From contig NC_049996.1 in the NCBI RefSeq assembly GCF_000003815.2, positions 16,970,930 through 17,034,929 of the forward strand: a stretch of 64,000 bases of DNA, read 5' to 3'. Below are positions 1 to 64,000 of the stretch, piece by piece. The notes below the pieces were generated by a model. The model saw only the letters and a list, made by a program, of their open reading frames with translations, did not search any database and had not been told where the DNA came from. The position numbers and the translations under genes are program-made. Position 1 is the stretch's first letter. Every line of letters starts with the position of its first letter. This DNA is from Branchiostoma floridae (lineage: Eukaryota; Chordata; Leptocardii; Amphioxiformes; Branchiostomatidae).

Positions 1-39
1 CCAGGCACCGCAAAACGTCCGCCAAATTATACGTCGAAG
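1..39 (+). CDS. TTN: E1: 3' end of an Ig exon (partial)
   Basis: Only the last 13 residues of an Ig domain are present (RHRKTSAKLYVE), ending GAA-G|gtatat in phase 1. They match the F-G strand end of E2-E4 (SKHRKTTANLFVE), so this is another member of the Cys-paired class. The rest lies upstream of the window. Confidence 0.85.
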
Positions 40-3000
40 GTATATTCTGTGAACACACCCTGCATGTTGCGTTCAAACATTGTTACAAAAAAAAAATCAG
101 CAAACAGTAGAAAATCATATGCCTACGCTTAGTATGTATATATACTGAAATTCTGGCAACAACACAATTCAAAACATCTATAATGGCTTGTTGGCTTTTA
201 CATCTTGGCACTGTTTTCCCAAAACTGCAAACAGGCGTCTATGAACCGGCTTCTGCTTTTGAAATGTCATTGACCGTTTGCCATTGGCCGTTTGCCAAAC
301 CGTTCTGTTTCTGTACATTCTTGAAAAACAAACGCATTGAAGAAGGATGTGTCCCTTTCAGGTGTAATTGACTTCGAGCCAGGTTTAGAAGACCAGTACG
401 CCGTAGAGTTCGACAAGCAGGCAAAGTTCTCGTGTAGGATGACTCAGGCCGACGCTGAAGCGACTTGGTACCGAGAGGAGGAAGTGCTCGAGCCCTCAGA
501 CAAATACGAAATAGTCCGAGATGGCCACGAGCACCATCTCATCATTAAGGATATCAAACTAGAAGACCAGACGACGTATTCGTGCGCGTCTAAGCATCGC
601 AAAACTACAGCGAATCTCTTCGTTGAAGGTATCTTCGTTATATATAGATGCGAAACTGCGCTTTAAGTGTTTATTGTGGCAGCGTGCTTTTGCTTCAGAT
701 TTGTATATTAAGTCCTTTTCCTCTGCTCTTGGATGGTGCATTTCAAACACCTAGAGCCCTATTGGGTTTTCCTTAAATGCAAAGGAAAGGGACTTACAGA
801 CAATTTGCGAGCGCCGTTGGTACTTGTGCGCTATCTCCGCTTCTGCGTAGAAAACTGTTGTGCCTATCGCTGCGATTGCTTCATTGCGTTGTCCAATAGC
901 AGGACTAGATAAAGTTGCGCCCTTGTGCGATTACTTTGTTTCCTTCGCAGCGAACATTGTAAGCTTATTGTGCGCTTCCAGGTAAACTATTCTAGTTGCT
1001 TAGATTTGCGACAGCCAAGCCACGCGTTAGTATAAGTCTGTATAAGCTTCGCCTTTGCGTGAATTAGAAAACTATCAGCAGATGCAGCGCTGCTTTTCCA
1101 AGGTTACCAGGACGTTCCTTACCCCACCTTAAGTTAAACTGCGCAACAGCTCTGCTCTGCGAAACTTGCTGATGAAGGCATTTTTCTCTCTATGAACAAT
1201 TAACAACACAAGCTGTCACCCCCAACAGCATATATCGACTTTGAGCCTGGCCTTGAGGACCAGTATGCTGTGGAAGCCGACCCGAAGGCGCAGTTTACCT
1301 GCACGATGACCAAAGCCCACGCAGACGCGACTTGGTACCGAGAGGATACTGTATTGGAGGCTTCGGATAAATACGAGATGCTAGTGGACGGTCAGGTGCA
1401 TCACCTGATCATCCACGATATTCTCCTTACCGACCAGACAGCCTACTCCTGCGCCTCCAAACACAACAAAACAACCGCCAACCTGTTTGTGGAAGGTAAC
1501 CATGGCCCCGCTAGGCTTGCGTGTATTCTGCATTAGGTATAGGCTGCGCGACAACTGCTTTTAATTTTACAATTATCAGTCATTTACAGTCTTGTTTCGC
1601 TCATTAGTAGTTTACAAATACTGATTTGAAATGGAAGAATTTTAACAACTTTTCCTCATAAAAAAAAGATGCTACCCAGCAAAAATGTTACAAAATTTGA
1701 TCTTTGACTACTCATTTTTCGTCAAAGCCGTTGCAAGAGTATTATGGCTTACTTAGCTTCCTCTAGTTTTGTGCTTGCTACAAGTCTTATGTTTTATGAA
1801 AAAAATGAGAACACTTTCCATATTGTCTAAAAATTCCTTTTCCAGCCCTAATCGACTTCCCCAGTAAGCTCAAAGACCAGTACGCTATTGAAGGCGACGC
1901 GAAGTCCGTGTTCTCGTGCCAGATGACAGCGGCGAACAGCGACTGTACCTGGTACCGAGAAGACGAAAAGCTGGAGCCTTCCGACAAATACGAGTTTAGC
2001 GTAGATGGATACGTGTACATGCTGGTGATCAAAGATGTCAGGAGAGAGGACCAGACCTACTATTCCTGCGCTTCCAAACACCGCAAAACAACTGCCAACC
2101 TTTACGTGGAAGGTAGATGGAATCTGCGTTTTGCCCACCGTGCATATAATGCGCTTCTGATTTGCTTTTTAACGCGTCTCTTGTGCTACCAGTACAATAA
2201 TTTACATCTGTTGATATTCAAAACAATTGCATGATTTCTAAATCTTCAGCAATATAACAAAACATTGTATTCTTTCATGTGCATTACTGAACATTCTTTG
2301 GCGCTCTTCAGCAGAATGAAGAATAGCCACAATTCTGACATTGCATATATATATGATTTAAAATCATTGTTTCGGTTCCATTCGATAGGCTGCATTCATA
2401 GCTCTACTGGCAAATTTTGTATCGGCTTTAGATGATTGCTGATTTCCATATGTATTTGGCAAAGTCTACAATGCTCTTTGAACAGAGACGCTTTCCTGGC
2501 TATCAGAATTGTTCCGTCGCAGCTCGGCTCACTGTTCCGCCTCCCTTTCAGTTCCCGCCAAATTCGTGCTGGGCATGGAGGACCAGTACGCGATCGAAGG
2601 CGACGAGCAGGTCGTCTTCAACTGCGCCATGTCCGAACCTGACCGCCAGGTCACGTGGTACCGCGAGGACGAGGCTCTGACCGCTGACTACAAATATGAC
2701 CTCGTGTCAGAGGGCACGATGCACAGGCTCATCATCCGGGACGTTAGGCGCCAGGATCAGACCAGATACGCATGCGCGTCCAAAGATGACAGGACAGAAG
2801 CGAACCTACACGTCGAAGGTAGAATGGTTGAGAAATAGCGCAAATAGCAGAGCACATAAGAAATAGCGCTTTGACTTCCTTGTTTAGGGCGACAATGGAA
2901 GATATAGCAGTGCAGAAAAAGCACTTTGGCTTCATTGCTTAGGGCGATAAAAAAGGAAATAGCGCCTTTGCTGCATTGCTTAGAGCGATAGATAATAGTT

Positions 3001-6000
3001 ACCTTAGGAATAGCGCTTTGACTTCATTGCTTAGGGCGATAATTCAAGATGTAAGAGCAGAAAAGAAAGAGCGCCTTTGCTGCATTGCTTAGGGCGATAG
3101 TTCATAGTGGCCTTTATGTAAGGAATAGCAACTTTGCTTCATTGCTATGGGCGATATTTGAAGATAGCTATGGTTAAAAAATAGGACTTTTGCTTATTTG
3201 CTTAAGGCGAATTTTTGCTTCGCATTGCGCGTGTCGATGATATTTTGCAATCGGCGACACTTAAGTATACATCATAGATTGCCTGCGTTACATACATTTG
3301 TAATTTACGCAAACGCACAGCCATTATCTCAATTCTAAAGCGTGCAGATTTAGTCACATCGCTTGGCATAAGCAGAGAGAAACGCCAGCTTCAGCTACAA
3401 GTGTTAGAAAGTTTATGCGTTTAAGAGTTAGCCGCTGCTTTGCGATACCAAAATAGTTTAAGGTTCACCAGTATCATATCATAGCGCTTTACGTTAAGTT
3501 CTATTATATAAAATGATTGCCTCCATTTTTGCTCATTCGCATCGCTATTTAAGACCAGCTTTCAGGGTTAGTTGCGTGCAAGCGTAGGCCATATCATTTG
3601 GTTCATTCCATGTTACCGTAACTGTGTATGTATGCTGCTGTCATACTTGCAGTCCTGCACAAGTTTACCCAGGGCATGGACGACCAGCGCGCGGTGGAGG
3701 GCGATGTCGAGGCGGCGTTCACCTGCCTCCTGTCCGAGGAGGACGCCAAGGTGCAGTGGTACTGCGAGGGCCAGCAGCTGGAGCCCAGCGACAAGTTTGA
3801 AATGGCGGTGGACGGGAAAGTGCAGGAGCTCATTGTTAAGAACATAGTTCTTGAAGATGAGACGGAGTACACCTGTATGTCAAAGGACGACTCCACTACT
3901 GCCATGCTGTATGTGGAAGGTATGGGAAATGAAGGCGTTACGCTCCGGGCAAATTGCACGTTAAATCTGATTCACGAAAACTTCTGAAGTCCAAAACAAA
4001 AACCCTGCTGTCATAATAAAATTGAACGCACTTGTAAAATATCGTAATGAGAAATGTCTCTTTGGTTCTTTGGATGATATATGAACAAGCTCATTGGCAC
4101 TTTTTTGTATTTGGCAACTTTTTTCTTCTTCATTCGTCTTCATTCCAATCTGATGCTAGTTGTTAATTTGATATTTTCCATGTTTCTCCAGCGTTACCGC
4201 CAGAAATCAAGCGAGGTCTTGAGGACGTAGAAATCTATGAAAAAGAAACCGCGTCCTTTGAAATCGAACTTACGAAGCCTGTAGAGGAATTCTCCTGGCT
4301 CAAAAAGGGAGAAAAACTCGAGGCCAGTGAAAAAGTCGCCATCGAAAGAATGAACGAACTGACGTACCGCCTGATTCTGCGCGATGCAGTTCTGGAGGAT
4401 GAGGGTTCAATCAAATTCGAATCGGGTGACCTGAAATCTACGGCTATGCTCACAGTGAAAGGTAACTTGTTCTCTTAGCTGCGCAAAGATCGTTGCTTGC
4501 TTTTTCCAGTTCCGAAAAAAAATGCGTCCCCGCTACTGCTTCGGTGCCACTGCGCGTTATATGCATAGGCATTAGATCTTATCTTTGTACTAGTTAGAAT
4601 GCTTCTTAATCTGCATTATTGCAAGAAAGTGCAATAGCTTTAGTTTCGCAAAAGCAGCTACAGTTTAGCTATAAGCATGTAGCTGTATTCTTGCAAATAC
4701 AAGAAGCTGTAAGCGATTATTTAATACGTAATAAATAGGAGCGACTATAAATGTAGTTCATGCTTTGCTTTTACCATAGCGCTTAAGCGAATATATCTGC
4801 TTCTGCTTAGTACATAGTCCTTGCTGCGTCGTATGCGATGAAAAGCTGTTTTTCAAATCCTCTATGCGATAAGAGCTTGACTCTGCATGTAACAAAGGGA
4901 TCCAGGTGTAGACTAACCTGCCTCGTCATCAGCTCTTCCTTCTGAGATCGAGAAGAATCTTGAAGACGTTGAGATCTATGAGAAGGAGACTGCGACGTTT
5001 GAGCTGGAGCTGACGAAGCCCGTGGAGGAGTACAGGTGGTACAAGAAGGGGACTGTGCTGGAGATGAGTGAGAACGTACTGATGGTGGAGGAAGGAGGGA
5101 GGTACAGGCTCACGCTACAGGACTGCCAAGTGGACGATCAGGGAGCAGTCAAGTTTGAGTCCGGACATGTCAGACCCTCCGCTAGTCTCATTGTCAAAGG
5201 TATCGCTTTATGACATAGTTTGTAGCGCTCATTGCGATTCTTTTCCTTTATCTCAAAAGTGTTTTAGCGCTGAAAAGTTCAAACAAATTTCTTCTTTTTC
5301 CTTTTCTCTATTGAATTTATTTGGTAGAATGGATCTGTTGATCTTATGGTCACTAACACGTACGCAAAAAAAGTGGTGATAGATCCCCGCAAAAAAAGGA
5401 GAGTCCTTTGGTTTATTACAATCCTTTTATTTTTCTAATCTCACCTCTGACTTGTATCTGACACCACAGCTCTCATCAAGTCCCCACATGGTCTCCTGGA
5501 CCAGACCATCTTCGAAACAGAAACGGCTAATTTTGAAATCGAGCTCGCCAGACCGTTTGACGAGTTCACGTGGTTTAAGAACGGGGAGGCGCTGACCTCA
5601 AGTGACACCGTTGTCATGGAGAGGGACGAGTGCACCTATCGCCTGGCGTTGCACAAGTGCCGTCTGAGCGACATGGGAGAAATCAAATTCGGTTTCCTCG
5701 ACCTTGAGTCTACTGCTAAGCTCACCGTGAAAGGTACCTTGTCTTCTTTTGCTGATAGCTTGGCTTTCTGCGACACTTGCAAAGGTTATTCAGATGCAAA
5801 TCTAGCCGCCGCTTAAGCCACTGCATACTTAGAGTAAGGCTATACAAAGCGTTCACCACAAAGATATATGAAACTGTTAACAGTTATAGGTGGAGCTTGG
5901 TACAGGCTGATATGTGAGAACATCTGAAGAGTGCGGAAAGTCAACAATACACAGTTCCTTCACGCAAACACTTGCTTTGCCGCTTAAATATATTGCGCTT

Positions 6001-9000
6001 AAACAGTAACAGTTAGTTGTATTACTCTTGAAATATAGATTGGTGTTATCTAGACATATCAATAACTTCTTGCAGAGCGCTTTGCATGAACCAGCGTATC
6101 TATGTATATTCTCTACATATACACGGCTTCGCTGTCTTGCGTGTGCGACTTTTTTGCATTTCTCTATTCATACCTTCCCTATTCGCAGCCTTCAGGTGCA
6201 GATAGCAGATCATGCTTGGTCGTGCGTCTGAATCTTTCTATCATTGCCTATAGCCATGCGTGCTTGTACTGATGTTTGTGGTGATTCCTCACGTAGCGCT
6301 GCTTAAGAAGGGTCTCCAGGACCGCGAGGTGTTTGAGACAGAGACGGCGGTGTTTGAGACCGAGCTGTGCAGACCTGTGGACCAGTTCCGCTGGTTCAGA
6401 AAGGGCGAGGAGCTCGTGCAGGGCGAACACGTTGTTTTCGAGACGGAGGAAGCCCGCTATAAACTTTCGCTGAAGAACTGCCGGATGGAAGATGCCGGGG
6501 AAGTCAAGTTCGAGTTCATGGGCCTGGATACTGCCGCGAACCTCACTGTCAAAGGTAGAGCGTCGTGCGTGCACATATCAGTGCTGAAACTGCGTCTAGT
6601 TCTGAAGCTTTTACAAAACATTGGCCTGAAACTCAGTTTGTAGACGCTTGAGATTCTATGATTTTTCAAATCATTTGGTTTTCAGCTTGTTTGCTTGATC
6701 CAAGCGTCAGACATTCACACAAAAATTGGGCGCGAGTATTCAAGAGTCAATTCGATGTCTGCAAAATGTCTGTAATAATATTTCGCTCGCTTTTTCCTGG
6801 CTAGAAGACGATGGTAAATAATTGTTTCAAAACATTAAACTTTCGATTGCTAAACTTTATTGGAATTGCAACAGGATTGCTAGCATGTGGAAACAAGTTA
6901 TCAGAACAATTCTAATGTCACCAATTGTTATCCCTCGCTGCCTGACCAGATATGATAAAGAAGGGTCTCGAAGACGTGGAAATCTTCGAGACGGAGAACG
7001 CGTCGTTCCAAATCATCTTGGCCAAGCCCATAGACTCGTACTCCTGGTACCAGAAGGGCGCGAAGCTGGAGGAAGGAGAGAACGTCATCATGCAGGTGGA
7101 CGAGTTCATCTACAGGCTCACGCTGAGGAACTGCAGCATGGAGGATGCCGGCAGTATCAAGTTTGAGTTCTATGGCATTGAATCCAACGGGTCGCTCATT
7201 GTCAAAGGTACCAAACTGGTGCAATTTCGCAGCGCTCACATTGATAGGTAGAAAGGCTATTGGCGTGACACTTTGTTTAAATAGCAGTGACTTTTACGCT
7301 TTTACAAATTCTTCATGGCGACTAAGAAAAAACTTCTCTAACACCTCTCTTTCACAATTCTCTTTAGACCTTCTCAAAAAGGGACTTGACGACGTCGAGA
7401 TCTTTGAGAAGGAGACGGCTTACTTCCAAGTAGTCCTAGCTAAAGCGGTGAAGGAATTCCGCTGGTTTAAACATGGCGAGATCCTTGAGCCTGGCGACGA
7501 TTGCCTGATACGTGCAGAAGGCGTGCTCTTCAGCCTTACGCTAAAGCATTGCGTCATAGAAGACACGTCAGCGATCAAATTTGAGTTCCTGAACCATGAG
7601 ACGTCAGGCCAGCTGATTGTCAAAGGTATCGTGTATTGTGTCCTGCTGCGCTTGCTTCTGTACTTCTGCGCTTATTTCGAATATCTGCTGCGATTCTGTG
7701 TGTTGTATGCGCTTGCCTTCAAGACCTTCAAAACAACTCAAAACGTCAAACCTGCTTAGTCCATTATTTGTATCTTTGTAGTCAAATTTGTACCCGAAAA
7801 ACATGAAATAAGATGAGCTAGGAAAAGACATTGGCTGTTATGTCGTCTGCTATTAGCTCTATAAAATCCAATGCCTTGCATAGATAGACATGAATTATGC
7901 TCAAGAGTTTTCAGTCCACTTTATGGATTCAAAAATGGGAAAATTGGAACATTTACCTCAAAAATACATAGCTTGATTCAATGGCTTTTGTGGATTAAAA
8001 CGTTTACGAGTTAACCCTCACAGCGCCATAGCCAATCAGACACTGCTTTAGTGTACAGCTTTAATTGTGAGGGGTAAACATCTCTTACACATTGCCGTGA
8101 GTACGAAGCATGCCTCAGTGATGTAGCAGGTGCCCTCCCCCCCTGTGCGCAGCCCTCCCGCCGCAGCTCAGGCGCGACCTGAAGGACCAGGAGATCTGGG
8201 AGGAGGAGGCTGCTCGGTTCGAGCTGGAGCTCACCAAGCCCGTGGATGTCTACAGCTGGTTCCTGAAGGGCGAGGAGCTGGTGCAGGGAGAGAACGTCAT
8301 TTTCGAGGACGAGGAGAACGTGCACCGCCTGATCCTGCTGAACTGCAGCGTGGATCAGACGGGCGCCGTGCGCTTCAGCACCGGCGGACTCATCTCGTCT
8401 GCCACGCTCGTCGTCAAAGGTAGACACGCCTAGCAACCAACCAGCGGCTTTGCTATATACGCTGCGTGCGTGTGCAGTAGTTACGGTGGAAGGTGCTTTC
8501 ATACATGTGCGTGTGCCAAGCTTCTCTGCTATCTGCGATATTCTGTACTGCGATAGTTTGCTATCTGCGATAGGTAATACCGTTATAGCGCGGCATCAAT
8601 TCTATTATAAGTAATGCGCTGTGCCTTATGTACATATTTCGCCTACTAGTATCTTTCATGACAGAAATACTGCTTATATTTGCGCTTATCAGATTACATT
8701 ATCCTGGAAGCATTTAAAGTCGTTTCCATATTCGTTGAAAAGTAAATTGCGTACGTGCATACTTACAAAAATCCACAGAACTTCTAGACTCTTTTAAAGG
8801 TGAGGAAACGATAAATGCATCCACGATCCTGGCGTAGATTTGGTCGAACTGTCGCTACGTTTTGCTGCGTGCGCTTTTATTTGCTGCGGTCTCAATTAAC
8901 ACAATGTGTTTCTTGTCCCAAGGGTCAGGTATAGTACAACGGCACGACACCACATCTCACACACAGGGCAAACACCACTTCTTAACCATCATTTCTTCAT

Positions 9001-12000
9001 CATAATATCAAGTCAGAAAGTCATGAAATCTTAGTTGCGCTACCATCACTAACAGATGTCTCTCTCATCTCAAGGACTCTAACGCGTGGTTCTTGTCTTC
9101 TCTAACAATCATTCATTCATTCCATCATTCTAAGTACGTCATCAGCCTACTAAAACTCTCCATTTGGTCTGCTCATGTAGCACAACCCATAGATATAATC
9201 AGAGGACTAGCCGATGTTGAGATCTTCGAAACGGAGACCGCCATTTTTGAAATCGAGCTGAGTCGTCCGGTAGAGGACTTCACGTGGTTCCAAAAAACGG
9301 AGGCCGTGACCCCGCACGATCGGGCACGGGTAGAGCTGGAGAAGGATGGCCGGGTGTGCCGGCTGGAGCTCCGCCAATGTCTCCTGCAAGATCAGGGCAG
9401 GATTCGGTTTGAACGCGGATTGTTGAGATCACAGGCTATCCTTGTAGTCAAAGGTATCAGAGATCACGTCTTAATTCTAACGTCTTCATTCTTAAGGAAT
9501 TCTAACAACTTAATTCTCATGGCGATCACATTGTAAAGTTCGTATCCTCACATCTCTCCACTCCGGTGGTACATTTAGTGAAATGCACGTAAGACGACAA
9601 AAATAGATACATGTATTATTAGCTGTATGGACGCTATTAACTGTGCACTGCATGTTTCTATATGTAACTCATTAGTACCACAGAACACATACTAACGCGA
9701 TACCATATCATTTAACCCACTATATATCTGTCTTATCTACCTACCGATTATGTACACGTACACATCACACGCGCTATTTCCTTCCTGGCTTTGCTTCTGT
9801 CCCTGTCATATCGTTAAGTTCAGCGCTGTATACATAGTGTTCAGTACGCCGCCTCAGTTCCCCCTCCGCTTTGCGATAGTCCAGCTGCGCCTCATCCCCA
9901 GTTCTCTTGCAGGTCCGTCAGGGTAACGCCATGGCAAGAACCTCCCGCTAGTGTGTACAGGTTTTCGTCTGATGTTCTCTCTCTCTCTCTCCATCGCCCC
10001 ATCAGCATTACCCATAGATATAATCCGCGGCCTGACTGACCAGGAAGTTTTCGAGATGGAGAGCGCATCTTTCGAGATAGAGCTCAGCCGTCCCGTAGAG
10101 GACTTCAAGTGGTACCAGAAGGGCGTGAAGCTTGAAGAAGGCAATAACGTGGCGTTTGAGGTGGTGGATGAGCGCACGTACAAGGTGGAGCTGCGAGACT
10201 GCCACCTGGAGGACATGGGGACTGTGCGGTTCGAGGCCGGCAGCGTCAAGCCGTCCGCTACTCTCATAGTGAAAGGTACAGGAAACTGTGACCTGGCTGC
10301 GCACTGCTGCGATTTGCTTCCGCACGTGAACACCTTATGTAGAAATGCTATATCTAGGATAAGCTTATGCTTCCATATATTCTATGGTCCATGGCCATAT
10401 ATGCACATTTTAGCATTTGTCACTATGGACAGTATATGGATATCTAGAGCATGATGCAACATGGGTAGGAAGAAGTAAACGCAAGTTAGTTAAAGCTATA
10501 GTTGGCAAAACTCTAGATCTGCTTTCACAACAGATCCGTCAGAATTGCCCTGGCTGACTATATTTATAGTGCATATTTGCTTCGTTGCTTTGAGCCTCTT
10601 CTTAGACTTTCTTTTTGTCAGGTAGGTGCGCGTAGCTAAGGTCGTTTGCCGCTGGATTTTCTATTTTCTCTTGCAAACTTTTATGTTTTGCTGACATATC
10701 AAAAGTGTCTAGGGCATCACGCCTCGTTTGTAGACTGGTTTATTGGTTTATTTCATTTTTTTGCAACTCTAGGGCTGATTTCTAAACATAGCACTTAGTG
10801 ATTTGCCACGTAATCATACGTAGTAAATTAGAGTTCGTACGTAGTCTCCATGACTCACCCACCCCTGTCTCGTACAGCATTGCCCATTGACATCATCCGC
10901 GCCCTGCAAGACCAGGAGGTGTTTGAACAGGAGAGCGCGTCCTTTGAGATCGAGCTGGGCCGCGCCCTGCCAGGTGCCAAGTGGTACAAGAAGGGCGTGG
11001 AGCTGGAGAGCTCTGACACGGTCAAGATCGAACAGGCGGACAGGACGTACAAACTTGAACTTCTGGACTGCCAGCTCAGCGACATGGGCACCATCAAGTT
11101 CGAGTGCGGCCCGGTCAGGCCCACCGCCACGCTCATTGTCAAAGGTACAGGCAGACAGACTGGCTTCCGCACCGCTGCGATCACTCGTGCATGGCAGGCT
11201 GCTGCGCCGCCTAGCGTCAGGGGTCGATCACTGCAGATTCTGACATTCTGACATTAGAATAAAAGCTTGCTACATGATTGGTCACTACTGGTACAAGCTG
11301 CCCAAAAGTTGATACTTAAAAGAAGATGCATATGTCTAAAACAAATGAAAATGATCAAGGAGCATCGTTCATGATTTCAGTAAGGTCCTCTTGAAGATGC
11401 CGGTGGTCAAAAATAATCAGAATCGTCAGTAATTCGACCCACTACATGTACTTTGCCGAAAGAAATCTACTGCCGTCTCTGCTACCGCTTACACTCTACT
11501 GTAGTCCTGTACGCTGAGCGCTTTGCTTTGGTCTACTTAACGGTCGCCGCCAGTGTGGAGAAGACAGTTTTAGACGCATTCATTCTGCATTGCTGCGTGT
11601 TAAGTGACACGCCTTTGAGTTAATGGCGATAGGTAGAAAATAACTCTGCGCATTACAGATATTGCAGCTATAGCTAATTGTGATATATATGACTTGCACG
11701 GCAGGCATAGATATCGGATGCAAATATCTTTGTTAGCAATCTCTGGCTGTACAGTGTTAGATATGATGATCAATTATTGTGCTTGATGTGTAGGTTTAGT
11801 TGATTTTGGTTCTGTTCTCAATGTCTACATTTCCTTTCAGGCTAGTGTAGTTTGAATTATCTTACAAACGTTAACACCTACTAGTTGCAGAATAGCAGCA
11901 GCTAAATCGCTCATTGATATACTCAATAGCAAATACGTCCTTGCACGTAACTAGGCTTTGACAGAAAGCCTGTCAAAGTTTCTATTTGCTGCGCTTTATG

Positions 12001-15000
12001 TATAATATATGAGATCAGACTCACTACCTGACGATCTATTTCGTTATATCTAACGCTTAAGCTCTTAAACTTAAGTTTTAATGTACTATTATAGTAGCTA
12101 ATTTATCTACGATAAAGCCGCGACTGTAGCTAGTTTAACTGAAGTGATGTTTTGAAATAGCCGCTGCCACTCATAAAACCAATTTATATCTACTCGTTTT
12201 TATACTAATTATAAGCGCTGATGCCTTCACATGTTGAATACGCACTGCTTTGTTCAGCGATGTTTTGACCTCTTATATTATTTGCGTATTGAGTTTCTAT
12301 AACCCTGTAGTTTAGGTTCTTAACCGAAGTAGTTCCTAACTCGTCCCTCCTTCCCTCTCCCCATCTTGCGATCTCCCCCTCTAGCGCAACCTATCGAAGT
12401 GATCCGGGGCCTTCAGGACCAGGAAGTGTTCGAAAGCGAAAGCGCGAAGTTCTTTATTGAGCTCAGCCGAGTGATAGAAGAGTTCCGATGGTACAAGAAG
12501 GGACACTTGCTAGAAGCGAGCGAAGACGTCGTCGTCACGCGAGACGAGCGCACGTACAGTCTGGAGCTGCGCAATTGTCAGATATCTGACATGGGCACGA
12601 TCCGGTTTGAAGCCGGGCCCGTCAAGCCAACAGCCACTTTGATTGTGAAAGGTACCGCTTTGAGTCTAAAGGCGCCGGCCAAACCGCTTTCTGTGTAAAG
12701 GCGCCGGCCAAAACGCTTTCTGCGTAAAGGTGTTGGCCAAACCGCTTTCTGTGTCGGCGCTGCTTTCAGTGTACAAGTGTCGGCGAAACCGCTTTCATTG
12801 TACAGGTGTCGCCGAAAGCGCTTTCTGTGTAAAGATGGCAGGAAAGCCTTTATCCGTCAGACAGATGTGTGAACGGGAGTGGTGTGTGTGTGTACACACG
12901 TGATTCTCGTTCACACTTCTTCCCAGCGGTTGGAGGTTTTCCACATTACCCAGAACGGCATTTTCTCTGTGAAAAGTGCCGTTCGCTGTACTACGCTCTG
13001 CGCTCAGAAGTCCGTACGCCGCGTGCGAATCTGCAGAAACAGAATAGGCAGCTTGCTTTAGTTTAAAACGTCAGTCCTGCCGCCAAGAAGCGAAGGTAGA
13101 CCGATCCCAGAGTCCATCTCTGTGAAGACGAATAAATCTCGAACCAAAACGTAGAAATTCAGACCAAAGTGCAGGAAATTTCTGATCCGATCTTTATTCT
13201 GTAGAATGTAGTCTGGATCGGTCTATTGCGCCATGACAATGCTAAAAGCGACGCGCGTCATTTGAAGCTTCCTGTCTTCTAGACCAGCAATGTTTCTGAC
13301 GTCATCTCCAACCAGATGTTTTGGTGCACCATGTAAACTATTCTGTCTGGGTTTTCTGACAGTTTTCGATGTGCCACTCAATGTTGACATCCCCATTCAT
13401 TCAGATCAGTCGCCTTTGCGACGAAAGACAAAACATGTCGGAAACATGGCTGTGCTAGAACCGCTTTATTGATAGAACAAGCGCACTATATATACTGTAT
13501 ATGCAGCATGCGCCAGGCGAGGGATCGTTCTGTCGCTACAACGACACACTAGTCCATTTCTTCACATGCCTCCCTGTCTCCTCCCCACCCCTTAGCCCTG
13601 CCCATAGACGTAGTGCGCAATCTACACGACGTGGAAATATACGAGGCGGAAACCGCCAACTTTGAGATCGAGCTGAGTCGTCCGCTGCCCGTGTTCAAAT
13701 GGTTCAAAAAGGGCCAGGAGCTGCAGGCCACTGACGACATCAGCATCGAGCAGGACGAGCGGACCTACAAGCTCGAGCTGCGTAACTGCGTGCTGAGCGA
13801 CATGGGAACCATCACCTTCGAGGCAGGCCCGCTCAAGCCGACGGCGATGCTTATTGTTAAAGGTACTCTCAAGCTGCGTGAGGTTCTTAGCGCGGGCATA
13901 GAGCGATTGTCTTTACTTGCACGCTATCTTCTTATCATTGCTTGCATGACGTAGATCAGGTTACACATTCGTAGATAAGATAAAATGTATCAACTTTCAA
14001 ATTTATCTTTAGCGCTTCTGTCATTCATTGCTGCGAAACCGGAGTAACCGGAACAGTACATAGCACGTTGTAAGCGACAAACTGCCACGAAACATAGCAC
14101 TATATCAATCAACTGTTTATATATTGTACTAACCAGCTCGCGTGTTCAGCGTTCATGTATATTCCATATGTCTTTACTTTAAATTCTCTCATTCTTTTCT
14201 TCAATGCTTAACATTTAGGTTAATTGACTTTCAAAGGTATTTCATATCAGAGGCGTTCTTCCCGCAAGTCTTATATAGTAGCGCAGTCTTGTTTTACGTG
14301 GCTCTACTGTAATATCTAAGACATCTTCCCACCTTCTAGCCCTACCCGTGGACATAATAAAGGGTCTGGAAGACGTAGAGGTGTTTGAAATGGAGACGGC
14401 GAGTTTCCAGATCGAGCTGAACCGACAGATCAAGAATTTCCGCTGGTTCAAGAAGGGCGAGCTGCTCGAGCAGGGCGAGACTGTAGAGTACAGTCTAGAG
14501 GAGAACACCTACTCGCTCCACCTGCGCGACTGTAAAATATCCGACATGGGCACGGTCAGGTTTGAGGCTGGCCCCGTCAAACCCACGGCGACTCTCATCG
14601 TGAAAGGTACAGGCTGGAGACTAGCGCTGCAGGCTGGACACGCAAACAACGCGCTGCTTTACTTTAGGCTTCAACTGCTTTCTCAATAGCATTAAAAACG
14701 CAAACAATTTCTTAACAGTAGCATGAATACACTCTCCACGTGTATTGTATTAAATCATGAGAATGCTTTATGCAGTTCGTATTAGTGCCTTAAGGGCGCG
14801 ACATGTATACGTAGATTACCTTGCTATCGTAGTGTTTAAGACTTTTTACACATAACTTTTGCTCCCGCTCGCTATGCAGTTTTGCGCTTTGAATTCTTCT
14901 GCGTACCTATCTGAATGTTTTACACTAAACCTCGTTCTGATGCAGCTGACTATTGAGATTTTTAACTGATTTGGGCTTTTCACAATATTTCCTTTAGTTT

Positions 15001-18000
15001 GCTTCACTGAAAAAGTAAACTGAGCAAAAAATTGTCTCACTCTTTGATCTCACAGAAAATGAAACATTGTCCTGATGGTCAGCTGCTGAACATAACTCCA
15101 CACCTTCCTATACTTGCTCCTCCTCCATCCTCCCACCACATGTCTCACCTCTCCTGCCCCCCTCCCCCTCCCAGCTCTCCCATACACCATCCTCACGCCC
15201 CTCCATGACGTGGAGATATTTGAGGAAGAGACGGCCGTGTTTGAGATCACGCTGGATCACCCTGTCCCCGACTATACCTGGTTCTTTAAAAGCAAAGCCA
15301 CACGAGAAAGCGATAGAGTGAAGTTAGAGCAGAACCAGAGCACGTATCGCCTGATCTTAAGGTCGTGTAAGGTGGACGAAACGGGCACGGTTACGTTCCA
15401 AGGGGGTCCCGTCAAGTCGTCAGGCACGCTTATCGTGAAAGGTACCACGACTGTCACCTGTCGTACACCTGTCGTGACGTCACCGTCACCTGTCGTACAT
15501 CTCTCGTGGCGTCATCGTCTGTCGTGTCCTGGAGTGTAGTACCCGAGTAGTTCTGCGCATGTATTTGAAAAAAAAATCGTTTTGGCCTCTGTCATATTTT
15601 CTTCCTGTTGCATAAAACAGCATATCTTTTTTTAAGATCCCATTTTGTGACCTTTTCACTGATATTTATCTACAGACACGTTAGAATTCTCCTATTGGGC
15701 CTTTAAAAAGCAGTATTTTTGTGACATTTCACTCAAACCTCAAACCTGTAGCCATATTCTTCATTTCTAGACTGAGTTCATCAGCAAAATCTGAGTGTTT
15801 AGAGGTGTCCACTGTCATTTCCTGACCCCCATTCCCCACCCGTTATCCATTTCTGGCGAACTTTGCTGTGGACGTTTGATAGGACTTTATGTTGGTATAA
15901 GCATTTGACGTCTACAGCAGAGTTGGCACATTTAATCTCCACTTCTAATCATTCTTCCTTTATCAATTGCATACTGTTCTCATCCTGTCCCAACCTTCCT
16001 GTAACGTCCTCCTTTCTCCGTTCGTTTCTCCCCTCCGTGCTGTAGCGCTCCCTATCGTTGTGCGCCGCGAACTGCAGGACGTGACTCTGTACGAGCACGA
16101 GACCGCGGAGTTCGAGATCGAGCTCGGGCGGCCCATCGAGGAGTACCGATGGTTCCTGAAGAACAAACTGCTGGAGGCCAGCGACAGAGTCGTGCTGGAG
16201 ACGGAAGGAGCGAAGTACAAAGTGACGATACAGAACTGTCTGCTGAAGGATATGGGCACGATCCGGTTCGAGGCCGGCCCGCTCAAGCCTACAGCCACGC
16301 TGATCGTCAGAGGTACCGGCTAGAGACCTGCGCAATCTGCTCAGCACTGCATTAGACAATCAGCCAATCTGCAATCGTACTTAAGTGCTTCTTAGTGCGC
16401 TTTATATTCTATGCATTTTCGCTATTTATCTCTGTGCGCATATCAGAGCGATTAAACTGCTTTGCTTCTTTTACGTCAAGTGATCGCCACTCTCAGGAGT
16501 AGCTTTCATTTGATTGAGTCATGTTTCAAAGATGTTCTGTCGCCGGGTGTTACGTCTGTGTTATTTGGACTGAATGATAAGGAATACCACAAACATACCA
16601 CTAAGATAGCTCGACCCAGAACATCGATTTTACAAGGCTCAAAGACGAATATCAAGAGGCACTAAATGCATTATTGCTTCTTCTCAGTTTTGCTTCCAGT
16701 ACTGCGCTTCTTGTATAATAATGCATAGTGAGAAAAATATTTACATAGAAATATTTCGGCAAACGCTGCTACACTGCAATCCGCTATTGAGTACAATATT
16801 GCTGCCAGTCGCGATCGCCATTTCTTAGACTCACTTTCTGTGAAGTGACGTCATTTCCTGTAACTAACCCACTGTCCGCCATGTCTAACCCTTCACGTTG
16901 TTCCTCCCTACTTCCCATCATTCTCAGCTCTTCCGGTTGAAATCGTGCGCGAGCTCGACGACCAGGAAGTGTTCGAGACGGAGACGGCCGGGTTTGACAT
17001 TGAGCTGAACCGCTCCGTGGCCGAGTACCGCTGGTACAAGAAGGGAGAGATCCTGGAGGCCAACGATGACGTCAAGATGGAACAGGAGGGACCGACTTAC
17101 AAACTCTTCCTGCGTAACTGCCTGCTTAAGGACATTGGCAACGTCAAGTTTGAGACAGGAAACCTAAAATCTTCTGCCATTCTTATGGTGAAAGGTACAC
17201 GAGCTGTCCTGAAGATCTTATTGATGCGTTTCCCGTCATTCTTTAGAGCGCAGTCCTCATTGGCTATCTCCTTAGTAATATTGAGATAGTTGGCCAATCA
17301 GGGCCTTGTATAAGGTTAACGGAACAGCTATAAGAACGCCCATCACTTCTGTCATTCATCCTTTCTGTAAACGTTCCCCTTCCAAACTTTCACTTTTCCC
17401 CCTTTCATCAACATTGCACTTTCCTTTCAACAGCGCTCCCTGCCGAGATCAGGCGCAACCTGCAGGACGTAGAAATCTTTGAAGGCGAAACTGCGACGTT
17501 TGAAATCGAGATGGCGCGACCGATCGAAGGCTTCAAATGGTTCCGAAAGGGGCTAGAGATCCAGCCTGAGGACGATATCATCTTTGAGCAGGAGGGCCTT
17601 CTGGTTTATAGAGTAACCCTGAAAAACTGCTTACAGAGCCACACGGGCAATGTCAAGTTCATTACGGGCCAGCTGCAATCCACGGCCTCGCTCATTGTCA
17701 AAGGTAGACCACTGAAACATATCTGCTGCTCAGTTCCATTGCTTTGCAAGCAAGATGTCTTTTTTACGGCGCTCGCAGTTTAGATATATTAGACTACTTC
17801 TGCGCTATGTTTATAAGCATTGCTACGACACAGCTTTGGATATGATAAAAAAAATACTAAATTCCACACTTTCTTAAGTGCCCAAACTTTTGCTCATAGT
17901 TGCCTTGTTTGCTTTGCCACGCATAATGAAAATGCCGACGATATTGCGCAATTCTTTACATGCATTTCTCCATTAAGAGGATATAGCCACCATCACACGC

Positions 18001-21000
18001 TTTCAAGTGCTATTACATTTGCTGCGGTATATTTCTCTTACGCTCTTCCTTCCTGTATAGCGAATTCGTTATCCGCATCATTTCTATAGTACTGTATAGA
18101 TTTGCGCAGGCAGGAAAACGACACATGCTCCAGTAAAGCACCCTACCATTGACGTGCTAACCTTGTATCACATCACCAGCCATCCCTGTCGACGTTATAC
18201 GGGATCTGGAGGACCAGGAGGTCTGGGAGAAGGAAACGGCGACGTTCGAAGTCGAGCTGTCCCAGCCGGTCTCGGACTTCCACTGGATCCAGAAGAAGGA
18301 GGAGCTTCACCCGAGCGCGCGTGTCGAGTTCCAGACGGACGAGAACACGCAGCGCCTCATCATCCACGACTGCCGCACGGAGGACATCGGACCGGTCAAG
18401 TTCAACACCGAGACGCTACAGCTGTCAGCCATTCTCATGGTCAAAGGTATCATGTGACGAGCACGTGATCGAGAAGATGACGCAATGGGGGCGCAACACG
18501 CATGTGCGAAACTGTTGGAATTTTCTCTCGACCTGCAAGAAGATTCTTTTATGACGTTTTATATCATTCTGTAATCTGTTTGGAAAAGAACTTTACATAC
18601 TATTTCATAGAGAGACTCAAATTCACATAACTAGCTTTGGTCGAGACATCATTCCCACATCTAAAGCAAGCCGCGCTATCTAAGATCAAGTCGTCTTCAT
18701 GTGTCATCATTCTCTCCTAGCGCGACATTTCTCCCTTTCTTGTCTATCGTCTGTTTCCACTTTCATTCCTGTCCTTTTTTGTAATGTCTTTCATTCATGT
18801 AACATGATATCATGGTACTCATCCCCTTATCCCAGCTCCGCCTCTTGTATGTGCGAAGTATCGGCCTTGGCGAACAAACTTCTCGCTACGTTAGAACTGG
18901 CCAGCCGTCAGCCAATCAGATACACCACCTCCTGTTGTTAGAAGGAAAGGTACCAGCCAATCACGCTGGCTCTTGACCGTAAACGGCAACGTGATTGGTT
19001 GGTGACTACTGGCCAGTGCTAACGCGGCAACATAAGGACGAATCAGAAACCTGTACGCCGTGGCCGTTGCTTGACATATACAGGCGGAGTGCCTGGCATG
19101 AGAGGATGCTGGTACTGCGCATCTCCCCCCAACCTTCCTCTTCACCTGTTCCACCATCCTCTCGTCTCCAGAACTCCCGCTTAAGATCGAAAAGGATCTT
19201 GAAGACCAGGAGATCTGGGAGAAACAGATGGCCACGTACGAGGTGGAGCTGAACAAACCGGATATGAACGTGTTCTGGTTCCGGGAGAACGTGCGCATCG
19301 TGCCTAGCGACGAGATCGAGATCAGGTCAAAGGGCAACGCCTACACCCTGGTGCTGCACAAGCGCAAGCTGTCTGACGCGGGCGAGATCAGGTTCTCTGT
19401 CGGAGAGCTCTCGTCCACCGCGAAACTCATCGTCAAAGGTAGACAGACCTCCGAGCTCGCTGGAGGAAAACCGCTGCCCACTGATCACGCTAACAAACTG
19501 CGCTCTTTTAACGTCTATACGATAAGTACTTAGTTTTATTGACCAGCGCTCATTCCTAAACTTGAACTCTTGCGATGACGCTAACCAACTGCGCACTTTA
19601 AACGTCTTTATATGATATATGGTACATAAGTTTTGTTGACCAGCACTTAGTCTTAAAGTTAAACTTTGCGATGACGCTAACCACTTGCGCTCTGCAAACT
19701 TCTCTTAGGTGTAGTTTTATTCCTTATAATCTTCTTGTCAAAAATATTACATATATATGATACTCTAGATCTATGACCAGCGCTCACCATTAAGGTTCAG
19801 CTCTTGCGCCTATACTAACCACTTGTGCTTTGTAACCTTCTCTCTCAGAAGTAGTTTTGTAGTTACTTTTTCATAATGCTGAAGATCTTCTTCTCTGCAC
19901 ACTTGCGTTCCAGCGCTCTTGCTAACCAACTGCGCTCTACTTTTTGCAGATGTTGATGTACAGTTATATATGCAAATTCCACATGTAGAGCTCATGGATG
20001 CTGCCTCCACGGACAAAAATTTCTTGATAACAATGATTTGTTATGCCTTACCAAATGGCTTAATTGAAAGTCCATTCATTACGAATTTGAGTTTCCTGAT
20101 AAGGTTGCCTTTCTTCTATGATTTATAAATTAAAGATACTTTGCTTCAAGGTAAATTGAAGGTAGAATTCGTAATGATAGAATTTCATTCTAAATCTACC
20201 AAAAAGGGAAAAATCCTTTATTGGCTTGTAATGTCTTTCAAGTGCGAAAATGTTTGCTACAGCCGAGCATGCGACAGTCATTCTGTAGCCATATTATTGT
20301 TACATCCCAGTATGCGACGTTTTCTCTGCATGTATCATACATTATTGTTACATCTCAATATGCGCCATGTTCCACCCGTAGAACTGCCTGTTGAGGTGGT
20401 GCGCGAGCTCGAGGACCAGGAGGTCTGGGAAGACGAGACCGCGCGCTTCGAGATCGAACTCTCGCGACAAATCACGGAGTTCCACTGGTCCAAGAAGGGC
20501 GAGGAGCTCCAGACGGGCGCCTCCGTGGACTTCCTGCAGGACGGAAACGTCTACAAGCTGGTGCTCATGGACTGTAAGATAGAGGACATGGGAACCATCA
20601 AGTTCGAAACGGAGGACAGGAAGTCGTCGGCGACTCTAGTGGTGAAAGGTACACACTGATGCCGCTGACATCCGGGCCGCTATCTGCATTCGCTCTTCTC
20701 TAACTGTTAGTCTATCGCTTGCAAAACATGAGGTTAAGTGCGCTGCTACTGCTTTCATAGAAGTCTTAGACCATAGAACACATCCATGTAGTCATAGAAC
20801 ATGGGTGATTGCGTAGTCACTGCAAGCTACTGGCGAATCGTTTTCCAGTTTAGGTTAAGCGCACTTTGCAAATTGCCGCCAGTATCGCTCGCTATAGGAA
20901 GAACTTTGCACTTCATTGCAGAAGCTCAGTCATTGCGGAAGCTCACTTGTCGTTTGCGCTGTTCACAAGAAGCCTCTTAAATGTGTTCATTATGAAGACT

Positions 21001-24000
21001 GAACTCCGCCTTGCCCCTTCCATAGTGGAGGAGTTAGAAGTAGACAAAATTTCAGAAACTTTCAACAACGTTTTGCATGCTGAGTTTGCTCACATAGACG
21101 TCTTTAAAATGAACACAACGTCCCCATCGCCACGTGGGGCTGCTTTCAGCTTTTACCATTACCACTGCTTCGCTGAGCTCTGTTCCCAGACAATACAGGT
21201 TTGCGAAAGCGAAACCTGTTTTGTTCCCATTTCTACCATGTCATGTGCCTCACGTGCCTTTCCACCCCGCAGAGCTGCCCGTGGAAATCACGCGCCAGCT
21301 CGAGGACGTGGAGGTTTACGAGCGAGACTCCGCCACCTTCGAGGTGGAGCTGAACAAGAAGGACCAGCAGGTCCAGTGGTTTAAGAAGGGAGTGCTTCTT
21401 GAAGACAGCGGGAGGAGGACGCCTGGTCGCGTCACTCCGCACGAGTCCGTGGACATCATGAGCGACGACTACCGGTACAAGTGCACCCTGCACAACTGCC
21501 AGCTGGAGGACATGGGAGAGATCAAGTTCTTGGTCAACTCGCACAAGGCCAAGGCGCACCTGCGTGTCAAAGGTACCCGATGTGTTCTGTACCGCACAGA
21601 GACGCTGCGTTCCGCTGATGCATTTTTTACGCCTGCATTTTCTCTCTCGTAGTACAAAATTACAAAATCGTTCATCCACGTTGAAATAGTACTTTATGCA
21701 AAGCGATCATTGCTCTTTGTTGTTAACTGTGGTGTTCACTGTTATCTCACCCGTTTCCCTTTTTGTCTGCGCGCTTACAGAGCTGCCTATCGGCTTCCTA
21801 CTGGGGCTGAAAGACCAGCGCGCGGTCGAGCGCGACGAGATGGCCAAGTTCACCTGCACCATGTCCAAGAAGGGCCAGGTGGCCAAGTGGTTCTTCGAAA
21901 GCGAACCTTGCGAGGAGAACGGGAAGTACAGGTTCGAGGTGGACGGCACGGCCTACAGTCTCATCATTCGGGACATCAAGCTAACAGACGCCGGGAAGTA
22001 CACATGCGCATCTAAGGACAGCGAAACCACCGCCAATCTGGTCGTGGACCGTACGTACAGTCTTGACCCCTGACATGACCCCTGGCGCAGCATAGCTAAC
22101 GACCCTTGACACGACCTCTGACACAGCTGAACCTTTACGCCACAGCAGACCAGAAAGCTAACAAAATACAGACACAATTTTGGCCTGCGCACTTTAACTT
22201 GACGGAACGCTTTCAGGACAACCTGCTGACTTTCTTAACACCTATGCTACAGGCGGTGCGTTGCTAAAACATCCTTAGCGTTATTTGTTTTAAGTCCTAT
22301 GCATAGATAAGGCTCTTCAACAAGCTCAGCTAAACCCTTTTTTTCAGTTTGCTTCGCTCAAGTAGACGCTCTCTCTAGCCTACTTTAGCATTCCTCCTAC
22401 TCTAAACCTCTCCGCTTGCAACTGCGACTACTTCTATCTTAGCCTTACTGCAGTAGAGTTGTAACACCTTTGCGCTAAACTGCGACGCTTTTAGACTATA
22501 AATAGCATGCTGGCAGTCAACAGAAGCGTAAAACAATGCGACAATACGAAGTGACGGTGACTTCCCCATTGTCTCACATGGGGCTGCTCTAACAAGCTCT
22601 TTTCCTTTCTCTTGTTTCTATTGGTAACACCTGCTCTTCTAGGACCACTCAAGTCCTATAGTTTGATTAGATTACTATCATATATAATGGTTCTATAACA
22701 AAGTGCGAATATCAAATCGCAAAACCACTGCTGCTTAGGATGTAACTGTATTTATAAAGCTGCACTCCAACTGCACAAAGATATACAAGAAGTAGTCTTG
22801 ATAGCAACTTGCATCTTTAGGCCAAGAATATGGCAAATGCGATACGTAGTCATCTGAGCATTACTTACATCTTTAGTATAAGAACACGCCTTTAGGGTTT
22901 CATGACTTTGCCCTCCCTTAGCGCTGCCCCTTAAGATCGAGAAGGATCTTGAAGACGTGGAGGTTTGGGAGAAAGAGACTGCGGTGTTCCAGACGGAACT
23001 GAACCACCCGGACCGGCCCATCGTCTGGTTCAAAAAGGGCCAGCAGCTCGAGCAGTCCGACCTTGTGCAGATGACGTCAGAGGGCATGAAGTATTTCCTG
23101 ACCCTCCGCGACGCGCAGCTAAGCGACATGGGGACGATCAAGTTTCAGGTCGAGGGCCTGAAATCTGCTGCGACCCTGCTCGTCAAAGGTAGACCCTCGC
23201 AAGGTTGCCATGTCAACCGTTGCCATGGAAAGCAGAAGCGATATTACGCTGCATTTTGCATTGCTATACACCTAGGCTGGCTCATACCGTTAAGCTGCAC
23301 TATGCCCAATCGTATGCGCACCTAGCTGTAGTATACAGAGTAGCTATTATATCTAGCTCACCCTATAACCTAGCTGCCTATAAAAGTATAATTGATAATG
23401 CAAGTTTTTAAGAACACTGCAGTTTGGGAATGGCATTTAAAATGCACGAACAAGATGGGAAAAACCATTAACGTTCTATTAGAAGTTATTAGAATTTGAT
23501 AAAGAAGTACATGCGCATGAGCATAGCTAATGGCTGAAAAAAGGATCCAAGTATCCAAGCGTCATAGGGTAGATAAAGCGAACACACGTGCATGTCTGTG
23601 TTTATTACTCTCCAGAACGGCAAGCACTGCGTGATCTAGCTATGGCGGCAGCGATGGATAGTATGCGGATATATACACTGCTGTTCTATTGCGACCAATT
23701 TAATGCGAACATTGATACTTAAAGTAGCAGCATTCCGTACTAACCATCCAGTACATATCCTAGCCATGTCATTTCACGCAATCTCCAAGCAGATGTTGTA
23801 AGGCAAAAATCGTTTTTCTTAGCTCTAGGCCGATTCTATTTAAAATGGCCATCCTATCATAAACGGGGAGCTATTACACGTTACGATTTTACCTCCCAGC
23901 ATCTGCTTGTAGGTTCTAACTCCACGTGTTGCCTAACCCATGTCCACTACGTGTTCACCAGAGCTGCCCTACACCTTCACGGCGGAGCTGGAGGACCAGC

Positions 24001-27000
24001 GAGCCATGGAGAGGGACCCGCTCTCCACATTCACGTGCGAGATGTCCAAGCCGGACATCGAGGCGACGTGGTACCGCGGCGAGGAGAAGCTGAAGGCCGG
24101 GGAGAAGTACGAGATGGAGCGCGACGGCTGCGTCCACAGGCTCATCATCCGTAACATCCGCCTGGATGATGCCTCCAGCTACTCATGCGCTAATAAGGAC
24201 AATAAAACGACGGCGGCGCTCGTTGTAGACCGTACGTATCATGAGCAAATAAAGGTCCTTGCTGTTTCTGCAATTCCCAGCTCTCTGCGCTGACTCCCTG
24301 CCTTCCCCCAGCCGCCGTATGATGATTAACCCCATCCCTTACGTCTCCAATGCCTTCCCTTTATGTTTCCCGGTTATCCCTACTCTGTCGCACCTTCCTC
24401 CTACCCTGCGACCACAGCGATTTGCTACTATCCCTTTCCAATGTCTTCCCGTGTTTCTCCAAGACGATTTATACCTCAAGACAGTTGTCTTGGCCTGGCC
24501 AACCTCCTTCCCTAGCATACTCCTGCTTTTAGCTTACTCTTCTTTATTCCCGATTCCCTATCTTGGCCTCCTGCCTACAGATATCACCAGAGCCTTTCCT
24601 CCTTTCTCCTCCTTCTCCTTGTACCCTTTGCCTCTTGCGGCAGCTCTCTCCTATTCCGGCAACAGTTCCAAAGCAACCTTCTCCCGCTGCTACGCCACTT
24701 TCCCTCTCCTGCCAATATTTTCTAGCGATCACTTTGCCATCATTTGTCTGTTCTTTCGTCTTTCTGCCACTTTTCATTGTCATTTCATTATTCTTTTATG
24801 CATTTCCGTTTTTATGCATTTCCATATTTCATGCATTTCCAATTTCCTTTATACCCCCCTCACAATAGGCGCGATTCGATCGGACGACGAGTCTGCGAGC
24901 TCTAGATTACGAGGAGGTATGACCCTGACTGGAAGGGGGAACTCTGCCATTTCTTCGTCGGCATCAGGATCATGCCTCCTCGTAAATTAGAGCTCGCAGA
25001 CTCGTCGCCCGATCGAATCGCGCCTATTGTGAGGGGGGTATAAAGNNNNNNNNNNNNNNNNNNNNNNNNNNNNNNNNNNNNNNNNNNNNNNNNNNNNNNN
25101 NNNNNNNNNNNNNNNNNNNNNNNNNNNNNNNNNNNNNNNNNNNNNGGTACAAGAAGGGTGTGAAGTGCGAGAAGATCGATACCGTCGATATGAAGTCCGA
25201 GGGCTACAAGTACTTCCTGGTCATCCAGGATTGCCAGCTGTCAGACATGGGAACCGTCAAGTTCCAGTCTGAGCGGCAAAAGTCGTCCGCGACTCTGCTC
25301 GTCAAAGGTACCGCTGCAACACGTGGCTGTCCACTGGCTCTGTCATGTTAATCTTGCTAATCGCTCTCTAAACATATTCAATATCAATGATACATTTGGT
25401 TCAACACGCAGTCTGAAAATGTGAATCACGCCTATTCTCATTTCCCTTCAGGATACAAATTCAGATATCAATCATTTATAGTGATTGTCAAATAATCAAA
25501 CCATTTCATTCATCATTTCATTCAATTCACAATTTCGATTCAACCAAACGTTTGCTGTAGCCCGCATTACTTACAATGTACACATGTATGCTTTAATAAC
25601 TTAATTAGACGTCTTGTACTAGTGTCATCGCTTCTAGATGCTACAACTGTCCACAAATCTTATATTACTAACTTTGCAAATATTTGCTGACAGATACGCA
25701 AGTTTAATTACTTAGTAAGTAGAAACAGCGGTATGCATGAAAATGCGAATTTTCTATGTTAATCTTTGTTACTAGTTCAGCTCATGTCTGCTCATGCTCA
25801 ATTATGTTGCTAAAAAAGACAAGCGAAAGGCAATCTAGCTCAGTCGCTGCCCTTGCGTGCCCTGCTGAATGCGTACTGACTGGTCCTAGTGCTCAACAGT
25901 CACAAAGGCGAATACTGAACACCTTCTTCTGCTGCAAACTACTCCACGCACAGCTCCCGCAGTACATGCATAGCGCACCTCTGTACATGTTTAACACGTC
26001 ATTGTGTCTTTGTTTTTTCATGTGTCTCTGTCTGCGGTCTGGCGGTTTGGTATGTCATATTGCGATGACTGCCAAGCTGCCCAGACTGTGTAACGCTAGT
26101 TCACCTTTATCCGCAGGGTAACCTATATCCGTTGCTTTTGAAAAACGAGTAGTTAGGGGTATCAAGTCGACGGACGATAGTCTCAAACTACAAAAGTTTG
26201 AACTTATTACAACTTGAAACCACCGTCTGTCGACTTGATATCCCTTATTACCGTGTGGGTAAACACAACGAATATAGGTTACCCCGGGGAAAAAGGTGAA
26301 CTATCGTTAGATGCTTCATTTCCATGTTTATGAAGATACTGTCACACATTCAAGACCTTAACACGAATTTTCTCCCGGCCCTCCCCATGGCCCAACGAAG
26401 GTCGGCGCTAGGTTGGGACTAATACGAAATATATCCCATTCTAGCTCCAATTTGCTCCTCTGACCCTATCTCAAAAATTGAGTTTAATTGGTGAAAATTC
26501 ATTGTCGAATTTTAAAAACTGGAAGTCAACTTTGCCGACCAACTTCCAATCACATCTGACCTTATTCACGACTACCTCCCAACCATGGTCTGGAGACGGT
26601 CGGGAGGCCATGTCTTTATATGTGTGGCAGGAGCTTTAACCTCCACCCCCCTCCCCACACAGAGCTACCGGCGGTCTTCACCAAGCAGCTTCAGTCGTGC
26701 CAGCGGCTGGAGTTCCAGCAGGCGGTGTTCGAATGCGAGACCTCGCGCGGCACTGCGCAGTGCAAGTGGTTCCGCAAGGGGGCGCCCATCGAGCCCAGCG
26801 ACAAGTACGAGATCCGCGCGAGCGACAGGGACCACATGCTCATCGTGCACGACGTCCGCTTCGAGGACGAGATGGAGTATCAGTGCCGCATTGTTGTGGG
26901 CGGCGAGGATACTACTAGTGCAGAACTTACCGTCGAAGGTGAGAAGCAGTGCCCGTAGCCCCCCTAACGAGCCTCTGCTTCACCTGCGTAGCATGATACA

Positions 27001-30000
27001 TATTTTGCTGCAATTTCCAAACCACTACTAAGTTTATGCCTTTAAAAATCCAGCTTCTGTCTCCCTGACTGAAGTGACATCAGCTCACATGCGTAGCATG
27101 AGATATTTAGCAGCGATCTCCCCACCCACTGCTAATAAAGTTCCCACCTTTCCCAGCGCAATCTTTTTTTACAGAAACCCCGCAAACCCACACCTGAATA
27201 CCTACTCCCGGCATGTGCGCTCTTAATAAACAAATAGATACTAGGATAGATTTTAAACTTTGCCAATGATTCCTGTGATCGGAGTGACTCAGAGCAAACA
27301 GAGTTGCAACATCAAAAAGTTCTGGTACATGGCAAGGCATGTACTTGCTACTTTACAGCTGCGTATTCTCCTTCTTCCCCTCATGCATTGTCCGCTCCGC
27401 TCAGATTTCTTGCAAGATTTGCCTGCGACTTTCCTACTGCATAGCCGCGTTTCAGATCCACAGGCAGATGCCGTCTCCAGCAGGTAACCGTATGTTCCTC
27501 CTCGTGTCCCTTACTATGCGTTGGAGACGTCTTAAAGTGCTGACCTTCTACTTTCTTGACCCCCCCCCCCCCCTGCAGAGGCGCCTGCTGAGATCATAAC
27601 ACCACTTAAGGACCAGACTGTGATGGAGGAGGAGACAGCCACCTTCACTTGCGACGTCTCCAAGGAGAACGCAAAGGTAGGCTTAAGGAACCAGAAATTA
27701 ATGCACAGGCTGAAAGGGAATGTCAAATGAATTGTTCATAACATTTTTAAAGAATCATTGAATTAGAATTTCATCACACATATTCGACTGTGCAAGTGCA
27801 GTGCACACAGCCACGACCAGTTTCAATCACTCCTTCGTTCAGTTATTCATGAATGGATGGATTAAATGCCATAATGATTTCGAGGTCCAATAAAGCCTTA
27901 CTCACATACTTGATATAAAGAAAATTTCAGATAGGCCTTCTGGTCTTGTCTTGTCTGGTGCAAGTATCTGCACAGCTATGGCCAGCTGCATGAGTGAACG
28001 AATAAATGAATGGACGGATGAGAACATTTCTTGAGCTGAAGATGTTAACGACCGCCCTTGCCCCCCGTGTTCAGGTGAAGTGGCTGAAGGGTGAGCTGGA
28101 GGTGAAGCCGAGCGACAGGATCGCCGTGAAGGCTGTCGGGAAGACGCACACGCTGACGATCCAGAAGGCCGAGCTGACCGACCAATCACCGTTCTCCCTG
28201 GTGGCCACAGGAGGCCAGACCACAGCCGATCTTACCGTCATCAGTAAGTCAGAATCAGACCTGGAACACATTTGGTCCATAGGCAATTGTTACACATTCG
28301 GGTAATCAACAAATAACAGGGAAAACGGCTCACACAGCGATCGTATCGTGATTCGTTAGGCATATCTAAGTCCTGAAGCATAAACAGTTCTTTTAAACAG
28401 ATAAACAAATGACATTAGAGTTAAGACATTCATTTCTTTTACTCCTACATTAGAATTTGTTTGAAAATAAAGCACTGCATATGTATCCGACAAAACAGAA
28501 TTACACAACAGTGTGTCATTTTGTCATCCAGTTATTCTGTAACTGTTCACTGGGAAAAGATCATTGTACTTCGTCAATGTCCTTGTAGTTTAATGCTTTT
28601 ACGGTGTACAATCTAAGCAAATGTACTCAATGTAAAACTGTGATTTTCCCCACCAGAAATCCCGCCCGAGTTCTCGCTGGGTGTGAAGGATGTAAAGGTG
28701 CGAGAGACGGAAACAGCGACATTCAAGTGTGAACTGACACGTGACGCTGATTTCGTCAGGTGAGACCTGCAGTCATATCAACATCAGATGGGTGATCATG
28801 GATTGGGAATTAGGGAATACTCTAAAGGCTCATAATGTTATTACAGTTACCTGGATGTTCTTTACAATTATAATTTACATGTATTGAAGAAGACAAGTAG
28901 ACTCTCTTCTTTCCTCGGCCAAACTATGGACCTCTTTCGATGGCAACTAATGTATGCGATCTTCAAGATTTGGAAACATACATCTAAGTGCTCATAATGT
29001 TGTTAGATCAATCAGTTACTCGGCTGTTCTTTACAATTTATATGGTGTATTGACGAAGACAAGTAGATGCTCTTCTTTTCTCAGACTGCCAACTCTCTCG
29101 GTGACTATTTTTCTCTTCTGTATACAATTTTCAAGCCTTTAGAAACCGTTTTCACCTAGCAAAATGATTTCTTCCTTCAAGTTATATCATTGTCTAGAAG
29201 TGTTCAAATGGCCTGACTTTGAACAAATCCGTTGAAAGACTTCAGTGAGCTTGTCAATCATGTTGTATTAATCATGAACAAGACCGATAGGTGGACCGTA
29301 CCTTGTCAATCATGTTGGATTGATCACATAGAAGGCATGATGTTGGCCTCACCTTGGCAATCATGTTGTATTGATCACAAAAAAGACCAGTTTAAGACTG
29401 TTGTTCACTCCACAGATGGAGGAGAAATGGAGACTGGATCGACACAAAAGACAGCGAGAAGTATGAGACGATCGGCAAGGGCCGCAAGCACGCCCTGCTG
29501 ATCAACAACTGTGTGCCGGAGGACGCCATAAGCTACACCGCTGTAGTTGGCGAAAAGGAGAGCACCGCCAAGTTAGAAGTGGAAGGTAACACAGTGTGGA
29601 CATCTTTTACGGCAGAGAAAAACGTTTACCACGTCTTGCATGTAGAAAACGTGCTGAAGCTAAACCTGGCTACCGCTCACGTGCTTGCGATGGTGACCGT
29701 GCTCACATGAGCAGCTTGATAATGTAGTTTTAGCTGTTTTTAGCTTAGACTACGATATAGGAAGAGTTCTGGTCTGCCATGCAGCTCAACCTGGCTACCA
29801 TTCACATGCTTGCGCTAGTAGTGCTGACCATGCTCACACGCGCGGCTGCAGCTTGACAATGTAGTTTTAGCTGTTAGATCAAGATGTAGGCAGAGGTCTT
29901 GTCTGCCATGCAGCTAAACCTAGACACCATACATTTGCTTGCAACGGTAGTACTGAATGAAAGACGATAACGCATAACGCGCAGTTCTATTGCTTAGGCT

Positions 30001-33000
30001 TTACATGCTGGCTGATAACCACAACGCTCGGTAACCTACGCACTCTGTAGAAGCGCCATCTAGCCCCTCCCCTACCTAACGCAACACCACTGAAGAAACC
30101 ATGGCAGATTGACAGCTGCTAAGACTGAGAGGCGTTTGGCAAAAAAGCAGGCACTGCTGTGTTCTGGGTGTTGTGTTGTGATGTGGTGTGTGTGCATGTG
30201 TTGGGTGTAAGCTGGGTACCTTACGGTACCCGGGGTTTAGGTGCTTCACTAGTATTCATCGAAAGGGCTCGGACGCAATGACAATCCCGTGTTGTATCTT
30301 TCACGTTCAAGTCCCCCCGAATAGCTTCCAAACTTCACGGAAGCGACTCTTGTACCTCCTTCATGTTCTCTCCCTTCTATTTATCTCCCAAATCTATTTT
30401 GCAAGGAAACTCACACCAGGCCACCCCGTGGCTTAATTCTATTCCGTGTCATCCTAACGTACTGGTACGAAATCTGATCTCGCCCACCACCACTTCTTTC
30501 TATCTCTCTCTCTCTGTCTCGTCTGTCTTCTCTTTCCCTCGCTAATACCTTCTGTCCTTTTGATCCCCTCCCTGCTCTATACGTGTTATAGAGTTAGTAC
30601 GGATTGTTATACCGCCCGAGCCCACTTCGGTGATTACCAATGAGGTAACTAAATTCGAGTGCGAGCTGAACACGGAGAAAGCTGACGTGACGTGGTGGAA
30701 GGAGGGCGCGGAGCTGCGTCCCGGTGAGAAGTACCGGATGGAGAAGGATAAGAAGAAGCACACGCTGTTTATCAACGACACGACTGAGATGGACGCGGGA
30801 ATGTACTTCGTGACGGCCGGAGAGGACAAGGCGAATGCTCCACTGACAGTGGGAGGTTCGTGCAGCGCGTTTTGGTTCGCGCGTTTTTGCCGTTACGCGT
30901 AGGGTGCAGCGGACGCGATCATGTCACCGTACAGGCCTGTACATCTTCACTTTGTGTATCAAAGTTTTCCCCAGTCTTTCCTGCGACCTATGAGATATAC
31001 CTTGGAGGAAGCTCTGTTAAACCGGGTCGAGTTTTCCGCTTTTGTTGACGTTGCTTCTAACAAGCTGCCAGCCAATCAGAGAATCGCTTGGATGTTTTTA
31101 TTAGGCAAACTCTGATTGGCTGACAGCTGGTTAGAGGCCACGCCCACAAAAATAGAAACCTCAGCCCAGTTCAGCAAAGCCTCTCCAGGGTATACTGTGT
31201 AGGCCACAGGCGAGGCTCTTCGAAGGAGAATGCCGTTTCCCTGGTATGCTCCCGTCATAGCTTTGCAACTTGACACATAGGCTGCTACGGTATAAAAGTC
31301 ATTGGCGGTCTGGATATCCACCCATAAGGTCTCCTTTCCACTAAATAGTGATCCATCAGTAACTATTGAGCGACCAAAATTGAATTGGTTTTCTAACATT
31401 TTCATGATTGGATTTATGATTTAGATGTGATTTACGATGTAAAGGTATGAGGTGAAAGACACAAAAATACACAAATCTTAAGATTCATTCTTTGTCAATA
31501 AGGTTCGTGGATCAAGTGTTTTGTATCTCAGCAGTCGCTCGGCGGTCACGGCCCCTAGCGGGGAGAGATTGCTACTGCAGTCATGAGCATTTGTCATCAA
31601 TCATAAATGGTCTGCGTGGTACTGATGGTTTACGTTACATCATTAAGGCTAACACGGTGCCTGAATGCAGTACGGATATTAAGATGGGTATCCACGATTG
31701 CCCAGACTTTCATACAGTAGTAGTCAGAAGTTGATGTGACGGGGTCTGTACCATGGATATCAGTTGGGTTAGCAAATAAGCCAATTTATCATGAGCAAAA
31801 AACTAGTGATTTGCTCCGCAATCATTGCTTGTGTAAACGATCTTCAGAGTAGGTTCATGTCTTCAGATAGAGCATCTACCGAAGGTTTGTTGCATGTTTT
31901 CTTTACTTATAATAAGGAAAATTTGGTTGGTGATAAAAATATGACAATATCATTGAAATAAATATAATTGCACCTTAGATAATACTTCTAGGTGAAGAAG
32001 TAAGTGTAGTGTAGTGTCAGGTATCTCTGTTGGTGAGAAGAGAAGAAACTCAACGTTCAGAGGAAGACTTACTGATGTCTTTACGTCTGAACCCCTCAGA
32101 GCCACCTCTTAAGATGATTGAAGGTCCAAAGGACCAGCTGGTGATAGAGAAGGAGACGGCGACGTTCTCCTGCGTGACGAACAAGGATGGAGAAGTGAAA
32201 TGGCAGCGCGCTGGGCAGGACCTAGAGCCCAGCGAGAAGTACAAGTAAGGATGATGTAGTTACTGTGATCTAAACATGGTCGGAAGTCTCGGTGGTAAAA
32301 CACCACTGAAAGCTGAATCACGTAGTAGTAGCATGTCTGACTCTGAATTGCCCTTTATTATGTTTTATAGTTAAGCCTCGTAACTTAACAGTGCAAACAT
32401 ACATCACATGTTAATTTCTGCATCTTTATGAATAATAATTTTTGCTGGTCGGTCTTTAGATGAATTTAATACATGATGTTAAAGTTTACTTAATTGTTAG
32501 ATTGTTGCGCATTGTTAAGCTACGTTAAATCACAACCTAGGGTATTTCACTGGCTGTTGCCATTGCCTTGCGTGTAAAGCAGTGCCTAACTTCCATTGTG
32601 GTTCCTACTTAGGGCACGAGAAGGACGATACCCGCCTCAGTCTGCTGTCTAACTTCCCTTGTGTTTCTCCCTTGTGTTAGGCATGAGAAGGACGGTACCC
32701 GCCACAGTCTACTGATCCAGGACTGTAAGCTGGACGATAAGGACACCTACACTGCCGTGGCAGGAGACCACAAACTGTCTGCTAAGCTCACAGTCAAGCG
32801 TAAGTGTTTCAGACTCAATTATCACATGTAGTCTATGCTATATATGCTGTGGTATACAAGTTTAACTTCTGGTAAATCTTGCAGCTGGCAAGTACATGCA
32901 ATGACCTTTGAAAGGCTCATGGAATTGTTAGTTAAATAGTTATGCTATGTTAGTTGGCGAAGCACATCGATAAAGTGAGCATGTTTTCTCCAATGTGGCA

Positions 33001-36000
33001 GCAGAGAAGTTAACGATGCCAATTCAGCGTTATCTAGTGATGTTGTTTTCGATGGTAAAGCACGATTATTGAGTAAACTGCAGCCGGTTGATAATGGCAT
33101 TTTCACACACTTATGTATAAATGTATAAACTTGCCGCCACCAGTGCTCACAGTGACATTCGGAATCCCTCTGAACGTGATAGAGTTGTGTTAGATCTTGT
33201 AACACACTGGTGTAAAACATATATTTCTTTCTTGCCCCCACAGTGCCCGCAGTGAAGTTCGGAATCCCCCTGGACGACCAGGAGATTATGGAGACCGAGA
33301 CGGCGACGTTCGAGACGACCGTGTCTCGCCCGTGCAAGGTTACCTGGAGGAAGGGCGGAGTAAACATTGAACCCAGCGAGAGGTGAGAAACAAATAGATG
33401 CTACAACAAAATCAGACTTTAAGCAACATTGTTCTCTTCTTTGTCACCTGTCAGTCAGTAATGTTGAGACAATGTGCCTGTTTTAGCAGTCTTAATCGTC
33501 AACATGCTAAGGTACTATCCGTTTGGCTCTATGTTTAGACTTCAGGTACAGTTCAGTTCAGTTCAGTTTATTTATTTTTCCAGGAAAATACATCGCCTAC
33601 TGGCGTTTTTCAATACGTCCTGGGGGGCCGGGAGACCCCAACATGAAATAACACAAAATCACAACAACTGAATCAAAATTGAAATCAAAGGTCAAACTTA
33701 CATAACTAAACGTCAGGTGTCAACTATTTACAATACAAATAACTCAAGATAACTTAATATAATAATGGTAATAATAATAACAATAATAACACATTCAGGC
33801 AGTGGATCAACTTTAAATCAAAGTAATGAAAAGTGGAATGAAAATTGGAATTTGCATATCAATGTGTCGCTGGTCGGGCAGTGTTTGTTACAAAGTTGAT
33901 TTGCAAATGAAAAATAACAGAAAAGAACACAAATGTCAGTCTTAGCATCAAAACATAATACAGAAATCAAGCAAAAGGAACCACTGTGATATGACAGGTA
34001 CTAAAGTTAAAATATATACAATCAGAATCCTTTAGTCCAGGTGGTCATACAATCGTTTAAACTGTGACAGTGTCCTCGCAGATCTTAATTGGGACGACAG
34101 GGAGTTCCAGAGCACGGCCCCTGAGTATGAAAAAGCTTTCTTTCTATATTCAGATTTAGCTTTAGGCAGCAGGAGTCCACCTTGTGATCTAAGACGGGTA
34201 TTATGTGTGTGTATTTCTGAGAGTTGGGAGAACAATGCAGTAAGATGGGGAGGGGTCATGCCGTTAAGTGCCTTAAAAACAAGCGTTGCCTTACTTCAAT
34301 TTGCATAGCAATGTGACCAAGATGAAATTTGCATATCAATGTGACCAAGATGGCTGCTTTTTGACTTCTCTCCTAAAATCTACTCCAAAATCGTCTGGAA
34401 ATCTCCTTCAAAACCCACCATCAGCTTTTGTGGTGATTCAGGTACAAAGATAAGTATCTAAATTGTGTTTCGCTGTAACTATTTCTATCATTTCGACCTC
34501 TCTTTCCGATATTTTTAGTTTTCTGACGAGAAGGCAAACACTCCATCTTTGAACATTATCTTGAGGTTTATCTTTTGCATTGTGTAATTGCTTACGCCGA
34601 TGGTGATTCGCTGTAATGTCACTGTAACGTAGCGACTGATTTTACCTACATCATGTTAGTAATCCAGGGACTTTCCATCGTCATTAGAGGCACTGTCGTA
34701 TTCGGCATCCTCAGGGCATTGTTTATGTTAGTGTTAGCCCTAGCGGTGCTCCCGCGCCCTGCTAATGTACCTGTACAAGCTTTATGTATTCACCATAAAC
34801 CAGGTAAACCAGGCTTCTGCTGTATCAACACATCATCAAGCTTCTGTTGTTGACTGAAAATCATGTATTACACTTAGAACATTATTCGAAGCAAGACTGA
34901 ACTATAATCAATCTAGATATGTTCATTTCCTGAACCTGCATCCTAACCTCTACCCCAGGGTGAAGATACTAGAAGACGGTATGAAGCACACGTTGATCAT
35001 TGGTGACTCCGTGGAGGAGGATGAAGACAAATACACCATCCTGGCTGACGAGTCGGAGGCCTCGGCTAAACTTACAGTGTTAGGTGAGCAGATGTTTGTT
35101 TGTTTGATGTTGTTCTCTTAGGTGTAGATAACAAAACTCCCGTTTCAAATGATATGCTGTCAATGTCATGTTAAAATTGTAGTCAATTATACAAATGGAG
35201 AATCATGATAGACTTGAACTGTTTTATATATTATCAACAACCTTAGTACATGAAAAATTATAAATACTACCAGTAGTGTAACGTGACATTTCGCAAAATG
35301 CAATATAGATGAAGAGAAAAAAAGTTACATTTGACATTCTTTTGCCACCATATATCCAGAAAGTTAACAGAAACTTCATGAGATACAAAGATCTAGTAAT
35401 GTGTAGCAGAACTGTAACCAGTTCTACTTGATAGTATTAGTGTGCTGGCCGAAAGTACCGTGAACTTGTGAAACGTTTAAGTTAATTTTTCTTCTGCATC
35501 TTCTAGCTCTGCCTCTGAAGTTCATCCGTAAGATGACCTTGGCCACCGTGCCGATGAAGGGCACTGCTGTGTTCGAGAACGAGCTGAACAAGAGTGTCAA
35601 GGGCAAGTGGCTCCTCAAGGGCGATCAGGTCATCAAGGAGAGCGACAAGTACAAGATGACACATGTCGGCAAGGTCAGTCGCCAAGTCTGCTTTATTGTT
35701 CACAAGAACGATTTTTGCCTGGTAGTTCACTAGCTATAGGTCACCACTGTAAAAGTTGTATTGTTGCTTGAACTTCTACGGCCATTCATAGTGAGGAAAC
35801 ATCTTTTCCACCCTCACATTAAATACCATTAGGCGTTCACACAAAGTCTGCTTTATCTTACACTAGAGAGATTCCTGCTAGCAGTGTACCAGATCCCTAA
35901 CCTTTAGTGTAGTTGTTATGTGGCTTCTGCAGCAAATTCATGTGACTTATAACATGGCGATAATAACTACTAATTTTTTTACCCACACCTTCAATACTCA

Positions 36001-39000
36001 ACTGTAAGAAAAGAGTGTCTCATTTTTCAACTTTAAGGCAGACAGTGTGTAAAGGAACTGCCTTAACAAGTTGCCTATTGTACACCTGTTAATCTCATCT
36101 GTCTGTCTATGATATTGCGATGTTACATGCATTACAATGTTCAACTGTCTTACCTGCCAGGTCCACACCTTGACTGTCCATGACTGCAACTTCGATGACG
36201 AGGTCGAGTACGTCTTCGTCATCCCCAAGAAGGACCTTAAGGCTGCGAACACTCTCGAGATTGGAGGTTAGTTGCCTTTGAGCGTCTAGCGATTACACAG
36301 ATGAAAACATATTAGGGTGTCGTAATGATATCATATGCTAGATTAACATTTGGTATGTCGATACTAGAAATAATTCATTGACTGGATAGACAGACATTGG
36401 GGATTTCAACCCTTTTAGATATATTGTAACATTCATATAAAAGTATTGGACCTGTCCTGTGATTCTCCCACAGAGCCGCCTTACAGCCCGGACATTCATA
36501 CAGGCATAAACCATTGCACATGTCACCTACATTGTAGCACAAGTGAGACTAATATTGCTCTATCCCACAGAGCCGCCTAAGTTTGTGAACTACAGCCCTG
36601 ACATCCTGAAGACCCAGGCCACCAGTGGAGAGAAGCGCTCCTACAACATCGACTACGTGGGCATCCCCAAACCGCACCTGACATGGGAGGCGTTTGGGCC
36701 CATCGAGAAGGTGAGAGCAGGGTCCATGGTTCGTTTGTTTAAGTCCGGAAGAATTTTATTGGCAAGAATCAATTGACACATTGCTTTAATTCCCTAGTTC
36801 CAATTATATCTTACTCTAGAATTTTAGAGATTGTGAGAAGTGGCTGTCTTAAACTTTAGATATCTATTATAATTGTAGGTCTGATACCTGATGAAAGTAC
36901 ATACGCGATGTCATGCATTACTATTAATGATAGTATTATTGGTTGGTCCTTCGTTCGGCGTGGTTTGGACGTAACTCACAAAAATCATATGTTAGAGAAA
37001 TGTACATGTACTTAATTCCTGACATTGTCGTTAATAGACCGATCTCATAGCCCCATCCACCTCCTTCAAAACTTACAAATTTCAAAATGCAGACATAAAA
37101 GTAAGAATGTTTGACGGACATGCAGCGAGTCCCTCATTGGTTAAACCACTGATATTCATGCCGTCATTGGCTGATATACAGGATATGCTTGTAACAAACC
37201 CTGACCGGTCTTTCCCCCCTCCCCAGCCGATGGGACGGTCCACAGTGGAACGTCAGGACGACCCACAGGTGGTGAAGTTTGAGGTGCGTGACTTGATCCG
37301 CAAGGACGCCGGCACCTACAAGCTCAAGATCAAGAACAAGCACGGAGAGGACACACTGGACCTCGACATCAGTATCATTGGTATGATCTTAGCTTTCATA
37401 CAGCATCGTTTAACATCATTTTCCACCTTTTGAATGTTCTCTTTGTCAATGAAAAGTTTTAATGGTATAACGAAAGTCCGTGCTTCTATAGAAATAAAGA
37501 CACAACGGTGTACTATATGTAGTCAAAATGTCGCTGGAACGTCCCTGTTCACAGTGTGAATTTAAATTTGATTTCCTCAAAAAGTATCGGAGGTGAAATG
37601 TGTCCATTACAAGGTATCGTTGCTAGGACAGAAGAATGAATAAGAAAATAAGACCATGAATAAGAAAATACTTGAAATCCAAAAGACATTGACTACTTTT
37701 GCATGATTTGCGACGGAAGCAATATTCTAGAATCCGACGTAGTATTTGATAACAATTACCTTGGTAAGTCCTGATGGTCTGAGTCAGTGTGGATGCATAG
37801 AATTCTGCACAGATTTCTGCACCGATAAATGTAGAATTCTAAGAAACATACTATACCTTTTCATCTCACTCTCCTCCCCACCAGATGTCCCCGGCCCGGT
37901 ACAGAGCCTTGGTTTCACTGACGTCACCAGGGACAAGATGTCCTTCTCCTGGCAGGCTCCTGAGGACGACGGCGGCTCTCCGGTCACCGGATACGTCGTC
38001 GAAGTCATGGGACCCAAAGAAGGTACGGCACTCATAGTGGCTGCTTGTAGAGTGCTCCCAAGTCTTCAGTTCTAATGCTGTGTAGTTCAACTGTTAGATA
38101 TACAGGCGTACGGATAATTGACGTTTGATTTGGTGGGTAGAATTTACAGATCCGAACCACTACAGTCAAACCTGTAAAAGTGACCACCTCAACATGAAGA
38201 CTGCCTGGGCAATGCGGTTCTGATTTTTTCCGTCAACATAAAAATCATGTCTGTGTTGACCACCTGTTTACATAGACCTCATCTGACCGTTTATTGACGA
38301 AACCAAGTCAGTTACTTTTGTCATAATTATGATTGATAATTTAATTCAGGTATAACTGCTATGCAACAAGAAGTGAAAATGAAGCGACTGACCGTCCAAG
38401 CGGACCCCTTCTTATCCGGCTTAGAGGAGCCTAAGGCAAAACGGGACCGCTCTAGGGAGCAACCCGCGTCTCCTGAGGAAGAACACGACACATATCTGAG
38501 AGGTAGAGGTGTCCTCCCCCCCCCCGAGTAAAACAGTCCAGATTGTGTCTTGTGAATGTCATAATCTACTTCGTTGCACGAGCGTAGAGCGCAATAAGAC
38601 AAACATCTGCTGGTTGAAGTTTGCTGCTTTAAAAGGTAAAAAGAGCTCTAAAGCAGCTACATGCATGGCTTCTTATGTGCCTCTCAAACTTTACCAACAA
38701 AGCTTGAATATACAAACATGCTGAAAAGTAAGATGGAGATTCTTTGCCTTTCTAAAACTTAAAAACACTGTAAGCTGAAACGCTAGGGAATGTCCCTTGC
38801 TCTGCGACTAATATTTTACCTTTTGTAAATTTTGGCTATTCATGACAATGCAGTATTGGTGTAGCTTCTAATGTTGTTGAGCTGGGCCAATTGACATTTC
38901 TGCAGTCGTGCTTTGCGGGCCTTTACCATATCTGAGCTTTTGAAAAGGCAGGCTTCATAACAGAAAAAGCTTAAAAACAACTGCAGAAATACAAGGCTTA

Positions 39001-42000
39001 TAGCAATACATTTTGCCAGCTACTGCTTTAGTAACGCTTGCTTTCTGCGTACGTAGCTGCTTCGCAAGAGGACGCGAAACAGAAGCGGCTTTCTTCAATG
39101 GCAGGTGAAAGTTCTGAGACGTACTTAGAAGGGTTGGAAGAGTCTAAAACGAAACGTCTTCAGGCCATGAAGCTGGCTGATAAGCCACTGCCTCCTCCGG
39201 TGGCAGTTCCTGGTAATATCGGAGGTAAACATGTGAGATTGCCCCCCCCTCCCTCAAGTCCACGTACATGTGAGATTGCCCCCCCCCCTTTCCCAAGTCA
39301 TCGTACATGTACACATGTGAGATCGCCCCTCCCTTTCCCAAGTCACCGTACATGTAAACATGTGAGATCGCCCCCCTCCCTCCCCGAAGTCACCGTACAT
39401 GTCAACATGTTAGATCGCCCCTTCCCTCTCCCAAGTCCACGTATATCCGGAGGCCAATGATTGGTGATTTCCATGGCTGTTTATTTCCTTACTTTTGGTG
39501 GTGAATTCCCGACTTTGAACGGACTTCGTCACTTTTATAGATAAAGTAGCAACAGTACCCACAGCTGTAGAGTAGCTGGTCAGGGTTACTAGGATGGCGA
39601 CCCAACAGTTATCAAAGGTAACTACGGCCATGTCCATTCACAATTTATAAAATCACTACCAAAGGTGACGAATTCCGCAGCCGTGGAGGTTGCCAATCCA
39701 CAACCTCCGGTAAACAACCTCCTCCCGTCCCGTTGGCCGTAACTCTGGTGTCTTTCTTTAAAGTCCTCAATCAAGAGAACTACCAGAAAGGATAGTACAG
39801 ATTCCAAACACAAAAGTTTGAAACTACGGAGAAAAGAGGGGAATGGCAGAATTAAGAAAAAGTTGTATACTCCAAAATCTTCGCCACTCCCATACATATC
39901 CTTCATGGTCGTTCTCTGATGGTCTCACCACCCACATACACACCCTTCTCGGTTCGTGTTCTACGGTCACCCCCTCGACTCCATCTGGTCATCTTGTCAT
40001 TCATCAGCCCTTTCCAACTTTACAGGGTTCCTTGTCCATCATGTGCCTGTGACCTCCCTGTAAATATCCCGAATATTCCAAAGTCCTCATTCTGTGGTGC
40101 GTTCTGCATAATGGTCATCATGGTAACAAACTGTTCACCGTTAACTTCATTTTTTTCAGTCTTTCCCAACTCCATATGATTGTTTCGTTATCAATCAGGT
40201 ACCATCCCTGTAAATATTCTTGATTTTCCATGTCCCCATTCTGTGATGCGTTCTGGATAATAGTCACCAGGGTAACAAACTGTTCACCGTTCACTTCATT
40301 CTTCAACTACATAGCATTGTTTCCCCCGTCCAACCTGTGTCATCCATTTAAATTATCTGGATTTTTCCCAAGCCTGGATTTTATTTTCCTGCAGAAGTTT
40401 GGGATCTTAAAGATTCACCTCGAATTTTACATGCAGCTGCTAAGAAATAGATACTTCCAAATCATGGTACCCATAGCATTAACTAAAGCATTGATTTGTT
40501 CCTCCCTACAACAGAGACCTGGACAGTCCTGACGGACAAGTGGCCTGACTTCGAGTTCATTGCCAAGGACCTGATCGAGAACAACGAGTACACCTTCCGC
40601 GTCACGGCGCAGAACGTTGTTGGGCGGGGCCCGCCCACGGAGACGCCCAAGCGGAAGGCCAAGCTGCCATTCGGTAGGATGAACAAACATGTTATCTTTC
40701 GATTTGGTTGAATGGCTTATATAATATATATGTCTCATATGCATAGTTGGTACAAGTTACATCTAGATGATGATCCCATTTGCTAGCCTGTGTCCAAATT
40801 TAGGTCTAACATTCTGTAGATCATTAAGAAACCATACCTGACATTTTCATGACCCCCCTCCCTTGGCCCCCAGACCCACCTGGCCCCCCTGAGAACCCAC
40901 AGTTACCTGAGGTCAAGCGCACACAGGTCAAGTTCACCTGGGAGGTGCCCACGGAAGATGGCGGTAGCCCCATCACAGGATACTTCGTGGAGAAGAAGGT
41001 GAAAACTTAAATCAATTTTATCTTACAATATTCTGTACATCCGTGAATAGTTTCATCAGTTTGGTATGTCAAAAGTGTCTCTTTATTCAATGCTTCGTAC
41101 AGTTCCATCTTGTATCGATGTGTTGTTAGCTTCAGTTCTTTCCAATAGCCATCATTATGATATACATCAATAATACTTTCTTGATTACATTCCAGCTGGA
41201 TGGAGGTGACTGGGTTAGGGTCAACGACCTGAAGACCCCTGACCTGAAGATGACCATTAAGGATCTGCCGATGGGCGCGGAGGCGGAGTTCCGTTCTCTG
41301 GCCGTGAACTTGGCCGGGGAGGGACCGCCCAGCAAGCCCATGGCGCCGGTCAAGCTCTTCGGTACGTCTTATACAATCCGAACACATCATATATGCTCTC
41401 CTCGAGGGATAGGTGTTCAATACTTGAGAGATTAAAAGTCATCGTTCTCCGAAATAAACCAGTATCATTTATTTATTATTAATATGTTTTAAAACCGAAT
41501 ACAGTGTTTGCAACTTTAACACCAACATTTTCTATTTCTATGAATTCGTAAGTCTGTTCTCGAACTCAGTACCCGGCGTTTGTTCATGCTGCTGCAAGAG
41601 TTCATTGAATCTTTAACCCCTTTGTGGCTATCTATATTACAGTAATTTGGTTCCCTGATTATCAGTATAGGTTTTATAATGTGATGAAATAGTTATATAA
41701 AATCTTTGTAGGGCACGTGTATGTTGAGGAAGGTTGAAGAATGAAGTCGTGACGTTGTTTTGTTCTCCCTCCCCCAGAGCGACCGGGTCCACCCCAGAAC
41801 CTGTCCCTGACCAACCCGAGCCGGTACGGTGTGACCTTCACCTACGCAGCCCCTGCTGACGACGGCGGCACGCCAATCACCGGTTACCATGCCTACCGTA
41901 CGGAGGAGGGCCTGGACGACTGGACACCGTGCGCTGACCCCACCATGGACACAAGTCTCAAGGTCAGGAGATACAAATCTTGAGTTGAAATCTTAAGATC

Positions 42001-45000
42001 TGAGATCATGATACAAGTTCTAACTTTAACTGATCAACATATTCTGATAAATTTCGCACTGTTGAAATGCAGACATATAAACACTAAGTAGGCAAAGCAA
42101 GTCGCTTCATAAAGTCCTTATAAGGCAAAGGTCATAAAACATCTATCCTATGAAGATTTGTCTGTGGAATAGAAATGCTAAAACGTAGTAGATGTCATAG
42201 TGTACAATTCACCCTTGATATGGTATGATTAGTAAAGCTTGTAAAAAAATTCTAAATGCTCACTTATAATAGATGGTTGCAGTGACAGTTCTCATCAATA
42301 GCTATAGGTTAAACGTTTTTCCTTCGGTATTTTCCAGGTGAAGGGCCTGAAACAGGGAGTGAACTACCGCTTCCGCGTGTGCGCGGAGAACATGGTCGGC
42401 AAGGGTCCGGACGCCTTCCACCCCAAGGAGGGAGAGACCGGATTCACGGCCGGAGAACCGCCAAGTACATAACGCCATCTTTTCTCTCTAGTCTACTTCA
42501 AACTTGCATATCAAATCTGGGTATTCAATCTTTGGCTTTGCACCGGGATGACCCGATGTTACAGTTACTGCGTTTATCAGTAAATGGCAACTTGATGGGT
42601 TATTTCATGGATTAGTCTTTATCCGTTAGTAGCAAGTTACTGAGTTTAACACTNNNNNNNNNNNNNNNNNNNNNNNNNNNNNNNNNNNNNNNNNNNNNNN
42701 NNNNNNNNNNNNNNNNNNNNNNNNNNNNNNNNNNNNNNNNNNNNNNNNNNNNNNNNNNNNNNNNNNNNNNNNNNNNNNNNNNNNNNNNNNNNNNNNNNNN
42801 NNNNNNNNNNNNNNNNNNNNNNNNNNNNNNNNNNNNNNNNNNNNNNNNNNNNNNNNNNNNNNNNNNNNNNNNNNNNNNNNNNNNNNNNNNNNNNNNNNNN
42901 NNNNNNNNNNNNNNNNNNNNNNNNNNNNNNNNNNNNNNNNNNNNNNNNNNNNNNNNNNNNNNNNNNNNNNNNNNNNNNNNNNNNNNNNNNNNNNNNNNNN
43001 NNNNNNNNNNNNNNNNNNNNNNNNNNNNNNNNNNNNNNNNNNNNNNNNNNNNNNNNNNNNNNNNNNNNNNNNNNNNNNNNNNNNNNNNNNNNNNNNNNNN
43101 NNNNNNNNNNNNNNNNNNNNNNNNNNNNNNNNNNNNNNNNNNNNNNNNNNNNNNNNNNNNNNNNNNNNNNNNNNNNNNNNNNNNNNNNNNNNNNNNNNNN
43201 NNNNNNNNNNNNNNNNNNNNNNNNNNNNNNNNNNNNNNNNNNNNNNNNNNNNNNNNNNNNNNNNNNNNNNNNNNNNNNNNNNNNNNNNNNNNNNNNNNNN
43301 NNNNNNNNNNNNNNNNNNNNNNNNNNNNNNNNNNNNNNNNNNNNNNNNNNNNNNNNNNNNNNNNNNNNNNNNNNNNNNNNNNNNNNNNNNNNNNNNNNNN
43401 NNNNNNNNNNNNNNNNNNNNAAGTGATTTCAAATGACAGAGACTTAACAAAGATGTGATCCTTGCTTCCCCCCAGGTGCGCCTACCCTGGACATCAGCGC
43501 CCTGCCTAAGGACCTGGAGGTGGTGGAGCCTGAGGACATCTCTCTGAAGATCCCCATCTCTGGCCAGCCTCCACCTGAGATCAAATGGACTGTCAACGAG
43601 AAAGACGTACAGGTACACATTTTTCTTATCCAAATCCTAATGATAGGATTGTCTTGTTTATACTTTTGTATGCATTGTTCACTTTTGTCAGTGATAGAAT
43701 GATAATTTAGCACCCGGACTGTCAAAGGGGAGGACGTACAGGTAGACATTTTCTGCTATCTCCTTTACTCTTTCTGTGGCTGTGCAGTGAAAACCTTTGG
43801 TCCCGATGGGGTTACACGGTTGGAGAAACACAGTAGCCAGTACGATTAGGACGTTTGCTGATTATGCGTCTCTACAGTAACGTGATGCGTCTCTTTTTTC
43901 CCCTGTAGACTTCTGATCGTCTGTCCCTGATCAGCGCTACCGAGCCTTACACGTATGTGGAGTTGGCCATCAAGCCCAGCCAGCGGTCCGACACCGGGAA
44001 GTACCGCATCCTGGCAAAGAACGAGCACGGAGAGGCTGGAGGAGTCTGCAATGTCACTGTCTTCTGTAAGGGGGCTCTTCTTCACTACTGGGGTTATAAT
44101 GGAGTCACGAAGGATGTGCATGTGTAATACAACATTGTGGAAAATTGTGATAGCTGCTTCAAATATGAATAACTTTCTAGTGCCGTCAAATATCTACTGT
44201 TACCTGTTTCGGTATACATACCACCTAGCTAATTTGGCCGCATTTGGGGGGGTTTCATAGACAGTTATTCCCATCGACCGTAGTAAAAGAACCTTGTCTA
44301 TACTGGTCACTTGTTTGCTATGACCATTTCCTTTCCTTTCAAGGTGAATTATAGACGGATTTGGTTGCACATGATAGCAAACATCCATGTCAAATCTTGA
44401 TTACATGTGACAGTGCAATTATATATGAAAACGATTTCCTTAATGCTAGCTATAGTGATTAAACAAGTGGACTTTGTACTAACAACCCTCCTTACAACAC
44501 CCGTAGCCCCGCCTGGCCCGTGCCGTGACTTCATCGCCAGCGAGATCACCCGGTCCGGCTGCGACCTGCACTGGATGGTGCCGGAGGACGACGGCGGGAG
44601 CCCGGTCACTCACTACATCCTCGAGAAAGCCGTGAGTCCTAAACCTCGCATTATTTCTGGGTATACTGTTAAATGTTGTGTAAGCTGTGAGTTAACATCC
44701 CACGTTATTTCTGGTGATACTGTCGGTTTAAATCTTGTGTTTGATTCGCTCAATACATGCTCGAGAGAGCTGTGAGTGCAATTTTTTTGTCATTACTGGG
44801 TATAGTTTCATTTTAAATCTGGTGTAAGAATCACGCTACATCACTGAGAAAGCGTTATTTGAATCGGAATCTCTTGCAAGAGTCACTCTATATTCTTGAG
44901 AAGGCTCTGTATTCGAATTGTCCTTTTTTCGCGGAGAAGGCAGTGTATCTGTGTCTCTAGAATATTGGTGCATCGTCCAACCATTCACACTGAGTCTTGG

Positions 45001-48000
45001 GTAGATCATGCCACAAAGAAGTCTATCAAACTGTAAGCGAATCAAAATGTAAAGACTTAAATCAGAGCTTTGTTACCAAAATTTACACAAATGTATCATT
45101 CTATTTGTGTAATTGTTCGCTTGGTTCTTGTTTGGGTATGGTAAACTTTGCATTGTTATATACATTATGTAAACGAATATGACATTTGCAGGAGGGAAAT
45201 TTGCGAGGCCACAGCCGCGTGGCAGACGACATCAAGGTGACGTCCCACGAGGTTCGCGACCTGGTGGGTTACGAGAACTACAGCTTCCGCGTGTACGCTG
45301 TTAACAAGTACGGACAGGGGCCGCCCGTGGACTTACCTGAGGCCTTCAAGGCCGTGGACCCACTGGGTACGTTGTATTGGGTTTTGCCATCTTGTTCTAA
45401 AGTGATGTAATAGCGTGTTAATTTCTGCTCCACCCTTTTGTGTGGTACAAAATGAAATGAAATTTTTCCATAGTTAAAAAATTTCATACAAATTGTTACA
45501 TGTTTGAACCAGACGTTCAAGATTCCTGTTTCTTTTTCGGAAAATGAAGGAAAGTCTGAAAAATTAAAACTAGTTTACATTTTTTGTTATCGTACAATGT
45601 GATGCAAACGCTGACCCATCAATCGTAGAAACGTCAGGATTGTGCCATTTTCTACGAAAATTCCAACCAATCAGATCTTCCCCGCAACTCCCCTTAATGC
45701 ACCAATAACATTGCTCCATTCCTAAAAACATTCTAACCAATCGGATTCTAAACTTTCCCGCAGCTCCCCCCGATCCACCAATCAACCTGAGCATCACGGA
45801 CCCGCTGGACGACTCGCAGGTGGTGAACTGGCAGCCCCCGGAGCATGATGGGGGCAGCCCCGTGTTCGGTTACTTCGTGGAGAAATCCATCGCAGGGACC
45901 AACAAGTGGGAACCCGTCAACAAGGAGGCATGCGAGTACCTCAAACTCAAGGTGGGCTTATCCGATAGAGATATACAATGTGCTTTGGAATTTTGATTTC
46001 AGACTAGCCTTCGATATTGGTAGTCAAAGCTAAAGTTAGTCCAATGGCATGGATGTCTGTCTCATAGCTAAAGATGTAATATGGAAGTAAAATGATGAAA
46101 AACAACATGCTCTAAGACTGTGTCAGAAGCAGCATGACGAAAGTCACGGACCAAGGCAAAAATAGTACGCTATGTTTGAAATATCTTAAAACAAAGAGGC
46201 CACTTTGTAAATCAAATCAGCAGTCCAAAAAATAAGAGGGGGGATATATGTGCACTCTTAGTATTGAGGAATGTACACAAGGCTTGTATAGGTCTACGGT
46301 ACGGAGATCGCAATTCTAAAACTCGCCTCCCCCTCCCCACCGCAGGTGCCAGGCCTGGAGACCGGTAAGGAGTACGTGTACAGAGTGTACGCTGCCAACG
46401 TCATCGGCCGCAGCGGACCGTCCGCCATCAGCAAACCGATGAAGGCACAGATGCCTGCCGGTACGTACTGAATTAAGATTTTTTTTGTTTTTCTGCGGTA
46501 CGATTTTCAGGTTTCCACTGACTGCTGACCTCACATAGTCAGTGATGCACACGTTCACAAAGAAAACTATTGTCCTCTTAACATTACAGAACCAACATAT
46601 TACGAGTAAAGTGAGATCTGCTGTTTTCCATTGTTAAAGAAGAAGTCAAGCTTAACAAATGGAGATTTAGACTCAGCATTTAGATTCAAGTAGTCGCATG
46701 GTTTTCATTCTTAATTGTCCCTCTTCGTTCATGCTACCTGTAGTTGTTTAGGCAAGGATTGGACTCAGATTTACCATTTAGATTAGATTATTCTCATGTA
46801 ATATTCAAAACCTATTCTTCTTCTTTCCTGTTACTTGTACGTATTCAGGCAAGTGTTTAAAACGTATTTCTACTGATTGTTCCCATGCTAACTTTCACTC
46901 ACTTGTTGCAGAACTGCCGATCCTGAAGTTGAAGGTTGACCACTGATTGTTCACATGCTAACTTTCACGTACTTGTTGCAGAACTGCCGATCCTGAAGCT
47001 GAAGGTTGACCACTGATTCTTCCCATGCTAACTTTCCCGTGCTTGTTTCAGAACTGCCGATCCTGAAGCTGAAGGTTGACCACTGATTGTTGCCATGCTA
47101 ACTTTCCCGTACTTGTTACAGAACTGCCGATCCTGAAGCTGAAGGTTGACCCGGACATCATCGTGAAGGCCGGGGTAAAACATATTTCTACTGATTGTTC
47201 CCATGCTAAGTTTCCCGTACTTGTTACAGAACTGCCGATCCTGAAGCTGAAGGTTGACCCGGACATCATCGTGAAGGCCGGGGAGACCATCAAGCTGCAG
47301 GCTGACTACAGCGGCAAGCCTCAGCCCGACATCGCCTGGATGATGAAGGACGTGGAGCTGTACACGGACGACCACATGAGCGTCACCACCACGGACGACA
47401 CCACGCTGCTCGTCATCAAGGTGTGCGAGCGGCAGGACCGCGGCCCGTATGACGTCATCGCGAGCAACGTGAGCGGGAAGAGGACGGAGACTGTGCACGT
47501 GGAGGTTATCGGTGAGTGCAGACTACATCTCTTGTCTCGTTATTATTGATAATATTTCGAGCCGCTCAAAAGCTTGTAAAACTCCCCTAATGATAGAATA
47601 AGCTTAATGAGTGTAAGTACCCGCTTACTCTTACCCTTACTCTACCATTGTTGTCTGTATATGGCAGAATTTACGATGATTTATGATGATTTAGTTTTAA
47701 AAAATCCCAGCTCTCGTGTGATTTTATCACCGTCAATCTTGTACATTCATTTTGTACTCTCTTTGGCAAGATGCCACTACTGTGACACAGTCTGAGACAA
47801 CCAACAAGTCTTGTTGTTCTCATATTTGACAGTATCCCGAGCTGTATATGTCAATGATTGCAAGAGTCGTGTCTCTTACGAAACCTCATCATCTTCTCTC
47901 CTCCCCCAGACGTGCCCAGCGAGCCCACCGTACCGAAGATCCTGAAGCGCATGCCTGAGGAGATCCACATATCCTGGGGCCCGCCTGAGGATGATGGGGG

Positions 48001-51000
48001 CTCGCCCGTCACCAACTACCGGGTGGACAGGAGAGACATGACCCGACCTCAATGGAAGGTACGTGCAAGAAGGAAATCCGTTTAGAAATTCTTGTAGTCA
48101 CCCAGTGGTTAGTAAGACTAGCTGTACTTACAGATTAGGCGTTCCAATATCAGCTATTGTCACTAGCCTTACATGTACCTTACTGCAGCTTTACATGCAA
48201 CACTTAGAATTGTATGTTAATCTCTAGTTCACTGTTCATTGTCCTTGTTGCAAAAGAGCACGGGGAATTTGCCATGTACAATGCACCTGTGTAATGTGTA
48301 TACTGTACATAGCATCTGCCACAATCAGTAGAAAAGGCAACTAAAAGGCTAAGACATCAGAAACCATTTAGATAGTTAAAAGGTTTTTTCTTAAAGCAAG
48401 CCTCAGGGATATTCAGGATATTAACTGTTGTGTTGTTTTCCTCCCCAGGTTGTAGACAAGTTTGTGCCTGTGGACTGTACCGAGTACGCCGTTACGAAAC
48501 TCGAGGAGGGAGTTGAGTATGTTTTCCGCGTCATGGCGGAGAATAAGATCGGACTTGGTCGGCCCACAGAGTACAACCCTGTCGTGGCCAAGTACGCATT
48601 TGGTAAGTACAAACAATTAGATACAGTACCGTTATACCTAAATGCGTATTTTGGTACATTTGTGAGTGGTAATAAAATATTACTAACTTGAACACTATAA
48701 CAAATGAAAACACCACTATGACTTCGGTAATCATCTCTTAGCAAGAATCGGCTTTCTTTCATCCTGTAGTTTTTCAAGTCACAGTTTGACTACAGTACAA
48801 TGCCGTATTGTATAGAATTTTTAAAATCTATTCTAGTAGATTATTATCCCATCAGTTATATGTCTAAATATACTTCTGGAATACATTTTCATTAAATAAA
48901 TTTCCTCCCCCCCTCCCCCTCAGATCCTCCTGGACCACCCCAGGACCCACAGATCCATAACGTGACTAAAGCAAGCCTGACCCTGCTCTGGAAGGACCCA
49001 CTCGAAGATGGGGGGAGTCCCATCACTGGTTTCTGGGTGGAGCAGCGCGACAGCGTCACCGAGAGGTGGATAAAGTGAGTGCAACACGTGATATTCAGTC
49101 TTATCCATTGTTTACAGCCTTGTTTGAAATAATGCTAATCAACAAATAAGATAAAGTATTGTGATATTCTAACCATGTGCAAGGTAATTCAGTCAGAATA
49201 TTTGAATTTTTAATCTGCTTCCTTAATGTGACAGTTTTAAACTTATAAAGACTTCAGTTTTAGAAGTTGCTTAAATGATACCGATGGCAACAAGCAAAGC
49301 AGTTTTGACCCATGAGAGATACTTGACTTGGATATTTATATAAAATAACGTCTTGTTTTCCTAACCTCAGACTGAACAAGGATGAACAGATCCCAGCGGA
49401 GACCCACGAGTACAAGGTGGAGAACCTGCAGAAGGGACAGACCTATGAGTACCGCATCTCCGCACAGAACATGGCGGGAGTAGGACCGCCCTGCTCACCG
49501 ACAGAACCGGTCATCGCCCGCGATCCTCCAGGTACGGACCGGGCTGCTTCTTCATCTTTGTCCTCCTGAATAGTAAAACCTTTGGTCTCTATAGATTCTG
49601 ATTCAAGACATGACATGAACACTGTTGGCAGAGCTACATACTCCATTAGCTTTGCAGTTGTATACCATCAGAAGTCAAACTTGAGATTTAAAGCATTCTG
49701 AAGTGGCCCCGAGAACTTCCAAAATCATGCTTTTTATGCAAGTCATCATGAAACATCAGACTTGAAGCATGGACATTGTACACTCTGATACAATTCTGTT
49801 TTGCAATAATGCAGCTTTTAAATAGAACCATACTGCGAATACTTTACAATGCAGTACTATATACATGTATTCTACATCTCTGTGTTTACAAGAAATGACA
49901 ATATCCATTGTTTATCCCAGGACCTCCCGATCCCCCGATCAACCCTGAGATCCTGGATACCGGGAAGGACTCCATCCTCATGCAGTGGCTGCCGCCAGAC
50001 TTTGACGGCGGGGAGCCAGTTACCCACTACATTCTGGAGTACTCCGTTGGAGTAAGTGCAGCGTTATGTCATCTTCATTCAATTTCATTCATTCTACATA
50101 CAATCTGTCTAGATTACCTCGTGTTAAGCAGTTAGTTACCCACTACATTCTGGAGTACTCCGTTGGAGTAAGTGTGGTGTTCTTCCATCCACATCTGTCT
50201 AGATTAGCTCGTGATAAGCAATAAGACCTTGCCACCCAATAAAACACAAAATGAACCAATTCTTTAGTTTCATTCAGTTATGAGTGATCAAGAAAACATA
50301 ATTGATGAAGATCCCTAATGTCTTTCTCATTGGCATTACTGTATCTGTCTCCCTACTTCTGACATACATATTCATGGATGATGCCTAGTTACCCAGATTC
50401 TTTACTAGTAAACTGGCCATTCCTTTAAAACGATTTGGTAACATTCGCCAAGTCATTGACTCTTCCAGGCGACATTGTGAGCTAATTTTTGAAATCAACT
50501 CTTAAAAGAAATTGATTGATAAACGTCTCCCTTGCAGGACACCGATGAGTGGGTGGAGGCTGGCACCTTCCCAGTTGCAGAGGAGCTGAAGTTCAACTAC
50601 ACCGGACTGGAGGAGGGTATCGAGTACAGGCTGCGTGTGAAGGCCGTCAACAAGATCGGCCCCAGCCGCCCTGCCAACCCGCCGGGAACTTACTCACCTG
50701 CGCGACCACTGTGTAAGTGTACTTTCATACCATTGAATACATCTATAGAGTAAAGAGTGTAGCCATATCTTCGCATGCAAAAAAGCAGCCATCATCAGGT
50801 ATAGAAAACCATATTATGTCATTTTTATGCAGTTTGCACTGTGCTATTGGACCTGGTTGGTTCAATTTGGCTGGTGTGCTATTGGTTCATGTACTGGTGA
50901 CGTACTGCAATTGTAACTGAAATTCATTGCCGTAGAAAACTACTTCAATGGTTGATTTTTTATGCATTAATTTCTGGAAACCAGCACAGATTAATGACTG

Positions 51001-54000
51001 TCAAATTAGACATTGACATGAAACGTGCCTTCAGTCTTTGGATGTGTGTCCATGGTTTTCAATGATTCTTAACATCAGCAAGTGACTTTTTTTATTTAAC
51101 TAATGGGTTCCATTCAAAACATGACTACAGTAGTGCACCTGTCCTTGTCTTTGCTTATTCATTTTTCCTTTAATGATGTTGAAAATGTTCCCTTTCCTCC
51201 CCAGTCCGCCCCGACCCGTGCATTAAGCTGAAGGTGACCGACATCCGTGACGACTCCGCCGTGTTCTCCTGGGACCCCCCAGAGTGGAACGGCGGGAGCC
51301 CCATCACTAACTACATCGTCAAGAAGATGGAGGTACGTTTTAGTCCATCCTTCTTCAATGGAAGAGTCAGATTCTGAATGTACGTATGTGGTTTATTGGT
51401 CTAAATTAGTCAACGCTGGTGATCAGAAACACACCATTATGCTGTAATTGTGCAGCTTAAAATCGAGGTAAATGACGGCACTGGCAAAGAATCGTATTCT
51501 ATTTATGATAGTATAAAACGTTTTCAAGACTAGTATTTAATACACGTGTATCTCATGTTGTTTCAGCAATGTGTGTTGAATGGTACGGCATTCATTATTG
51601 TCTATATAGATACGTTAATACTACAAAACACCATTGGGAAAATTCAGCGAAATTTGAATAAGAAACCAGTGTATACCGTAATGCAATAGTCTACATTACA
51701 TGTAAACTCTACCAGACATCTAACCAGGTGAGCCTTGTTCCTTCAGATGAAACGTGACAAGTGGGTGACGATCACCGAGACGCTGGAGGAAACCTTGTGC
51801 AAGATTCCCAAGCTGACCAAGGGCAACATGTACATGTTCAAGGTCAGCGCCCAGAACAAGATCGGCATCAGCGATCCGGCTGAGACCGAGCCGGTCAAGG
51901 CAGAGAGTCCGTTTGGTACGTGCTTCATTTTCTTGTTCATTGATAAATATAGTACTTCCTACTGCATTATGCTCAGTCCATACTTACTGTGACACGAACT
52001 TCATGTAGAGATGTCTATCTCTGATGATAAAAGTGTATTTTATTTGGGGAAATCATCATTAAAGTGCTTGCTACATGGTTAACACTTGTAGATACACACT
52101 TTTTGTTTCCATCAAGATTGTGATATTTTTTTTTTTTGGAAAATGCTATCACTTGCACATGGATAAGTTATAGAGATATCCATTTGGTAATTTGTTCATA
52201 TAACTCTACAGCTATAGTAACAATACTTTCTTGTCTTATATTCATTCATACATTTTCAGAAATGTCTTCAGACTCATTTAAAGCACTTTTATCTGCTGGC
52301 CGTATGCTCTTCTTATCGATTTCCCTAACACGTCTGCGTACTCCCCCTCCCCTTCCGTAGGCTTGCCTGGCCCACCGGTTGAACCGAAGGCCTATGACGT
52401 AACGAAGAACTCCCTGTACCTGGTATGGCAGCGGCCGTGGAGCGATGGCGGATCGCCCATCATCGGATACATCCTGGAGAAACGCGAGAAAGGGGAGAAA
52501 CTCTGGAGGAAGGTGCGGGCAAAATTTAGCTCCCATTTCATGTATCTGTAGATATATGAAGGCAGTCAATGGGACCTTTATATTTTTTCTCTTACAAATT
52601 TACAACTAACAATGATATGGCATACATTGCATAATCGTCTTTATCCTAGCATTTTCGTCTTTCTCTTATCATTAAAAAGGTTGATTGATATATCTATTGA
52701 TTGATAAATTGATTGATTGGTTTTGATTTCGCTATCGGTCAGTTTATTCTGGACTACCTGGTCCACTTATAAACAAACTCAATACAATGATTTATTGATT
52801 TATAAATCAATGCCATATTGATTACTAATGTATTGATTATTGATGTATTGACCCACAGGTCAACAGAACCCCGCACCCGAAGTCTGACATCACTCTGGAC
52901 GAGATGATCGAGGACACGGAAATGGAGTTCCAGATTAGCGCTGTGAACGACGTGGGGGTTGGCCCTCCTGCAGACCCGATCGGACCAATCAGGATGACAG
53001 ATCCACAGGGTAAACAACAAACAGTGTGTTTGTAAACAAACCTAGCATCCACTGTTATTAGGTAAACACTCACAGAACCAGGTAAAGCTTGTAGTGTCGC
53101 GAGCTTGCAAGAAAGTATCTTCCCGCTAAAGAATAAGCAAGTATATTGAAAAACAAAAGGATATCATAGCAGAAATCACGTCATATCAAGTTCAGCACCA
53201 AGGACAGATACCGTAGTTTGGCCTGATTTTGTTTATTCCTTACTCTTGACATAGTAGTCCATAAGCATATGGTAGAATCCTAGTGCTGTACTTCCCCTCT
53301 TCGCTGTCAAAGCGATTGTGGTATATAGTGAAAGTCGTCCCCTTTTGCAATCAATTTGGACTCATGAAGTAAAGAGATAAACACTGTGGTAGAGGAGCCA
53401 AACACAACCATGTTAGACCTCAAAGAAAACTAAACCAGTCACCCTCACTATAACCTTTCCACCTTCACTTATCGCTAACTCGTTGTCATGCCAACAGGTC
53501 CGCCTGACCCGCCCATCAACCTTGACCTGAGCGAGCCGTTTGCCGACTCCATCATCATCCACTACGCTCCGCCTCTGTTCGACGGGAACAGCCCTATTAT
53601 CGGATACGAGATTGAAAGGGCCGTTGACGGCACAGAGGACTGGGAGAAGTGCAACTACGACCCCTGCCCGGACCTGTCTTATGAGGTGGGTAGTCTTCTC
53701 CTTCTTCTTCCATCAAACTAAACGTATTGATTTCTAGGCAAAGCGCAATCAGACAATCATCTTCCAAGCATTTTTGGTAGCTGATTGTGGTTTTACTTTA
53801 CGAGAGATCGCTTGAAGCGTATGATTTACAATTTTGTGTCCATCATTTTGAAGAAGAAGCTCTAGCGTATATTGCTCCCAGCTGTACGTCTTGAGAAGTG
53901 CCCAAACCCCATGATCAATTGATTGACAAAAATGGCGAGTGGTAATGATAGTCATTGATTCAAAGTTGTAAAACGATAGTAGTCATCGATGTAAAACCCA

Positions 54001-57000
54001 TTGAACCAGGGAGTTAAGGACTAGAAAGTAAGATAAATACAAAAGTATTTCAATACAGTAAAATGTATTCGTACCTCCTTTCTTCAGGTCCGTGGCCTTA
54101 AGGAGGGTCTGAAGTATAACTACAGAGTCAAGGCCCGCAACGCTGTGGGGCCAAGCAAGCCTTCGGAGATCTTAGGACCCATCGAGGCCAAGGATCCGGA
54201 AAGTAAGTCTTATACATTGTCTTGAGATATGTTGGTATACTTTTACTTTTCCTGAGAAAATGTCCATTGTAATTTGAAAACAATACTGTATGTTCTTCTC
54301 TAACAATCAAATTCCTATCTTTTCAGTCAAACCTTCGTTTGACCTTGACTGCCTGCCCAAGGACATCATCGTGCGTGCAGGAGAGACCATCAAGCTGGAC
54401 ATCCCGCTTCAGGGCTGCCCTCTGCCAGAGGTCATCTGGACTAGAGATGGTAGGTCACAGTTCAGAGTTCAGAAGTGTTGTCTGTTCTCCTCCCTAGTAT
54501 GATATCCAGTGCAAACTTGCAGATAAGATAATGTAAAAAGTAAATAAGTCAATTCTATAAATCTAGCTGTCGTTTCTATGTACATGTACTGTAGGGGATT
54601 GACTTTGAATAATTTTGTTTTCCAAGCGGGTTTGCAATTTTAGTAAAAATGTGTTTTTGGAGGCCTTCTTTTTGTAAGATGAAAGCTTGTAAGAGTTATT
54701 TTTGTTTCAGAATGTTTTTTCTTCTTCTTATCCTTATAATGAAAACATTAACAACTGAAATAACAACATCTCATTTTCGCATTTCTCTGTAGGCAAGCCT
54801 GTTGAGGAGGACGTCCGCACGTCCATGCACGTGACCAAGGAGTCAGGGAAGACAAGCAGGGCCGAGCTGGTCATAGTGGACTCCGCCCGCAAGGACAAGG
54901 GGGCACTGACCCTCACTCTCAAGAACAAGTGGGGCGAGGCCTCCGGAGTCTGCAACGTGCAAGTGCTCGGTACGATATTCTGATTATATCTGATCTGTAT
55001 GGTACAAATAATATAGCATAACACGTCTACTTCAAACACTGTTTCAAATCTTGGAAAGCAACATTGCATAAACATTTTTCTGAATTGAATCTTAACATTG
55101 CGTTTGCTCAAATTGCCTTTATCGTTTAAGGAAAGTACCAACGGTCCTAATCATCCAGTAGTGGTTGTCATACTCTACTTGTACCACAAACCATATCAAG
55201 AAAATTTGAGCAAACAACACATTTTCTGCTCCTAGGATTACATCATTTACATGTATACCTTGTTATGCATTTTGCCTTTTAGAAAAAAAAAAAAACGTTT
55301 TTTTTTTCCATTTGCAGATGTTCCCGGACCGCCCCTGGAACTGTTCCCGTCCCAGGTGCGCCGTAACCATAGCGAGTTGTCATGGAAACGGCCTGAGGAC
55401 GATGGCGGATCTCCAATCACGAATTATCTGGTGTTCTTCCGCGAGGCCGGCCGCAAGTTCTGGTCCAAGTCGACCGACGCCTGCCACGGACTCTTCTGGC
55501 AGGTGAGGGGAAATGGTTCAAAATAGATCAAAATATTCTAGACAAGATGATTTTATTTCATACTTGTCAGTTTATGACGACTACGATACTCACTTTGATA
55601 CTCATTTCATGAAAGCTGGCTTCAGTTTCAATTCATGAAATACCAAAAGCACAAAGTATCACCCATGGTAATCGCCTAGTAGTTCAGAAAAGTGACCACA
55701 AATAGTCATCAGAAATACAAAATCATGACAAAACGTTTTGACATCTTACATGCCCAATAATGCTTTACACAATCGTATTTTCTCGTGCTGCTACCTTACC
55801 ATTTCTTTAGGTGGACGGCCTTGTGGAGGGTAAGGAGTACTACTACAAGGTTCATGCTGCTAACTTACATTGTACTATTTCCCTAGGTGGATGGCCTTGT
55901 GGAGGGCAAGGAGTACTACTACAAGGTTCATGCTGCGAACAAGATCGGAGAGGGACCACCGGCTGAGATCGACAAGATCCGTGCTATGGATCCTATCGGT
56001 AAGTTACGGGCAATCATCATAAGATCGACTTAACGAAAATAGATATCTTCTTCTTCTCGTGTCATCACTACACAATATAGTAAGATATGACCCAGGTTAA
56101 TAGTTTCAGCCATTCTAAAATAATGATGACAAAAATACTCTGACACTAAGACTAACATCTTGTTGCGCCATCAACACTATCTTTTAAATCCCACACCAAA
56201 GAGGCTCCCGGCTTGTGTTGTTTTGTTTTAATACAAAATAGATTCCACATATAGCAACTACTGTGTGCCAAAATGCCATGATTTTGATCTTCAATAACGT
56301 CAATGATTAATTGTCTCATCCTTTAACCCCCTTCAGATCCTCCCGGCCCCTGTATTGACTTCCAGCACACGGACCCGCGCAAGGACTCGCTGGTGCTGAA
56401 CTGGAAACCGCCCAAAGACGACGGCGGCTCCAAGATTATCGGCTACAACGTGGAGTTCACGGAAGCCGACAAGCCCGGCGAGTGGCGCGCTATTAACGAC
56501 TACCCCATCTCCGTGCTGACCACGCCCGTACTGGGCCTGACCGAGGGCACGGAGTATATCTACAGAGTGAACGCGCAGAACGCAGCGGGAGTTGGCCCCT
56601 GGGTCAACCTGCCCGAGTCTGTTCTGGCACGGGATCCTTCGAGTAAGTGGAGCACTTTGTGTTGGCTCACATTCCGACAAAAAACATTATGTAGAAGTCG
56701 TTATGATGGTAATAAAATTACATGTACTTCGAGAGGTATAGCAGAACCAATTCTAATATAATTCGACAGTACAGTCTGAATACTTATTGTCGTGAGCTTA
56801 GTGAGCAGATGTCATTGGTTCATTGCTGTACAGATTTCTTGTCCTAAGAATCTTTGTTAAAGTCTGAATATTTAGTCTTTTATACGCAGTGCGTACATGA
56901 GAGTAATGAATTTTGATGTAGTTATTTTCGTGAATAAAGAACATTGTATTGCTAGGCTAATTGTTTAGTCAGTAGATACTATAGGTTCATTGCTACAGAT

Positions 57001-59505: not shown

Positions 59506-60518
59506 GTAAGATTAGACCTACAACTTTCTTATGCATGTAGTTATAAACCATAGAGTACTAATACCAAAACGTCCTTTGCTACGTTCAATACAATGTCCAA
59601 TTTCACAGGCGTGTAACACCCATTCTCAGTTAACGTGTGCAATTGGAGGTTGAAAGTGACAAAAAATGAAGTTGCTCGCTATGTTTTACCAATGGTCCCA
59701 GCTTGTTCCCTACATTGTTGACTATATCAGACAGCTTTGGCAAGGTGCCAACTCTTCTAGTTTTTGAAATATCGAACATTTTACTTAACCATGTCACTTT
59801 CAAAAGATTGACATAAAAAAAGTACTTTGACACAATGATAACGTTCCCAGCATGAATTATTTATTGCAAGAAATCAGTTCAATGTTTTTTCTCAACAAGA
59901 ACCATCAAATGAGTCCACCGGTAAGTATCATTCAACAGCCATGTTCAGTTTTAGAGAAAATCATCACATATTTAAAGACTGACAGTGGCCAATTTCTGAA
60001 AGTACGAAATGCACAACATTGACTTTCTTGCTGTGAAGTCAAATCTTACAATAATTCATTATTTTTGTATTGAAAAGTAATGGTACAAACTACACATTAC
60101 AGTGGTAAAAACAGCTGGAATGTATTTACAACTACGTTCTAGATAAACACTAGCAAATAATGGTAACGAAGGTAACACATTTGTCATGTAGGTAACAGCG
60201 ACATGAGCACTTAAGAAAAAAATGGAATTTTGTCAATTCCTCTACGCAAACAGCAGGCATACAATGTGATTGTGATGCCAGGTACGCTATATGTGTTCGA
60301 ATAGATACCTAAGTTAACGCTCTGTTGAAGTAAGGTAACAACCTTGCCATGTAAGAAACAAGACCGTTGATATAACAAGATAACAAGAATTTTCCTACTT
60401 CCTCTACTTTAAAGTAAGGCATACAATGTGCCTGTGATTTCTAAGTACAACTCAACGTTCTCGCATGGTAACGTATTAAGTAAACATGTTTTCCCAGACT
60501 ACAAGTTGCTTCGTACTG

Positions 60519-60806
60519 GGAACCATGACGTTCCATGCCGTAGTGGGAATGTCACCAGGTTTGGTAAAGACGCGCCCCACATCATGTTGCCAATCTGTTT
60601 CATGATAATCCTATGCCTGGAAAACTCACAACATGACAAAACCAATATTATTTGTTTGGTTTTGTCATGTTGTGAGTTTTCCACGTGCAAGTTGTCTTAG
60701 GCCGAAATCCCTTAGCGTTAAAGCATTTTGCACAGTAACATGAAGTGGGGCGCGTCTTCACCACACCTGGTGACATTCCCACTACGGCGTGGAACGTCAT
60801 GGTTCC
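60519..60806. repeat. Inverted duplication of the transposase 3' coding end, with a 27-bp inner hairpin
   Basis: 60,519-60,589 and 60,735-60,806 are inverted copies with four differences over about 71 bp. An inner pair (60,619-60,645 and 60,656-60,682) is perfect. The left arm read on + still encodes MTFHAVVGMSPG, the same stretch as the minus-strand ORF near its C-terminus. So a fragment of a second copy of the family lies head to head with the intact one. Confidence 0.85.
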
Positions 60807-62675
60807 TTTGACGGCCTTCGTAGTGCCATACTTCTCCCCGAGGTCGGTCTTACTTTCCCCACACTCTCTCGAAGTTACGAACTCGTACTTTATAACACTG
60901 TTAAGCTTAATAGCCCATTCGTAGAAGTCATGCGCATCCTGGATTTTGGCGCTGTCACGTTTGACGGCATCGTCCGCCATTCTCTTGGCAGTCCCACCCA
61001 CGCCATCGCAAGGGCCTTTGCCGTGACCCGCCTCAAAGTAATTCCACGTTGCCGGAACCCCGAACAGCTCTTTGTGATCAGAAACAACACTGAATATGGT
61101 TTTATTACGATACTGTGAGCTTGGACTGTCCGTCCAGTAGTGAATGTACTGGACGTCGTGGTTTTGCTTTATCTTAGGCAACAGCCTCTTTAGAATCGCA
61201 TACACGGTGGAAGAGTTGTGCCCAAGCTCATCAGAAACTACACAAATAGACTCGTGTTGAAGCTCGCTGTCACCCTGCGCCCTGTAGTACAGCACAACAG
61301 GGTGCAAAGTTACCATCTCACAATTCCAATACGCAGATTGAATTTCATCAGTGGTCTTAACTTTGTAGTTTTCTGCAAAGTCCATTTGTATAATGACATG
61401 TTTCGGTGGTAGCGTTTCCTTCAGAGCTTTCAATTGAGCATACTGTTCGTTAGCACGGATTGTGTGCTCTCGGAATACAACACTTTCTTTGATGAACATG
61501 TCTGCGAAATCATTGATTCCGATCTCTGATGTAACGATCTTCATCCTTTTCTTCCCATTCTCTTCGACTCTTTGCCATTCTTCATACTTGATTTTGACAC
61601 TAAGTGGCAAGTCTTCGAAAGGTTCCAGCAAAGCCTTGACATTTTCCTTCTCGGGGAAGGAGCGCAGGAAGTTGTCGGGATTAGTAGAATTTACTAGCCC
61701 TTTCTCTTTCAATGTCTTCAGTTTAAGGGCAAAATTCTGGTGCTTAGTACACAGGCACGTATTTCTGGACAAGAAAGACGCCAACTTAATGTTGGGTGGC
61801 CTCAGCCTGGCGAACACACTGAGTGATATCTTGATATCAGGGTTTTCACTTACAAATTTCTCACGTAGGCTGGTCAGGTAGTTAGTGAGAACTCTAACCT
61901 GCACCTTGTTCTTTCCAATCTTCTTGTAGTCGTTCTTCCCTGGCATTATTCTGGAATTGTCCTCCCTCTCCATGAAGTCGTGTACTGCCTTTCTGATTCC
62001 CGCCCGCACAAGTGGAAGTCTTGTTTTTTTCTGTCCGTCAGTTCGCGCGTTCCTAGCAACTCCAATCTCGTGCGCGAGAGTGCTGATCATGCGGTACTTC
62101 TTGACAATCTTGCCTACAACAATTCCCCTGATCATACGTTTTCCATCTGACGTCCTCTTACGGTATGATTCCTTTATGCTAGACGTCACTACATTGGAGA
62201 ACAAGATTTTCTTTCTCAACCTGTCAGGCACTCTTCGCGGTGTTAAGCCAGCAGCCCTGATTTCAGAATTGGTCTTGCTGCGCGGTGTCATACATTCATT
62301 TGAGGTACCCTGACCCTGTGCACCTTTACTTTTTGCTCGTTCTAACCGCTTTTGCAGCTTCTTCTGAGCCTTCAGGGTTTTTTCCAGCTTTCTCTGTAAC
62401 TCTTTGATCTTCTTTCTGGGCCCACCCGATGCTTTGTTCTTCTTCTTAAAATCCATCTTGATGGTTACTTTTGCTGCCTGTTTCCGGGCCCTGTGCCTTC
62501 TCATCTTTTCTCTTGCTTGTGCATTTCTTCTCTCCCTGGCTTCATGACTCAACGAAGCTGCCGGTTTGTAGTGTTTCTTGGCACGTGCGGCCTCCTTTGC
62601 TTTGTACTGCTCTTCATCCTTTGCCTTCTTTCTTTCTCTGTATGCCCGCTGAATCTCAGCTCTAGTCTTGCCCAT
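60648..62675 (-). CDS. DDE-type DNA transposase-like protein, intact 675-codon ORF
   Basis: Uninterrupted ORF on the minus strand, inside the last titin intron, ATG to TAA. Seen: a strongly basic coiled N-terminus (residues 1-120, R/K/E/A repeats beginning RAEIQRAYRERKK), a C-x-C-x2-H-x-N element (307-314), QMDFAENY (D432), HYWTDSPSSQYRN (D516), GHGKGPCDGVGG (551-562, with D557) and a C-x-C-x2-C tail (SCYCAKC, 646-651). The acidic residues in this order resemble an RNase H-fold DDE/D catalytic core; the GHGKGPCDG block is, from memory, shared by many uncharacterised invertebrate proteins of transposon origin. I cannot name the superfamily with certainty (Sola-like is one guess). No frameshift or stop, so the copy is young or under selection. 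An alternative is a domesticated host gene, but its position in an intron and the flanking repeated motifs favour a mobile element. Confidence 0.8.
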   Translation of the reverse strand: MGKTRAEIQRAYRERKKAKDEEQYKAKEAARAKKHYKPAASLSHEARERRNAQAREKMRRHRARKQAAKVTIKMDFKKKNKASGGPRKKIKELQRKLEKTLKAQKKLQKRLERAKSKGAQGQGTSNECMTPRSKTNSEIRAAGLTPRRVPDRLRKKILFSNVVTSSIKESYRKRTSDGKRMIRGIVVGKIVKKYRMISTLAHEIGVARNARTDGQKKTRLPLVRAGIRKAVHDFMEREDNSRIMPGKNDYKKIGKNKVQVRVLTNYLTSLREKFVSENPDIKISLSVFARLRPPNIKLASFLSRNTCLCTKHQNFALKLKTLKEKGLVNSTNPDNFLRSFPEKENVKALLEPFEDLPLSVKIKYEEWQRVEENGKKRMKIVTSEIGINDFADMFIKESVVFREHTIRANEQYAQLKALKETLPPKHVIIQMDFAENYKVKTTDEIQSAYWNCEMVTLHPVVLYYRAQGDSELQHESICVVSDELGHNSSTVYAILKRLLPKIKQNHDVQYIHYWTDSPSSQYRNKTIFSVVSDHKELFGVPATWNYFEAGHGKGPCDGVGGTAKRMADDAVKRDSAKIQDAHDFYEWAIKLNSVIKYEFVTSRECGESKTDLGEKYGTTKAVKGTMTFHAVVGMSPGVVKTRPTSCYCAKCFNAKGFRPKTTCTWKTHNMTKPNK

Positions 62676-64000
62676 CTTCTACATAAAAATGAAAACTATA
62701 TTTACTAAAACAAGAAAGGTACCCACGATTTGCAAACAACTACGTAATGCCGACTCTGATATATTCATACATATGATGAGACTATATACGGCAGGTCAAT
62801 GTACGTGTAGTGGGCGTTGGTATCACGGTGATCAACAGGCTCAGTTTTAATGCATATGTCACTGCTTTGACTGATTCAGAGCACCCTAAAACATACTACA
62901 CCTAATGTTATTACATATAAAGTTATTAACTCGTCTGTGGTATCGTTAAATATTGCTTGCTCTAATTTCTTCCAACGCAAAAACGCCCAGTTAAACAGCA
63001 TGGTTACCTCCGTTACTGGTGGTTACCTGCGTTACCGATGGCATGTGTTTCTAATTATCGTCCTTCCCGGGATGTTTACCCACTATGCACGTTCTAAAAT
63101 GAATTACGGGCTAAAAGACATCTCTCAGGCTTCATAATTGGTCTTTGATGCATCAAAATTACCACCCTAACTTTGAAAATGCCAGATGATGCAAAATATT
63201 GAAGTTGTCTTACCTTTCTCCTGCTCAAACTGCACAAATGCGGCTCAACGCCGCGTTTTCAAGGACGTTATCGAGAACGAGGCTGACCTCCGAGTTGCCC
63301 ATGACCTTTAATCCTGATTACCTTGTACATATCGCCGTATGTCCGATAACGTATATTGCAAGGTAAAACGGTAACGAAGGTAACATGGTAACGTTAGGTA
63401 ACATTCTGGGATATAGTGATGAAAAAAATTTTATTAGTTCGCCGCTGGATCAAAAATGCAGCGGGTCTGTAGCTACCTGGGGATGGTCTTTCCACATGAA
63501 AGGTAGGGTAAGGCTATATCAACTACAACTTGTACTGAGTATGGTAACAAAGGTAACCTTTAAAAGTGGCCACAGGCAATACTCTCACAAGATGTGGCAA
63601 TTTTTCCATTATCAAGGGTTTGTTGCCTCACAAGTATCTTTGATGACATAAAATACATGCTAGTCGACCGAATAGCATAAAAAGGATATAGAAATTGTTT
63701 CTTTCTCTGTGATTTCTGCCCTTGTCTGTGTCGGTAACGAAGGTAACCTCAAAAACTGGCGACAGTTTTAAAATGGACCCTGACGTTATATGAGTGCAAG
63801 ACGGACAAACTCCTCCGCCTGTTTTTGTTGGTCTGATTACAGAGTATATTTAATGATCGGAAGTAAAGCCGGTGAACATATTTTTAACAAAAAAAATGAG
63901 GTGGTTCTGTCAATTATATAATTTGCGACAGGCGTTTTTCGACTGTCTCAAGGCAAAAAGCTGCCCTGAACGATCAAAACATGACTACCTATGACGGTAA

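What the first reader, a model, noticed from the sequence alone, without database searches (positions are those of the whole stretch)
32587..57528. Exon-boundary minisatellites recur across the 3' half of the gene
At least ten introns between E38 and E78 hold partial copies of an adjacent exon edge together with its splice site and intron flank: E39, E40, E44, E58, E60, E76, E78 (acceptor side) and E54, E56, E65 (donor side). Offsets run from about 70 to 140 bases (425 for E78). The copies range from perfect (E65) to decayed (E58, AG to AA). A repeated origin at exon edges, not in intron interiors, points to a specific mechanism such as repair or replication slippage at splice-site sequence. 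I recall, unverified, that amphioxus 'mirage' minisatellites were described as overlapping exon-intron boundaries; if so, this gene would be a rich new case.
Basis: partly seen in the sequence, partly recalled or inferred. Interest (0 to 1): 0.85.

Follow-up and report, generated by a model that had tools for sequence, protein, structure and literature searches.

The report
Lancelet titin's duplicated exon edges
In the giant muscle gene titin of what is very likely a lancelet (amphioxus), short pieces of DNA that cross exon edges have been copied again and again into the neighbouring introns, a known lancelet habit called "mirages"; this gene holds ten in the window and twelve more beyond it, enough to measure where such copies start and end.

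Summary
Confirmed. The gene is titin/connectin. The genome fits Branchiostoma floridae: 513 Mb, window on contig C18, and two of nine globin loci carry repeats that fit the published mirages BflGb6 and BflGb9 in unit length and side. Boundary-spanning repeats called "mirages" are published for several lancelet genes, so the kind is known. The next 100 kb of titin added 12 more.

"At exon edges, not in intron interiors" is only partly right. Ten of 20 duplication loci in the window's gene are intronic, and a coverage test shows no junction excess (10/153 against 49/774). Placement tests show an excess at acceptors (16 of 46, 7.2 expected), not donors (6, 6.9 expected). Sharper: all 22 copies carry at most 54 exon bases, where neutral simulation puts 52% at 55 or less; but the two globin mirages carry 94-96. 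A splice-site-specific mechanism is possible but not required: survival bias plus selection against exon-rich copies could give most of it.

The parts
362..59505 (+). Titin/connectin gene, part: 79 predicted exons (I-band Ig exons, then split Ig and FN3 exons of the A-band)
   Evidence: gene model; titin best PDB hit 448 bits; Pfam fn3/I-set
32583..32714 (+). Acceptor mirage of exon 32681-32799 (reader E39): offset 63, 34 exon bases copied
33130..33276 (+). Acceptor mirage of exon 33244-33382 (reader E40): offset 101, 33 exon bases
36466..36578 (+). Acceptor mirage of exon 36571-36710 (reader E44): offset 97, 16 bp exact, similarity resumes after a gap; weakest case
43587..43752 (+). Donor mirage of exon 43476-43612 (reader E54): offset 129, 26 exon bases
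44606..44777 (+). Donor mirage of exon 44507-44631 (reader E56): offset 140, 26 exon bases
45639..45782 (+). Acceptor mirage of exon 45764-45951 (reader E58): offset 71, 19 exon bases, copy AG decayed to AA
46858..47283 (+). Nested acceptor mirage of exon 47230-47511 (reader E60): a 108-bp unit and repeated 70-bp units with other ends; four intronic acceptor copies plus the real one
50018..50220 (+). Donor mirage of exon 49921-50051 (reader E65): offset 116, 41 of 41 identical, 34 exon bases; a second stretch matches at offset 90 (indel)
55797..55940 (+). Acceptor mirage of exon 55887-55998 (reader E76): offset 76, 91%, 54 exon bases; TGCTGC shared at the two ends
56798..57536 (+). 51-bp intronic minisatellite with a copied acceptor of exon 57529-57688 (reader E78) at offset 425, 8 exon bases
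2849..3210 (+). Interior intronic tandem array (not a mirage), 30 bp after a donor
12654..12837 (+). Interior array of 29-bp units starting 2 bp into the intron after exon 12385-12651
19483..19858 (+). Interior array, 44 bp after a donor
26980..27135 (+). Interior duplication, 41 bp after a donor
28817..29082 (+). Interior duplication, 57 bp after a donor
29250..29388 (+). Interior array, 27 bp before an acceptor
29655..29956 (+). Interior duplication, 69 bp after a donor
33846..34343 (+). Interior duplication deep in a 1576-bp intron
39225..39446 (+). Interior array in a 2492-bp intron (two uncertain small exons were left out here)
40055..40303 (+). Interior duplication, offset 150, 85%

Best explanation
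These are lancelet 'mirages': short local duplications (21 of 22 with offsets of 58-190 bp, one of 425) that cross an exon-intron edge in the titin gene. A unit is duplicated in place, most likely by error-prone repair of a staggered break or by slippage with 0 to about 11 bp of shared sequence at the ends (inferred). If the unit crosses an acceptor or a donor, the extra copy lies in the intron, is spliced out and does no harm (inferred). The exon copy stays constrained while the intron copy drifts; matches run from 100% (exon 50051) down to 72% (exon 45764, where the copy's AG is already AA). Such duplications also arise in intron interiors of the same gene. Junction-crossing copies found in titin include only a short stretch of exon (up to 54 bp), either because duplication ends fall near exon edges or because copies with much exon disturb splicing and are lost; these two are not separated here. 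Repeated events at one edge make minisatellites (exon 47230: a 108-bp unit and 70-bp units with different ends).
For: Ten of ten reader sites align across the junction. Two of nine globin loci of the same genome carry repeats at offsets 150 (acceptor) and 157 (donor), as published for BflGb6 and BflGb9. Interior duplications of similar size occur in the same gene and in five other stretches with few or no predicted exons. Within matched stretches 488/549 exon-part and 1021/1195 intron-part bases are identical. Offsets show no frame preference (5, 8, 9 for remainders 0, 1, 2), and only 2 of 22 copy sites would give an open in-frame extension, so regular use as splice sites is unlikely for most. 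Joints read by eye: blunt for the 70 and 108 units, TGCTGC at 55887, about 11 bp at an upstream copy. One downstream locus looks like a whole-exon copy whose exon body has been deleted.
Against: No transcript data were available, so 'spliced out and harmless' rests on published RT-PCR for other genes (passages) and on the open real exon. Copy splice sites score above neutral expectation (3.28 vs 2.27, P=0.019), and 19 of 22 keep AG or GT, which could hint at use, though requiring the match to cross the junction biases this upward. In 13 of the 15 cases where the match is clearly shorter than the offset, the rest of the unit did not align clearly better than shuffles (z 1.4 or less), so a full tandem unit is inferred there, not shown. 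The two globin mirages carry 94-96 exon bases, against a general limit near 54.
Confidence: 0.8

Rival explanations
1. Exon edges are true hot spots: breaks or slippage start preferentially within about 50 bp of an exon edge, for instance at nucleosome borders of exons or at the pyrimidine tract of the acceptor.
For: Outer ends of loci lie within 30 bp of an exon edge in 25 of 46 (13.8 expected, P=0.0005), in the unseen downstream part 17 of 24 (9.0 expected, P=0.0018); short-overlap junction loci 22 vs 9.3 expected from a decay simulation (P=2.3e-5); acceptors 16 vs 7.2 expected (P=0.0008); interior loci also lie nearer to exon edges than expected (P=0.021, 10 loci of the window; P=0.0046, 12 loci downstream).
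Against: Coverage test shows no junction excess (10/153 vs 49/774; interior count inflated by arrays). In the window alone ends within 20 or 30 bp are not significant (4 vs 3.2; 8 vs 4.7, P=0.069). Donors show no excess. Out of sample the plain junction count is not significant (12 of 24, 9.0 expected, P=0.13). No junction locus in the window's 5' part (0 of 7) or in the upstream Ig array (0 of 10). A twofold survival advantage removes significance (P=0.16).
Confidence: 0.3
2. Neutral, even duplication plus selection and survival: copies crossing a junction are kept up to twice as long because the exon copy cannot be deleted or drift, and copies with long exon parts are removed because they look like exons.
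For: All 22 copies have 54 or fewer exon bases (neutral simulation: 52% at 55 or less, P=5.5e-7); one apparent whole-exon copy persists with its exon body deleted; with a twofold survival factor the excess is P=0.16.
Against: The two globin mirages keep 94-96 exon bases. Copy splice sites are not weaker than neutral, though selection against use should weaken them. Acceptor excess over donors (16:6, P=0.052) needs a further assumption.
Confidence: 0.5
3. Some copies are functional: extra acceptors are used as alternative 3' splice sites that lengthen titin.
For: The nearest upstream copy of the exon 47230 acceptor (108 nt) and a downstream case (57 nt, region coordinate 182678) are in frame and open.
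Against: 20 of 22 would shift the frame or meet a stop; published mirages are described as not disturbing splicing.
Confidence: 0.05
4. Assembly artefact: collapsed or duplicated haplotypes.
For: The globin paper reports haplotypes with different copy numbers and a draft version that seemed misassembled.
Against: 20 of 22 copies are 72-91% alike and the alignments end inside exons at many places; a haplotype join would duplicate long stretches.
Confidence: 0.03

Closest known systems
Amphioxus globin mirages, BflGb6 and BflGb9 (PMC3087553, passages read)
   Same: Tandem duplication of an intron-exon boundary, acceptor or donor side, extra copies in the intron; two globin loci of this genome fit them (offsets 150 and 157)
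   Different: Two globin genes there; 22 junctions in one stretch of titin here, with shorter exon parts (4-54 vs 94-96 bp)
Adh3 mirages of B. floridae and B. lanceolatum (Canestro 2002; as cited; the paper itself is not held)
   Same: Boundary-spanning minisatellites, units 10-72 bp as cited
   Different: Somatic length instability is reported there; not testable here
PGBD5 60- and 108-bp repeats and TnC mirages (PMC3902484, section 17 read)
   Same: Imperfect repeats (PGBD5) over 5' and 3' splice sites in lancelet
   Different: Other genes; no counts or placement test in the section read
Intron gain by tandem duplication of AGGT proto-splice sites (PMC2891723 outline and abstract; model passage)
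   Same: Short tandem duplication that copies splice-site sequence
   Different: There the copy makes a new intron inside an exon; here the copy lies in an existing intron and no new intron is seen
Small tandem duplications at breaks with 3' overhangs (PMC8355091, passages read)
   Same: Short tandem duplications made by end joining of staggered breaks, with or without microhomology
   Different: Shown in mouse and human cells at induced breaks; not linked to exon edges in the passages read

Membership tests
Lancelet mirages | Repeat unit spans an exon-intron boundary | tested here: met
   10 of 10 sites in the window, 12 more downstream
Lancelet mirages | Copies stand in tandem over the whole unit | tested here: inconclusive
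   Met for seven of 22 (match about as long as the offset or longer); for the other 15 the rest of the unit aligns clearly above shuffles (z 2.4 and 4.5) in only two
Lancelet mirages | Found in a cephalochordate genome | tested here: met
   Same genome holds globin repeats that fit BflGb6 and BflGb9; 513 Mb, contig 18; connectin on amphioxus chromosome 18.
Lancelet mirages | Authentic splice site still used; normal mRNA | not testable with these tools
   No RNA; predicted real exons stay open
Lancelet mirages | Length polymorphism between haplotypes, somatic instability | not testable with these tools
   One assembly only
Lancelet mirages | Copies more similar inside the array than at its ends | not tested
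   Not computed
Intron gain by tandem duplication | New intron with donor and acceptor from the two copies, mRNA unchanged | tested here: not met
   Copies lie in existing introns; the one acceptor-donor pair I looked at (47122-47174) would add 53 nt, which shifts the frame. Other copies were not examined for this

The most novel reading that the evidence does not exclude
In B. floridae the ends of short duplications are set by exon edges: they fall within about 50 bp of exon borders on either side, more at acceptors than donors, because chromatin or splicing-coupled structure at exon borders steers breakage or repair. Mirages would then be a footprint of exon-border breakage that can be read across a whole genome.
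Probability: 0.25. Interest if true: 0.75.

Novelty: new member of a known kind. Interest (0 to 1): 0.48.

Why it matters
In the papers I could see, mirages were described gene by gene. Titin offers 255 predicted exons in about 164 kb, so their number (22 edges), side bias (16 acceptor, 6 donor) and short exon overlap can be measured. If the placement is mutational, it says where breaks or slippage occur relative to exons; if selective, it measures how much exon a decoy may carry before splicing suffers. Both bear on the proposal that mirages seed new introns.

Tried and rejected
Chance similarity: rejected for all ten by comparison with other introns, though exon 36571 rests on 16 bp plus a resumed match. 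Whole-exon duplication with decay: not what the ten alignments show (copies end inside exons), but it is what one downstream locus looks like (region coordinate 235030). Detection bias from the frozen exon copy: simulated; it does not raise the junction share (0.40 at origin, 0.355 detected). Selection on frame: no preference. Junction enrichment by coverage: none. Other genomic stretches as a wider test: failed, almost no predicted exons. Pfam on the antisense ORF: no family at E 0.001.

Choices that affect counts. Exons edited by hand: starts 24869, 27445, 60257, 60925, 38425, 39105 dropped; 47122 and 47247 replaced by 47230; 25034 replaced by 25146-25307 at an N gap; ends of two exons corrected. 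Exons upstream and downstream with coding score under 12 were dropped (in the downstream 100 kb: 182292, 195043, 197146, 202008; the middle two look like real Ig exons). One downstream locus (235030) was kept out of the placement tests; the upstream 0-44 kb and 64-75 kb were not tested by themselves because the gene model is poor there. The 46 loci are 20 of the window gene, 24 downstream and 2 in the long intron between. With higher score limits the results weaken: at 40 bits window 7 of 15 (4.5 expected, P=0.12), both parts 17 of 35 (12.0, P=0.047), acceptors 12 (6.1, P=0.011). Over 44-264 kb of the region, 25 of 69 (16.9 expected, P=0.015), acceptors 18 (8.6). The split of the window into 5' and 3' parts is also after the fact (Fisher P=0.003). 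Expected junction counts differ slightly between two versions of the same null (5.53, 5.12).

Full report
WHAT THE WINDOW IS. The + strand carries a long run of Ig and FN3 exons. A splice and codon model trained on the window gave 86 exons, curated to 79 (edits listed under Tried and rejected). A 395-residue stretch of the 3' part matches titin structures best (8g4l, 448 bits, residues 2-385), and Pfam gives fn3 and I-set. The window is C18:16970930-17034929 of a 513,431,437-base genome in 431 contigs. The connectin paper places connectin on amphioxus chromosome 18 (PMC12198301, passages). In the same genome a globin search gave nine loci. Four of the nine hold local repeats; in two of these the repeat crosses a predicted exon edge: L026, offset 157, donor side, and L030, offset 150 with further copies, acceptor side. 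They fit the published BflGb9 (157 bp, 3' boundary of exon 2) and BflGb6 (150-160 bp, 3' end of the B12.2 intron and 5' part of exon 2) (PMC3087553, passages) in unit length and side; the published sequences were not compared. I therefore take the organism to be Branchiostoma floridae; the record itself has no name.

THE OBSERVATION. Nine have matches of 32 bp or more. Reader E44 (exon 36571) rests on 16 identical bases across the acceptor, after which similarity resumes past a gap. In a test of each junction window against its own intron and against 100 samples of other introns, 10 of 153 junctions score 32 or more with no control reaching them, and they are exactly these ten. The edge of exon 47230 has two events with different ends: a 108-bp unit, and 70-bp units.

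ARE EXON EDGES SPECIAL? I tested this in several ways, and they do not all agree. (a) Coverage: junction windows are covered as often as interior windows (10/153 vs 49/774, odds ratio 1.03). The interior count includes several windows of the same array. (b) Placement of whole loci, allowing only placements that leave exons intact: window gene 10 of 20, expected 5.5, P=0.02 (5.1 and 0.012). By part, the 5' part has 0 of 7 (expected 2.0) and the 3' part 10 of 13 (expected 3.0); this split is after the fact. (c) Out of sample, the next 100 kb of the same gene (176 predicted exons; L012-L021): 12 of 24 loci at junctions, expected 9.0, P=0.13; acceptors 9 (4.5, P=0.022), donors 3 (4.4). Upstream: Ig array 0 of 10 (expected 1.2); region 44-64 kb 3 of 11 (1.9, P=0.29). 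(d) Window plus downstream, 255 exons: 22 of 46, expected 14.1, P=0.007; acceptors 16 (7.2, P=0.0008), donors 6 (6.9). (e) A decay simulation with a mostly frozen exon copy does not favour junctions (share 0.34-0.36 among detected for window plus downstream). Against 0.355, 22 of 46 gives P=0.058, and 16 acceptors against 0.174 gives P=0.0035. (f) Ends: 25 of 46 loci have an outer end within 30 bp of an exon edge (13.8 expected, P=0.0005), downstream alone 17 of 24 (9.0, P=0.0018), window alone 8 of 20 (4.7, P=0.069). Interior loci also lie near edges (P=0.021, ten loci; P=0.0046, twelve loci).

A SHARPER PATTERN. The exon part of the copies is short: 22 of 22 have 4-54 bases, although 21 of 22 offsets are 58-190 bp. 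In the simulation 52% of detected junction copies have 55 or fewer (median 54), so 22 of 22 has P=5.5e-7 (rank test P=1.4e-6), and short-overlap copies number 22 against 9.3 expected (P=2.3e-5). Each part alone gives P=0.0014 (window, 10) and 0.0004 (downstream, 12). Only one coding-coding match within 600 bp exists in the analysed region, and it looks like domain paralogy, so long copies were not hidden by being called exons. Against a general rule, the two globin mirages carry about 94 and 96 exon bases (read from coordinates). One downstream locus, kept out of the counts, shows the acceptor-side flank fused directly to the last 20 bases of the same exon with its donor: apparently a whole-exon copy with the exon body gone. 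This suits selection against exon-rich copies but is one case.

DO THE COPIES DO ANYTHING? Splice dinucleotides remain in 19 of 22 copies. Mean splice score is 5.2 for real sites, 3.3 for copies and 2.3 expected under neutral change (P=0.019); because the match must cross the junction, this is biased upward. Offsets show no frame preference. If used, 20 of 22 copy sites would shift the frame or meet a stop; the exceptions are the 108-nt copy at exon 47230 and a 57-nt copy downstream. I read most of them as neutral decoys.

MECHANISM. Shown: duplication in place, repeated at one edge, drift of the intronic copy, and the same kind of duplication in intron interiors and in five other stretches with few or no predicted exons (L031, L033, L034 at arbitrary places; L035, L036 beside kinase matches). 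Inferred: origin by end joining of staggered breaks or slippage. The joints that I read by eye run from blunt (70- and 108-bp units) to six bases (TGCTGC, exon 55887) and about eleven bases (an upstream copy at region coordinate 49590), which suits end joining with or without microhomology (compare PMC8355091, passages). For 13 of 15 copies whose match is clearly shorter than the offset, the rest of the unit could not be aligned clearly better than shuffles, so these may be decayed tandem units or shorter local insertions. Not settled: whether short exon overlap and acceptor bias are mutational or selective. A twofold longer survival of junction copies would by itself make the count unremarkable (P=0.16).

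WHAT IS KNOWN. Mirages are described for Adh3, globins, PGBD5 and TnC, and two further papers (retinol dehydrogenase, presenilin) are cited for similar structures (passages and reference list). My searches of the open-licence library (listings) showed no report of them in titin and no placement test, but the amphioxus connectin paper (Ohtsuka 2011) was not read and Canestro 2002 is not held, so this is no proof of absence. I file the finding as a new, unusually rich member of a known kind.

LIMITS. Exons are predictions without RNA.

Noticed in passing
window 60651-62678, - strand: A 676-residue open frame antisense to titin, in the intron between exon 59354-59505 and the next predicted titin exon about 5 kb on; very basic at its start; no Pfam family at E 0.001.
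   Followed up: partly
L010-L011 (region 86552-100039) and the start of the window: A run of 19 predicted Ig exons, mostly 267 bp and phase 1/1 (LVDFCPGLEDQYAIE... type), leading into the similar exons of the window: looks like exon-by-exon expansion of the I-band.
   Followed up: no
L002-L003, region coordinates 8637-10632: A 495-bp unit in about four tandem copies that reaches over the acceptor of an Ig exon at 10596; a small copied exon start (VDVTWYHNDSPY) was also predicted at 9503. It looks like a mirage with a much longer unit.
   Followed up: partly
L008, region coordinates 64734/66799 and 65352/67395: Pairs of near-identical short predicted exons (FSDDELARLRAL; LTDEEIEALRRAGL-PDDIAALAAR) about 2 kb apart, a local duplication upstream of the Ig array.
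   Followed up: no
L013, region 178640-178988 (contig 18 about 17,049,570): An intronic array with a 75-bp unit and a 149-bp higher-order unit that begins at a donor; units repeat CAGgtaggg-like donor sequence. In effect a donor mirage with fewer than 4 exon bases, counted as interior.
   Followed up: partly
L019, region 235030-235394: The upstream intron holds the exon's acceptor-side flank fused to its last 20 bases and donor: apparently a whole-exon copy with the exon body deleted.
   Followed up: yes
L025 and L029 (globin loci): Local repeats (offsets 102-256 and 116) close to, but not across, the predicted globin exon edges.
   Followed up: no
window 25046-25145 and 42654-43420: Two runs of N; the first removes the start of an Ig exon, the second lies just before an exon with a donor mirage.
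   Followed up: no
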